The notes beneath the pieces were generated by a model. It worked only from the letters and a program-made list of their open reading frames with translations. It was not told the origin of the DNA and ran no database searches. This document shows positions 1 through 64,000 of a stretch of DNA of 64,000 nt, piece by piece; the first letter of the stretch is position 1, and every line of letters begins with the position of its first letter. The DNA lies in the NCBI GenBank assembly GCA_951802425.1, contig OX637804.1, forward strand, positions 2,418,001-2,482,000. Direction: 5' to 3'. Both the position numbers and the translations under genes were made by a program. This DNA is from Clavaria fumosa. Lineage: Eukaryota; Basidiomycota; Agaricomycetes; Agaricales; Clavariaceae.

Positions 1-847
1 TGGTTACTGGATAAAAGGAGGGTTCCCCTCCTCTCGCCATCTCTTCAGAGTCTGCCTGCTATGTGCTTCCAAGGCCACCACCTCGTCGAGTTCTTCCATA
101 GCTCCTCCCTCTTCGCTCCCCATACTGGGGTTAAACTCTCCTGTGATACCTTTCATTGGTGGGTTCAACTTGTCCCTGCCAATGTGGACCTTAACTGGGT
201 CCTCGACCGATGCTTCGCTTGTGGGGATCCTTCCCACCTCGTCAAGGATTGCTCCTTGACTCAAGGTCCCTATCGACATATCTGTGACCTTCTCGAGGAC
301 CCTCATGGTGAGTTAGCCAAGCTGCTTCTCTCTGTCTCTGGTGAGTCTGATTCTTTATAGACTGGGACTGGGCTCCTCCTTGCTCTCCCTTGCCAACTGT
401 TTGGGCCACCACCCCTTGGGGTGATCAGGGCACTTGGTACCAAGGTGGGCAGGATTGGGCGGAGATCGGTTCTGGTCCTGTACACCCAGCTTACCATCCT
501 CAGGCCCAGATCTTCAACCTCTGGGTGCCCTGTTGGTGGTGCCTCCTCCGTCACCCTCCCTTCCTACCATTGACCTCCCCCCCACCTATTCCTCCCTCCC
601 CTCTCCTTCTTTGGATGACAAGGGCCCTCTCAGTGCTGTGCAGGATCTGCAAGAGATATCCCTAGAGACTGGGATCTGGGATGGTCAGTTCGCCTCTCAT
701 CCCTCGAGGGTTGCCCTTGGGTTTGTGGGTGAGTCTGACTTCTCAGACTCTTCTGATGAATCATGGGATGAAGAGTCTTGGGGGTCTGAGTACAGCACCT
801 CAGGCACCTCCCTTGATGAAGAGGGGTCTTGGCTTTCCTTTGTGTAG
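1..847 (+). pseudogene. gypsy element Y: gag C-terminal part with zinc knuckle, broken
   Basis: A CCHC zinc knuckle (CFACGDPSHLVKDC, CX2CX4HX4C) is encoded at about 205-246, followed by ICDLLEDPH and a stop at 358-360. Another frame is open from about 434 to 847 and ends in an acidic, serine-rich tail closing with LSFV. This layout suits a Ty3/gypsy Gag whose nucleocapsid end has suffered a frameshift. The same knuckle plus ICDLLxDP context recurs on the minus strand inside both E copies, so Y and the Gag scrap carried by E are relatives. The N-terminal part lies outside the window. The family call is inferred from the knuckle and the protease downstream. Confidence 0.7.
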
Positions 848-1009
848 ATAAGTATGGTACTTATCTTGCAATAAAATATATAGCTGGGGTTTTAGCCCCT
901 TTTTCGCCTGATTTGCATGGTGTTTCTTAAGTTAAAAGATTGAAATTTGCTGGCTGGATAGCATGGACGACGCTTTCATACAGGTGCTGAAAGAGGTGAA
1001 GGCAAATTT

Positions 1010-1613
1010 TCCCACAGGCAAGGAGTGAAGGAAGCAGCCTCCCCACCTAAGTCCCCCCCCTGTACTAGTATCATGTCAATGCCATCATCTGATTCCTGTC
1101 CCGAACTGCTTCTAAGGACAGTAAAGATAGTGGGCCAGCAAGAAATGGCCCAACTCAAATTCAAAGTTCGAATCTCCCCTCCTGCCTTCCCGAGTAGAGC
1201 TGTGCTCGGAAAAGTGTTGATCAATAGTGGCAGCACTACCTCGGTCATGGACCACAATTTCGCCAAGCAGAACTGGTTCCCTATGGAATGACTCCCATCC
1301 CTGATGATCATGAGAAATGTGGACGGTACACTGAACTCGCGAGGACCCATCACGCACCTCACCAAGGTCATGATTGAGTTTGGTCTCAGTCACTGCAAGG
1401 TTATCGAGTGCTACTTAGGCGATTACCCCGACTTCAACCTTGTGCTAGGCGATGACTGGCTCCAGAAGCACAACCCTGTTATCAACTGGCGAGCCCGCTC
1501 CCTTGAGTTCCAGCACTGCCATGGCCTCCCTTGTAGTGCTGCAGTCCGTGTCATCGCTAATGACTCCCCTGACTGGCCGACCCTCTTCCTGCGAGTTTTT
1601 GGAGAAGAGTTCT
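1010..1613 (+). pseudogene. gypsy element Y: retropepsin and start of RT, cut by E copy 1
   Basis: Two overlapping frames give a Ty3/gypsy aspartic protease. The active-site region reads LINSGSTTSVMD instead of the usual L-[IV]-D-[ST]-G-[AS], so the catalytic Asp is Asn. The conserved VLGDDWLQKHNPVINW segment follows. A frameshift near 1291-1304 separates the two halves. The reading frame runs through DWPTLFLRVFGEEF and stops being Y at 1613, where E begins with TGTCATGG. The same frame resumes at 62774 (see the finding on exchanged target duplications). Confidence 0.85.
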
Positions 1614-1868
1614 TGTCATGGGAAGAATGACGAAGTCGATTATGTAAAACAAGGCAAACAACGACAAAGGCAATACGATTAGGACAACTGCGATACTAGA
1701 AGCAAGAACACCAGAGTACCAATGGCAATCAAGAGTGAGGAGATGCTCCTTGCTGTTGATGGCCATTGGGGATTGGTTTATGGAATCGAAGCACCTAAGT
1801 AATACAAGAACCAATCTGGAACCAGAAACTATGTATTACGTCAAACGGAATCTTCGACGTTTGGGCCA

Positions 1869-2808
1869 CTAGACCCAGAGTTTATCCTCATCCACTGACC
1901 GAGAAGGAGACTCCCCAACCTGGACATACTCGCCCTTGACGTCTGGCAAAGCCACTGTAGCCATTGCAGGGGCTGACAGAGGAGACAACGGCGGAGGGGT
2001 AGAGTTCCACCCTGAGTAAGAGGTGGGGGAGGCCCAGCGAGTAGGGGGAATGGAGTCCCATTCTGCAAGAAAGGAATCAGTAAAGTGAATGAGAAATGGA
2101 AGAAAAGACGATACTATAGGGGTCCTTGAGTAGGTCACAGATAAGGTTGCCCAGGCGGACGACTCGAGGGCATCCCGACGCAAAATGGCCAGGATGGCCG
2201 CAAGCATAGCATCGTCGGGCAATGGTAAGAATGAGGATGTCATCGGCTCCCCTCTGAATCGCCCAATGGAAGGCCACACAAGAGAGTATGAGGGGGGCAA
2301 CTTGTTGGAAGACATGAGAGGCAGGGAGGAAGTTGAGTTTGTGGGGTCCCCAGCACATAGCAGAGATGAGGGGGGAGAAGCGGTACAAACCCTCCTTATA
2401 TACCATGAAGAATGGATAAGAGCCAGGAGATAAGCGAGGCGGTGGGAAGGAACCATCACACAGGAACACATGACGGATGAAGGAGCATGTGGAGATAAGC
2501 TGCGCCATGTGGTGGACTGCAGAGCAGCACATGGGCCGATAAGCGAAAGGTGATGATGTCCAAGATAAAGGGCAACGGAAGAGCATGGGAACCGCATCAA
2601 AGAGCAGTATCAGGCAGCTGCGGACTGTGCGAGCCTGCAGAATATGGCGAGAGGCAGCTGCGGACTGAGCAGGCCTGCGGAGGGATACACTGCAGCAGAT
2701 GGATAGCATCCTTGGGCTGTGGATGATGGGCTGCGCCGCAGGAACCCGCAGCACCCCTGAGGTATATAAGGGGTGCAGTGACATGGGAAATCCCTTAGTG
2801 TTGTTCAC
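1869..2808 (-). pseudogene. antisense Gag fragment inside E copy 1
   Basis: The minus strand encodes a second Gag zinc knuckle (CYACGHPGHFASGC) near 2170-2215 followed by LICDLLKDP, close to the arrangement in Y. A different minus frame continues to 1869 and ends DEDKLWV, like the tail of Y Gag. The two frames overlap, so a frameshift separates them. This looks like a piece of a Y-related gag captured in antisense inside the long LTR. The same fragment is present in E copy 2 at 61354-62273. No function for E can be read from it. Confidence 0.6.
2763..2770 (+). promoter_or_regulatory. TATA box of E copy 1
   Basis: TATATAAG lies about 130 bp upstream of the first ATG of the sense ORF and is conserved in copy 2 at 62228-62235. 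In an LTR this would mark the U3 promoter on the plus strand, which fits the TG...CA orientation. A 20-bp stretch just upstream, present here, is missing in copy 2. Confidence 0.6.
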
Positions 2809-2900
2809 TTGTCCCTATCACCTTATCATACTTTGGTGAAATCACACTGGCTTTCCCTACTGCTGACGAGAGATACCCTATCTCCTCCTGGCCCCAAGTA

Positions 2901-3308
2901 GTGACAATGCCAACCTCCGGATGGATCTACCCAATGCTGAGTCAGCGACGAGCCCAGATCACACGACTCACACATCATCTGACTGAGTTCAATCATTCCA
3001 TTTGTGTCGATATCCTTGGACATGATCACCCGGACTGCCAAACACTCGAACATGCACTTGCTCGCAGAGTAGCCAATCTCAGACAGCGAGTCATTGAAGC
3101 CAATGACTCTGAGTACAGAGCCAGAGCCACCCTACTTCGCTCTTTCCTAGGCCCCAGAAGACCCAGTGACAGAGTGATATCCCAATTCGATCCAATCAAC
3201 CAGACAGCCTTTGACCCTCTCATTCTGGCACTCAGGACTAACATAGTCCCGGTACCCAATCACCTCATGGAAAGCACCTCTGAGCCTTTGGCCCTGCTTC
3301 CCGTAACA
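2901..3308 (+). CDS. sense ORF inside E, unrecognised protein
   Basis: This frame begins MTMPTSG and is open to the right end of E (and into the flank here). The protein is charged and contains a helical-looking stretch rich in Arg and Leu (ANLRQRVIEANDSEYRARAT). Copy 2 keeps the frame open over the whole stretch with only scattered substitutions, several of them conservative. I do not recognise the family. The position downstream of the TATA box suggests the start of a Gag-like protein encoded within the long LTR. It may also be chance coding. Confidence 0.35.
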
Positions 3309-4458
3309 GTAGCCAAATCCTCTGCAAACACTATAACATCATCGACATAGGCACGGACATGCCCTCCTGCAATCTCTTCCCTCAACACATGGTTCATGAA
3401 GTGCTGGAAGGTCGCGGGTGCATTCTGCAGCCCAAACCACATAACTGCTGGTTTGAAGAGTCCACAAGGCATTAGGAAAGCACAGCAGTGCTGATGTTCT
3501 GGCCAGACCTGCATCAATGGGAAACCTCCCTTCACATCAATCTTGGAATAGATGGTTGCCCCATTTAACACATCCATGGTGTCTCAGATGAGGGGGAGGG
3601 GGTACTTGTCTTTGATTAGATGCGAGTTCAGCCTAGAATAGTCAATAATTGGCTGCAGCTTGTCCTTCTCATGTTTGAAGAAGAAGGGGCTTGCATATGG
3701 GGACTTTGAAGGTCAGATTCGTCCAGAGGCCAGCTGCTCATCCACCCAGCAATTCATCTCCACCATCTCTTCTCGCATTAGAGAGTATAGCTTAGAGGAG
3801 AGGTGTCCAGGGTCTGTTTTAAACTCGATTTTAATATCAAAGTCTGGGTGGGAGCAGGGAAGCTCATCCCACTTTGCTTCACTAAAAACCAAAGGGTAGT
3901 GGCTGGGCCAATCAGGGGTAGGGCCAGAGTTGGGAAAACAAGTGTCCAGAATACTTGCAGATGCGAGGGTACTCATCTTCAGGGATGCAGTGGCTTGCAG
4001 GGATGGGGAACACTGTGGGGGGCAGTGGGTAAGGCTTAGCTCTGCCTTCTGCCAGTCGATATCCGGGTTATGCTGCTTGAGCCAGTCATGCCCAAGGATG
4101 ACCTTGTGGGACTGGGACTTTCCCAGCAGAAAGTGGACCTGCTCTTGGTGGTCACCAACCCTCACCAGCAACTCTATCCCATACTGGACCTTTCCAACTC
4201 TGTTCTGTGTCCCATCCACATTATACATGGTAATCAGGTTCAGCAGGGGAGATGGCTCCAGTCCCACTCCTTTTGCCCACTCCATGTCCATGAAGCAGTT
4301 GGTGCACCCTGAGTCAACAAGGGCCTTCATCATGGCCAACTTGCCAGTGCTGAGAGCCTCCAAGTGCACCTGGATGGCTAGCTCTCATGGCACATGTTTC
4401 CCCACTTCTGGCCACACCATGGTTAGGCACTCTGCCGGTCTCACTTCCTCCTTCACCT
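3309..4458 (-). pseudogene. gypsy element X: protease and N-terminal half of RT
   Basis: Read on the minus strand, the protease active site is intact (ALVDSGCTNCFMD) and is followed by ILGHDWLKQHNPDIDW. The RT thumb-side start (PLVFSEAKWDELP) and later YSKIDVKGGF, GLQNAPATFQHFMN and the catalytic YVDDVIVF box follow. Stops and a frameshift interrupt it between about 3577 and 3713. The frame reaches AEDLA at 3309-3313 and is cut there by the right end of E copy 1. The continuation of the same RT lies at 61098 downward. An in-frame TGA lies just upstream of the protease. Confidence 0.85.
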
Positions 4459-4525
4459 CAGCTCCAATTTGGGTATGTCTCCACTGCAAGATAGTATATT
4501 GGGGTATACTTGCAGTGGGCACAGG

Positions 4526-5772
4526 TGTCACGTCCGTGCCATTCCCTCCGGACCTGGACTGGGAATATTAACTCCGGTCCCCAGTCTCCCCTCTCCGACC
4601 CCCGACTCCCGAACTCCGGACCCGTATCTCCGAACCTCCATCCCTGGTGCCTCAGCATCAGAGGGTACCCGCCCCAGTGGTGGTCCCAACCCCAATCCCG
4701 ATCCCGACTCCCGATCTCCGACCCCCCGACCCTGACTCCCCGACTCCTGACTCCCCAACTCCTGACTCCTGGTCCCAACCCCGATCCCGATCCCGACTCC
4801 CGATCTCCGACCCCCCAACCCTGACTCCCGATCTCCGACTCCCCGACTCCTGACTCCTGATCCCGATCCTGACTTCCTGACAGTCGCAAACCGACTTCCG
4901 TGGTTACCTTACCAGCAACGAACTCCGAGCGTGGAAACACTGCAACCCGCGCAGTTGCGTGGTAGCGAAGCTACCAACTTGATGGTAGTAGCATCCGACC
5001 TCCGGATCAGGGCACTTATCTCCGTTGCCGCCCCGTTGTCCCATCGCAATCCCTGCAACGCATCTCTGGGACATCTTCTGTAGCTACCGTCAGTTCTGCG
5101 GGTTGCTGGAAACGCCCCGGACTTGTAGTATATATACTTACCTACTTCGTAGAGTATTTCTGCAGTCCGGATACCTCCCTCGTACACCCTCACACCCCTC
5201 CCGTATACCCCTGAACTCCCGTACTTCCGTCCCTCCGTCCTTCCGCACCCCCGTACCCGTAATCCCGTCCGACCCCTCGTTTCCTGTTCCTCTGCCTCTT
5301 TCCGCATTCCCGTCCTCTCTGCCCAATACCCTGTAATCCGTACAATATCTAATCCGACCCTTGTCCTCCGTCTACTTCGCCAATTGTGCTAAGCCCCGAC
5401 CAACTCCCGTCCGACCCCCGGAACTCATCTCCGAACCCCGGAACTCCATTCTCCGACCCAACTCCTGTCCCTCCTAGTCATTCATTAACTCCGAACTCCG
5501 TCCAAACTCCATCTCCGCTCTCCCGTCTGTCCCTCGCCTCGAATATGGTGAAGTCCATACCGGACATCCCACCCGAGCACCGGACCCGAAACCCCGAACC
5601 CCGTACCTCCGAAATATGGGACACCCAGGACTCAGTAAGGGCGTTGTTTCAATATGTTCACCAAAGTCCCACCCGAACCCCGAAGTCCACTCCCAGACAT
5701 TCCGGACATCCCGGACCCGAACTCCGAACTCTGACCGGACTTCACCCCGACCCTCCGAGCATGCACATAACA
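4526..5772. mobile_element. solo LTR inside element X, 1247 bp
   Basis: Termini are TGTCACGTCCG and ATGCACATAACA, flanked on both sides by the 5-bp duplication ACAGG (4521-4525 and 5773-5777). Removing it rejoins X on the minus strand. No internal coding region survives, so it is a solo LTR. Much of it is made of short C-rich repeats built on CTCCGA and CCCGA words (about 4560-4870 and 5160-5750), which creates long open frames on both strands that I take as spurious. It begins and ends like the minus-strand reading of the solo LTR at 51944-52792 (TGTCACG...TAACA). Confidence 0.88.
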
Positions 5773-5777
5773 ACAGG

Positions 5778-6290
5778 GACGGAAAGGGTCTAGTCCAAGG
5801 AGGGCCTTCCTCCTGATGGATCATTCGTATGCTGTCCAAAAATGCGCCAGTGTGTCTTCTCTGAATACATGAGCCTTGCTTCAGCTTGGGCAAGGGTAAG
5901 GGCTGCCTAGGTCCAAAGAGGTAGGCAGTGGGAGAGGTTGTTACTTGTCAACAATGCTCAAACTGACTCCAGCATATTTGAGGGAGCTTGGTGGTGCTCG
6001 GCTGAATGGGAGCAGAAGGATAATGTGATAAGAAGTAATAGGGAATACTGGTAGTCAGTATCGTTACTTATATACTACGAGGGTGTGAGTCATAGGGAGA
6101 GGGCAGTGCAACATGAGTCATACATGAGGAGGCAATGTGGCATGAGTCATAGGTCTGAACATGAGGCTGTGACATGAGGGAAGGGACACAATGTGTGTAG
6201 TGTGATAGAGAGAAATGGGGGTGTGCATGGTGGAAGGGGGAGGTGGTGGAGCATGTGAAGGATAGGGGGGAGTCACATGGTAAAACTCTT
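5778..6290 (-). mobile_element. gypsy element X: 5' part, probable gag remnant and LTR promoter
   Basis: This stretch continues X beyond the inserted solo LTR. A short minus-strand frame to about 5893 may be Gag. On the minus strand a TATATAAG box sits near 6068-6078, in a region rich in GTGAGTCAT/CATGAGTCA repeats that resembles the promoter region at 19960-20300. I read it as the LTR of X with unresolved ends. Confidence 0.4.
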
Positions 6291-6605
6291 ACAACTATCG
6301 AGCATCAAAGCAGAGTACATTGTGGTGGCTCATGCAGTGAAAGAGGCCTGCTGGTTCTGAGCTTTCCTAGATGAGATCAGAAGGGACCTGCACACACTGA
6401 TCCCTTTCAGATGCAACAATCAATCCACAATTGTGCTATGCTGGGACAATAAATTTCATGCATGAAGCAGTCAAAAACAAGAAAATCAAAGTGTCCTGCA
6501 TACCTACAGACAAAAACCTCACTGACATCTTCACCAAACCCCTCATCATGATGCAGTACAAGTTCAAATACTTCTGCAAACTTCCTGGACTTGAGCATGT
6601 TTGAG
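6290..6605 (+). pseudogene. Ty1/copia RNase H tail, decayed
   Basis: Translation gives KAEYIVVAHAVKEACWF, then FLDEI, NNQSTIVLC and DNKFHA, and in a shifted frame PTDKNLTDIFTKPL. These are the ordered landmarks of the copia RNase H C-terminus. Stops and at least one frameshift break it. It directly precedes a purine run and a TGTTGCAT terminus that fit the 3' LTR. Confidence 0.8.
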
Positions 6606-6611
6606 GGTGAG

Positions 6612-6883
6612 TGTTGCATATTTGTTATAAGGTTGAGTTGGAGCCTCAATTTTATGTTTTTACTGTAGTGCATCAGACCACTGCACTTCTCAGTGTTGAA
6701 TAATACTGAGTTGTGAGTGTCAAACCTCTTTCATATTTTTCCATGTCACTCATTTACATATGGTTACTAGACACTTTATCTTTTTAGGTATCTAGGCTGT
6801 CTAATCACTCAGTATTGAATAATACTGAGTTATGCTTTATCTTTTTAGTCTCTTAGCCAATCTGTTCAAGCAAATTCTCTACA
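6612..6883 (+). mobile_element. copia 3' LTR
   Basis: The LTR starts TGTTGCATA right after the purine-rich GAGGGTGAG. The right end is placed at TCTCTACA and is uncertain. Inside are two hairpins of similar sequence: CTCAGTGTT/AATACTGAG (6689-6697 with 6702-6710) and ACTCAGTATT/AATACTGAGT (6807-6816 with 6821-6830). Confidence 0.55.
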
Positions 6884-7390
6884 CCAGGTTCTTGGGGTGT
6901 ACATACCAGTCCACACCTCTCTATACTGACAAGTTAGCCAAGCTGTTTTGCTGATGTGACCCATGATGGGAAGTACTATGACAAACTTTGTGCTGGGCCT
7001 GCAGCCCTGGTTCCCCAAGAGCAGACCAACCAAATCAACGGAGCCCCAGGTGAGACAAATTGCTCGAAAAAACCCACACCTTTCCCAGACCTCCTCGTCG
7101 CTACCTGAAGCAAAGCAAATAATTTGAATGCGAGGGTTTCTTATGTGTTTGAATGTGTACAAAAAAGTTGTTTGAATTGAAAGAAATGAACTCAGTCCTA
7201 CTGCAAAGCCAGCCAGGGCCTCTGACAACGCCGCTTATTCATTGAAGGCGATCCAGCGCGGGTGAAGTGTTATCTACACGCGTGCACACTCCCTCCGCCT
7301 CGTGGCCTTCCTCCCGCTCCCACCAGCTTCAGATTCTCCCCGCTCCCCTCCCCTTTTTCACGACTCCCGTCCCTCTCCCACCGTCCTGCT
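6884..7390. other. intergenic, upstream of CHS7
   Basis: No gene is visible. The last 130 bp before the CHS7 ATG are pyrimidine-rich (CCCTCC and TCTCCC runs), as is usual for basidiomycete promoters. Any remaining copia flank sequence is not recognisable. Confidence 0.5.
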
Positions 7391-8764
7391 ATGACCACGT
7401 TCGGCGATTTCTCCGTTCTATGTAGAAATGTCCCTTCCTATCCGTGGTGTAATCTGTTCTATCGTCAGGCAAGTCTCGCGCTTTAAACCCCCCGCACTCA
7501 GCTGCTGCATCTCAGAGGTCCTTTCCACCCAGCTCTTGAATTTACCTACTACCCTCAAGGGCCTTTCTGCTAACCGAGCGAGTGCTCCGGTCGGCATCAA
7601 CCCGGTTTGTGGTATACCCAGGGTCGGTTTCAATGGTTCATTTGCCAACATCGCCAACATCGTTGTGTCTGGCGTGAGCGCGGTCGTCGTCTTCTTCGTA
7701 ATATTACGCACGCATAGGAGAAAAGCCGCTGTCGGTATGTCACCAACGAGCACACACCACTCCTCTGTTCACTTCTCTCACTCCCCTCCCCCAAAAACAA
7801 TCAACCGAATATTTTTTTCTGCCTTATCACCCGGCCTCCGTCCCATTTGTATCACTGATCTCTTCCCTCGCAGGGCGCTGGGAAATAATAATCTTCCTAT
7901 CCCTTTACATCGTCACTCTCATCCTGCAACTCATCACTTTGGGGTCCTTCATCGAACAAGGCTCAACCGTGCTCGTCGTTTTCACCGCCCTTCACGCCGG
8001 CACGGTCGCCGCCCTCTTTGGGGCATTGCTGGTCAATGGCATCGTCGCGATGCAGAAATACGATGATGGAACGCCTGCGTCGCTCATCGTACGTTGTTCG
8101 TCCGATATCCCCTCGCGGGTCTTTTGACGGGTTTGGATCCGACAGTTACTTGCTGTTGTGTCGTTTGTTTTCTTCGTCCCCACCACGTACATATCCCTCG
8201 ACACTGCTCTCTCTATATCACGGGCATTTACGCTGTCTACACCACCGGAGGCCTTACACAATATCCCTCTGTTTGTATTGACCAGCATATGGCCTGGCGT
8301 GTAAGCACCCTTTCGGTTCGAATAGCTCAACGCATGCTTGTTGACAGACCAACACCACAAACTCATATCTTAGCGCCGCTCTGTTGTACTTTCTCACCAT
8401 GTTCTACATCGTCGCATTCAGCCTCGACGAAGTTCGATCATTCCTGTGGTTTCTCATGCCAGCCACATCCTTTATTCTCTCACAGCTGGCGTACTTTTTG
8501 TTGGGCAAGGTCATCTGCAAGGCGCGTTGCCAATGCCATTTGCCCTCCCCCAGCGTAGAATTGATCTGGCGGTCTATGCAGGGCACGCAATCGAAAGTAG
8601 ACGGATCTTTCGTGGCTACTCTGCTGGAGACCATCTCAGTGGTCTCGCTCTGGGCAGCTTGGACGCGCATCACAGAAGGTGCGTGGTCGTCCCCACCTGA
8701 TCACATTCGCGTCACAGGCCAACTCTCACGCCTAGGGGAGTTCAATTGGAATTCGTCACACTAA
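7391..8764 (+). CDS. CHS7: Chs7-type chitin synthase export chaperone
   Basis: The product belongs to the Chs7/chitin synthase III family, multi-pass ER membrane proteins needed for ER export of class III/IV chitin synthase. The first exon (7391-7468) gives MTTFGDFSVLCRNVPSYPWC. Later exons give NIANIVVSGVSAVVVFFVIL, a membrane segment, then HRRKAAVG, and LLVNGIVAMQKYDDGTPASL, the family signature (NGxxxxQxYxDGTP). Further membrane segments follow in TTYISLDTALSIS and FLTMFYIVAFSLDEVRSF, and the end (KVDGSFVATLLETISV...ITEG) is also typical. Introns are 7469-7517, 7735-7873, 8089-8145 and 8299-8347; frames agree at every join. Intron 1 appears to use a GC donor. The last exon may contain a further in-frame 39-bp intron near 8680-8718. 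Confidence 0.88.
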
Positions 8765-8943
8765 CTTGCTCCTATGTACCTTTGCTAATTCTATTAAACT
8801 TGAGGTAACATATAAACTGTGCGGGCTACACCACTATCGAAGGGGATGGGCTTTCTTTTCTTTCTTTTCTCCACAACTGCGAAGGTATTCTTTTCTCTTC
8901 TCAGAAGAGCTGACGGGAGAACGGGTATCTCATCCACAACACT
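8765..8943. other. short convergent intergenic region
   Basis: CHS7 (+) and the next gene (-) converge here. The stretch contains TTTCTTTTCTTTCTTTTCT runs and no recognisable gene. Confidence 0.5.
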
Positions 8944-10852
8944 CTATGACAACGAAGGCATCTCTCGGCGTCGCGATTGACAACCCGGAGTCCAAGCAAA
9001 ACATTTCCTCAGAAAAGACGCGGTGACAGCCGTGAGAATCGAAGGTTCTGTACAACGGACAAGAAAAACAACAACGCGTCCTTCAGAACGACCGGTCGCT
9101 GAGAAAAAAGGATGCTCAACTAGTCGTTTGGATATTCTGCGCTTGACATCGACATAAACCCATCTGCGGTCGAGAGCACTGGGTCTGAACCTATCTAGAC
9201 AGACCGCGATCCGTCGCAGCCCGCCTCGTCCGCCCGACGCCGGCGCTGATGCTGGGCGCTTAGGCTTGGGCTCAGGCTCGGGGACAACGTGGGTCTCCCG
9301 CTCCTGGCTCTCCCGAGTGAGTATCGTCGCCACCGGGTTGGTGGCAGCATCAATGTCAGAATGCGGCTGCTGTTGGACAGCGGGGCGGCGCTTGCGCAGA
9401 CGACGTCGGAGCGGCGCGGTGGCCGGAAGGAATGAGCCGGCCTCGTCCGGATACGCTTCAATGAAGTTGGAGGTCGAGCTAGTGGAGATGGAAAATGCAG
9501 AGCTCTGCTCGGACCAATGAGATTCGAGCGGCGAATGCCGGGTTGAGGCGGGAGGTGGTGTTATCCGCCCAAGGATTATAACAAAAGGTTTAGAAGAGCA
9601 AAGGAGGCTGCGTATAAGCGGTCCACTCACAATGTTGAGCTCTACCCATACTGCACTGTTATCGGTCGTGTACGACCTAGGACGTTGCCTTCCTCCATAG
9701 AACGCGCGATCCATCGTAGATGCTTCCATTCCTATGCCGACGTCTTCCAGTTGTCCCATGGTAACGCCGTCGAGCACCGCACGAGGATCGAAGGCAAAAG
9801 ACCGGTTGAGCCGGCTGAACATGGACCAATGTCGGCTTGGCTTGGACGAGAACGTACGCTGAACGCTCCCGACCTCGCGGCTGCTCCCGCTGTCATTGCC
9901 AGCGTTGTCATGCGTGTGGTTGTAGGCGGCACGGTTGCATGCGTCAATACCTCCCGAAATAGATGACGCCCTCGTGACGGCTTGTCTGTATCGCTCGTGT
10001 ATGGGCGTCTTGGTCTCGAAGTTCTCTGTCAGGAATGTGAACATCGCGGTCGTGGTGGATCCAGGGCCGGGCGGGGTCATGCCAAATAACGGGTCGATGG
10101 TGAGTACCTGCGACGCGCCGTCGTCGGCCTCGTCCGACGGGAAGCTATGCAAGGGGGGCGAGGAAGGGGCGGAAGAGGAGGCTACGAGTTCAGCCACAGA
10201 GAAAGTCATCAAGCCTTCGTCCGGGTCGTACACGGCTACAAAACCCAGGGCAGCGTCCGGAGGGACCACCTCGGACCATCTCTTCTCGTCGCGGCCATGG
10301 CTAGCGCATAGCAGAGAGGCGCCCACGCAGTCGTCCGAGACACAGACAGCCTGGATGAACGGGACGCAGGTAAGAGGAAGAGGTAGCCATCGCTGAGGAA
10401 GGCCTCCGTACGTGCTCAACTGTTGCTTGCGCATCCGCATCGAGGAGTTCTTTCGAAACAAGCTCAACCATGTTGTCCAAAGCTGGGTTTCCAGGCCCGA
10501 GATTTTGGCGGAATAGAGTCTGCGGCTGACGCCATGCGTCGAAGAACTGCGTATGTATAAATTTAAGATACATACCTGGAAAGATCTGATTATCGTAGAC
10601 TGGGAAGGCCAGGTGAGCAGGACTACTCCACTCGCATGGAGGGAATGCGCGCCGTAAAGTGGGAGGTGCCAACTTGTGGAAGATATAGCCTATGAAACCC
10701 GTGCTAACCCCACCAAGTGCATGTGTGCTTGTCACACCCGGAAACGAGGAAGAGCATTGGAGGTCCGTACCCCTGACGGCAATCGTTGGAGTCACTCGAG
10801 TCCAGCAAATTAAATTCCAGACAGCGAGATAGGCACCTCGACCCGAGCTCAT
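8944..10852 (-). CDS. uncharacterised multi-exon host protein
   Basis: I do not recognise the family. A frame from 10852 (or from the internal ATG at 10471, MVELVSKELLDADAQATVEH) is followed by a probable intron (donor GTACGG, acceptor CATCCAG) into AVCVSDDCVGASLLC, then GFVAVYDPDEGLMTF, IDPLFGMTPPGPGS and a long Ser/Thr-rich part. After NSAVWVELNI a GTGAGT donor marks another intron, so the 507-residue open frame partly reads through intron sequence. The 3' part is rich in Arg and Pro (PLRRRLRKRRPAV). There is no signal peptide or clear membrane segment. High GC and codon pattern match the neighbouring host genes rather than the transposons. Exon borders and the true start are uncertain. Confidence 0.5.
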
Positions 10853-11411
10853 TGGTCTGTTTCCACAGCGCTGTAGAGAGCTGTGAAGAGTGATTGCCAG
10901 AGTTCAAGCCTCAACTTTTATTACGTCCTGCGCACTGTGGGGGGATCACGATCACGCCAACCATAAAAGAAAGAGATCGTCTCCACATTAACTTTAGACC
11001 TCCACACTCCATACTTGAAATTGCGTACCGATACGTGTTGCGGGTGCTTAGCACTCGCGCTGCCAAGGTAGGTGAGGCAAAGAACTTCAAGAAGGGAATG
11101 GAGAGCGCAGAGGACACACTCACGCTGTCAAAGCTTTGGGAAAATTTTGAGATTTTCCCTTTCACTGAGAACAGGCGACTGGTGACCACTGGGAAGAAAT
11201 CGCGGGAACAAAGTAGCTCAGCAAGGGTTCGTGGGCAAGTATTTGCTGGCAGGATCTACGGGCATAAACTCTTGCGAATGTTGTGAACCAGCTTTTTGCT
11301 CGTTCACTACCCCACATAGCAAAGATTAGAAATCGAATATGATACAAGTAGACACCCTAGAGCAAGACGTAATAAAATAGGACAAATATATTCGCAAAAT
11401 GCCTGGGACCA
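10853..11411. other. intergenic, nothing recognised
   Basis: Upstream of one minus-strand gene and downstream of another. A 130-codon open frame exists on the plus strand at 10894-11286, but it has no recognisable motif and its composition is unremarkable; I do not call it. Confidence 0.5.
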
Positions 11412-13977
11412 TTAAGGACCATCATATCGGGGAGCTTGAGGTCCCGTGAGCCACATCTCGTCCACGATCTCGTCCTTCTCCGTCCGCTTGTACGTCCGGA
11501 TCGTCTCTCCATAGTCCGATATGTCATAGATACGGAAGCGCCGGTCAAACCTATAGATTCAAAGTAGTCAGACACAAACATGCTTGTGGAACACTCCAAG
11601 ACTAACCCGAGTCTGGCATATCCAGAATAAGACCTAGTGTATAAATGCACACACCCTCAAGTTACCGTGCAATCCAAAGCGATACAGAGACTCACCCTAC
11701 ACCGCCGAAGCACATCCAGACGCCTTTGATGCGTCGGCAATTCTCGGTGACTGTGGAACAAGTCACGTCAACCCAGTCATACTGCTCACAAGTGGGGGAT
11801 ACGCGACGCTACATACCATGGCAATGCCCATTGGCCACGACCTTCACCTCCCTCGCAGACCCACCCTCGAGATGATCGCTTTCGAGCGCCATTCGAATAC
11901 CTTTGTCAAAAAATCCCTCGTTGTCTTCCGCCGCGCCCGTGGCATCCAGTCCATGGATACCGATGTCCAGTGGCTTGCCGGTGGTGGGATCCATATCGGG
12001 CATCCCAAATGCCTCTTGTCTGCCTCGGACAGGATAAGTAGGCATGAAAGAAAACAGGTCTCCGTAGGAGGTAAGAAGATGACAAAGGGGTAGGACGCAC
12101 AAGGGTATATGGAAAAACATAAGCGCGTTGGGTTTCGCCAGTTTCTTGGTTGGTACAACTTGGTCCCCTGATTGCCGTTTCTTAGGCCAGATGTTGCCCA
12201 AATCTCTCCCCGTATCAGGTGAGAAGGGGCGTTCAATCGGTTTTATGGAGCCTTGTGTCGGACAAGTCAAGCATCGCTCGAGATATAAGGACACGGCTAC
12301 GAACTAGATTCCTGCAGAAACCAGTCAATTTGACTCTGACGTATCCAGTCGTACGCTGTCGGTGTGAACCAGCCCCACCAATTGATGAAGCCTCTCGAAT
12401 AGCTGCCGGAATCCACAAAGTACAGCGTCAACAGATGAGTTTTGGATCTGACAACATTTCTGCCGTCAACGCGACTTGTCTACGAAACGGAGCGGTGCCA
12501 CTTACGCATCGGCGCTCAGCACCTTAAGAACGTAGTTGCTGATACCATGTACGTCCTTCGGACCGATTTCAAAGAGGCTGTATGGTAGGGAACGCAAGAG
12601 GAGTGCGTGAATTTCCTTTGAAACGTCGCTACTCTCATCGTCGTGATTCCCGAAGACAGCTGTCCAAGGGATGCCCTGGTCTGTCACCGCACTTGCGAAC
12701 TTCGCAATCACAGATCGCGCGTCCCATGACGTTCCCTGGCCGTTCAGCTGATCGCCCGTAAAGACGACGAGCGAAGGTCGCTCCGCTTCGAGGACCCGCC
12801 CAAGCAGGGTCGATGTGAGATTGTCCGAGTGTGTGCACGGGACAAGATCAGTGTCGCGACACTCACCCTGCGAGACGGAGTAGTGTAGATCGGCGACCTG
12901 GAGTACTTTGAACTTGCCGTCCCGGCTGAAATGCAGTGGTGGGGCTTTAGGTGGCTCTGGACAAATGGACTGTCAGAGACTGCCGCGGAGGAAGTGGTGG
13001 TGACACTGACGCTTGATTCCGCGTCGATAGGTCACCCAAGCACTCTCAGATTTATCCTGTTGGAATGGAGTCGTAGGTGGCTCCAGCCGCTCGAAACCAT
13101 ACCACGGCCTATCTTCGCCAAAAAGCACATCGAGCTCGGTGATCAGGTTCTCTTGTCTCTCCTGAAGCGTCATATCTTGCAGCGTTTTACCTGTGCGATA
13201 CCAAAGATAGAGGGGAGGGCTTCGCATAATTCCGTCGCGGATAGAGCGGGCCACTTTATGCCAAGACTGGTCGAACGAAGGCGGTGTTTCATGCTGGGGA
13301 AGCAATCGAAGGTCGACAATCATGGGTACATCGCGACGGCGTGTGCGACGATAATAGAGGTTCTAAATGTAGACTATGAGATGGAGTGTTCGCATGGTTG
13401 ACACAAGCACTCACGAGATGCCACATCCCGACCTCTTTGTTCAGGTTGCGCTCCACACGCACCCAGTGACCCTTGACGGAGTCTGTCTCCCTCATTGAAC
13501 GGGGAGAACAAATGTCCACCAATCTCGGATCGACGACGCAGCGCTCAATAGCAATCTCAGAAACTGGTAGAGTAGATTAAGCTGTCTCAATAGCACACAC
13601 CAACTTAGAAGGTGAAACCTACGGCCAGTGTCGTGCGGCAACAAAGGATTCCAGATGTCTAGAGGGAAACTTGCAGTATCGACCTTTCCGGTCTGCGAGT
13701 TAGAGACATTCCACCAGTCGACTTCCGGCTGCGCAGTCGGTGCGGACATCTCCGAAGTAGAAGTAGGTTTCGGGCGCTGACGACCATCTCCCAGAGTGTC
13801 TAACGAGACAGTGTCCCAGGACTGCCAGCCAAGTTTCTGTATGATTCCAGGTCCTGGGGTAGGTTGATAAAGGACGAAGATGAAGGCAAGTAGACAAGAG
13901 AAACAGAAGACAGCGATAATGAATTGAATAGAGCGCATGAAGCGGAAGAGCCTCTGCAGCTTGGTGAGGCCTGCCAT
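11412..13977 (-). CDS. Dcr2-like membrane-anchored metallophosphoesterase
   Basis: The product is a calcineurin-like phosphoesterase of the fungal Dcr2/Sia1 group; yeast Dcr2 counteracts the unfolded protein response by dephosphorylating Ire1. The N-terminus (MAGLTKLQRLF) is followed by one hydrophobic segment at about residues 17-38, a type II anchor. The metal-binding motifs occur in order across exons: DLHYS (D-x-H), GDQLNG, FGNHDDE and ANGHCHG, followed by TENCRR and VWMCFGG. Upstream of them are LFGEDRPWYGFE and WYRTGKTLQDMT, typical of this group. The end reads YDISDYGETIRTYKR...RYDGP with TAA at 11412-11414. At least six introns are implied by frame changes, for instance near 13.6, 13.4, 12.9, 12.5 and 11.75 kb; I did not fix each border. 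The gene appears intact. Confidence 0.82.
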
Positions 13978-14532
13978 CGAGGCTCCAAGGTGTAGTCACT
14001 GGTCAAGTGATGCTGTGACGCGGCATCCAATTGCAGCACTTACTGTAAGGGCCAAGTTATCGCGACATCTCGGCTGCGGCCCGAGAGGTCCGAATTAGTT
14101 AATTTACAAGAGCACAGGTCAACAAGATGGTAATGGTACACAATTACACAAAAATACAAGAAAAAAAGAGGGAGTGGTGAGGAGGGTCACTTGAGAGACA
14201 GAGCAGCTACAACAAAGGAAACTCCATGATGAGTGATAAGGCCTACCTAGCAGGTGAGGGAGCAGGTGAGGGGACCCCAATGCCTCACCAGCCTCATCTG
14301 CCAGGTATTCCACAACTGGGCTGCACACAGGCTAGTTGACTCCTGGCCACTGTGCAGTGCAAGATTGATCTTGGCTCCATGCTCAGGCTAAGCAGAGGAA
14401 GAGGATTATGTAATTGAAATTCTACACATCGATAAGCTAGAGACAAGTCGTGCTAGTCATGGGTGAGCTGGGGGGTTGGGCAGCATGACTTCGGTGCAAA
14501 CACAGCAACATCCACTGTGGGCATCAGACATT
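13978..14532. other. intergenic between DCR2-like and ATG14-like genes
   Basis: Holds the probable promoter of the DCR2-like gene. The region 14100-14450 is lower in GC, contains GTGAGG/CAGGTGAGG repeats and resembles transposon-derived sequence, but I could not find termini or a coding remnant. Confidence 0.4.
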
Positions 14533-16087
14533 TCACATATCCTCCACCATGTGCCATTCTTCTTCTTCCTCTAAGATCTTTGTCTTCTCCTTTCCCTGTT
14601 TGGCCGAGTTGACCGACATTGAAGGCTTGAATTTGGCAGCAAACGGTTTGCGAGACGCCGGTCCTGCCATCGTCACCTGGAGAAGCTGCGCAAAATCGAG
14701 TGCAAATGGCGGTATGGGCGAACGCGTAGGCAGCGAAAATGTTGAGTGCGAGTGGCTGCGATTCCCAGGGACACGGCATCAACCATTTCAGAACGACAGT
14801 GGATGGGGATGAAGATAATCGCTCACCGCCCGAGCTCAGAGCTACAACACACTGCCCACAAGTTGCTAAGCGCGTCGCCCGCCTGACTGAGCGGTACGTC
14901 GACAGATTGTGTGTGTGCGAGGTAGCAAACGTCGTACAGTAACATTGCGAAAGCCGTCGTGAATGAGCTTGGTGCCGCGGGAGGGTTTGTGGGTGTGTAT
15001 GAATCTGACAGTGTCTGAGAGACGGAAAGCACTTGCTGCTGAGCTTCCGGAGTAGACGGTGAGGGCGAATATGGCTCCGTCGACGAGCTGAGATGCAGAG
15101 GATGTTTGGTCACCCATCTATGATATTTGTTATCAGCAAATAAGTTCGGACGTTGTAGAGGGGAGGAGGAGTACTTTGCCCAGCTGCCCGGCGCTGCACC
15201 CCGTCCAGCGCCAATCCAAGGCTGCCCGACGCCGAGCTTCGCCTCCGACCAAGAAATCTCAAACGGAAGTTTGATGCCAAGGTAGAATGTCAAAAGGCTG
15301 AGGAAGTGGATCGTATGTGTAATCACAGCATTGATGTGTGTTGGAGGATACCCTGTATGCCAATCAGATGTTGAGCAGAACCATCGGAGAGGAATAGACG
15401 GACGTCTTATATCTCCTGGGACGGGTAGGACTAGGTTTCCGATCGTCCACTCGCCCTTGGCCCCTGTACGGCCTCCTACAGAGGGACGTCCGCCCATCTC
15501 GACAACATTGAACACTTCTACGAGCTCTTGCACAAGGCCTGACCGGGCACGGGATAGCATAAGAGAAAGAGTGGAAAGACCATTCTTCTCTTTCTGCGTC
15601 GCATGCTCGTGGTTCGGAGACAGGACAGCTCGCGCTAGCTCTAGACGCCGACGACGCTCAGAGAGGATTTCGCGGAGAGCTTTGAGGCGTTCTCGTGCTG
15701 AGAAATGCTCGGTGTTACAACAAAAACGAAAGACGATCCCGCATGATACGAAGCAGGGGACAGAACAATGCTAACCTGACTCGTTCTCCTTCCGCAGTTT
15801 CTGAACGCCAGCGGTAAGCTCACGGACTCGCTCCTCCCACATGGCGATGCACGCTCTACGTGACCTAGCCTCGCCTATACCCGTCATCGCCGCAGTCCAT
15901 CGTGCCACTTGTTCGTCACGGTCGGCGGCGAAATGTTGTATTTGCAAGCGGAAGTCGCGTAAGCTGCGTGCAAGCAGTGATCAATGAGAGCAGAGAAACA
16001 TAGATTGGCGAAACGACTGCACTGAAATCTAAGGCAGTTGGCGCAGTAAAATTGGCGCTGCTTGAGCTCGCAATTCTTGCAGTCCAT
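14533..16087 (-). CDS. ATG14: Atg14/UVRAG-domain autophagy protein
   Basis: The N-terminus MDCKNCELKQRQFYCANC has the paired CxxC cysteines of Atg14. Exon 1 joins, through an intron with donor GTGCAG and acceptor CACGCAG, to HLRDFRLQIQHFAADRDEQ, a long charged coiled-coil region (ERVRELTAGVQKLRKENES, then ARERLKALREILSERRRR). The Atg14/Vps38 core follows (GEWTIGNLVLPVPGD; INAVITHTIHFLSLLTFYLG; KLPFEISW). The acidic end is EEEEWHMVEDM with TGA at 14533-14535. In yeast, Atg14 directs the Vps34 PI3-kinase complex I to the autophagosome formation site. Vps38/UVRAG proteins share the fold, so a complex II subunit is possible, but the cysteine-rich start favours Atg14. Start chosen at 16087; an in-frame ATG exists at 16141. 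Intact. Confidence 0.82.
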
Positions 16088-16147
16088 AAGGGCATCCTGG
16101 CGAAGATGTGAGTGAATTGCCAGGATGAAATTTCGCGGCACGTGAAC

Positions 16148-16384
16148 CTCTGTAGAAAAGGAAAGTCAAGTGATTGTGGGAAAAGTCAGGTGACTGCAGC
16201 AAAAAGCAAGTTGCCCCTCTGATGCTTGACTATCAATTGACTTCCACTGGACTAATTCAGCCATGTGATAGTCAAGTGATAGTCAAGCTACTTGACTAAA
16301 TTCCCTTTTCGCTGCAGACACTTGACTATAATTTGACTGGATTCCCTTTTTGCCACAGACACTTGACTTTCCATTTTTACAGAG
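16148..16384. mobile_element. MITE-like inverted repeat element, about 240 bp
   Basis: The left end CTCTGTAGAAAAGGAAAGTC is matched by the reverse complement of the right end, CTCTGTAAAAATGGAAAGTC, with further imperfect pairing inward. The interior repeats the word AGTCAAGTG or its complement many times, including GTGATAGTCAAG twice in tandem. No coding potential. I could not define a target duplication: TGAAC occurs on both sides but not directly at the end on the right. It sits immediately upstream of the ATG14-like gene. Confidence 0.6.
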
Positions 16385-16477
16385 TGTGAACCATGACCTT
16401 CCTTACATAATATTCTTGTTTACCTTGTACACTTATGTAATCAACCCTGCACACAAAACATCATAAATCATGTTTAA
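16385..16477. other. short AT-rich spacer
   Basis: Nothing recognisable between the MITE and repeat M1. Confidence 0.4.
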
Positions 16478-16840
16478 ATTTGTATTTACAGTAGTCCAAT
16501 CAGTTGTGGGTTTTAGCCCACACATTAAGCAACACATTGCTTGTGCCTCCGCATGCCCTGCTGGGTGAGGCAAAGCCTTCTAGTCACCTCCGCATACCCG
16601 CACTTGGGTGAGGTGGCCCCCCACAGTGCCAAACACACCATGCCAGTCCTGAGACAAACCTTCCTCAGACTTCCTGCTACCTGCTACACTACCTATTGCA
16701 ATGGGGAAAGGGGCTCCTTGTCCTTTCTTCTTGCCCACTAGGTGTGTTCTTTCTCTCTTGCATTTTCCTTTCAATCTCTCACTTAGTCCTTTCTCATCCA
16801 CTCACTAGTATACTGTGTTTGCAAACACAGTATACTAACA
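16478..16840 (+). repeat. repeat M, copy M1
   Basis: Starts TCATGTTTAAAT and runs through CCTCCGCATGCCC, CACCTCCGCATAC, TGGGTGAGG and TTTGCCCACTAGG-like words. The reverse complement of 20511-20888 has the same words in the same order, at roughly 70% identity by eye. The two copies face each other, with TCATGTTTAAAT at the outer edge of each, as long terminal inverted repeats would. Confidence 0.6.
16806..16837. repeat. perfect 32-bp palindrome
   Basis: TAGTATACTGTGTTTG is followed directly by its exact reverse complement with no spacer. It sits at the inner end of M1; the M2 copy does not have it. Confidence 0.9.
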
Positions 16841-17559
16841 AAATTGTTTCTCAATGAATTCTGAAGCTATACACAGAGTTTTTTAAACATACACTAAAAT
16901 TGCTGAAGTATTTGATGGTATAATTAAAATCAAGCTATCTTTACATGTGCTCAAGATATTGATGAAATTAATGACTGTTGATGCTGTCAATTAGGCTTGG
17001 TCATGAGTGCACTTGCAGATCACCTGGATCTGTGTGCACAGGTAACTTGTGGTGTATAGGGCCATACTTGGATCCATGGGAAACTCATTCCCATGAGTAC
17101 TTATGACAAGTACTCACAATACTCACAAGTAATTGATGATTCACCAGCCAAAATCTTGTCAAGACCATTACTCAGATCCTCAAAGGGCCACACTAGGCAA
17201 ACTCAGACTCACAAGTTTCCTGACTCACAGGATTTCCCACAAGTTTACCTGTGGAGATCTGCAAGTAACCTGGAGTCATGACCAAGCCTACTGTCAATTT
17301 GCCTTGGGGAGATTGTCCAATGACAGGCTAAGGTATATGATTAAAATCTTCAAGACATTGTTTCATGGTGTAACTTGTGTGTCAAGGACCTTACCTAAAT
17401 GATCACAGCAGTATATATGCAAAATACTCTGAAGCTCAAGTCAACATGTTGCAACTAGGTTTACACTATGTACATCAGCCTAAGGACAACCTTGAAACAT
17501 GCATGCAGTACAATTCAAGCATATCAGATGGTAAGATATGCTCCACATCATAATTTCAA
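16841..17559. other. AT-rich repeat-derived stretch without a gene
   Basis: Low-GC sequence between M1 and the decayed ORF region. Includes GAGTACTTATGACAAGTACTCAC-type short repeats near 17095-17120 (an imperfect palindrome around AGTACT). No coding sequence recognised. Confidence 0.4.
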
Positions 17560-19915
17560 GATGATGGCCATTCCACAAAGGATAATGGGCTTTGTACTTT
17601 TCAATGACCACCTTGAGTGCACCAATCATTGCCACTTAGGTTTTTAGATGATGCCTGAAGGGAATTCCATCCACTAACTTCCTGTAGATCTCTAACTGGT
17701 CCCTCAGCTGTGCAACAGTCATAACAACAGTGACATGCTCCACCTCTTGCACTAGCCTAATACCAGCAAGTTGCTGTTATGCTGAGTCTTCTTCTGCTGC
17801 TTCTAGGCCATCTTATCTCACTTTTCTACAACTTGATTCTGCCTATATGCAACAATTGCATCTTTGTGGTCTCTTTCAAGATAACCACCATATCTATCTT
17901 TTACATGCTTCACAAAAGCATGGTCCTCTGCCAGAAAGACACATTGCCCAAATGCTGCTGTGTTATTGAATTTGAACTTAGCCAGGGCATTGTATTGGTG
18001 CATAGTGGTGTTTGGCTTTCCATGCAAAAATGACTGAAGTGTACCAAGTGCACCTTCATTAACATCATGTGTTGGGGGCATCCAAGCTTTAGCCTTCTCT
18101 TCAGCAGTTGCCTGATCAATTGCACCTCCTTCCTAAAACTCTGCAGTAAATCATTTCCAAGTCACAAGAGCACCTTTAAAAAAAGCTACTAGGACTTGTG
18201 GCAAATATGGTAGAGATGGGCTAAATTTATGGATAGCATTCATAACCTGTGCATCCTCCCAGGGCTTCCCATCCATTGCACCAGATTCATGGGAGCCATT
18301 TGGTGAGAGAAGATCGGGATTCTCAATAATCCATTCCATATGCTCTTGAACTTTGAAATGACTAGGACCTAGATCAAGCATATGCTGGTCATGTACTTGG
18401 TCACACTAGGTAGTTGGTCACTGTTGAATTGCATGTCTGGCATGCACCCCCTGCCCTCTTTTCTAGCTGGAACTGATTGACTACATGCCTACCTAAGCTG
18501 TGGATGTATATTGCCTGTAATAAATAGTAAGAACATGGAGTACAACTGCCATCTCTGTTGGTCAGAGCAAAATTCCCCAAAATGCAGGTAGTCCAACTTG
18601 ATAGGCATTGATTTCATTTTTTAGTCTAATAGTGTTTTGGGTTTTTGGTTTCACACATAACTAGAGATGTATCTAATCCCAACAGAAGGTGGAAATACTT
18701 GCTTCATGTAGAATATTGAGTGTGACTGAGTTCCTGATCAGGTCCAAATGTGGACACTCCACAACTGTCTCCAGTTCTACAAAGTTCACAGCAATACAAA
18801 CATTATTTAAACTGCATTGATGCCAATACATTATCAAGAAGTATGCCCAGCACCCTGAAAAGACCCTGTGTCATTACCTGTGAAACTGTGAGAGAACAAG
18901 GCCAAAATAGCTAGTGTGACCAAGTACTGGGTCATGCACAGTATTGATTTGCTTTGTGCCAGGTCCCCTCACATGTCTCATGTACTGTATGTATGGATGA
19001 CTGATTGCCTGTGCATAAATGCAAGTATGGCCAATTCTGTTAGTGTTACAGGATCCTGAAGACCATTATCAATATTTCTCTCCACATTGGTGAATCTAAA
19101 TTGAACCTTTCCATCCTGGATCCATTCCATAAACTCAATATAGAGTTCAAGATCTACTAGGGGTTCAGCAGCAGCAGCACAATGAGATTGATAACATGTG
19201 TCGCTTGTATCTGGAAACTTATTCTTCATGATACCCCTGTAGAGGCAAAATTGCTGGTGCATGTCCTGCTGTCCAACCTTGTCATTCTTGTTGTTGAAGA
19301 CCATTCCAACAAGTGTACTCCTCAATGTCTTCAGCCTGCTCCAATACAGCTGCATTGTCCTTGAATAGGCCCTTGCACTTCATTCTCATCCCACCATGCC
19401 ATTATTGCCTCATTGCCTACCTTGACACAGTTTATATCTGTATGTATTGCACCTCCACCCCAAATAATTTTATCTGCTCTCTGCTTCTCATCATCTGGCA
19501 AGTGAGCATATGCTTCATATCCTAGTTTGAGAAGAACTGCAGAGACTATTTGTGAATCCTCTCTCTGCTTCTCTGAATTGGTCATGGCATTCCACTTGTG
19601 AATGTCACCTAACCTTGCTATCTTCTGTGCATTAGCCTCTGATAAGAGTGCCTGTATCTCTGGAAAACTCATGTGTATAAGTTTGTCTCCTCCAAGTGAC
19701 TCATGTAACAAGGCTTGCTTGATCTCCTTCAGAAGCTCTGCAAGCTTCATCTGATCTTTAGCATGATCACTCTTCATCCCTTGAAGATGAGCAAAGAAGT
19801 CTGCCAGTCTCAGTGCACTCTGTGAACACTTTCCAAGTGGACTTTCATTATAAATATCCATCTTCTCCTGCTCTTCATACCTGACTAGAATGATCTGGAG
19901 CTGAGTTGACACCAA
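17560..19915 (-). pseudogene. decayed repeat-associated protein of unknown function
   Basis: Minus-strand fragments read in order: from 19915, NESPLGKCSQSALRLADFF, KIARLGDIHKWNAMT and IIWGGGAIHTDINCVKVGN; then in a shifted frame from about 19355, ELYIEFMEWIQDGKVQFRF and LTELAILAFMHRQSVIH; from 18381, EHMEWIIENPDLLSP; then GALGTLQSFLHGKPNTTMHQ and DHAFVKHVKDRYGGYLERD down to about 17560. Several stops and frameshifts separate the pieces. I associate this type of protein with repeats in Agaricomycete genomes but cannot name its function. Lying between inverted repeats M1 and M2, it could be the gene of a DNA transposon. Confidence 0.5.
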
Positions 19916-19959
19916 CCAGATGACTTCAATGCTTCATGGTATTGGACAAGAACTTGACA

Positions 19960-20393
19960 CAGCCTGTCAGTCTAGTTCCTCAGCAGAGGGCACTATGGGG
20001 AAAGAACTTGATTTCAACATAAGGAACTAGAACTACTACATGAGTGGCATATACTAAGAGGTGAGGCAGTGCAAAGTGTGAGTCATGTGAACAGAAATGA
20101 GGCTATGTGCACTGAGTCACAGGAAGAAATGGGATAAGGTAAAGGGAATTCTAAAGGAAAAGAGCAGTGAGGGGGAGATAAGGCATGATGACAGTTATCA
20201 GACTCAGTCTCACACAGCAAAATGTAAGGTCATGATGATGATACTAACATAAGGGGGAAAAGAGTACAGGAAAGGAAAAGTGACAGTATATATAGTGGGA
20301 GCTTCAGCACTTGCTGGTATTCCCATGCTCAGGCCTCTTGGATCATGTGGTGCAGGTCAGGTGACTTGAGGATTATGTAATCCAATCCTTCAC
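19960..20393 (-). promoter_or_regulatory. LTR-like promoter region, minus strand
   Basis: On the minus strand a TATATATA box lies near 20288-20296, preceded by CTCC/CCAC-rich sequence and followed by GACTCA/CATGACTCAC repeats. The arrangement resembles the 5' part of element X. It may be the 3' LTR of X2 or an independent LTR; termini were not found. Confidence 0.35.
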
Positions 20394-20510
20394 AGACCTT
20401 ATTCCAATCAAAGCACTTGTTGCTGATGTAATAAGGTAGTGGTAAAGCAGCCACCCCAGCATCTGAAGATGCCCAGGGGGCTCAATTCACAGGTCGCTTA
20501 AGGCAAACAC
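20394..20510. repeat. 108-bp direct repeat, copy 1
   Basis: The segment from CCAATCAAAGCACTTG to CTTAAGGCAAAC is repeated at about 20891-20998 with only a few differences. The two copies flank repeat M2. Confidence 0.85.
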
Positions 20511-20888
20511 TAGAGTACAGGGAGTGGCGGGTGGGTGCTTGCAAGTAAGGTACACTAGTATGTAAAGGAGAAGGACCTGAACTGAGGGACTAAGGCAACA
20601 TGCAGAGGGAGGCCAGGCTTACCTAGTGGGCAAAGGGAAAGGATGGGGAGTCTCCTTTCCTCAGTGCACACTAGGTAGTAGTAGAGCGGGAAGTCTGAGA
20701 GCGGAGTGTCTCGGGACTGTAGTGTGCTTGGCACAGCCAAAAAGGGCTCCTCACCCAAGCGCAGGTATGCGGAGGTGGCCGATGAGCTTGCCTTGCCCAG
20801 CGGGCATGCGGAGGCGCAAGCGACACTTGTTGCTGGGCATGTGGGCTGCGAGCTGTGAATGATTGGACTACCTGTAAATACATTTAAA
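20511..20888 (-). repeat. repeat M, copy M2
   Basis: Inverted relative to M1 (see M1). It is bounded on both sides by the 108-bp direct repeat. Contains CACCTCCGCATAC and CATGCCCGCTGGGC words on the minus strand. Confidence 0.6.
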
Positions 20889-20890
20889 CA

Positions 20891-20998
20891 TGACCAATCA
20901 AAGCACTTGTTGCTGATGTAATAAGGTAGCGGTAAAGCAGCCACCCCAGCATCCGAAGATGCCTGGGGGGCTCAATTCACAGGTCACTTAAGGCAAAC
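20891..20998. repeat. 108-bp direct repeat, copy 2
   Basis: Second copy of the repeat at 20394-20510, adjoining the end of the X2 integrase. Read on the minus strand it starts near TTTGCCTTAAGTGACC and TGTGAATTGAGCC, a plausible LTR start for X2. Confidence 0.8.
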
Positions 20999-22060
20999 GG
21001 TAAAGGGCTATAGGAGATTAAAGTAGCTTGTGGCACGACAGGGGGAGTTCAAGGTCTATGGCAGGAGAAGGTTCAATGTCTATGGCACAAGGATAAGAAG
21101 GGGAAGTAATGTCACAATACAACAGTGAAGTCAACCATTTCACCAGATACTTCACCCCACATCCAACCTTTTTGACATCAAGGATGGCCTCAACATCATA
21201 CTCCAAGTGGTCATCATCAATTGTGGGAGGAGGGGGCAGAGGTAGGTTCTGAGAAGGGAAAGAGAGCAACATATGGGCATATGGGGTGAGCAGCACCTCA
21301 TTGAAAACCTGGTGTATCCACCATGCTTGGGGGAGCTTGAGCCAGTAGGCTGCTGGTCCAACCTTCTCTTCAATGATGAAGGGTCCTGCTTGCTTGTTGT
21401 CAAGTTTCTTGGAGGGCTGGTCCATTTTTAAGTTTCAGTGTCCAGCCAGACCAAGTCCCCCTTTGAATATTCACAACTCAGCCACTTTCCCTTATCATAG
21501 CTGGCCTTCATCACATCTGCTGCCTTCATCATCACTTCCCTGGCTGCTCTTTGGGATTCTGTGAGCTTGACCATCCATTCATCTGCCACAGGGTTCACCT
21601 CCAAGGGTGGCTGGATTCCACCATTCCATGGGTGCTAGCCATACTCTAGGTAGAAGGGTGTGAATCCAGTAGCAGAGTGCTCACAGTTGTTGAGTGCAAG
21701 CTCTGCAGTAGACAGCCATTCTGCCCAGTCATCCTGTTGATGGTCAACATAAGCCTGGAGATACACCTCAACCTCCTGGTTGACCCGTTCTGTCTGTCCA
21801 TCTGTCTGGGGGTGGAAGGCAGTACTTGGGTTTGCCTTTACCCCAATCATCCCATAAAACTCCCTCATGAACCTGGACACAAACTGGGTCCCTCAGTCAC
21901 TCACAACTTTCTGTGGGACTCCATGGTCATGGAAGACCTGGTCTCGAAGGATACAAGCAGTGCCAAGCCCAGTGAGGTCAAGACCGATTGCCTCAATGAG
22001 AGTCCGTTTTGTGGGCTTGTCCATGATGACAAGGATCGCATTGTGCCCATGTGAGAGGGG
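20999..22060 (-). pseudogene. gypsy element X2: integrase and chromodomain end
   Basis: On the minus strand the core begins just right of Z (see 32402) and continues here with SHGHNAILVIMDKPTKRT, HDHGVPQKVVSD, GVKANPSTAFHPQTDGQTER and DWAEWLSTAELALNN, the D,D,E region of a Ty3/gypsy integrase. After a damaged stretch near 21430-21630, MDQPSKKLDNKQAGPF, LPQAWWIHQVFNEVLL and a chromodomain-like YDVEAILDVKK...YLVKW follow. Stops are present. Z is inserted within the codons for GPFPLS at the start of the core. Confidence 0.85.
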
Positions 22061-22739
22061 TGTCACGACCCAACACACCCCACTACGAGCCGCCCGACGC
22101 ATCCGCACACACCACGACCACTCCCAACTGCTGTGCCAAATCGACAATCGGCAATGCCACGCGCAGGTCGAAATTCTGATGTACTCCGCATGCTTGCCGT
22201 TGTTTGGCTGACATCGGTAGACTTGGGAAACAAGTGGAGTCAGTTTAGGACTTGCAGGGTGGTCGCCAGACGAGTTAGCAAAGGTCCCTTGACGATATTA
22301 GATTTGGGGGTTTGGATACTGTGGCTGAAACATGTTTCTGGGCAATTCCTTAGTCTTTGTTCTATAACTTCTTCTTTGCAGATTTTCTTTTACACTATCC
22401 TATTTTAGATACTACTTACTATATAAACCCCAAGGCTGTAGTAGTTACTACAGCACACAACATAAACTCAATTACCCGCTTACATGCAAGGATCGCTGTC
22501 GAGAGCCGCCTTAAGTACTTGACTGGGCGTCGCATAGCGGCCACTCTCTCGTGCGGTCTCTGGGTCAAATCCCCTCCTTGTATCATTCCGCCATCTCCCA
22601 CCCTTTTCTGCCGCACCCACACCCCTTCCCGTCAGTGCGGCTTGCGTGCAGAATTCCCGTCCACCATCGGAATTATCACTACACCCCTCCTCGCCATTGT
22701 TTATACTTGTATTTGGGTGAAATTGACCTACTCTTGACA
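22061..22739 (+). repeat. 5' LTR of Z, 679 bp
   Basis: Starts TGTCACGACCCAACACACC and ends CTCTTGACA. It matches the two parts of the 3' LTR (30027-30133 and 31761-32401). Most differences are CG versus TG or CA. Confidence 0.92.
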
Positions 22740-22741
22740 GT

Positions 22742-24303
22742 ATGTCATATGCTCTGCCACAGACGCCCCAACCCAACCTGCCGAGGATGCACTTGAGGTC
22801 CCATCGGGACGAAACGGTGCCGCCTCAGGCCCCCTTGCTATCCATACACACCCGACTGACAACCTCACAAAGCCCTTCGGGTCCCCAGACCCCGGCCTCT
22901 GCGTCTGCTTCGTTGGGGAGGATGCTCAGGCCAGGTTTGGCTTCTTCGGGAGGCTCCAACCCTCTGGCCCCAGTACCCCCTTATCCTCCCGCTCCACCCA
23001 CAATGCCTCCAAGCCCTACTCTGCTACCACAACCCTCAGTCCCTGTTCATGGATCGAGATATACACTGACACCGGTACTACCCCCACTATCCCCACTTAC
23101 AACTAACTACTCCGGAGTGCTGCCAGCGCTCCCCTTCCCGATACCCGGTGTCATCCCACCACCCTCAGCACTTGGGTCACGATGTCCACTGCTGCCAACC
23201 CCAAACCTTCTGCCGCAGTTGCCGCCATGACTCTTCGAGATTCCGGGGATTCTGCAAGGAATTCTACCGGTGGTACCCCCCGCGGTGCCTGCCAGTCCGC
23301 CTCAGTACATCTACTACCCAGCACCTGGAGACGATGGCCCAAAACTTAAGGAGCCTGACGTCTTCATGGGTAAGGACCTGGCACGGCTAACAATGTTCAT
23401 CTCGCAGTGCATTACATGGTTTCTGGGGAAGCCGCGGAAATTTGCTACTGATCAGGATCATGTCCTATTCACCACGTCGTACCTCCAAGACCAAGCAAAC
23501 ACCTGGTGGATGCCTTACCTTGTCCAACAACCGCCCCCGTGATGTTGGACAACTGGGACAGCTTCACTGCAGAATTATTTTTGGTATTCGGAAACCCCCA
23601 TCTACACACGACCTCGAAGAGCACGCTGCGTAATTTGAAGATGCCCGACAATTCCTGCATCATGGAATACACCGTCGCCTTCAATTCGCACGTGCCCTAC
23701 ACCGGATACAACAATGCCACGCTTGCCAAGGCCTTTTACCAGGGGCTCGCCAACCACATCAAAGACCAGTTTCAATACACAAGTCAAGAGCAGGAGTTCA
23801 CTGGACTCCGCCAACAAGCTTTGGCCTTTGACGAGCGGTACTGGCAACGCAAGGAGGAATGAGGCCGCTTTGTGACGTCCATCCAATACGGAAAGTGACC
23901 TGGCGACTTGTCACATGGAAATTTGTCAAACCCGACAAAAGACCGCAATGCAAAACCCGCCAACAACCAATCTTCGAACCGCCCTGCACCTGCTCCAGCA
24001 ACCACCCCTGCCACGACACCCACTCTGGCCAGACCTGCCTCAACCCCTGTAGTGAAACCGAAGGAGAGTAAGACAGAGAAATCCGCTCCTCGCGGACCAC
24101 TCTCCACTGAGGAGAAAGAGTGCCACCGGGCTGCCGGACTTTGCTTGTACTGTGCAGGTCAAGGACATTTCTCGAATACATGCCCGTCAATCCCCACTAA
24201 CTGCAAGTCCGCCGCCCATGCTACCCTCACGTTTACCATGACCACAGCCAAGCCCTCGGCCAGTGATACGTCAGGAAACACCCCAGCACCTCAAGGCATG
24301 TAG
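22742..24303 (+). pseudogene. Z gag with zinc knuckle
   Basis: Reading crosses several frames: a Pro-rich start, then YPAPGDDGPKLKEPDVFMG, VLFTTSYLQDQANTWW, LDNWDSFTAELFLVFG and TLAKAFYQGLANHIKDQF, the conserved capsid region of fungal gypsy Gag. The nucleocapsid end has CLYCAGQGHFSNTC (CX2CX4HX4C). Stops at about 23540 and 23860 and a frameshift near 23270 break it. Confidence 0.85.
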
Positions 24304-24311
24304 GGAGATTC

Positions 24312-24746
24312 TTGAGTTGCAATACTGTTGTAGATACCAATGCCAATACTGATACCTGTACCTTGGACAAACTCCCCTTATATGCTGTTTTGTCATCTAT
24401 TTCTTCTGCTGCCTTTTTGATTTCCGTTGTCATTCCGCAAATTAGTAATTCCCCTGTACCTGTGCTTGTAGATTGCAGAGCTACCAAATGTTTTGTTTTG
24501 CCCGACTTTGCACCTTTGAAATTCCGTTCAACACTAACTTGCCCTATACAACTTAGGCTATTTGATGGGTCTGTCGCAGGACTGATCACCCAGATGACTG
24601 ACCAACAATTCCGCTTCGAGGACAACATGACGCATACCGAATGTTTCTATGTTACCCAACTCCATTCAGATGCAAAGGTTGTACTCGGACTGTTGTGGCT
24701 TCGGAAACACAACCTGGACATCGATTGGCCAACCCTCTCGATGTGA
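24312..24746 (+). pseudogene. Z retropepsin, active site lost
   Basis: The fold is recognisable from VVIPQISNSPVPVLVD to VVLGLLWLRKHNLDIDW. The active-site triad that should read D-[ST]-G reads D-C-R (LVDCRATKCFV), so this protease cannot be functional. Confidence 0.85.
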
Positions 24747-24908
24747 TTCCGCAACCCCGATACCCGACTGCTGACGATGAAGCCCTTGCCTGCCGTGGCC
24801 ACTGACGCAGCAAGGCCTGCGGGGTCTCACGACCCAACCACCGATGAACTCAGGGTCCTGAAGGAGCTTGCTCCCAAGGACTGGTCGACACTGAGCTGAG
24901 GACTACCC

Positions 24909-26570
24909 ATGGGGACCACTGGAAACTCACCGTCGGAGTCAAACCCCACTGCGCCCGATAGCAATTCCGCTACATCGGGAACTTCGAACTCCACTACATG
25001 GGACTGGGAAAACCCACCTGAGGAGCCTTTGTCACCTTTTTCTACCATTGTTGCTGCTGATAAAACTCCCCCCAACCTGAATTTACAGAGAACAGGGTCA
25101 CAGGAAAATCCTGCTGCCCTGTTGCCCAAGCCAGCACCCACCGACATTCGAATTTTGGACCCTGCCCGCTTTTCCAACCATCTAGTGGGTGAGGATATAG
25201 TTCTCCACACTGTTTATCACTTTTTCCCTGCACCCGAAGATTTGCTCCGAGCTATTGCCACACTGACCAATTCTGAACCCACAGAAGCAGGGGCGAATCT
25301 GCCACCACAATATGCGGACTTTATTGATGTCTTCTCCGAGGAAGAGGCCCGCACCCTTCCACCCCACCGAACTTATGACCATGCGATACAGCTCAAACTG
25401 GACACCAAAGCCCCTTGGGACCCGCTGTACAACATGTCCGAGCTGGAATTGAAGGTTTTACATGATTATATTGACGATATGCTCCAGAAGGGATTTATTC
25501 GTCCTTCTGAATCCCCCATGGGAGCCCCTGTCATATTCGCAAAAAAGAAAGATGGTTCGCTCCATCTTTGTGTTGACTACCATGGTTTAAACAGGGTCAC
25601 GATCAAAAACCGATACCCAATCCTGCTAATCAACAACATGCTTGACCACTTACGGGGTGTGCAGATCTACTCGAAAATCGACCTCCACGCTGGATACAAC
25701 AATATTCGCATCAAGGAGGGTGACGAGTGGAAAACCGCCTTCTGCACCCGATATGGCGCCTTTGAGTACTTGGTAATGCCATTTGGGCTAACCAACACTC
25801 CGGCAATGTTCCAGCGGTTCATGAGTGACATCTTCGCCAACATGGTCAACTCCTTTGTGGTTGTCTATCTCAATGATATTTTAATTTATTCCGACAACAC
25901 AACGGAGCATGAGGGTCATGTCTGCCACATTCTACAGCAGCTCTGTGACAATCAACTTCATGCAAACCCAACGAAATCGAGTTTCCACCTCGATTCCATG
26001 GAATATTTGGGTTTTATTGTTTCTCCTAGTGGAATTTCTATGGACTCTACAAAAATTGACGCCATCTTAACCTGGGCATCGCCTACTAATGTTAAAGAAA
26101 CACAGTCCTTCTTAGGTTTCACGAATTTCTACTAACGATTCATCCACGGCTACTTGAGAATAACCCGACCGCTCAATAACCTCATGCGGAAAGGGCTCCG
26201 CTTTGACTGGACGACGGATTGCCAAGCGGCATTCGACCGCTTGAAGTCAGCATTTACATCTGCTCCGGTCCTCGCACATTACAACCCAGAAAACCCAACT
26301 GTCGTGGAGATGGATGGGTTGGAATACACCATAGCGGCAATCCTTTCTCAAATTGACTCGACGACTAACCTTCTCCACCCAATAGCCTTCCACTCACGAT
26401 CCATGTCCCCTGCGGAATTAAACTACAACAATTATGACAAAGAACTCCTTGCCATCTATGAGGCCTTCCACCAATGGAGGCCCTATTTGGAGGGAGCTCG
26501 ACATTTGGTACTGGTGGTAACAGACCATAACAATTTGCAGTACTTTATGACCTCCAAACAACTTTCCTGA
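24909..26570 (+). pseudogene. Z reverse transcriptase and RNase H
   Basis: A 408-codon frame gives FIDVFSEEEARTLPPHR, GFIRPSESPMGAPVIFAKKK, YSKIDLHAGYNNIRI, FGLTNTPAMFQRFM and the polymerase box YLNDILIYS, where the second catalytic Asp pair has lost its first Asp (YLDD to YLND). A TAA after FLGFTNFY (26133-26135) separates it from the RNase H (26154-26570), which retains AELNYNNYDKELLAI and VTDHNNLQYF. A second stop at 26568 precedes the integrase. Confidence 0.9.
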
Positions 26571-26612
26571 CAGCAAGCCCACTGGTCGGAATTCCTCTCC
26601 AGCTTCGACTTT

Positions 26613-28247
26613 GTGATTAAATACTGTCTGGGTCACCTTGGGACTAAGCCTGACATGCTCACCTGCCACTCAGACGTTTACCCTAAAGGGGAAGATAGGG
26701 CTTACGCCCAAGCTAACCCACAAAATTTCCAACCTTTGTTTAACCCTAGACAGGTCCTCGCGGCAGTCACGATGGACTTGGCAGCAATGCACCACCAAAT
26801 CCGGAATGCACTCGCCCACGACTCTTACACCCAAGAACACCTCCAACGACTCGAAAACAATGTGGGAGTTAATTCTGATGAAGAGCCCTTCTCACTCTCC
26901 GATGACAAACTCCTACTCTGCAACAAGCGGATTTACGTCCCTGACCACGACAACCTCCGACTCGAAATCTTATGCACCTACCATGACCATAAGCTCATCG
27001 GACACCCAGGCATCTGCAAAACGATTCAGCAGATCCACCAGCACTACTTCTGGCCCAAAATCCGACAATTTGTTACGACCTACGTCCAATCGTGGGCCGA
27101 ATGCACACGGGCGAAGACAGTCCGACACAAGCCGTACAGATTAATGAAGTTTTTACCTATTCCACAGCACCTGTGGAGTTCCATTTCAATGGACTTCATT
27201 GAGGGATTACCACAGTCTCTCGATTTCTATTCAATTTTAGTTGTTGTGGACAGACTAACAAAATATGCGATCTTTGTAGAATGCTGCAAGACAGATGGTG
27301 CCATGGAATTGGCCACGCTGGTCTTAAAGCATATCTTCACCAAACACAGCGCACCCCACGACATAGTTTCCGACCAAGGGAAATTATTTGTTTCCAAATT
27401 CTGGTCTTCGTTATGTCATTTACTTGACATCAAAGTGAACCTCTTGACTGCCTACCACCCCGAGATGGATGGACAGACTGAACATGTCAACCAGATCCTC
27501 AAACAGTATATCCGCCTGTACGTTAACTACCAACAGGACGACTGGGTACCCCTTTTACTGCTTGCGGAATTTGCGTACAACAACACTCCGCACTCTGCAA
27601 CCCAAGTAACGCCCTTCTTTGCGAATAAAGGGTACCACTCCAGGTTTGAGATCGGGATCGACAATGTTAGCCCTTATGCAGCTCGACAACATGTGGACGA
27701 CCTCACTGCCCTTCATGACTACCTGAAGGAGCAGCTCCACATCACAATTGATCAATACACCCAGGCTATGGAGCACCGCCAAATTCCACCTCTGGATTTC
27801 CGTGTTGGCTCCAAGGTCTGGCTGGATGCGTGTAACATTAAAATGAAGTGCCCATCCAAAAAGCTCGACTCCAAGTATGTCAGACCACTCATGATTTCAC
27901 AGAAAATCTCCAACCATGCATACCGACTCGAACTACCCCTGGCCATGAAGGCATTACACAATGTCTTCCCAGTCAAATTACTCCAACTGCATGTCGAGAA
28001 CGAAATTCTGCACCACCAGCAGCCTCCTCCACCCCCAGTCAAAGTTGACGGCGAAGTCAAGCACAAGGTATCAGCCGTCCTGGACAGTCGTTTCCACTGC
28101 AAGAAACTTCAATATCTTGTGGAATGGGTTGGCTATGAGGGGACAATGGAACACCACACCTGGCAACCCACTGAGAACCTCGAGCACACCACGGAATATG
28201 TTCGGGATTTCCACCGGCGTTATCCGCACAAACCCCGCCCCGTTTAA
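26613..28247 (+). CDS. Z integrase with C-terminal chromodomain
   Basis: A 544-codon frame is open to the TAA at 28245. The zinc-binding region has HDHKLIGHPGICKT and FVTTYVQSWAEC, where the first Cys of the CxxC pair is Trp. The core has MDFIEGLP, DIVSDQGKLFVSKFW and MDGQTEHVNQ for the D,D,E triad. The chromodomain follows a proline run (KHKVSAVLDSRF...LQYLVEWVGY...TWQP), as in chromoviruses, where it guides integration to marked chromatin. Although the frame is long, it is cut off from RT by stops and the damaged zinc motif suggests loss of function. Confidence 0.88.
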   Translation: MIKYCLGHLGTKPDMLTCHSDVYPKGEDRAYAQANPQNFQPLFNPRQVLAAVTMDLAAMHHQIRNALAHDSYTQEHLQRLENNVGVNSDEEPFSLSDDKLLLCNKRIYVPDHDNLRLEILCTYHDHKLIGHPGICKTIQQIHQHYFWPKIRQFVTTYVQSWAECTRAKTVRHKPYRLMKFLPIPQHLWSSISMDFIEGLPQSLDFYSILVVVDRLTKYAIFVECCKTDGAMELATLVLKHIFTKHSAPHDIVSDQGKLFVSKFWSSLCHLLDIKVNLLTAYHPEMDGQTEHVNQILKQYIRLYVNYQQDDWVPLLLLAEFAYNNTPHSATQVTPFFANKGYHSRFEIGIDNVSPYAARQHVDDLTALHDYLKEQLHITIDQYTQAMEHRQIPPLDFRVGSKVWLDACNIKMKCPSKKLDSKYVRPLMISQKISNHAYRLELPLAMKALHNVFPVKLLQLHVENEILHHQQPPPPPVKVDGEVKHKVSAVLDSRFHCKKLQYLVEWVGYEGTMEHHTWQPTENLEHTTEYVRDFHRRYPHKPRPV

Positions 28248-28631
28248 CGGGCCTATGTATGCATTTTACTTCTCATACCCACTTACTTACATTCCTTTTT
28301 CCTATTTCTGATATGATACACCATACAAATAAATAAATAAATAAAAATAAAAATAAAAAAACTGTTAAAGACATCCTACAGAATATCTGCACGATTTCCA
28401 CACGCTCCGCTTTGTTACAAAACTTCGAAACTCAACTACTATTTCAAAAGAAACACCACTCCCACCTTTCGTACGCACTATCATTCATTTCCACTTCACC
28501 TTTCGTCTCTCTGTTTACTTTGTTTGATCTCACTCCTTGCAGTTTTCACCCTTTGTCACGCGAGACAAGTTATTTTTCTAAAAAAAAAATTATGTACATA
28601 CAAAAAAAAATTATATACAGTGGCCGATGGG

Positions 28632-28668
<37 letters not shown>

Positions 28669-28674
28669 AGAAAA
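28248..28674. other. Z spacer with simple repeats
   Basis: Between the integrase stop and the end of the antisense gene. Holds an (AAAT)n-like run at about 28327-28360 and a (GA)n microsatellite at about 28634-28664. A small frame over the GA run is spurious. Confidence 0.7.
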
Positions 28675-29899
28675 CTAGTCCAATGCATCGTACTCCCGCT
28701 TCATCTCCCCAAAGGCGTCGTTCAGCTGGGTGAACCCGCGCATGAGAGTCACACAGGCCGATTGCACCAATTGCAAGCTTTCGGTGAGGCGGAGATCGTC
28801 TGCCTCACTGGGGAAAAACCGCTGCTTCCGCCTCCACACCTCTCGTTGCTGCGGGGTCAGCGGGGCCGGCGGAATTACGACGACCAGCCGCCTCACCCGG
28901 CTCAGTCCCATGACAGGCGAGTTGCACCCGCTTTCGTCGTTGCCGCCCGCCCACATCCGTTTTCGGCCTCGCTTCAAGGACTTGCCACCTGCCGCGTTGC
29001 ACAATCGTTTTTGCTGCGCACATCGGTCGCACGATGTCTCCACGACCCCGGTACACCGCTTGCTTGCAAACACGCAGCGCTCGCAAACGGGGTCCCGCAG
29101 AACCAATACTTTATCCTGAAAAATATTATGTTAGAATTTTTTCCCTTTGCTAAGTTTACTTACCTTTCCATCCACCAATGTCCACCCACCCCGTCGTGTG
29201 CATGTCTCAAGAAAACCCAGGCAGGTGTAGCGGAACCCTTCCGTGTCCACCTCCTCGATTTCCGCATCGCCCATGCCATGCACCGTCGCGTCCTGCTGCC
29301 GCCGGATTTCCTCGCTCTGCCTACGCTCCCCTGGCGAGGGGTGCGAGCGGTCTCCGCCATCGTCATTGCCGCTCGCTCCGCCGCACCCGCATCCCATCGC
29401 ATCCCCGCCGTGTTTCTGCGCAACAACTCCGCCCCCAACGCCTTGAGCTTCGCACTTTCCTCTTCCTCCCTCCGTATCGCCTCCGCCTCTGCTTCCCGAC
29501 GGGCCTGTTCTACACTGACCGCCCACTCCGCAACCGCATTGTCAATCTTCTTGAGGTAATCGCAGACGTCGACGATCGCCTGCTCCGCTGCCTCAATTTG
29601 CCCCTCGGAGCTGACAACTTCTCCTTCTGCTGCGGCAAACGTCGTGTACCGCTTGCAACGGTCCTGCAGAATTACCGTCACATAGTTGGTAAAGGGGGGG
29701 GAACTGGACAACTCACCACTAGTTGTTGGGCGTTGACCACCCAGGCCCGCAGGTCCAGCACCTCCGGAGCTGCCTCGAGTGCCACCTGCTCGTTGGTTTG
29801 GGGTGGGAGGGAACGTTCTGTGTTCACTGCGTGTTGCCTTTGATATCTGTCCACCAACTCTCGGAGACTGGGGAGGAGAGGGTGAGTAGTGGGTGCCAT
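28675..29899 (-). pseudogene. antisense gene in Z: coiled-coil protein with Zn2Cys6-like cluster
   Basis: On the strand opposite to Z pol, exon 1 starts MAPTTHPLLPSLRELVDRYQ (ATG 29897-29899; in-frame ATG also at 29947). A GTGAGT donor and CTGCAG acceptor lead to DRCKRYTTFAAAEGE and a long helical region (IDNAVAEWAVSVEQARREAE). After a frameshift near 29.35 kb come EIEEVDTEGFRYTC and TRRGGWTLVDGK, a 48-bp intron (29116-29163, GTAAGT...TTTCAG), and VCERCVFASKRC then SCDRCAQQKRLC. The six cysteines are spaced CX2CX6CX7CX2CX6C, which fits the fungal Zn(II)2Cys6 cluster. Position between pol and the polypurine tract makes it part of Z. The role is unknown; DNA binding is an inference from spacing only. 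Confidence 0.65.
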
Positions 29900-30009
29900 G
29901 GTGCATGTAGGTGGAAAGGGACGCACGGCCTCATGCGGAAAGGGCACCGCCTCGACTCAACGGAGTCACGTGATCGGTCGCGCACAGACCTGCCTTGCAG
30001 GAGCTCGGC

Positions 30010-30026
30010 TCTTAGGGAGGAGGTAC
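30010..30026 (+). other. polypurine tract of Z
   Basis: TTAGGGAGGAGG lies directly before the TGTCAC start of the 3' LTR, where the plus-strand primer is expected. Confidence 0.6.
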
Positions 30027-30234
30027 TGTCACAACCCAACACACCCCACTACAAGCCGCCCAACGCATCTGCACACACCACGACCACTCCCAACGTAATT
30101 CCGCTGCCCGATGCATCCGCACACACCATGACCCACTATGGACCCAATAGCAGGTTGATATCACCATCAGGTCAGATGATTTAAGACTTTCACCCAAAAA
30201 ACAGGTGATGGGTGATTTTGGAATTAAGGGATAT

Positions 30235-31075
30235 TGAGCTGGAGGATATTGAGTGATACAACACACCCATCAATTTGAGTGATATTAAACTGGAGAATAT
30301 TGAGTGATACAATACACCCCTTGATTTGGGTGATATTAAACTGAAGGATATTGAGTGATACAAAACACCTTCAATTTGAGTGATATTAAGCTGGAGGAAA
30401 TTGAGTGATACAATACACCTCTCAATTTGAGTGATATTACAACACATCCATCAATTTGAGTGATATTAAACTGGAGAATATTGAGTGATACAATAGGCCC
30501 CTTAATTTGAGTGATATTAAGCTGGAGGATATTGAGTGATACAATACACCTCCTTGATTTGGGATTAAGCTGGAGGATATTGAGTGATACAATACACCCC
30601 CATGAATTTGAGTGATATTAAACTGGAGGATATTGAGTGATACAATACACCCACTATATTTGGGTGATATTAAGCTGGAGGATATTGAGTGATACAATAC
30701 ACACCCTTGATTTGAGTGATATTAAACTGAAGGATATTGAGTGATACAATAGGCCCCCTTAATTTGAGTCATATAAGCTGGAGGATATTGAGTGATACAA
30801 TACACCTCCTTGATTTGGGTGATATTAAGCTGGAGGATATTGAGTGATACAATACACCCCCATGAATTTGAGTGATATTAAACTGGAGGATATTGAGTGA
30901 TAAAATACACCCACTATATTTGGGTGATATTAAGCTGGAGGATATTGAGTGATACAATACACACCCTTGATTTGAGTGATATTAAACTGAAGGATATTGA
31001 GTGATACAATACACCCCATGAATATGAGTGATATTAAACTGGAGGATATTGAGTGATACATCACTCAATCTGAAT
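30235..31075. repeat. 52-bp tandem array, about 16 units, with higher-order order
   Basis: Each unit reads roughly GGAGGATATTGAGTGATACA, then a variable CACCC part, then TTTGAGTGATATTAAACT. I count 16 units, most 50-53 bp, one interrupted. Unit variants recur in the same order: units 6-10 (from about 30523) and units 11-15 (from about 30779) form a roughly 260-bp higher-order repeat. Minus-strand frames across it (repeating HSISSSLIS) are a product of the repeat. Confidence 0.9.
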
Positions 31076-31106
31076 GACATTAAGCCACAAAATCTTATTG
31101 TCTAGA

Positions 31107-31190
31107 TGGGGACTGTAGTGTAATGGGTAACATAGCAGTTGTGGGTTGAGTCCAATTCTTTGAGCACTTGAGTTCAACTCCCATTGAGTG
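31107..31190 (+). other. tRNA-like segment
   Basis: CTGTAGTGTAATGGGTAAC resembles a tRNA D-arm with the polymerase III A box, and TTGAGTTCAACTCCC about 50 bp later resembles the T-arm with the B box (GAGTTCAACTCC). The acceptor ends do not pair convincingly, so it is at best a tRNA-derived relic. Confidence 0.3.
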
Positions 31191-32401
31191 CATAATTTAG
31201 AGGCTAAAAAAATACCTGAAGATATAGTCAAAATCACTAAAAGTATGTAGAAACCATCTCAAATATCAAGTTAAAATGTGCTTGATAGCAGTGACATTTA
31301 CCTGGAGAGCAGCAGGTGAATTTGGTCATATATGTGCTGAAAAATAACCCATTTGATTTACCTGATTATCAACCAATACAGTTTCAAGATATCATCAACA
31401 AATTAATTTTGTGCAATTTCTTGTGGTGAAAGAGAGTGAAAAACACCTAAGATTATGGCTAAGATGACCCAAAAACCAACATGGAATTCACCTATTAGAT
31501 CAGTTTAAAATGCACTTGTGATAGAGTGAAATTCACCTATTATAGATCAGTTTAAAATACACTTGAATTGTAGTATTATTCACCCAAAGAACAGTGGGTG
31601 AATTCGGTCATATAAGTGGTGAAAATCACCCATTTCATGTACCCAATAAAGATGTGATTATCAACAAGTCCTGGTGATTTTCACCTAGGAAACCATTGCT
31701 ATTCACTACTTCTCAGGGTGTTTCATATGGTGATTTTCACCAGGTTTTGGTCTTGCAGTGACCACTCCCAATGTAATTCTGCCACCCGACTGCTGTCCCA
31801 AATTGACAATTGGCAATGCTGCGCATGGGTCGAAATTCTGATGTACTCCGCACACTCACCATTGTTCGGCCAACATCGGGAGACTTGGGAAACAAGTGGA
31901 GTCAGTTTAGGACTTGCAGGGTGGTCGCCAGACGAGTTAGCAAAGGTCCCTTGATGATATTAGATTTGGGGGTTTGGATACTGTGGCTGAAACATGTTTC
32001 CGGGCAATTCCTTAGTCTTTGTTCTATAACTTCTTCTTTGCAGATTTTCTTCTACGCTATCCTATTTTAGATACTACTTACTATATAAACCCCGAGGCTG
32101 TAGTAGTTACTACAGCATATGACATAAACTCGATTACCTGCTTACATGCAAGGATTGCTGTTGAGAGCTGCCTTAAGTACTTGACTGGGCATCGCATAGT
32201 GGCCACTCTCTCATGTGGTCTCCAGGTCAAATCCCCTCCTTGTATCATTCTGCCATCTCCCACCCTTTCCTGCCATGCCCACACCCCTTCCCGTTGGCAT
32301 GGCTTGCGTGCGGAATTCCCGTCCACTGTCAGAATTATCGCTACGCCCCTCCTCACCATTGTTTATACTTGTATTTGGGTGGAATTGACCTACTCTTGAC
32401 A

Positions 32402-32953
32402 AGGGGGAAAGGCCCAACAATGTCCCAAGAGATTACTGCCCAGGGCCCCTTGGGGACAGGGTGCAGGTGGAGTGGAGCAGTCAGGCTTCACCCATTGGCA
32501 TGGTCTGTAAGGGCAGTCACTCAGTCATTCGGGTCATCAAACACCTGCTTCAGCTCCTCCACAAACTCCACCCAGGTTCTGGCCTTGCCATTACCCAGGA
32601 TCTCTTCCACCTTCATATTTGCCCATTCTGCAGCAAATCCTTCTCCAGAGATTTTGCTCAGAGCAAAGAGGGCCTTTGCCAGGTCCATGGCATAGTTGGT
32701 TAGATTTGCCATAAACAGCAGGCAGAGTGACCAGAGGAATTACTCTTCTGCCCATTGAAGGGGCAACAGTTAGGTCCAGCCTCATGGCATGGACTGCAGG
32801 CAACACAGCTTGGTCAGCCATCACAGGCCCAGGTGGTGGTGATGGGGTTTCAGGGACATCAGTAACTGGCAAACTGGGGGGGAGCTGGGCTTGACCTGGT
32901 CTTGGTCTCAGGCATTGTAAATAAAGTTCCAGGCCTTGGGCACTTGGTATCAC
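32402..32953 (-). pseudogene. gypsy element X2: gag joined to integrase start
   Basis: Minus strand, from about 32953: Pro-rich LPVTDVPETPSPPPGP, then LTNYAMDLAKALFALSKISG and NGKARTWVEFVEELKQVFDD, a Ty3/gypsy Gag capsid segment, followed by a stop. Within about 60 bp the sequence becomes VISWDIVGPFP, the start of the integrase core, which continues left of Z at 22060. Protease, RT and RNase H are missing, so X2 is an internally deleted copy. Confidence 0.75.
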
Positions 32954-33420
32954 TTGGGGAGGGTCACAGTAGTTGTCCTCCAGTTTCAGTCATGTGTATC
33001 TACCCATAGTAAAATTCTCTTGCAGTTCTGTTACACACCATGGGCACAGTGTGGTTATCTTGTGGTTCTGTTAAGCACCATAGGCAGGGTGGGATTATCT
33101 GATGGCTCTGTTAAGCACCACAGGCAGGATGGGATTATCTGATGTTTCTGTTAGTCACCACAGGCAGGGTAAAGAAAAGAGGATGATAGGGCTGAGCTGT
33201 GGTGGGATGTCACAGTTTGAGTCCTGTGACTCATTTCTATCTATGTCCAGTACCAGATCCATAACAACCTCCCATATTGACAAGCAACATGCAGTCACAC
33301 AATCTCTTGATCCCATATGTGACTTGCCATGTGGCACCACTGGCAATACCAGCATTACTTGCATTACTGGCATTACTCATGTGACCTCCTGCCCAAGGTT
33401 GCCTGCATCACTAGCATCAC
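32954..33420. repeat. LTR-like sequence shared with the 40-41 kb gypsy element
   Basis: The words TGTGACTTGCCATGTGGCAC and a preceding ACACAATCTCTT recur at 41330-41385 in the same orientation, followed in both by imperfect repeats around ACCACTGG. Near 33040-33170 the unit AAGCACCATAGGCAGGGTGGGATTATCTG-type sequence is tandemly repeated about three times (33015-33170). Borders are unresolved. Confidence 0.5.
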
Positions 33421-35122
33421 CCACGTGACCCACCTCATGATGCTGTGACCTTAACACCCAAATGCACCACCAATGGTCAGCTGCATATGTACTTCAAATA
33501 TGCTCCCTTCTTCGCCTACAGTAGCCTATAACTACAGTATCTATGATCCAAGGATCCCCCCATAGTTATAGTTATGTATATGATTATTTAACTAGGTTGC
33601 AACCCATGAACAGTCATGCTCACAACCTTACCTATGCCTTCCTAACCCCTTGTGACCTTAGTAGAACACACACATAGTTACTTTACAGCTAAACATACCT
33701 GTACTACTATAGTTCTCTCACTAGAAGACCTTTGTACTTTCCTGAAGTAGCTACACCCTCAGGACATACATATATAAGTCTTGCATGTACTTACAGTACT
33801 GTAGACTTGAAATTGATGCACTTTGGTTTAAGCTTGAGGCTAGTATGCCCTTTGAGCTTGGAACCACTGTGATTGAGAGGTCTTGACTCACTTGGTGACC
33901 TCAAGAACACCAAGACACACTCTGCTTCACTCTAAATCATCTTCCACACTTGTACAAATTCACACACCTAAGTATTCACTTCCTCTCATCTTGGTACTGA
34001 CTCTTGGAACCCCTTAGGTTCTCTTCTCTGTTGGAAAAGTTGTCACCTTCACCAACACACTTCCTAATGTTGTCACAACTACTCACAACCTTCTCAGTGA
34101 CATCTTTCCTTTCTCAACTTGTCTTTTTCCCTTTCTACACTTCATCAGACATCTTTGCAACCTTCTGGGACTGAGTATTCTTGATTATACTCACCAGTTG
34201 ATTGGTCTTAGCAGGTTTACAGGACTGGTCACCAATGAATCAGCCTTCAGTACTATTTGCAAGACAGGACAGGCCCTAACAGTTTGTTGGGGTAATTTGG
34301 GTGTGTTGAGTGGAGGAACCAGGATAGGTCATGACACATATGCCATGCTCACTTGAAGAAATGACATTGCCTGCTCACAACCAATTCTCTGCAAAAGCTA
34401 GCACCTGCTGTTAGATTATGAGACCCACTTGCAACTCAACTGATATGACTAATGAGGCTCACAAGTTTGCAAAGTTGAATGGTCAGTTCACATGCAGTGC
34501 TCCAGTCAAAGTTTCTTTGGCTAGTGGTAAAAGGAACAGAACTTAGTCCCCTGGCACCTGCTGATGTGAAGCCCACCAACTTGAGCACTGCTGACTGGAG
34601 GCTGGAGGCAAGGAGTCTATTGATTGGGTAGTCAGAGATGAGGCGGTGCAAGGGCTGATGCAAGGCATGACAGATGAAATTCAATGGGCCCCATGTTATG
34701 GACTGCAAGATGTCATGCAAAATGTGGGAGACCTGGAGAAAAGTCCATCAGGAAAATCAGAAATGACTAAATGTACACTATTTCTTCAAGGAGTTATAGT
34801 AATTGATGGATAAAAAGCTACCTGATACCCTCTCCCTTTATTGCTCTGTCTCTCTGTCTCTTCTCCTTCAGTTCCTTCTTTGACTGAACCCCAGCGCTGA
34901 ACTTTGTGCCTCCATCTTCCAGAACTCCAGTTACACCCCAAGAGGTCATGTTCAAGTGGGCACTAGGTCTGACAGCCATAACTGAGCAAAAAAGGCCATA
35001 CATTCTACCATATAACAAATGGGATTCAATGAAAAAGTAATGATCATTCACAAAACAGTAGTAGCACACTTGTAATGCCAAGCCAGATGACCTGCCCAGA
35101 ACTAGTTCTGCTCCAGGAGTCC
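33421..35122. other. repeat-derived stretch, no gene recognised
   Basis: A plus-strand TATATAAG at about 33772-33779 and the LTR-like words upstream suggest the right part of an LTR to about 34.0 kb. From 34.2 kb on, only short frames occur, none with a recognisable motif (for example a 94-codon minus frame at 34436-34720). It ends at the 3' end of ABP1. Confidence 0.4.
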
Positions 35123-37626
35123 TCACTCTTGTAGCTGGACGTAGTTTGCTGTCATGACCAGGGCATCAGCACCTTACTGAAAAGAGGATGAAATTATCTA
35201 ACCAGGGAATAGTCCTGTGTTACCCTCCGCATTCTTGCCTTGCCACCAATCCTCTGATGCCATTTCAATGTTTGTGATTTGCTCACCCTCACGAAAGGAA
35301 ATCTCATTCTCTTCACACTGGTCATAGCTAAGCGCAATGTGAGTAATAATTAATGTTCTCACATTAGGATTGGGAGATGACATACTCATAGAGAGCTACA
35401 GCCGTCAAAACTTCCATAAATTCAAGCCCCTGAGAAACCTGCTGGAGACATCAGGTGAACAGTGGATATCTCAATATGACGTACCGCAAGCTGCTCTGTC
35501 ACAGCCTGAAACTCAGAGGACTTGATGATTTCCACGAAGTTGGCTATATTATATAATTCAAACCATAAGCAGCAAACTCAGGCATATGGACACAGGATTA
35601 CATCTGGGATAACTCACCAGGGAACAAACCACTTTTCAAACCGTCAATACTGACACCATTCCACCAACCTTCATCAAGCTGCTCAACCTGATGAATGACT
35701 TCACCTTCGACTAGATTCATCTCGTTTGGTTCACCAGCCTTCAATAAGGCATCATCAGAAGGCAGCAGAAACATAAGCTAATGAATGTGCCTTCACCTCA
35801 TAATCATACAAAGCACGCACACATATTGAATGCCCAGTTTCAACAGAGTCAGAGAGCTGGGCCAATGGCACCGGCTGTTCATGTTCATCAGAAGCCATGC
35901 CCTTTACACTAGTCATTGTAGGCTCAAGCACACAAATAGTATATACCTGGACAAGGAGTGCCAATGGGCTATGCAGCAATGTCTAGAGAGAATCAATCTT
36001 GAGCAGTGTCCAGACATGCAAATAGAAACATACCAAGGTAGGGCTGTGGGCAGAGGTGGGAGGGTGGGACGACATTGCAGGCAGCAGAGGTGGCGGAGGT
36101 GGAGGCGGAGGCGGAGGTAGAGGTGGAGAGGAAGGGATAGTCTGATATTCAACTTCTTCTTCTGTAGCCGAGGCAGGGTCCGGGAGCGAGGCAGAGATTG
36201 AGTAACTAATGGCCGATGACACATCTACTTGATCAGATACAAAAATTTCTGTCGGCTCTGGCTTACTACCGCGACCCTGGACCGCGGGAATGACAGCATC
36301 CGAACTTGACATGGTGTCGTTCGCAATGGTAAGCACCGGATTTCGTTTGGTCAAGTCCGGAACCGTGCTGCTCGCGACTTGCAATGCTGCACCGGCCGCC
36401 TTGCTACGGGCCTCTTCTGTTGCTGCTTGTGCCTTTGCTAACACTTTCCGGTCATTCCAGGTAAGGCCTATTTTTACAGGCTGGGGATTCGCAGATTGCT
36501 CTTGTTGTAATTGTGCCTCCATGGCAGCAAATGGGTTTTTCAATTTCTGAGGAGGAGGAAGTGAGATGGGCATGTATGTTGATCCCTGGAATTCAAGGTG
36601 TTAAGGGCCAGTTGCGAGGCTAGGAGATGCAACACACGATTGGGGTAACATTGTCTTGCTGAACCAGGTTAGTGGGCGCATGAGATCCGATATTGAAAGA
36701 CGACGAAATCTACGGCAGAGGCCATCAACATGGATCTTCTGCTATAGAGGAGGAAACTGACAGGAGCAGGGTTTGTAACAATTTGTGTCAACGGCACAGT
36801 TGGAGTAGGACGCTCGTATTTTGCCGAGATGGTAGCAGCGGGCGGAGGGTCCGCCGCAGCTGGATCTTCGCGGACAAGGGCGGCTGGAGATCTCGGTATA
36901 GTTACAGCAGATGCAGATCCTGCATTGATGATCAATGAAAGAGTTTCTAGCGCGTGCATCTAAGCCGTACCTAAAGGAGCAGGATTCGCGCTGGCAGGAG
37001 TGGGACGTCCAGAGCTGCGTGTGGGCTCCTGGTGTGCGTTGTATTTAGTACCCGAGGCTGCAGAAATTTTGGACATAATGACTGATGGAAGGACATCAGT
37101 CTATTGCATACATTAATTAAGGCGAGAGTGCAACGAGGATTTAAAATAACAACCTCGTTCCGAGCATGGATGACGACGTGTGTCCCGCGAAGGAACTTAG
37201 AAACTGCGGCGGAATGTGTATGGAATAGTCCCTTCTTGAATTCTGGGACACCATCCCCACACCAATTGATCTGGACAAGCTTCGGGAGCTTGCTCTAGAT
37301 AAAAAGTGAGAACAACCTGCATCCAACCGAGGCGGACAGGATCAAGACAAACATTTGGATCTGTGACCCGTGCGAATGCATATTGAATCCTAGAAATAAA
37401 ACTATCAGGACGCTATGCCAACTTTCCAGTCGCGCAGTGAGACGGACCGCCCGTCAGACAACTCCTCCACCATCTCGGACAAACCCCCACCACCAGTCGC
37501 CTGAACCTTCAAATCGTTAGTACCCTTTTCGTAGGTGAAGATCACCCAATCTATGCCTCTAGAATCGACGATGTCCTGATATGCTTGTGCGATATCTTGA
37601 GATGAAAGGTTGACTTGAAGAGACAT
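35123..37626 (-). CDS. ABP1: actin-binding protein 1 (ADF-H plus two SH3 domains)
   Basis: Abp1 binds F-actin at endocytic patches, activates Arp2/3 and recruits partners through SH3 domains. Exon 1 (MSLQVNLSSQDIAQAYQDIV...DWVIFTYEKGTNDLKVQATG) joins via an intron to IQYAFARVTDPNV and then KLPKLVQINWCGDGVPEFKK, GLFHTHSAAVSKFLRGTH: an ADF-homology domain over about residues 1-140. The centre has KIGLTWNDRKVLAKAQAATE and a proline run (PPLPPPPPPPPPP, near 36075-36130). SH3 number 1 runs ALYDYE, GEVIHQVEQLDEGWW, GLFPANFVEIIK across an intron. SH3 number 2 has ALSYDQCEENEISF, EDWWQGKNAEGNTG and finishes LFPANYVQLQE with TGA at 35123-35125, using an acceptor at CATGACAG. All joins keep frame; the gene looks intact. 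Exon borders between 36.6 and 37.1 kb are approximate. Confidence 0.88.
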
Positions 37627-38315
37627 GGCAGAGTGCGAGGCCAGTGTGCTGCGCCACGTCACCCAGTCACAGGCTGAGTAAGATTCTTCCCACGCAGGTC
37701 ACGTGGTTGAAACTTCATGTTGCTTGAGGGTTGGACTGCCTGTGTCATGTTCATCACATCAAAGCTGCAGGACAACACATCCCTGCCTTGTGAATGAAAT
37801 TTTTGGCATAAATTTTTTGGGGGGCTCACTATGGACTCTTCTTGTACACTCCCACAAAAGCACATCAATGGCATGACATTAACTTATTGACACTAGGATT
37901 CAAATTCTATGCTCTAATTGGTGTAGTGAATGGCCTTCACCTTTACTATGTCAACAGATGCTGAAACTCCCTGCCCACACAGTGAGGCTGCACAATGCAT
38001 GAGGCATCAGCAAACTGCCATCAATCAGGCCACCCTGGTGAAGGTGGACCTTACATTGTATGTTACTGACCGTTAAGAAATGGGCTCTTTCACTGATGTG
38101 CTCTGAAGGACAGCCCTCTGCGAGAGTTCACATTCCTCCTGATACCAATAAAAGTCAGACCAGAGTTGACAGTAGACTAAGATTGCAATCAATTTTTTTT
38201 CGTGCCTCGAAGCTGCGTCACTGTGAGAGCAAACAATGCCGAATTCTGAGCCTGTCAACGCTATTTACAGCTATTGTTTTTCTCCCGCTTACGGTGCCTC
38301 CACCTGTCGTGCACG
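37627..38315. other. divergent promoter region between ABP1 and ATG18
   Basis: About 690 bp separate the two start codons. Nothing coding is visible. The middle (37800-38050) is AT-richer and contains GGATTCAAATTC, a B-box-like word, without a matching A box upstream on the same strand. Confidence 0.5.
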
Positions 38316-39981
38316 ATGGCAAACATGTTATTTGCCAACTTCAACCAAGATTTTTCGTAAGTTTTACTTATCGAACCTCCAAGCCAACTTTTGAGCTGAT
38401 GCCCTGCCACGTAGATGTATTTCAGTGGGTACACGTAAGGGTTACAGCATCACCAATTGCGACCCGTTCGGAAGGGTGTATACGATGAGTATGTAACGTA
38501 TCTGGCTGGTCCTATTGTAAGCCAGCTGGAGTCGAGCACATTCTTCAGACTCCGGCGCAAAAGGAATAGTGGAAATGCTCTTCTGCACATCCCTCATTGC
38601 GCTCGTTGGTGCTGCCGATCAGCCCCAGTCAAGCCCTCGAAAACTACAGATCGTCAACACCAAGGTATGAATAGCCTGTGGTGGTGTCTCGCAGAATGAA
38701 TTGACATCTGGTCACACTCAGCGTCAGTCCATGATTTGCGAACTCCTCTTCCCATCATCCATCCTCGCCGTCAAACTCAACCGGAAAACGCTTGTCATCG
38801 TGCTCGAAACAGAGATCTACATTTACGACATATCGAACATGAGGCTATTGCACGTAATTGAGACGACTCCAAATCCGGATGGTGCGTAACCTTTGATACT
38901 GCTGTACGTTTGAAGTAACGAATGCACGCACTCTACTCTTAGCAATATGCGCGCTCTCGCCATCTTCAGACGCCTCCTATCTTGCATACCCATCGCCCGT
39001 TCCTTCCCCTGCGTCGCCACTCGCTGGCCAGGCTTCTTCTTCTCAACCCTCTATTGTCACTACAAGCTCCTCCCAATCAGGGGATGTTCTTCTTTTCACT
39101 ACCCGTTCTCTCTCTGTGGCCAACGTCATTCAAGCGCACAAAGCTCCCATATCTTTCTTGTCTATCAACTCCACTGGAACACTTTTAGCTACTGCATCTG
39201 AGAAAGGCACCGTCATCCGCGTGTGGAGTATTCCAGGCGCCGACAAACTGTATCAGTTCAGGAGGGGCACTAGAGAGGCTCGCATACATAGCATGAACTT
39301 CAATCTTGTATCCACACTATTGGCTGTCAGCTCCGCGCATGACACCGTGCATATCTTCAAGCTTGGCCCACGAAAATCCCCCGCTACGAGAAACGGGCAG
39401 CCGCCAGGAAGCCCGGAGGGTTCAGTCGACAGTCGAGAAGAATCGCAAGGTCTTGACGCCGGATATGAAGCGTTCATAGAGAAGAAGAAAAGCGGAAGCA
39501 TCTCGTCAGTGGCAATCAATATACCCTTAATTTGACGTCGTGTCTAATTCTCCAACCCCAGGTCGAGTCTTCGGAGGAAGAGTCTCCAAATGACCAAAAG
39601 TTTGTCACATTCGGTTGGTGGATACCTCCCCAATACCCTGGCAGAGATGTGGGAGCCGTCACGAGATTTCGCTTTCTTGCGGTTACCAACGAGTGGCGCA
39701 CGGTCTGTTGTTGCGCTCAGCCCGTAAGTATATGTACACGCGATGCTCGAGTTTCGCGTGTGATTTATGAGTTTCCTTTTTAGAACAATGCCTCACGTCA
39801 TGGTCCTATCTTCCGAAGGGTACTTCTACTCTTATCAAATCGACCTGGAACGTGGTGGGGAATGTACCCTAATGAAGCAATACAGGTTGGTCATTCCAAT
39901 ATTTTGCGGCGCTCGTAAACTGATCAGGGGCTTCATAGTTTGCTGGATTCAGGGGATGAATCTGCTGGGTTGGTTGAGTAA
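38316..39981 (+). CDS. ATG18: PROPPIN autophagy protein Atg18
   Basis: Atg18 is a seven-bladed WD40 beta-propeller that binds PI3P and PI(3,5)P2 and works with Atg2 in autophagy and vacuole homeostasis. Exons join in frame: [74 protein letters not shown] and [59 protein letters not shown], then the lipid-binding FRRG motif ([16 protein letters not shown]); a loop with [47 protein letters not shown]; and [14 protein letters not shown] with TAA at 39979-39981. Eight exons, introns about 45-90 bp, for example donor GTATGTAACG with acceptor TTCTTCAG. An alternative ATG lies at 38325. The gene looks intact. Confidence 0.9.
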
Positions 39982-40244
39982 GAGTGATGCATGTTGATTG
40001 CCCTTCTATTTGCAGCAGGTTTTGCCGTGCTCTCGGAGCAGAGATCTGATAATCTGACTTTTCTGCCATATCAACTTCAATGGCTGTACTTTACCATGCA
40101 TTCCTGCCTACCAGTGGTTGTTATTGTATTCTTGGCAATTTCAGATTCTAGTTATTGACAATGACAACACTACACATTATGATTTCAGCATGACTAGACA
40201 CAGGTCAATTGCCCACTACAATGTCTATGATTATGTAATAAGCC
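39982..40244. other. ATG18 downstream region
   Basis: Short 3' flank, then the left edge of the gypsy fragment, whose terminus I could not find. Confidence 0.4.
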
Positions 40245-41264
40245 CTCCCCCTCTCTGCAACCTTTGACTCGATTTTTGTCATAGTCTGCCAACTTACAAA
40301 ACAAGTGATCTTCATCCCCACCAATACTATTGACACTGCAAAGGAACTACCCCAACATTTTATCACCCATGTCTTCTCAAAGCATGGGCTACCTGCAGAC
40401 ATAGTGTCAGATCGAGGATGGTTATTTGTTTCTAAGTTTTGGTCTTCATTATGTCAGGCTCTGGATATTACTTCCAATCTTTCCACAGCCTGCCGTCCTG
40501 AGACTGACAGACAAACTGAGCAAGTCAACCAAATACTGGAACAATACCTACAAATCTATATGAATTACCAGCAGGACAACTGGACCTTCCAACTTCTGTT
40601 TGCCGAATTTGTATATAATAACACCCCCCACAGCACTACTGGCATCTCCCCAGTCTTTACGAACAAGGGATACCACCCCAGACTCATGATTTCCCTTGAA
40701 GGGATACCTGTGCATGAGGCCCACATGGTTGTGACCAATCTCAAGATGCTCCATCAGCACTTATGAGATCAACTCAAGGTCATGAACAAGGCTTACTTGT
40801 GCTTCACAGATAGGAAGAGAGAGATTATGCCAGAATGGAAAGAAGGAACAAAAGTGTGGTTAGACTTGCGGAATGTGAAGATGAAGAGACTGATGAAGAA
40901 ACTGGATTCAAAACGAGCCAGACCTTTCTCCATGCTCACAAAAGTTTTGACTCACACATATTGCCTCCAGTTACCAAAATCAATGTGAGGAATTCATGAT
41001 GTTTTCCATGTCTCATTACTTGAGAAGGTTCACAATGATGCCTTCCCCCAGCAATGACAGCAACCCCCACCCCCTATTGAGGTCAATGGCAAACAACACT
41101 ACAAAGTCGCCAACATACTTGATTCTCAAAGGAGGGGTAGGAAAGTGCTTTACCTCATATGTTGGGAAGGTTATGGACCCAAGGACAACACCTGGGAACC
41201 AATCAAATCACTTTCCAGATTGACTCCACATGACACTTGCGACCACCACACTATACTTGTGTGA
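40245..41264 (+). pseudogene. gypsy integrase tail with chromodomain, truncated
   Basis: Only the 3' end of pol remains: DTAKELPQHFITHVFSKHGL, DIVSDRGWLFVSKFW, ETDRQTEQVNQ (DGQTE mutated to DRQTE), DNWTFQLLFAEFVYNN, then after a stop KEGTKVWLDLRNVKMK and, frameshifted, a chromodomain (VLYLICWEGYGPKDNTWEP). It is close to the Z integrase in several places but is a different copy. Several in-frame stops. Confidence 0.85.
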
Positions 41265-41530
41265 CTCCTCATGAGCCCACCTTATGCATACCCCCCACCC
41301 GAACCCCTCATATCAATGCATGACACACAGTTGTACAATCTCTTCATTAGGCATGTGACTTGCCATGTGGCACCACTGGTGCTATCACCACCAGTGCTAC
41401 TACTGTTACCAATGCTATCACCACTGGTGCTACTTGGGGGAGTGGGCCATCACAAGTGTGGCATGAATGAGTTCTTTTGTACATTTCCTTTTTCATTTCA
41501 TTTTCTTTCTTTTGATAATTGCATATTTTA
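41265..41530 (+). repeat. probable 3' LTR of the truncated gypsy element
   Basis: Follows the integrase stop and shares TGTGACTTGCCATGTGGCAC with 33315-33335. Contains GGTGCTA-CACCA repeats. Ends not defined. Confidence 0.45.
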
Positions 41531-41579
41531 GAGGCCTTCAGAAACCATCAGAACAATGTATCTTCCCAGAAATTCTAAC

Positions 41580-43765
41580 TCAATCCTGTGCATACACTGC
41601 CATAACCAGTGCTCTTCCTCTGCAAGACCTCAGCTGCCCATTTGACATCAATCCAACATTTCCATCTGGTTCACATAGTGCTCCAGTTGTCCTTCCATCA
41701 TGGTACCAAATTGTTCCATCACTCTCAATCAATCTAGATGTGAAATGAAAGCTTCCAAGATAAACAATCCCCTTAAGATTGAGATAAACTTCACCTCCAT
41801 CAGTCTCATATTTGATTCTTGGATTGGTTTCTATGCTGCTTTCAGGATATTCTAGCATTAATAACTTGGGTGGTTCATTGTGACATATGATTTTGTTCAT
41901 CTCACACATGCACTCTGGACAGGATTTTGCAACATCATGACCCAAGTTATTTATCCACTGAGATGTTCATTGACTGCTCTGGGTGGATTCAGCTGGTGAT
42001 ATCACATAGCCAAGTATATGTTCCTGTTCAGGTTCTTTATAAGTGCAATTAGAACAAACAATTCGAGAAGATGCAACAACATCATTAGTTTTGAGCATGT
42101 CAAAAGCCAATCTGCCTACACTTGCACCTCTGGGGCCTGTGGGATAAGCTATTGGATCTGCAGAATGAAGTGCAAATCTAATATCATCCCTGACTTTTTC
42201 AAGAGACACTGAACCCTCCAGATGCTGTTTGAATCCTCTATCCAGAGCAGTAAGGTAGTGATTTCCAAAGCTTCTAAAGTGTCTTGACCAGGCTTTAGGA
42301 TCCTTAGTCCAAATATGATATAAAATTACAAGGAGTGAGTCATATGCACAGCTATAGTTGTCTCCATCCCAAATAAGCCCAGTTGGCCCTTCAATATTAT
42401 TTATAGCAGATGATGAAGCAGATATCTTTTGCTTTTTAGAAGTTGAATCATCATCAACATCATCAAAAGCATGCATTTGTTGTCTCTTCAAAGCATGACT
42501 ACCTTTTGCAGGTACATATGATGTATTGTCCTTCCTCAAAGGTGATCCAGTGCTGCCTTTGTGCTTGTCTATGATCTGCCATGGACTATTTATTGCTGGG
42601 TCTAATACAAGGGGATCCTTAGCTGACCATCTGAGTAGCCCATCCATTTTTGGCTGGAACATAGTCTGCACCTTTCCACTGTTGAAACAACTGAAGAATT
42701 GCACTTCTTGTACTACCCTGAATATTTTCAGGAAGCCTTTCTTCTTACCTGAGTCTGGTAATCTCATCAAGATGTTCTAGTTCTCTAAATTCCTGTCTGA
42801 GATAGCCAGAGCAACCTTTTGTAATCACTCTAGGGTCAAACCCTTGTATGATTATGGTACCTCCTGCACTAGCACTGCGAGACAATGCAGTGTAATATGC
42901 CATATGATTGCTGCAACTGTTCAGATGGACAACATTGTATGGTCTGGTCTTTCCCTGAGAAGCATGGGCAGTCATTGCAAAGTTTGGAAGTGCCCAGACT
43001 TGTTGTCTCTCAATAGATGCTCTCAAGTCACTTGGAAAAGTGCATTGAATGGTCTTCTTGCTTTTTACAATTGGAACCACATTTTCAGGTAATCCAGAAA
43101 TGTTGACAGCCAAAGGGGGATTATCTAGCTTGATAAATAGAGTGTCAAGCACTTGCTTGCCATGTGGACCCACTGTTGATTGCCAACCAGTTATAAATCC
43201 TTCCTGGCCCTTTGTGATGCAAAGTTCAGTAGCATCATTATTTCTAATCATTATAGGCATGCCTATGCAAAGAGATAACTTGCCTGGAAAATGCTCATTT
43301 GCTCCAGGACAGACTTTCCAGATTTCCAGCTGATCATCAAAGTTAATCTCATTGGATGTATGTCTGAGTCTAGAAGATGACTTGGCCTTTCCTTTTCTTC
43401 TGTTGACTTGATCAGAATCTTGAGCCCATCTATCAATGGAGTAAAAGTTGGTGAGCTTTTGGCCTGTTTCATCTGCAAATCTTTGACATCCAAGCTGATT
43501 AATCATGTCTTTTTGGGTATGAATTCCACATATTATTGCCACATTCCTGAAGTACTTTGATGATACTTTGGGCTGCCCAGCCTGTATTCCAGCAATCCTT
43601 GATCTCAAAAATTTAATGTCTTCAGGTGAACAGGCACCATATCTCATATTAACCAATGCAGTTCTTAGTGCCTTATCTTCTAGAGTCTGTGTCTTTTGTC
43701 TCATGTTCTCTCTCAAGATGACAACTGTGTCAGGCAAAGTGCATTCGACAAACCATTCACCCTGA
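41580..43765 (-). pseudogene. Helitron-type PIF1 helicase end fused to ubiquitin-protease-like domain
   Basis: From 43737 the minus strand gives the C-terminal part of a Helitron helicase: LRENMRQKTQ, SLCIGMPIMIRNNDATELC, TKGQEGFITGWQS, WALPNFAMTAHASQGKTRP and AYYTALSRSASAGGTIIIQG, then ELEHLDEITRLR and a stop where Tyr is expected. Beyond it, in the same frame, LPENIQGSTRSAILQLFQ continues, and another frame gives GLIWDGDNYSCAYDSLLVIL, a ubiquitin-specific-protease Cys box, with CSNC and CPEC cysteine pairs, ending in HFTSRLIESDGTIWYHDG, the matching His box. The helicase N-terminus and Rep domain are absent. Stops and frameshifts make it a relic. Confidence 0.75.
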
Positions 43766-43769
43766 GGTG

Positions 43770-44751
43770 ACAGAGCTGATGGGTTGGAGAAGCTGGAACC
43801 TGTTGTGATTGGAAAAGCTCATAAGCCCAGAGCATTTGGAAGAGAAACAGGATCACAACTTGGTTTTTATTATTGCAACAATGCAAAGGCTTGGATGACA
43901 GCTGATCTGTATCAGGAATGGCTTCTAGGCTGGGATCGACAACTGGACCAGCATGTTCCACATCGCAAGATTCTCCTTCTACAGGATAATTTCTCTGCCC
44001 ATATTGTTCCAGCAGGGCTGAAGAACATCAGGGTAGAGCCCTTTGAGCCCAACTTAACCACACATGTTCAACCATTGGATCAAGGAATCATACAGTGCTT
44101 CAAGGCACACTATTGAGCAAAGTACATTGAATGTGCTATATCCTGCTACAAGGAGGGTATTACACCCTCTGAAATATATGATATTGACCAGCTCCGTGCC
44201 ATCACAACAATCTGAAACTGCTGGCATAAATCTGGAATCTTACTGAAGATGGACACCACATGACTGCCACCTCTCAACCTTCCATTCCTGTCGCCACTCT
44301 CATACACAATGCCGCACATCTGGAGGACCCTGTTTCCCATGCCGAACAACAAGTAAATCTTGCATTGGATGTGTTAATCAAGACTGGAGCCCTTCAGAGA
44401 TGCAATTGAATGGACATTGAAGAATTGCTAAACCTGGTTGAGGAGACAGAGCTCATTGATGAGACCACAGATGAAGAAATCTTCAGGGAAGTGATGGATG
44501 CGCATGAAAGGCACAAGAATAGTGAAATCACAGGTGGTGACGATGACGAATCTGGCCTGACTAAACCTTGTCCGACCCCTGCTGAGGCGCTCCAGGCAAT
44601 CTCACTGATCACTGATTACATCAACACCCTCAATGACCCAATTGCCCACAAACCGGAAGGAGTTCTTGGGTGTTTCAGCTGTCAGATTCGCCTAGAAAAG
44701 TCCAGAGCTATGAAGGACACAACTATAACTAACTACTTTCATTTGCTATAA
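43770..44751 (+). pseudogene. pogo/Fot1-type transposase, C-terminal part
   Basis: LEPVVIGKAHKPRAFG, NNAKAWMTADLYQEWLLGWD, ILLLQDNFSAHI and EPNLTTHVQPLDQGIIQCFK are the DDE_1 core of pogo-type transposases (the D of LLLQDNFSAH and the D of LDQG region). Stops near 44116 and 44210 interrupt it; the acidic C-terminal part (MDIEELLNLVEETELIDETT...MKDTTITNYFHLL) is open to 44751. The N-terminal DNA-binding part is missing; the fragment abuts the Helitron relic at about 43765. Confidence 0.85.
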
Positions 44752-44873
44752 ACTACAATTTTTAATAATATTTTTTGGTAAATTTTTAGTGTAACTCTGC
44801 TAGGACATACTCCCTCAAAAGGCATACCTCCAGCTGACTCCCGAGAGGGTATGCCTCATATGAGAGTCAACTG
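44752..44873 (+). repeat. right end of the pogo element with terminal repeat
   Basis: The end reads ATGAGAGTCAACTG followed by TA (44874-44875), as expected for the TA-duplicating Tc1/mariner/pogo group. Just inside, AGGCATACC and GGTATGCCT form an inverted repeat. No left terminus was found. Confidence 0.6.
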
Positions 44874-44875
44874 TA

Positions 44876-45117
44876 TTTCTCTGAGACCAGACCCTGACCA
44901 GACTCTGACCTTAACTCTGGTTTCATCTAACTTTGACATTGTGTCTGATCAGACCTTGACAAATAGTGAACAAGTGGGCAGATGGCAGACTCTGTGGCAG
45001 GACACAAGATATGTGTCAATTTGAATGATGATGTTCCCCTTCAAACTGCACAGAGTTCAAGTATGCTGGTACCTTTGCACTTGGCAAAGTCATGTGTGGC
45101 ATGGGTGTCAGTGACCA
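44876..45117. other. spacer with a short repeat shared at 49.2 kb
   Basis: GCAGACTCTGTGGCAGG (about 44990) recurs as GCAGACTCTGTAGCAGG near 49233, with similar flanks, in the same orientation. No gene. Confidence 0.4.
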
Positions 45118-45120
45118 TGT

Positions 45121-45310
45121 CTAGTGCTGTGCAAGGCCTGGCTTGAAGCCCCGAGGCCCCGGCTGCCGAGCTCTGGGAGCCCGAGCCAAGTCGGGCCGTT
45201 GATGCAGGCTTGTGGGGCTCAAGGGCCCGGCTCAAGCTACAAAAAGCCCGAGCCAAGCCGTCAAGCCCCGGCTTGAACTTCTGTGGGAATCACCGCACTA
45301 GCCACCAAAT
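45121..45310. mobile_element. hAT-like MITE candidate
   Basis: The left end TAGTGCTGTGCAAGGC and the right end, read inward, TAGTGCGGTGATTCC share the hAT-style TAGTGC start. The interior is dense in GAGCC/AAGCCC words. No 8-bp duplication was found. The reverse complement of about 48937-49063 begins CAGTGCTGTGCAGGGCC and has the same AGCC-rich interior, so it is a second member. Confidence 0.4.
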
Positions 45311-45697
45311 GGTACAACGGAGTTCTGATTTACTAAACACACATGACAATTCTGTCAGCTTCTAGTGGGTGAATTGGTGTATGATGGGGGCCCTGTCATG
45401 TACAGATCAGTTAGTTTTCTGTGAGGGCCGTTACATATGATTACTCACTGTTGAGAACGGGTGGGCTCTGCAGCGCCAACCCCAGCATCTCTCTCTCTTC
45501 TTCAGATAAACCGTCGACGAGCCTGAGCAAACTGTCTATAGTTGCTTTCCGGTCCAAGTTGGCCATCTCAAGCAACGAGCGGAGCAAATGATCGATCTTC
45601 AACTGCACCACTGTCTGCGAGAGATCCAGGGACTCCAGCGCCTCAGCGATGACACGGTTCTCAGAGCTCGGATCAACCGAAGCCAGATTGCCAAGTA

Positions 45698-45951
45698 CTG
45701 TACCATTTAAGTCAATTGACCTGTCACACATCACGCCCCCCTCAAATTCGGTCAATTTTTCACATTGTAACGCATCACACCGCCAAACGGTCAATTCATG
45801 GGACCAAACCTTTTTTTACCAAATTAGGTTTGCTGCAGGATTTTATTGAGAATTTTGAAAGCCATGGTGGTCAATTTTTGTGGGTGTCACATGTCACAGC
45901 CATTTTCGGTCAATCTTCACACCCACTGGTCAATTGACTTAAATGGTACAG
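45698..45951. mobile_element. Tc1/Stowaway-like MITE in the carboxylase relic, 254 bp
   Basis: Terminal inverted repeats CTGTACCATTTAAGTCAATT at both ends (about 24 bp paired), flanked by TA (45696-45697 and 45952-45953). No coding capacity. Removal joins QLLGNLASV in frame. Confidence 0.88.
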
Positions 45952-46385
45952 TAATTGCAAACAATATTCAGGTGTTGAGTGTGGACTAGCCTCAGTGAGC
46001 CTTGCCAGAGCCAAAGAACAAGCTCTACGTGCCCGTACAGCCCAGTAAAACTGGTGTTGTGCCTCTTTCCAAACCATTGGTTTGGCACACATCAGGAAAA
46101 GGGGAAATCTCTGAATCTGTCTTATTATTACTTAAACTGTCTTAAAATGGTGAATAAGACACATTCAGACACAAGAGATTAAGACACACTTGACTTAGAT
46201 TAAGACTATCCAATTTATGGATTAGCCTTAGGCTTGTCTTAGGCATGTACTCAAGACAAACCAAGTCACATCAAGTCACTAAGCAGATCATGTAGTTTCA
46301 GCAAACCTCAGGTCAGATGGACCCATCTTGCATAGACACAGGTTTAATACTACAGCAGGCTGGCAGTGCTATGTAGATCTACACT

Positions 46386-46752
46386 CATAGAACCTGCCGC
46401 CGCCGCTGTCATCCGCTGCCGCCGCCGCCGCCATCGTCGTCGTCGTCATTCGCTGTGTCGTGCTGTTGCTGCTGCTGCCGTCGTCATCCGCGCTGTTGCT
46501 GCCGCCGCCGTCGCCATCATCGTCATTCGCTGCGTCGTGCTGTTGCTGCTGCTGCCGCCACCGTCGTCGTCGTGCTGCTGCTGCTGCTGCTGCCGCTGCC
46601 GCCGTCGCGCTGTTGCTGCTGCCGCCGCCGCCGCCGTCGTCGTTGTGCTGTTGCTGCTGCCGCTGCCGCATCGTCGTGTTGTTGCTACTGCTGCCGCCAC
46701 CACCGTCACAGCTGTTGTTGCCGTCGCAGCTGTCACTGTCGCGGTCACCATC
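46386..46752. repeat. trinucleotide array 1 (CTG/CCG/CGT type)
   Basis: About 370 bp of imperfect GCCGCC, GCTGCT and GTCGTC triplets. All six frames are open or nearly so; the frames (poly-Ala, poly-Cys, poly-Ser) are spurious. Confidence 0.9.
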
Positions 46753-46983
46753 ACAGCTCAATGGCGATAGAGAGCGACTTACGGTTCAATGGGGTGGAGG
46801 GTGAAGGTGAAGGTGCGAGACGAAGAACATGAGACGCAGCGGACTTAGAAAAACTTCAACATCAGATCTGATCATGTGATCTCATGTTGATGTTTTTTTT
46901 CCAAGTCTGTGTCAAGTCATGTGTCATGTCCATGCCACGCATCCCCACTGGCACTCAGCCAACGACTTGCAGCGGGAGCGATG

Positions 46984-47400
46984 ACCATGACGGACCATGA
47001 CGGCAACAACCACAACCACAACGGCGACGACCATGACCACAATGGCGACAACCACAACCACGACCACGACCATGACGGCAATGACCAAGGCCACGACGGC
47101 AACGACCACGACCACAATGGCAACGACCACGACCATGACTGACCACGATGGCGACGATGATGGTGACGACCACGACCACGACAGCGACGGCGATGACCAC
47201 GACCATGACGGTGACAACCACGATGGCAACGACAATGGCAACGACCACGACGGCGACGGTGATGACCACGACAGTGACGGCGACAGTGACAGCAATGACC
47301 ACGACAGCAATGACAATGACAACTGCAATGACAGTGATGACAGCGACGGCGACGACGACAACAGCGACGGCAACAACAGCAATGACAACGATGATGATTA
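46984..47400. repeat. trinucleotide array 2 (GAC/AAC type)
   Basis: About 415 bp of imperfect GACGGC, GACCAC and AACGAC triplets with longer units such as CACGACCATGAC. Frames rich in Asp/His/Asn or Thr are a product of the repeat. Confidence 0.9.
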
Positions 47401-47841
47401 CCACTGCAGTAGGTATGTCTTTGTTTCCTTTGGGTGAACTTAGAATTACTTTATGTACTTTGTGTTCATTGATCATGCATTGTAAGTTGGACTCGGACTT
47501 ATGACCCTTATTCAGTACTTTACAAATTGTTTACTAAGACATAGTAAGGACAACCAGAGTGTCTTAAATGACTTAATTGCCTTAGACTCAATTCTAAGTC
47601 TACTAAGTCACCCTCAGTCACCCTCAGAGATTTCCCCTTTTCCTGATGCAGCCTTTGGCTTCCATGTGTCCAGTCCAACTGGGTGCGAGTCAACTTTGGA
47701 AATGCAGAGGGCTAAAATCTGAGGCACTCACTCATGTAGATCAGCATAGAGAATAGTGATTTGCTTGTATATCGGCTTTAAGAGAGTTTCCCGCTTTGCC
47801 AGAGCTTCAGCTGATCTTCGGAACCCTTCGAGCCGCTCCAT

Positions 47842-48666
47842 TAGTGCAGTCGAAGTTCGGTTCTGAACCAGTCACTGAACCTGAACTTCAGTTCAGTTCT
47901 CAGATGTTCAGTCCTAAGTTCAATGGCTTCACAGAACTGAACTTGCAGTTCAGTTCTGGGTTCATAATGGACTGATATTGGTGAACAGGTTCAGATAGGT
48001 TCGAACATGTTTGAACCATGTAATTACTAAGGCTAATCAAAGATGCTCGTGCTAGCACTAGATATCTGCATCTCCACCAGAGCATGAATCTGAGGGTGAC
48101 AATAAGTAAACAAGGACCACTGCACTGATGACACCACCAATGATCGAGGAGCTGTGTGATTTATGAGAGGGTGCTGAGGAGGAGGACACTGTTGGTGAGG
48201 ATGGTGGTGGTGATGTTGTCTGTGTGACAGCCATGTTTGGGCTGTTGAAACGATGAGTGTGTTGCCTAGAAGTGACTCACAAAACATCACAGAGATCAAG
48301 ATCTTGGCCATCATCATGCACAACCAAAGGTGCCAAAGTCTCACTCCATGTTCACCCTGTTCGCGCTGAGGTGCTGCAGCCCAGGAGCCAATGCAGAACA
48401 TGTATTGCTAGAAGATGTGATGCATGATACTGGGCAAAGGTGCAGTGGACATAATTGGGAGGACACTGATACAGTAATTTGACATCTTGAATGAAATGTT
48501 TTGTGTTCAGTGTTCGAACCTGTTCAAAACTGAACCGAACCCCTTAGAACCTGTTCAAAAAGGTCCAGTCCTAAGTTCGCACACATGCAAGGACTGAACC
48601 GAAGTTCAGTCCTCAGTTCACAAAAAATGGCCAAGAACCGGACTGAACCGAACTTCGACTGCACTA
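47842..48666. mobile_element. hAT-like non-autonomous element, 825 bp
   Basis: Terminal inverted repeats TAGTGCAGTCGAAGTTCGGT at both ends, flanked by the 8-bp duplication CGCTCCAT (47834-47841 and 48667-48674), the hallmark of hAT elements. Subterminal regions repeat GTTCAGT/ACTGAACC words in both orientations. No transposase. It interrupts the carboxylase relic at MERLEG. Confidence 0.92.
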
Positions 48667-48902
48667 CGCTCCATCAATGACAACATCTTCTTGCGTCTCA
48701 TCTTGATTTCGACAATACCTTCTGGCTCTAGCACACCAGTGTGAGCATCGACGTCAGCATACATTTCCATCTGCTCCTTGTTAATGGAGGGATCAAGTAC
48801 AACCCAAGCTCCGCCTCGCAGCTCTCCATTGGGAACGATGTAGACAAAGACAGGTTGCTTATATCGAGAAAGGCCATCAATGATCTTTGATCCTTGTTTC
48901 AA

Positions 48903-49468
48903 ATGTGTAGTTTATTTGTAGTTTACATTTTTCTCCTGAAAGCTGGGGCCTGAGCCTGAGCTGAGCCCAGGCCAGCCCCAAGCCTTCTACAATGGCTTGG
49001 CTCACCACAACTGTAAGCCTGAGCTGGGGCATTTGAGCCAGGCTGGGCCCTGCACAGCACTGACCATGTCAGTAGCACATCAGCAATAACATGATGAATA
49101 AATATCAATGTGTTTGGTGGGGGTGTGATACTATCTGTCTTGCATGGGTGCAATTGAAGAGAAATGTCTAATACTAAATGACCTAGGATTGACAGATTGA
49201 TAGCTCTTTCATGTGTGAACATGTGGGCACACAGCAGACTCTGTAGCAGGGCACGAAATATGAATAATGACAGCATAACAGCATATATGTAAGCAGAAGA
49301 CTGTTGCATCTCTTAGGTTTTCAGTGGCGGCACAAGGCTGCATTCTGGTATGTGCTGATTTCTCAAAATAAAATACAAAAATGCCAAGACAAATCGAGCA
49401 TAGCATATTAGCCAAATGCCGCAGCGAAGCAAGGCGAAAACCTAGTTGAATAAAAGAAAACATGTGCA
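48903..49468. other. MITE-like AGCC-rich stretch and spacer
   Basis: 48937-49063 is an inverted relative of 45121-45310. The remaining 49064-49468 has no gene; it carries the short repeat GCAGACTCTGTAGCAGG shared with 44.99 kb. Confidence 0.4.
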
Positions 49469-50940
49469 TCAACTTTGTACACTCGTGTTATTCATGAAGA
49501 ACATGACAAGCGTGCGCGACCCTACATCCGCATCCTTTCTGTCCTGCCTTGGTGTTCCGCCGAGCCATGGAGAGGGAAATCCAGTCCCTGCACCGGAGAG
49601 AGGAACTGACAAGAATCCATCATTGGAGTGGCCATTGTCGATGGGATACCCTTCGAACTCGATCGCGCAAGCATCCTCAGCCATTTTGGTCCTCGCAGTG
49701 GTCATGGTGGTCGGGGTGATTGGGAACTGCGGGTGACCACAGAGGATGTTCGAGAAGTCGCACCAGTCCTGGCGATCCCGGTGAAAGAGGACGAAGACGC
49801 GGACGGAGGGGGCGGGGCCTTCTTCTTCTTCGGCCGGGAGCGACCCGTGTTCTTGCCTTTGTTCTGGTTCTTGCTTGCGTGGGCAAGAAGGGAAGGGGAG
49901 GTGTCATGCAAAGGGTGAGGGGGGGGAGAGGCGTCGCGTCGAGGTGAAGGTGAAGGTGGAGGACGCGCCGGGGTGACTGAGCCCGTCGTGTTCGTATTCG
50001 AGTGGTGTGAACGAGAAGATGTGGTATTGGAGGGAGCAACGGGGCAGCCGGCATAAAGCTCACCGCCGAGGTCGGCGTCGTCCTCCGACCCGCTTTGGTT
50101 TTGTGGTGTCTGAGGCGACCAAGACGGCGGCGACAGTAGTGGCAGGGCTGGAGAAGCCGGCCGCGCACTCTGAAACAGCCCAAAGCCATTTTCCTCTTCC
50201 ATACCTTTTCTCCCAAGCAAAACAGTGGGCCCGCTGCTCGTCCTGAACATGTCCAAGAATGGTGACGCTCGTCTGTTGTGGGGGTCATCGGCCGGAAGAG
50301 AACTCTCTGTTGCTGCCGCGGCTCGCCCGCGGCACTGTCGATGGGCGACACGACGAGCACGGCGGCGTTTGTCCTCCTCCTCCTCGTCACCTTCATCTTC
50401 CATGTGTTGCTGCTGCTGCTGCGCAACATGCAGAATGAGTGCGGCGTCGAACAGAGGGTCGTCTATGACGCAAGAAGAGGTGGGGTCGATAACGGCGATG
50501 CCGCGGTGCGTCTTCACCTTTGACCTTACCCTTGTGTCTGCATCCGTGCCGTGGATCCTTGGGTCTTCGTGGTCTGACTGCTCAACAGCAGGGGCGGCGG
50601 CAGTGTAAGTATCCGCGGGCTCAGATGACCGCCGCCACAGGCGGCCAAACAAGTCGAGCCCGAAGATTTTGATTCTTCTATGCGTGTCCCGGTTGGTGTT
50701 GCCATTAGTGTTGTTGAGACGGCTTATATGTGCATGCGAGGTAGAGTGTAGCGAGTGTACCTCGGCGTCGCTGTCCGTGTCGGAGGCGACGTCTGCGAGG
50801 AGCCCTTGGAGCTCGTCTTGCCGAGCGCGGGGCACGAGGTGCGAGCCTGGGCCGTTATTAGGGGCGTCGCTGAGGGAGAAGCAGCAGCGAAAACAGGGGA
50901 GATAAGCGCGCAGAACGTCTGTCCAGGAGAAGCTCTCCAT
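49469..50940 (-). CDS. uncharacterised host protein, acidic and basic low-complexity
   Basis: The frame starts MESFSWTDVLRAYLPCFRCC, whose Cys-rich end could be acylated, then LQGLLADVASDTDSDAEVHS, IKIFGLDLFGRLWRRSSEP, KVKTHRGIAVIDPTSSCVID and DPLFDAALILHVAQQQQQ. Acidic (DEGDEEEED) and basic (KKKK, RRRAR) runs and a Pro/Ser-rich half follow, up to a stop at 49702. Another frame continues from there as MAEDACAIEFEGYPIDNGHS and GTGFPSPWLGGTPRQDRKD to 49469, which may be the true C-terminus reached by a frameshift or a small unrecognised intron. No family recognised. GC content and codon pattern match host genes. Confidence 0.55.
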
Positions 50941-51164
50941 TGGTGAGGGCGCAAAAGAAGAAAGGGCCGATGGAGATGAGATGTTATCACGTGGATAGTA
51001 AAATACACGGGTGCGTTTGGCGCCAGGTTTACGCGTGACAACTCCCTTATCACAAGGGCGACCATTTCTTTCGTGGGACGGACATCCTCTTTACTTCTCA
51101 GCAGGATGCAGACCCTATCATCCTCCTTGAGCAGTATGTCATGCGACGGGATGCCCGTCATGGC
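50941..51164 (-). other. 5' region of the 49.5-50.9 kb gene
   Basis: A minus frame from 51161 (MTGIPSHDILLKEDDRVCI...RPTKEMVALVIREL) looks coding and could be an upstream exon or a separate gene cut by the MITE and copia insertions. It runs in frame only to about 50.95 kb. Not resolved. Confidence 0.35.
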
Positions 51165-51530
51165 TAGGGGTGTTCACCGTAACCGTATGGTACGGTCTTA
51201 TGGTTGCCGTAACCGTACCGTCAGTAGCTCGACAGCTTGATTTTACAGCCGTAATTTATACGGTTATGTACAGACACCTTATAAACCTTTTCACTGGCCC
51301 CAACATGTATTCTAATACTATGGAATCAATAGATTGTGCACCTTACAGGTATTTTCTTCCCATTGTGTGGCTAAGATCTTGCATATCGATGACTGTATAC
51401 GGTATATGGTACGGTTATGCTTACGGTTATGGTGCTCACCTGTACCATACCGTCGGCCCCTCTTTGACTTACGGTTGACAGCCGTTAATTGTACAGCCGT
51501 AACTGTATATGGTTATGGTGAACAGCCCTA
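51165..51530. mobile_element. hAT-like MITE, 366 bp
   Basis: Left end TAGGGGTGTTCACCGTAACC; right end read inward TAGGGCTGTTCACCATAACC. The flanks carry the 8-bp duplication GTCATGGC (51157-51164 and 51531-51538). The interior repeats CGTAACCGTA/TACGGTTA words in both orientations. No coding capacity. It sits at the junction of the copia LTR and the host gene's 5' side. Confidence 0.92.
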
Positions 51531-51541
51531 GTCATGGCATC

Positions 51542-51785
51542 TGTGTGTAGAAAATGACTATTGTCCTTGTATTAGCTCAGTCATTGTAAAGACTGAGCTA
51601 GAACTATACCTATTGTCCTTGTATTCTATCGTAGCATGTTAGAGACGAAAGAAAGGTAGTAAAAAGGTAAGTATTCACAGCTCAGTCATTGTAAAGACTG
51701 AGCTGTGTCGAAACATGACATGACGACTAAAAACATTAATTCATTGTCCACTTGGATCAGCGGCAATCATGGGTAAATGCTGACA
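51542..51785 (-). repeat. copia 3' LTR, minus strand
   Basis: Read on the minus strand it starts TGTCAGCATTTACCC after the purine run GAGGGGGAG and ends CTACACACA. It contains two perfect hairpins: TAGCTCAGTC/GACTGAGCTA (51573-51582 with 51591-51600) and CACAGCTCAGTC/GACTGAGCTGTG (51676-51687 with 51696-51707), each with loop ATTGTAAA (or its complement). Confidence 0.75.
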
Positions 51786-51792
51786 CTCCCCC

Positions 51793-54398
51793 TCAAGCGG
51801 GCAGTAGTGCAAGCTCATGAATGAAAATTTCAAAAGCGGGGTGCGCAAGCGGCTTGGTGAGCCCGTTGGCAACGTTCTCGCTGGTCGGGACATATTCGAC
51901 GGCTATCGTACCATGTTCAACTGCTTTGTGTACGAGATGATGCTGTTAAGATCTGATTCTTTGCTTCAAAGCAGGAGTAGGAGTAGTGTAGAGGAGACCA
52001 AAAAGGGGTGGCAAAGGCGAAGCCGGAGCAGAGCGGAGTCCAGTCGGAGTCCGGATCGGAGTTGTGCAAGGAGTTCTCCTCTACACAAAAGCTAGAAGGA
52101 CTAGAAGGAGGTCAAAGGGGGTGGGACTATGGCCTCAACTTATGGGTTGTGCCACCACATGTATACGTGTCCCAATTTAACCTTGCTGGTACTTTGCTTT
52201 CCAGGACAAGGAAGGATGAAGTCTGAAGGGAAATCGCCCGGAGTCCGTCAGAGTCCGCCGGAGTTTTGCGGAACTCGTCGGGACTGTCGAGAACAGTGAG
52301 GACGAAGTCCCTTAACACACAGACCAAGTGACAAGGACCAGAAATAACGTTAATATTCGAACTGAGGATCATGGAGATACATGGGGGTTTATATGCTACT
52401 AGGGTAGGGCATAGGGCAGACTGTGAAACATGAATATATCAAATGTACATAGTAATTTCACCTGAGGAGTGGGAAGGCATAGGTGATACATGTAAGACAA
52501 AGAATAAGTTCCCATGGGCAGTGGGCATCGTCCCAATGGTTGCTAACCATGGACTAGCACCAGGGAACATACTAGAAACAAAGTCCATATGGTCTGAAAG
52601 TCCGATATTGAAGTCCGACGAAAGTCCGGACCGGAGTTTCGGACCCCGGAGCAGAGTCGGAGCAGAGGTGCTGGAGTTGGAGCGGAGATGCGTCAGAGAT
52701 GCATCAGAGGTATTTCGGAGGCACTAGGAAGTGTATCGGAGGTATTTCAAAGTGATTAAGGGTGTTCTGGGTGACTGGATAGGACCGTGACAGATGCCTG
52801 ATGTCGATGTGCTTCGTCCGAGCATGAAATTTGTTGTTTTTCGCAATTGCGATAGTCGAAAGATTGTCCACCCACAATTTTGTTGGGCTATCTTCATGTG
52901 CTCCCACCTCAGTCAGAAAACTTCGCAGCCAATAGATCTCTCTTGCTGCATGTGCCGTGGCAACGTATTCCGCTTCTGTACTCGACTGCGCAACCAACGT
53001 TTGCTTCTTTGACAACCAGGTGACTGCGCCGTGCCCTAGCCTTGCCACGAAACCCGAAATCAAGTGCCGATCCGGTTGCGAGGCCCAGTCAGTGTCCGAG
53101 AAAACTTCAGGGCGGATTCCTGCACCGCCCAAGGTGAGCCAGAGATTCCGTGTGGTGTGCAGATATCTGATCACGCGCTTTAGCGCTTCCCAGTGCTCTT
53201 GGGCAGGATTCTGGGTGAATTGTGAGAGGATCCCGACAGCAAGTTGGATGTCGGGGCGAGTTATGATGGCAGGCGAGAGCACACCTCCACATGCCTCCTG
53301 GTACGGTGCGTTGATCGGTTCACTCGGGCACTGTTCTTTCGACAGCACAACACTCGGATCCATCGGGATATGCACTTCGTGTTCTTTGTCAAGGTCAAAA
53401 CGCTTCGTGAGCGCCTCGATGTACGCCCTTTGGCTCAGCGCGAGCGTCCTCGCCAACCTGTCCCTTCGGACCTCGAAGCCTAGCAACCATGTTAGCTCCC
53501 CCTGATCTGTGATATCGAACGACGCTTTCAGGTCCTTTTTCACACTGTCAATGGCAGCCTGAGAGTTTCCCATTACAATCATGTCATTGGTGGAAACTGG
53601 TACGTGAACTGTTTCATCTCCTTTTGTCCTAATGAAAACTGATTGGTTGAGTTTAGACACATTGAACCCGAGCTGTGTGAATGTGCGAGCCATGCGCTCG
53701 TACCACCTCCTTCCTGCCTGTTTCAGACCGTATAGTCCTTTTCGCAGACAGCACACTTTGCTTCGCTCTCCATCGTCCAAGATCCCAGTTGGTGCCTCCA
53801 TATACACCTCATCCTCAAGATCCGCATTCAGGTAAGCACTGACAACGTCGATTTGATCGATTTCCCAGTTCCGCTGAGCAGCTAGAGCCAGGAGAACTCT
53901 TATTGAGCCAATCTTCGCAGCGGCAGCAAAGGTTTCATCGTAGTTTATTCCTTTTGTCTGATGGTGCCCACCTGCGACTACGCGAGCTTTGTACTTGACG
54001 ACCTCACTGTTAGGCCCAAGTTTTACCTTGAAGATGTATCCACATGGGATGACCGGCTTGTTTGTGGGGCGGTCAACTATGTCCCAGGTGCGTAGTCTTT
54101 TCAGTACGTTGAGCTTGGCCTGATAGGCCTCTTTCCATTGATTTGCATCAGGGCTAGAGAGTGCCTGGGCAAGAGTGCGAGGTTCACTGCTGATTGCACC
54201 AGAAAGTAAAGCAAACAGAGGTAAGTCTTTGCTCTCGTGTGGGAGATCAATCGCGAAGTTAGCTTTTGCAGTGTCCGGGCGATAGCTGGCGAGAGTCCTG
54301 TAGTAGCCCTGCTGAGGGCGTGCTCGGCGTGGACGTCCGTCCTCATCGGCAGGCGGGTGAGGGGGTTCAAGCTGTGCGGGTTGCGGGTCCTGGGGATT

Positions 54399-54400
<2 letters not shown>
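51793..54400 (-). pseudogene. Ty1/copia pol, RT and RNase H, split by a solo LTR
   Basis: Minus strand: NQWKEAYQAKLNVLKRLRTW, VIPCGYIFKVKLG, KARVVAGGHHQTKGINYDET, WEIDQIDVVSAYLNADLEDE, CCLRKGLYGLKQAGRRWYE, then VSTNDMIVMGN where copia RT has Y-[VA]-DD, so the catalytic pair is lost (ST-ND). RNase H continues SDTDWASQPDRHLISGF and STEAEYVATAHAAREIYWL to HIDIRH, is interrupted by the LTR at 51944-52792, and resumes HLVHKAVEHGTIAVEYVPTS...GLTKPLAHPAF with a stop at 51793. Upstream parts (gag, integrase) are absent: the LINE poly(A) abuts at 54401. Confidence 0.9.
51944..52792 (-). mobile_element. solo LTR in copia RNase H, 849 bp
   Basis: Termini TGTTAAGATCTG and GGACCGTGACA, flanked by the 5-bp duplication GATGC (51939-51943 and 52793-52797). 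Removal restores HIDIRHHLVHK in the copia RNase H. On the minus strand it starts TGTCACGGTCC and ends TCTTAACA, like the solo LTR at 4526-5772, and both are full of CCGA/CGGAGT words; I therefore place it on the minus strand. Confidence 0.9.

Positions 54401-54433
<33 letters not shown>
54401..54433 (-). other. LINE poly(A) tail
   Basis: Uninterrupted T run on the plus strand, directly followed on the left by copia coding sequence (CCTAATCCCC on the minus strand). Confidence 0.9.
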
Positions 54434-54731
54434 CCATTAGACTCCTGTTGGGGCTTTACCCTATGTCGGAGTATGCTACCATATTGTACATTCGTGTGAT
54501 ACTCTAGTTTGTGTCGTTTGCAAGGGCTTTGGGTCGCTTAGCGATCGCCATCGCGCGAATGCGCTTGAAATTACTTATAACGGGGTCAGAGCCGGGTGCG
54601 TTAAAAACCCCCAGTGGGGGAAAAGCTACCGGTTGCCGAGCGAAAATACATTAAACTTATCAACACCTTCGGGCTTGAGCGGTCATCTTGTTTGGTGGAG
54701 CTTTGGATGACCTGGCTAGCGAGAGCCGGGG

Positions 54732-57110
54732 TCAGGCGTGGTTATTGCCCGCCTGCGCATCGTTGTCGTTGTTGTTGGGGGCCGGTCGATGCGTTCGGTT
54801 GAAGCGTTTCATGGCCATCGCGAACTTGATGACCTTTTTTATTGCTGTCGGGTCTGTGAGTAGGTACCTGAGACTGCGGGCGCCTCTGCCTAGGCTGCCC
54901 AGTATCGCGTTCCTTCGGGTGGTCGTGCTTGTGCACGTGAGGAGAAAGTGTTGGACGGACTCCTCCTCCTGGCCGCAGTGTGGGCACTGGGGGTCCGTGG
55001 AGGCGCCTATTCTGAACAGATGTCGTCGTAGTGGGGCATGTCCAGTCCGTAGCTGTAAGAGGATAGATGAGTGTGGCTTCGGTAGCTCTTCAACTAACCG
55101 CAGGAAGTGTTTTGAAGGTAGAGAGTCATCTATGTTCTTCATGTGATTATACCTTGGCGATCCCCTCCACCATCGTCTCGCCCTTTCCTGTATGGTTTTT
55201 CTGAGTGTCAGTGATAGGGCAGCTTTGCTGCCTGCGATCCTCCGCCTGAGGAGTCTCGGGAGGTCCTCCTCGGGGCTGGTGAGGCCTCGCGCCGCCTCCT
55301 TGGCAGCCTTGTCGGCTAATTCGTTCCCTGCTACTCCGTGGTGGCCGGGGACCCATATTGCCTTGCATTTCACTTCGTTTCCTCTGCGTTGTAGGCGGCT
55401 GATTGTCGATTCGAAGGCCTTGAGGATGTCATGAGAGGGTGCCGGCCGGGAGAGCTGGGTGGCATGGAGGGCTGCCTGGTTATCAACGACAAAGGCGACC
55501 GTTCTGAACCTTCCTTTCTCTTTCTGTAGTAGGTGTGCTCCTAGCAGTAGTGCTGCTGTCTCCGCTGCATAGACCGTGTGTCGCGTCTGCTTCCCCAGGT
55601 GGAGCTGGATCGTCTTGGGTGGTCGGTTCCCTCGAGTTAGTACGGCTGCCGCGCCAATTCCCCCTTCGTATCCTGACCCGTCGGTGAAGACGTAGATATC
55701 CGCCTCTTCCTCCTGTAGGCTTTGGATTGCTGCTTCGTTGTTTTCCTTGATTTCTATTCGTACTGGCGGGGTGGATTTCAGGTGACGCCCCACCACGGGT
55801 GTTTTCTCTACAGTGTCTGGGTTGATTTTCCTGAAGTCCGCGGTGAGCTGGTGTAGCGGGGACAGGTGGGCTCTGGGGGTGTGCTTGTGGGCGCGGGATA
55901 GGTGTTTGTTGATCGGGTGGGATCCCGGGAGTGTCGCCATGCGAAGTAGCGCTGCCAGGCGGAGTTTATCAACTAGTAGGTGAAAGGGTAGGAGGTTCGC
56001 GTGCGCTTCGATCGTGTCCGTGGCCGTGGTCTTCATTGGGCCTAGTGTCAAGAGGGCCTGTCGCTGTATCCTAGTTAGCTTTCCTCCCGCTGTAGTTCTC
56101 CTTCCACGCCTCGCCGTGTGTCCCCTCTGCGGGTTTCCCCATATATCGACTGCATATAGCATTCTGGGGACGCATACCGCCAGGTAGAGTCGTCTCGCCA
56201 GGTGTAGAGGGATGCCGCTGTGTGTCTTGGAAATTCTTCTCGCTTGCGACGCCCAGTACGTACCTTTGGCCATTGCGTTCGCGACCTGCTCCGTCCATGA
56301 GAGGCTTTGGTTGAGTATTACACCGAGAAACTTCGTGCTTTGGGACGGTCGTATTGTGTGATCTCCTATCGTGATTGCTTTCCTAGGCTCTGGTTGTCGT
56401 TTGTTCGGTTGTAGCGGTCTTGGTACTTGTCTGCGAGAGAACCCGATCAGTGCGCATTTTGGGATCTCAACCTCGCAGTTGTGTGTCCTGGCCCATTCCA
56501 GGAAGCCGCCCGGTTTCTCCATCGTCTCCTTGAGCGTCTGGTTGGCTTCTTCGAAGGTCTGGCCTCTCGCCAGGAAGACTTGATCGTCAATGAAACCGCT
56601 GACAGTCTGCGTGTTGGCCCTGTCAGTGGTGACCGCTTCGAGGGCTGGGGAGTTGTAGACAATGTAACAGATCGGCGACAGGGGGCATCCCTGATCTAGA
56701 CCTGCCGTTATGTCGAGGGGGTCAGATTGGAAATCGTCGAAGACGATGTTGGTGGATCGGCCGCGTAGTTTTTCTCCTAGCCAGTCTGTGTATTCCTTCG
56801 GTATTCCTCTCATTCGCATTCCGTGCCGCAGCATCCGAACGTCGACGCTAGGAAAGGCCCCCTTGATGTCTAGAAATAGTCCCGCAACTACTTTTTGTCG
56901 TCGCCATGCGTCATTTATGTATTTCACGACTAGGTGCAGCGCGTCGGTAGCTGTTCTGCCAGGTCTCCCGCCGAAGTGTTTGTCAGGTAGGAGCTGGAAC
57001 TTCTCCAGGATATAGGTCAGATCTTCGGCTACCGCCATAGACAGAGGTTTTGCGAGGGTCTTAAGTAGGACAATCGGCCTGTAGGCTTTCGGTACGGTGT
57101 AATTGGGAGA
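54732..57110 (-). CDS. LINE ORF2: reverse transcriptase and RNase H, N-terminus deleted
   Basis: The frame can be read from about 57110 (YRPIVLLKTLAKPLS; first ATG 57038). RT landmarks are HFGGRPGRTATDALH, GLFLDIKGAFPSV, GLDQGCPLSPI and the polymerase box FIDDQVFLA. The RNase H domain has VFTDGSGYEGGIG, YAAETAALLLG, VVDNQAAL and VPGHHGVAGNELADK. The C-terminal zinc motif CPHCGQEEESVQHFLLTC is present. The order RT, RNase H, CCHC is that of Tad/I-type LINEs. The apurinic endonuclease domain that should precede RT is absent. All visible catalytic residues are kept, and the frame is open for 768 codons. Confidence 0.9.
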   Translation of the reverse strand, partial: SPNYTVPKAYRPIVLLKTLAKPLSMAVAEDLTYILEKFQLLPDKHFGGRPGRTATDALHLVVKYINDAWRRQKVVAGLFLDIKGAFPSVDVRMLRHGMRMRGIPKEYTDWLGEKLRGRSTNIVFDDFQSDPLDITAGLDQGCPLSPICYIVYNSPALEAVTTDRANTQTVSGFIDDQVFLARGQTFEEANQTLKETMEKPGGFLEWARTHNCEVEIPKCALIGFSRRQVPRPLQPNKRQPEPRKAITIGDHTIRPSQSTKFLGVILNQSLSWTEQVANAMAKGTYWASQARRISKTHSGIPLHLARRLYLAVCVPRMLYAVDIWGNPQRGHTARRGRRTTAGGKLTRIQRQALLTLGPMKTTATDTIEAHANLLPFHLLVDKLRLAALLRMATLPGSHPINKHLSRAHKHTPRAHLSPLHQLTADFRKINPDTVEKTPVVGRHLKSTPPVRIEIKENNEAAIQSLQEEEADIYVFTDGSGYEGGIGAAAVLTRGNRPPKTIQLHLGKQTRHTVYAAETAALLLGAHLLQKEKGRFRTVAFVVDNQAALHATQLSRPAPSHDILKAFESTISRLQRRGNEVKCKAIWVPGHHGVAGNELADKAAKEAARGLTSPEEDLPRLLRRRIAGSKAALSLTLRKTIQERARRWWRGSPRYNHMKNIDDSLPSKHFLRLVEELPKPHSSILLQLRTGHAPLRRHLFRIGASTDPQCPHCGQEEESVQHFLLTCTSTTTRRNAILGSLGRGARSLRYLLTDPTAIKKVIKFAMAMKRFNRTHRPAPNNNDNDAQAGNNHA

Positions 57111-58899
57111 TACGTGGGTCGAGGGGTTGGGTCGTTCCTTCCCATGGGGGGATTGCCATCCGTGGTAGTTGGGTTTGGGCTAGGGTTTGGTTTCCGGGTC
57201 TGCGTTGTGTGCGAGGGGGGGACCGGTGTTCTGTCGGGGCTTGGGGGGGTGTTGGTGTCGGCGTTCTCATGCCATCCTTGGGCTGGGCTAGTTCCCAGGT
57301 GGTCGTGTCGTCAATAATGGGAAAATATCTGTACTTATTCTCTGGGAAGTGCTGGTTGATTTTGTCGCACTCCGCTTTGAAGATCGGGCAGTTCCTGTCG
57401 CTGGCGGTGTGCCCATCTTTTCTACAGTTTGCACAGAATCTCTTGCCGTCTTCCATCGGGCAGTCCGCAGATCTGTGCATTCGTCCACAGATGGCGCATG
57501 TGTCGTGGATTTGCGGACAGTTCGCTGCCATATGTCGGTGGGCGTAGCCTTGGCATTTCAGGCATCGTCTTGCCTCCTGTATGTCTTTGCGTCCAAAAAC
57601 CTTCTTGCCCTCGATGATGAGGCCTTCCCGGAGGGCTTTGTTGGCTTGACGTGCTGTCCTGAAGGTGAGCAGGACGAAGGCTGTTCGTTGGTTCGGGCTT
57701 CGTTTCTTGGGGTCTTTGAGGTATCTGGCCTCCGATATGGCGCCCGCAGGGAGGTCGTTGACGACTTCGATGGTTGCGCTGCCGGAGTTAGGGTCAAAGG
57801 AGATAGGCACGTACTCACATATCACGCCGTATCCCTGCCCTCGTACTCTGACTGGTGACCCGTAGTGGTCAGTGAAAGCTTTCCTGACGTTCTCCCGTCG
57901 TAGCCAGTTCGCCGCCTCCTCGTTGGCCATTAGGTAGAGGATTCGCCCTCGTGCCAGTTTCTGTGCCCCCATGAAGAGTTTGTTGAGGTGAGGTCGGCCC
58001 GGGACTTCGTCGCCCATGAGGTCGATCGCGGCATTGGCTTTCTCCACCAGAACTTTCTCTGTTAGCGCCTCATCGAGTTGAGCCGTGGCGTCGTCCACAA
58101 CCGATGTCCTTTCAATTATGACCTGTCGTAGTCGTCCCTGTGACCGTGCTAGGACTTCCTCGTGTCCGGGGGTGAGGGCAGCGCGGACTGCGGCAGCGTA
58201 GGAGGCCGGGGAGGGGGTCGGTGTTTGAGTCCGTTCATGGTTGGGTGGAATGTTGTTGCTCGAATCCGGGTTCGAGGGGGTGTGTGTATCTGCTTCGTCC
58301 TGCAGGCGTCGTGCTGTAGTTTGAGGTTGGGATAGGAGCTCTAGGATGTCCCTCTGGGCTTGGGACGCGTCGCGGGTGGCCGTATCGGTTTTCTGGGTGA
58401 GCTCGTCGACTGTGGTGTTCAGGTGTTCTCGCAGACTTTGCAGGGCTTGCGTTTCTTTCCTAATCTCGTTCAACACGTCGGTGTTGGTCTGCGCTTCAGC
58501 GAGGATCTGTGAGGTGGCTCGTTTGACGTCGTCGGCAATTTCGTTCAGCATCTCGATCGCAGGGGCGATCATCGCGTTGGGATCACCGGTCTGAGGTAGG
58601 GGTTCCTGAGCGTTGAGGAGCGTGGCCATGGCGTTGATGATGTCGAGCGCCGGTTTGGGGATGCGGGCCACGTTGTGGGCGAGTCTCGTGAGAGCTGTCG
58701 CCAAAGATCGTGGTGTGATGGTGCCATTCGGTGGGATCAGGCCTTCCCTTTCCAGCACGGCCCTGGCTCGGGTGGTGTCGTCATTGGTGATACTCGTCTG
58801 GCGGGGTGTGGCCTGGTGATCAGTATGGGGGGGACGGGTTCGTGGTGTCCTGCTTCCCCCTGCGCCTTCGGTCTGGTGACCGCCGGCATTGGTTGACAT
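57061..58899 (-). CDS. LINE ORF1: gag-like nucleic-acid-binding protein
   Basis: 612 codons. A helical region (TNTDVLNEIRKETQALQSLR) around residues 135-200 suggests a coiled coil. Three CCHC knuckles follow in the last third: CLKCQGYAHRHMAANC, CAICGRMHRSADC and CANCRKDGHTASDRNC, as in ORF1 of Tad-type LINEs. The C-terminus (PPWEGTTQPLDPRISQ) runs straight into the RT codons in another frame, so the stop at 57061 is set by the deletion junction. Confidence 0.85.
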   Translation of the reverse strand: MSTNAGGHQTEGAGGSRTPRTRPPHTDHQATPRQTSITNDDTTRARAVLEREGLIPPNGTITPRSLATALTRLAHNVARIPKPALDIINAMATLLNAQEPLPQTGDPNAMIAPAIEMLNEIADDVKRATSQILAEAQTNTDVLNEIRKETQALQSLREHLNTTVDELTQKTDTATRDASQAQRDILELLSQPQTTARRLQDEADTHTPSNPDSSNNIPPNHERTQTPTPSPASYAAAVRAALTPGHEEVLARSQGRLRQVIIERTSVVDDATAQLDEALTEKVLVEKANAAIDLMGDEVPGRPHLNKLFMGAQKLARGRILYLMANEEAANWLRRENVRKAFTDHYGSPVRVRGQGYGVICEYVPISFDPNSGSATIEVVNDLPAGAISEARYLKDPKKRSPNQRTAFVLLTFRTARQANKALREGLIIEGKKVFGRKDIQEARRCLKCQGYAHRHMAANCPQIHDTCAICGRMHRSADCPMEDGKRFCANCRKDGHTASDRNCPIFKAECDKINQHFPENKYRYFPIIDDTTTWELAQPKDGMRTPTPTPPQAPTEHRSPPRTQRRPGNQTLAQTQLPRMAIPPWEGTTQPLDPRISQLHRTESLQADCPT

Positions 58900-59114
58900 T
58901 CGGTTTTGGTTCAGGTTTTGGTTTTACTTGCTTCTCTCTGCTCTGCTCAAGTACAGGTAGGTGGTTCGGAAGAGTAGTTATAGTAGCTAGGAGGTTCTTG
59001 TAAGGGCTATAGTACTAGGCAACTGGGCGTTCTTGATTTTGTAGTTGGGCTTGTACGGTGTTGTCGTGGTCGCCTCGGGGGTCAATCTTAATCCCCTTAA
59101 TCTCAGCTATTGCC

Positions 59115-60184
59115 TCAGGCAATAGCGAGGTTTTGTCTCATATCATCACGAGGTAGCGATGTAATACATCGCTCTGGTAGTTCGTGGAACTTGGGGATAC
59201 CTCCCGAGTAATCTCCCGCTCCTTCTGGGGCGGTTCCATCCATCCGAACAGGCCCATCCAGCCCATTGGCTCTCGCTGACCCAGCTGTGGGTAGCGCGAC
59301 ATAAGCCATGGCTCCAGCCCCACTGTTTCTCGAGGGCCTCCGCCCTCCATTTCCGGTTCACCCGGGGTTTGAGAACCGTCCACACGGTTCTCCCTTCGCC
59401 ACCCTTCCTCGTGGTCGGCTGGCGCCAACCATCTGGCCTCCGGGGCTACCCCTAAGAGCGCCTGCCTCGGCGGGGCAAGCCCCCCTTCAGGTTCCAAGGA
59501 TTCACGGCATTCCTGCTGTCAGGGAGCTGCTAGCGCAGTTCCCTGCTCGTCTAGCGAGTCCAACACCCGCCTAACGTGGGTAGCCTCCTCACTTAGCCGT
59601 TGCCGAATAGTGGCCTGGCGATTTTTCATCGCCTTCACAAGAGCCTCAAACTCTTCGTCCTGGCGGGAAAGTTCCGCCTGGATATCCGAGAGCCTTTCGG
59701 CTACAGCATTAGCTCATGCTATCGCTGTGGGGTCATCTCCACTATTGGAGGGAGCCCACGAGCTTGACCGCTCTCGCGGCCACCTCTCGCAGGTTTCTAA
59801 GGGCTCTCTGCCCTTTCCTTTTGAAGGCCTGGCCTTCTCGAACGATGGCGCCTTGCCAGTGACTTGGCGCGTTGTGGCGCCCTCCTTGTAGCGATTGCCA
59901 TGTGTCGACAGTGTTTCGGACCTAACACCATCATCAGGGGCCAGTGACACCACGTCAGCCCTTAGTGGGGGTTCACTGCTGGGCTCAACAGAGGGTCCTA
60001 TTCCCTCTGGCTGCGTGATGCCTGTGTCGCGCAGAGGTCCTACCAAGGGAGGAGTTTCTCCTCCCTTCTTGTTGTGCTTTTTCTGTGCGGCTATATGGGT
60101 GTAACCCATTTCTAACCACACTTGTTGTGTTGAAGGTTCAAAAAAGTTGTAACACTTTCTATCCCTCAAAAGAACCAGACTCAA
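59115..60184 (-). pseudogene. gypsy element W: gag remnant
   Basis: Minus frame from 60184: MSLVLLRDRKCYNFFEPSTQ, GETPPLVGPLRDTGITQPEG, ATTRQVTGKAPSFEKARPSK, then an in-frame TGA (59715 region) and a helical stretch AERLSDIQAELSRQDEEFEA with ATIRQRLSEEATHVRRVLDS. Further frames (PEGGLAPPRQALLGVAPEAR) follow with frameshifts. I read it as the N-terminal part of a gypsy Gag, from its position after an LTR; sequence motifs alone do not prove it. It ends where the LINE begins. Confidence 0.45.
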
Positions 60185-60196
60185 CGGTATATTGCG

Positions 60197-60372
60197 TGTA
60201 GTAGTTCTATATAGAGGGATCTACCCTCTCTGTACAGTCGTGACACTATATATATAGGCGAGTGGCCCTCTAGGGGCCGCTGATGTAAGCATAGCCTAAG
60301 CGGCTATGCTAATAGACTATTATGGTATGTAGATTATATAATAAAAGAATAGAAAAGGCCTATAGCCTTACA
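60197..60372 (-). repeat. probable 5' LTR of W
   Basis: On the minus strand it starts TGTAAGGCTATAGG and carries CTATATATATAG (about 60246-60257), a promoter-like TATA. A symmetric GGCCCCTAGAGGGCC word and TAGCCGCTTAGGCTA inverted repeat lie inside. The end at CTACTACA is tentative. Confidence 0.5.
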
Positions 60373-60480
60373 CCTTGGCTCAGTGTCGACCAGTCCTTAG
60401 GAGCGAGCTCCTTCAGGACTCTGAGTTCATTGGTGGTTGGGTTGTGAGACCCCACAGGCCTTGCTGCGTCGGTGGCCACA
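60373..60480 (-). repeat. scrap of a Z-like gypsy element
   Basis: The reverse complement (GGCCACCGACGCAGCAAGGC through GGACTGGTCGACACTGAG) matches Z at about 24797-24896, the linker between protease and RT, with a few substitutions. It is fused to the RNase H of X at 60480/60481. Confidence 0.85.
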
Positions 60481-61098
60481 GTGGATCTCAATCGTCTCAT
60501 CCACTCCAGTGAGGTATGCCTGCCACTCATGAAGTGCCCAAATCACAGCCAAGAACTCCTTGTCATACATGTCATAGTTCTTCTCAGCTGCAGTGAGGGC
60601 CTTGGAGATATAGTCAACAACTCTCCAGGTTCCATGCATCTGCTGCTGCAAGAGCACTCCACCAGTTGCCAGGTTACTCACATCCGTCTCTACCTTCCAT
60701 CTCCCTTTGTCCTGAGGCAGAGCCAAGACTGGGGCTGATACTAGTGCCAGGCAAAGATCTTGGAAGGCTGCTTCCTCCTCCTCCTCCTCCTCCCATCTCC
60801 ATGGAACCTTCCCTGTCAACTGGAAGAGTGGCTTTGCCCAGGCAGAAAGATTCAGGATGTGCTGACAGAGGTAGTTTAGCATCCCATTAAACCTCTGGAC
60901 CTCCTTCACATTTCTCGGTCATGGCCAGTTATGGATTGCTGTGCCTTTAGCTGGGTCATGCTCCAGACAGTTGTGGGAGATCTTCATCTCCAGGAAGAAG
61001 ATCTCACTCTTCTCAAACTTGCACTTGCTGAGTCTGAGACACAGCCCCTTCTCCCCAAACTTCCTCAAGACCCGATCCATCCAATACCGGTGTGTAGC
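60481..61098 (-). pseudogene. gypsy element X: C-terminal half of RT and RNase H
   Basis: From 61098 downward the minus strand reads ATHRYWMDRVLRKFGEKGLC, LRLSKCKFEKSEIFFL, a frameshift/stop near 60910, then EVQRFNGMLNYLCQHI, LAKPLFQL-like NLSAWAKPLFQLTGKVPW, KVETDVSNLATGGVLLQQQ and YDMYDKEFLAVIWALHEWQA to ETIEIH. It is the exact continuation of the RT that breaks off at 3313 with AEDLA, sharing the 5 bases GCTAC (minus strand). An acidic run EEEEEEE (near 60780) is a short GAG expansion. Confidence 0.88.
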
Positions 61099-62773
61099 TG
61101 TCATGGGAAGAATGACGAAGTCAATTATGTAAAACAAAGCAAACAATGACAAAGGCAATACGATTAGGAAAATTGCGATACTAGAAGCAAGAAAACCAGA
61201 GTACCAATGGCAATCAAGAGCGAGGAGATGCTCCTCACTGTTGATGGCCATTGGGGATTGGTTTATGGAATCGAAGCACCTAAGTAATACAAGAACCAAT
61301 CCGGAACCAGAAACTATGTATTACATCAAACGGAATCTTCAATGTTTGGGCCACTAGACCCAGAGTTTATCCTCATCCACCAACCGAGAAGGAGACTCCC
61401 CAACCTGGACATACTTGCCCTCGACGTCTGGCAAAGCCACTGTAGCCATTGCAGGGGCTGACAGAGGAGATGACGGCAGAGGGGTAGAGTTCCACCCTGA
61501 GTAAGAGGTGGGGGAGGCCCAGCGAGTAGGGGGAACGGAGTCCCATTCTGCAAGAAAGGAATCAGTAAAGCGAACAAGAAATGGAAGAAAAGACGATACT
61601 ATGGGGGTCCTCGAGTAGGTCACAGATAAGGTTGCCCAGGCGGATGACTCGAGGGCATCCCAACGCAAAATGGCCAGGATGGCCACAAGCGTAGCATCGT
61701 CGGGCAATGGTAAGAATGAGGAGGTTGTCGGCTCCCCTCTGAATCGCCCAATGGAAGGCCACGCAAGAGAGTATGAGGGGGGCAACTTGTTGGAAGACAT
61801 GAGAGGCAGGGAGGAAGTTGAGTTTGTGGGGTCCCCAGCACATAGCAGAGATGAGGGGGGAGAAGCGGTACAAACCCTCCTTATATACCACGAAGGACGG
61901 ATAAGAGCTGGGAGATAAGCGAGGCAGTGGGAAGGAACTGTCACACAGGAACACATGATGGATGAAGGAGCATGTGGAGATAAGCTGCGCCATGTGGTGG
62001 ACTGTGGAGCAGTACATGGGCCGATAAGCGAAAGGTGATGACGTCCAAGATAAAGGGCAATGGAAGAGCATGGGAACCGCATCGAAGAGCAGTATCAGGC
62101 AGCTGCGGACTGTGCGAGCCTGCGGAATACGGCGAGAGGCAGCTGCGGACTGAGCAGGCCTGCGGAGGGATACACCGCAGCAGATGGATAGCATCCTTGG
62201 GCTGTGGACGATGGGCTGCGCCTGAGGTATATAAGGGGTGCAGTGACATGGGAAATCCCTTAGCGTTGTTCACTTGTCCCTATCACCTTATCGTACTTTG
62301 GTGAAATCACACTGGCTTTCCCTACTGGTGACGAGAGATACCCTATCTCCTCCTGGCCCCAAGTAGTGACAATGCCAACCTCCGGACGGATCTACCCGAC
62401 ACTGAGTCAGCGACGAGCCCAGATCACACGACTCACACATCATCTGACTGAGTTCAATCATTCCATTTGTGTTGATATCCTTGGACACGATCACCCGGAC
62501 CGCCAAACACTCGAACATGCACTTGCTCGTGGAGTAGCCAATCTCAGACAGCGAGTCATCAAAGCCAACGACTCTGAGTACAGAGCCAGAGCCACCCTAC
62601 TTCGCTCTTTCCTAGGCCCCAGAAGACCCAGCAACAGAGTGATATCCCAATTCGATCCAATTGACCAGACAGCCTTCGACCCTCTCATTCCGGCACTTGG
62701 GACTAACATAGTCCCGGCACCTGATCACCTCACGGAAAGCACCTCCGAGCCTTCAGCCCCACTTCCCGTAACA
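61099..62773 (+). mobile_element. E copy 2: long LTR-like element, 1675 bp
   Basis: Same orientation, same termini (TGTCATGGGAAG...CCCGTAACA) and nearly the same sequence as copy 1, lacking 20 bp upstream of the TATA box (62228-62235). Left flank GTAGC (61094-61098), right flank GTTCT (62774-62778). The antisense Gag fragment (zinc knuckle CYACGHPGHFALGC) and the sense ORF from 62366 are both conserved. Confidence 0.85.
62366..62773 (+). CDS. sense ORF inside E copy 2, unrecognised protein
   Basis: Same frame as in copy 1 (MTMPTSGRIYPTLSQRRAQI), open through the right end of E into Y. See the copy 1 entry; function unknown. Confidence 0.35.
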
Positions 62774-64000
62774 GTTCTACAATGTTCTACCCCCATACCG
62801 CCCTGGAGTCAACATCGACATCCAGCTAGAGGATGGTGCCCACCCATACCAGTCCCAAATCTACCCAACTCCCAAGGCCTACTGTGCAGAGCTTCGGAAG
62901 TGGCTAGACAAGAACCTTGTGACCAGACGAATTTACCCAGGACAGTCACCATGGGCAAGCCCCCTCTTCTTCAAGAACGAAGGAGACAGGCTCCGGCCTG
63001 TGGTCGACTACAAGTGGTTGAACGAAGTCATGGTCAAGAATGCCTACCCCCTCCCTCTCATCTGGAACATCTATGACTGCCTACAGAAGTTCCAGTATTA
63101 CTCAAAGATCAACATCTGGATCGGGTTCAATAATATCCAGGCATCGAAGGAGAGCAAGAAATTGCTGGCGTTTATATGCAAATATGGACAATTCCTGTGT
63201 TGGGTCATGCCTTTTGGAGTCACTAACGCCCCCGCGATCTTCCAGGCTTTTATGGATGACGTCCTGAAGGACCTGGTAGCCACCAGTCAAGTTTTCGTGT
63301 ATATCGATGACATTCTTATTTGCTCCAATACTCACGAAGAGCTCCGCCACCTTACCGCACATGCTTTCCAGGCTCTCCAAGAGAATCACCTGACCATCAA
63401 ACCCACGAAGTGCGAATTCGAGCGGACCGAGGTGACTTTCCTTGGAAACAAGATTCGGCAAGGGACTATCGAGAAGAGCGAGAAAAGATGCTTGGCTATT
63501 GACAACTGGCCAGTTCTGAAGTCAGCCAAGGATGCACGCAGGTACATGGCCCTTGGAAGCTACTACCGACAGTATATCCCGAATTATGCCAAGATTGCTG
63601 CCCCTCTCCATGCCTGCACTGGTAAAGGTGAATTTAACTTAACAGACGCTGCACTAAAGTCATTCTATGACATCCAGGATGCAATTCCCCAGGATGGAAT
63701 GCCCTGGAAAATCGAGACAGATGCCAGCAAAGTCGTGACCTCGGCTATCCTGTACCAACAACAGGATGGAGTGTGGAGAATGGTGGACTGCCTATCGACA
63801 AAACTCTGGGACGCCCAGCTGAATTACAATGTCTATGACCTGGAACTCCTCACAGTGGTACGTGCACTCGAGGAGTGGCAACACTACCTCCTAGGCCAGG
63901 ACTTCGAGGTCCACACGGACCACAAGAACCTTTCATATTTTCAGAAACTGAACCTGCTTAATGGATGCCAAAACTGGTGGAGACAGTTCCTATCCCTCTT
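62774..64000 (+). pseudogene. gypsy element Y: RT and RNase H, runs off the window
   Basis: Starting at the GTTCT duplication the frame gives YNVLPPYRPGVNIDIQLEDG, KNLVTRRIYPGQSPWASPLF, LRPVVDYKWLNEVMVKNAYP, YSKINIWIGFNNIQ (catalytic Asp of SKxDLRxG is Asn), FGVTNAPAIFQAFMDDV and YIDDILICS. RNase H follows with IETDASKVVTSAILYQQQ, YNVYDLELLTVVRALEEW and HTDHKNLSYFQK. The frame is open to the window end. The upstream part of the same polyprotein is at 1010-1613. Confidence 0.88.

Follow-up and report, generated by a model that had tools for sequence, protein, structure and literature searches.

How did a block of host genes come to lie inside a retrotransposon? The question is raised by a 64,000-nucleotide stretch of Clavaria fumosa DNA, which we call the window. 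Here a 57,790-bp segment (3309..61098) lies between two copies of one long terminal repeat (LTR), E1 and E2, and the whole interrupts a retrotransposon, Y. The edges of the segment are the halves of a second retrotransposon, X. We consider a crossover between a copy of E in X and a copy of E in Y very likely, with a probability of about 0.9. We infer this crossover, and its reciprocity, because the flanks of E1 and E2 are exchanged, both host elements are continuous across them, the outer duplications of Y are equal and E1 and E2 are sisters, all of which can be read directly from the sequence. Such an exchange together with a second joint, by whichever route, is likely.

Two solo LTRs with exchanged flanks

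Sequence comparison delimits E1 (1614..3308, 1695 bp) and its sister E2 (61099..62773, 1675 bp) as solo LTRs with TG...CA ends. Both lie on the forward strand and they are 93.8% identical. Neither has a 4-5 bp target duplication of its own; the two flanks of each copy mismatch, and the flanks of the pair match crosswise. GTTCT, part of the Y site, stands left of E1 (1609..1613) and right of E2 (62774..62778), and GTAGC, part of the X site, stands right of E1 (3309..3313) and left of E2 (61094..61098), all given on the forward strand. A preliminary description of this DNA had reported these swapped duplications, and its letters and coordinates are right to the base. The chance of two exact 5-bp crosswise matches is about 4^-10, roughly 1e-6, assuming equal base frequencies and leaving the continuity of the host elements out of account. 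Flanks exchanged in direct orientation and high similarity between the copies are the marks of ectopic LTR-LTR recombination.

Matching duplications are the rule for the E family. We read 31 other places with E, and they are present at every one of the 15 solo copies whose two ends are intact (11 of 5 bp, identified by script, and four of 4 bp, identified by eye in the flanks). E also serves as the LTR of two-LTR elements: it is the 5' LTR at six places, followed by one common sequence, and the 3' LTR at five, preceded by another common sequence, with the members of a pair on one strand and about 6.5 kb between them. One such element, on C4, has flanks that disagree (GAAAC/TCTAG; L022/L021), by which ectopic LTR exchange also happens elsewhere in the family.

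E1 and E2 are sister copies. They differ at 14 of 1399 non-CpG sites (1.0%), and the non-CpG difference between them and each of 21 other aligned copies is at least 4.2%. A change-point analysis of the mutation load along E1 and E2 showed no significant switch (permutation p 0.09), which counts against the exchange, though the test has little power.

The interrupted host elements

The protease-side part of Y (Y5', 983..1613, forward strand) ends in GTTCT, and its reverse transcriptase (RT) side (Y3', 62774..64000, forward strand) runs past the window to a 3' LTR ending at C11:2484124. In all five E-less relatives of Y compared (L038, L040-L043), the stretches corresponding to the one that stops at 1613 and the one that begins at 62774 adjoin, with an overlap of exactly 5 bp. 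The outer duplications of Y, beyond the window, are equal (ATCAT/ATCAT). Since Y thus reads as a single element with equal outer duplications, the 59-kb insert sits within one Y. The left side of Y holds a further LTR-type insertion, Z, recognised by multi-copy match and with GGTGC on either side by eye; it begins at C11:2417189, left of the window, and its right part occupies 1..982 (forward strand). Y5' diverges more from other Y copies (13.6-14.6%) than Y3' does (10.5-11.0%), while in a comparison of two other Y copies the two parts diverge to a similar degree (5.8% and 6.1%); this imbalance counts against the exchange with a second joint.

X lies on the reverse strand. Its N-terminal-side part, protease to RT (Xn, 3309..4525), is at the left end of the segment and its C-terminal-side part, RT to RNase H (Xc, 60484..61098), is at the right end. 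In E-less copies of X the stretches ending at 61098 and starting at 3309 adjoin, again with exactly 5 bp of overlap, in eight of eight cases (L036-L039, L044-L047). The halves stand in outer-inner order, which a circular permutation could give; this order had been claimed before, and both the coordinates and the E-less copies bear it out. Protein joins across GTTCT in Y and across GTAGC in X had also been proposed, and they agree with the open reading frames (ORFs) and the sequence.

We rejected a truncation of X at 4525, where a solo LTR, F, begins (4526..5772; equal ACAGG duplications at 4521-4525 and 5773-5777). The final 16 bases of X on this side (5773..5788, reverse strand), five of which are the F duplication, follow, and there X breaks off. 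The broken end on the Xc side is adjoined by a 102-bp piece (60378..60479, reverse strand) that is 93% like an interior part, on the other strand, of the LTR retrotransposon G (24795-24896). An older relative of X that hosts G (20196-22060 and 32402-33220) is unlikely to be the missing rest of X: it has 76% identity to X copies, and X itself has 88-92% to complete copies over the full shared stretch.

Four X copies span both halves, and of these L046 is nearest to both (3.8% and 3.9%); a separate comparison placed L036 and L045 slightly nearer to Xn than L046. In a genome search, the best among the matches listed were C12:2047881 for Xn (93%) and C8:3310783 and C1:239801 for Xc (92%). Because of these two disagreements, the descent of Xn and Xc from one X copy is consistent with the comparisons and no stronger than that.

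Contents of the segment

The preliminary description had credited the segment with five or more intact host genes. Ten ORFs were tested, and three of them match a Pfam family above the curated cut-off. By Pfam, a calcineurin-like phosphoesterase ORF (PF00149; 12502..12972, reverse strand) and a PROPPIN (ATG18-type) ORF (38897..39535, forward strand) are each part of a host gene. An ATG14/VPS38 ORF (PF10186; 14823..15770, reverse strand) is the genome's only match over the Pfam cut-off. G itself (22061..32401, forward strand), seated in the older X relative, has equal AGGGG duplications. Further right, 52704..60372 (reverse strand) holds a Copia piece, a LINE whose T-run spans 54402-54433 and the end, at 60372, of a multi-copy repeat, together with breakpoints. 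The repeat end has at least 39 other copies in the genome and the LINE 3' end at least 11 (three at 96-99% and eight at 79-87%); we dropped the repeat as a candidate for the LINE 5' end because these copy numbers differ.

With moderate confidence, the block has no second copy in the genome. Genome queries of 15.7 and 19.4 kb gave none among the matches listed, where the window's own place is absent too; the searches of the block covered all of it except 20181-33221, 52601-53899 and 54801-60089. Relatives of 7084-8829 occur at at least 11 places. Six of these are on the same contig; four of the six, which fall at 2.29-2.33 Mb, some 100 kb to the left of the window, are also on the same strand.

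Routes to the present arrangement

The exchange would have begun with two integrations of E, the LTR of a retrotransposon family, one into X and the other, by a nearly identical copy, into Y. Each integration would have made its own 5-bp duplication, and both copies would later have become solo LTRs. A homologous crossover between them would then have put Y5' next to Xn and Xc next to Y3', and the far ends of the X locus would have been united by a further recombination, at a junction J within the segment. The outcome would be the 57.8-kb block with host genes inside Y. The evidence thus supports the earlier proposal of single E insertions in X and Y followed by a swap of flanks that put the X segment inside Y. 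A genome search with two junctions, allowing at most three mismatches, placed each at this locus only and found no retained donor junction.

The route we favour closes J first, which would give a circle of about 59.5 kb (Xn...J...Xc-E) that then integrates through one crossover between E copies. We regard it as plausible and hold it tentatively. The preliminary description had taken such a circle to be the only single-step source. The last step would indeed be single, but the total is two recombination events because the circle must first be made, and two other routes also need two events, so the circle need not be the source. The final sequence fits the circle, an excision followed by reinsertion, and two translocations alike. 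J was not located among the segment elements examined: G, F and a terminal-repeat element at 47842-48666 are ruled out by their equal duplications (AGGGG, ACAGG and, by eye, the 8 bp CGCTCCAT), while the break of X at 5788 and several within 52704..60372 stay candidates. Nor did a donor scar or the circle come to light, which counts against this account.

Excision followed by reinsertion, which we consider unlikely, would start from an order Y5'-E-Y3'-A-Xc-E-Xn-B. A crossover between the E copies would free a Y3'-A-Xc circle, holding Y3' and Xc rather than the whole X locus, and leave Y5'-E1-Xn-B, and the circle would re-enter downstream in B. This equals the favoured route in number of events and in product, and the same-strand relatives of 7084-8829 about 100 kb to the left, at least four in number, hint at a local origin. 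However, a second junction is expected right of Y3', and the 16 kb right of the window hold no repeat of at least 60 bp in common with the window (E-value 1e-8). A Copia LTR at C11:2551344, considered as the re-entry repeat, was rejected: its left flank is CCCAT, that in the window is GATGC, and there is no cross-match. Both negative results leave room for a more distant or non-homologous re-entry. Two successive translocations, or other two-step exchanges, between the Y and X chromosomes, through E and then elsewhere, would also give the same sequence from two events with no circle, and the C4 element provides a case of ectopic LTR exchange within the family. The same two chromosomes would have to exchange twice at nearby places, however, and the junction search revealed no reciprocal product; we consider this route somewhat less likely still.

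Two explanations remain. As a 1.7-kb repeat, E could have misled the assembly, the real molecules being Y5'-E-Y3' and Xc-E-Xn misthreaded through both copies. Yet E1 and E2 are not a collapsed repeat, because 105 alignment columns differ between them, a 20-bp deletion included, and threading a linear X locus into Y would take a cyclic path through the assembly graph and hence another false join; we regard such an error as improbable. We give least credence to an integrase having put a linear E-segment-E unit into a Y without an E of its own and made the outer GTTCT in doing so. The outer GTTCT/GTTCT would mark the single insertion of a whole unit too, and the sister relationship of E1 and E2 suits it, but near-identical E copies at separate places exist anyway (0.4-0.6% non-CpG difference: L016 with L021/L022, L014/L015 with L017 and L018 with L020). 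We know of no route by which an X locus holding just one E would yield an E-segment-E molecule.

To return to the favoured route, it is possible that a host-gene circle of about 59.5 kb, with the genome's only above-cut-off ATG14/VPS38-type gene, re-entered by a single solo-LTR crossover. If so, retrotransposon remnants acted as docking sites for a circle of host genes.

Comparison with known systems

Mismatched target duplications are the sign by which ectopic recombination between LTRs, solo or not, is recognised. The locus resembles such cases in having direct LTR copies at two places, swapped flanks and homology across the whole LTR. It differs in that the two exchanged junctions share one chromosome, 59 kb apart, and enclose a stretch with genes that lies within a different retrotransposon. 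A large rearrangement involving host genes has left most of its scars legible here: the outer duplications of Y, the exchanged E pair and those of Z, F and G, which are ordinary insertions. This suggests how a whole genome could be screened: one would look for LTR copies whose two flanking duplications mismatch yet pair up crosswise with those of another copy, and the continuity of the elements that they interrupt would serve as a separate control. The frequency with which LTR remnants relocate host-gene blocks could be gauged in this way, as could the question whether circles are a usual intermediate.

Circles have precedents. Cattle colour-sidedness, in work by Durkin in 2012, reportedly arose by serial translocation via circular intermediates; there too a block is inferred to have moved as a circle, in another host and with other sequences. 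A histone-gene circle in yeast, attributed to work by Libuda and Winston in 2006, is said to form through retrotransposon copies; it is likewise gene-bearing, but the circle itself was studied there, whereas here there is a possible integration footprint only.

Region B of wine yeasts was inserted from a circular molecule, as its circular permutation indicates (Galeote 2011, PMC3053389). It shares with our segment a large size, a content of genes, a fungal host genome and an order that suggests a closed circle. Several permuted insertions support the circle there, and their breakpoints have little or no similarity (PMC3053389). At our locus a single insertion lies at homologous LTRs. The probable process here, ectopic LTR-LTR recombination, is already known, and circles have precedents in yeast and cattle; as a single footprint the locus is in line with existing knowledge, and it is an unusually readable one.

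Exchanged flanks of E1 and E2

The two solo LTRs of family E, E1 (1614–3308) and E2 (61099–62773), lie in the same orientation and have exchanged target duplications, as the preliminary description had claimed: E1 has GTTCT at its left and GTAGC at its right, and E2 has GTAGC at its left and GTTCT at its right. Mismatched duplications of this kind are a mark of LTR recombination. In all eight copies of retrotransposon X without E at the site (L036–L039, L044–L047), the stretches ending at 61098 and starting at 3309 adjoin with a 5-bp overlap. The two sides of retrotransposon Y adjoin with the same overlap in five of five copies (L038, L040–L043). Each site is thus a single insertion point whose two sides were exchanged.

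E1 and E2 differ in alignment by 85 substitutions and one 20-bp deletion. Differences fall at 71 of 276 CpG-type columns and 14 of 1399 non-CpG-type sites, and 76 of the 83 polarised substitutions are C>T or G>A. Decay of E copies, these two included, is nearly all C>T/G>A at CpG-type sites, as would be expected from CpG methylation. The 21 other near-full-length copies in the alignment all lie at least 4.2% from E1 and at least 4.4% from E2; by these distances, E1 and E2 are sister copies. Three further groups of E copies at different places are likewise sisters (0.4–0.6% apart), so a single burst that placed E independently at both sites would be enough. Testing E1 and E2 for a change-point left by a crossover gave p 0.09 and hence no support for such a switch, though the test has little power.

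The E family in the genome

E is a repeat with at least 46 matches in the 48.76-Mb genome (the best 40 of 731 first-look candidates scored). Ends were read at 33 places (L001–L033), two of them the window copies; these counts leave out L034, L035 and five more short matches. The other 31 places comprise 15 solo LTRs with both ends intact, six 5' LTRs, five 3' LTRs (one rearranged at its far end) and five that have lost one end. Duplications match in all 15 intact solo LTRs (11 of 5 bp by script, 4 of 4 bp by eye). Four two-LTR elements have both outer flanks readable: L007/L009 and L015/L014 have equal 5-bp duplications, L023/L019 has a 4-bp duplication, and L022/L021 (C4:3752997–3760000 region) has mismatched flanks, GAAAC vs TCTAG. 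The last is likely a second product of ectopic LTR exchange. Separately, seven of the matches listed, of about 675 bp at 90–91%, cover the 5' part of E (including C15:7088, C3:21561, C12:2607899 and C1:5171172). Several lie near contig ends, and they are perhaps part of a subtelomeric repeat.

X and Y as host elements

Of the four X copies that cover the N-terminal-side part (Xn) as well as the C-terminal-side part (Xc) in full, L046 is nearest to both, at 3.8% and 3.9% outside CpG; the next-nearest is 5.3% away for Xc and 8.3% for Xn. Under another CpG definition, L046 (6.8%) falls slightly behind L036 (5.9%) and L045 (6.5%) in closeness to Xn. The best genome-wide matches listed are C12:2047881 for Xn (93%) and C8:3310783 and C1:239801 for Xc (92%). 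Because L046 is nearest to both halves, yet the best matches differ and the other CpG definition puts L046 behind for Xn, an origin from one X copy is consistent with the data, short of proof.

To the left of the window, 37 bp from the head of the Y LTR are present at C11:2402553, preceded by ATCAT, and Y's 3' LTR ends right of the window at C11:2484124, followed by ATCAT. With these equal outer duplications, Y is, judged on sequence, one element. Its bounds enclose insertion W in the 5' LTR (C11:2402590–2414701; L050, L048), insertion Z, flanked by GGTGC on both sides as read by eye, and the block from E1 to E2. The ends of W are 97% identical, and about 172 bp of the 5' LTR is missing there. 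Divergence from other Y copies is uneven, at 13.6–14.6% for the protease side (Y5') and 10.5–11.0% for the RT side (Y3'); between two of the other copies, the corresponding parts are 5.8% and 6.1% diverged.

The segment between E1 and E2

The segment (3309–61098) is 57,790 bp long. Genome searches with 4526–20180 and 33222–52600 listed repeats and partial copies; 10644–16147, 34282–40239, 43733–46089 and 48668–51935 were without a match among those listed, where the window's own place was also absent. The ATG14/VPS38-type gene (14841–15698) is the sole genome match over the family cut-off; C3 has a weaker one that falls short of it. Junctions Xc-GTAGC-E and E-GTTCT-Y3' occur once each with up to 3 mismatches allowed. 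The gene and junctions independently support a single-copy segment, which together these searches indicate without fully proving. Pfam matches over the cut-off were found in 3 of 10 ORFs tested (phosphoesterase, ATG14/VPS38, PROPPIN).

Other features were observed in the segment. Partial copies of different parts of 8934–10643 are listed at C8:251228 (8934–10065, 96%) and C5:2706923 (9237–10643, 98%), as if fragments of the local sequence had recently been dispersed. An older X relative (20196–33220, 76% identity to X copies) lacks about 2.95 kb, RT region included, and contains the LTR retrotransposon G. Between its integrase and 3' LTR, G has long ORFs on both strands (28582–29930), one of which was tested and had no Pfam match; the 3' LTR is broken by a tandem array (30206–31086, unit about 52 bp). 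A DNA-transposon-like element (47842–48666) has terminal inverted repeats, an 8-bp duplication (CGCTCCAT) and close copies listed on C3 and C2. Terminal inverted repeats also frame trinucleotide-type repeat arrays at 46090–47648, with one relative listed (C1, 86%).

Possible routes to the present arrangement

The sequence shows that the duplications are exchanged, that X and Y are each continuous at the two sites, that Y has equal outer duplications and that the E copies are sisters. It is therefore very likely that recombination between E in X and E in Y exchanged their flanks, which supports the crossover proposed earlier. The product would require one further joint, J, inside the segment. 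Had J been made first, a circle of about 59.5 kb would have carried the X locus and integrated by one crossover; we give this route a probability of about 0.45. If the E exchange came first, Y3'-A-Xc could have been excised and then reinserted, which we consider unlikely, or two translocations could have occurred, which seems somewhat less probable still. All three routes need two events and give the same product. Of the circle integration originally proposed, the E exchange is very likely, and the circle, at about even odds, is the favoured route. Six of 11 places listed as relatives of 7084–8829 are on C11, the window's contig, four of them on the same strand at 2.29–2.33 Mb. This clustering hints at a local origin, and an intrachromosomal version of any route would fit.

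Candidate breaks for J lie near 5788, where X stops; at 54401, between a Copia and the T-run of a LINE; and at 60372–60484, with a repeat end, a 102-bp G-interior-like piece and broken X. G, the solo LTR F in X and the 47842–48666 element were rejected as J because their equal duplications mark ordinary insertions. At an E-value of 1e-8, no repeat of at least 60 bp is shared between the window and the 16 kb that adjoin it on the right.

Comparison with known cases

Circles have reportedly been involved in cattle colour-sidedness, and a yeast histone-gene circle is said to be another comparable case. A narrow search, which says nothing about absence, found no paper on eccDNA reintegration through LTR homologous recombination in fungi. 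In wine yeast, at least in the account of region B, circularly permuted insertions are read as the trace of a circle (PMC3053389). The E1/E2 case would be a process already known in kind, but its scars are unusually easy to read.
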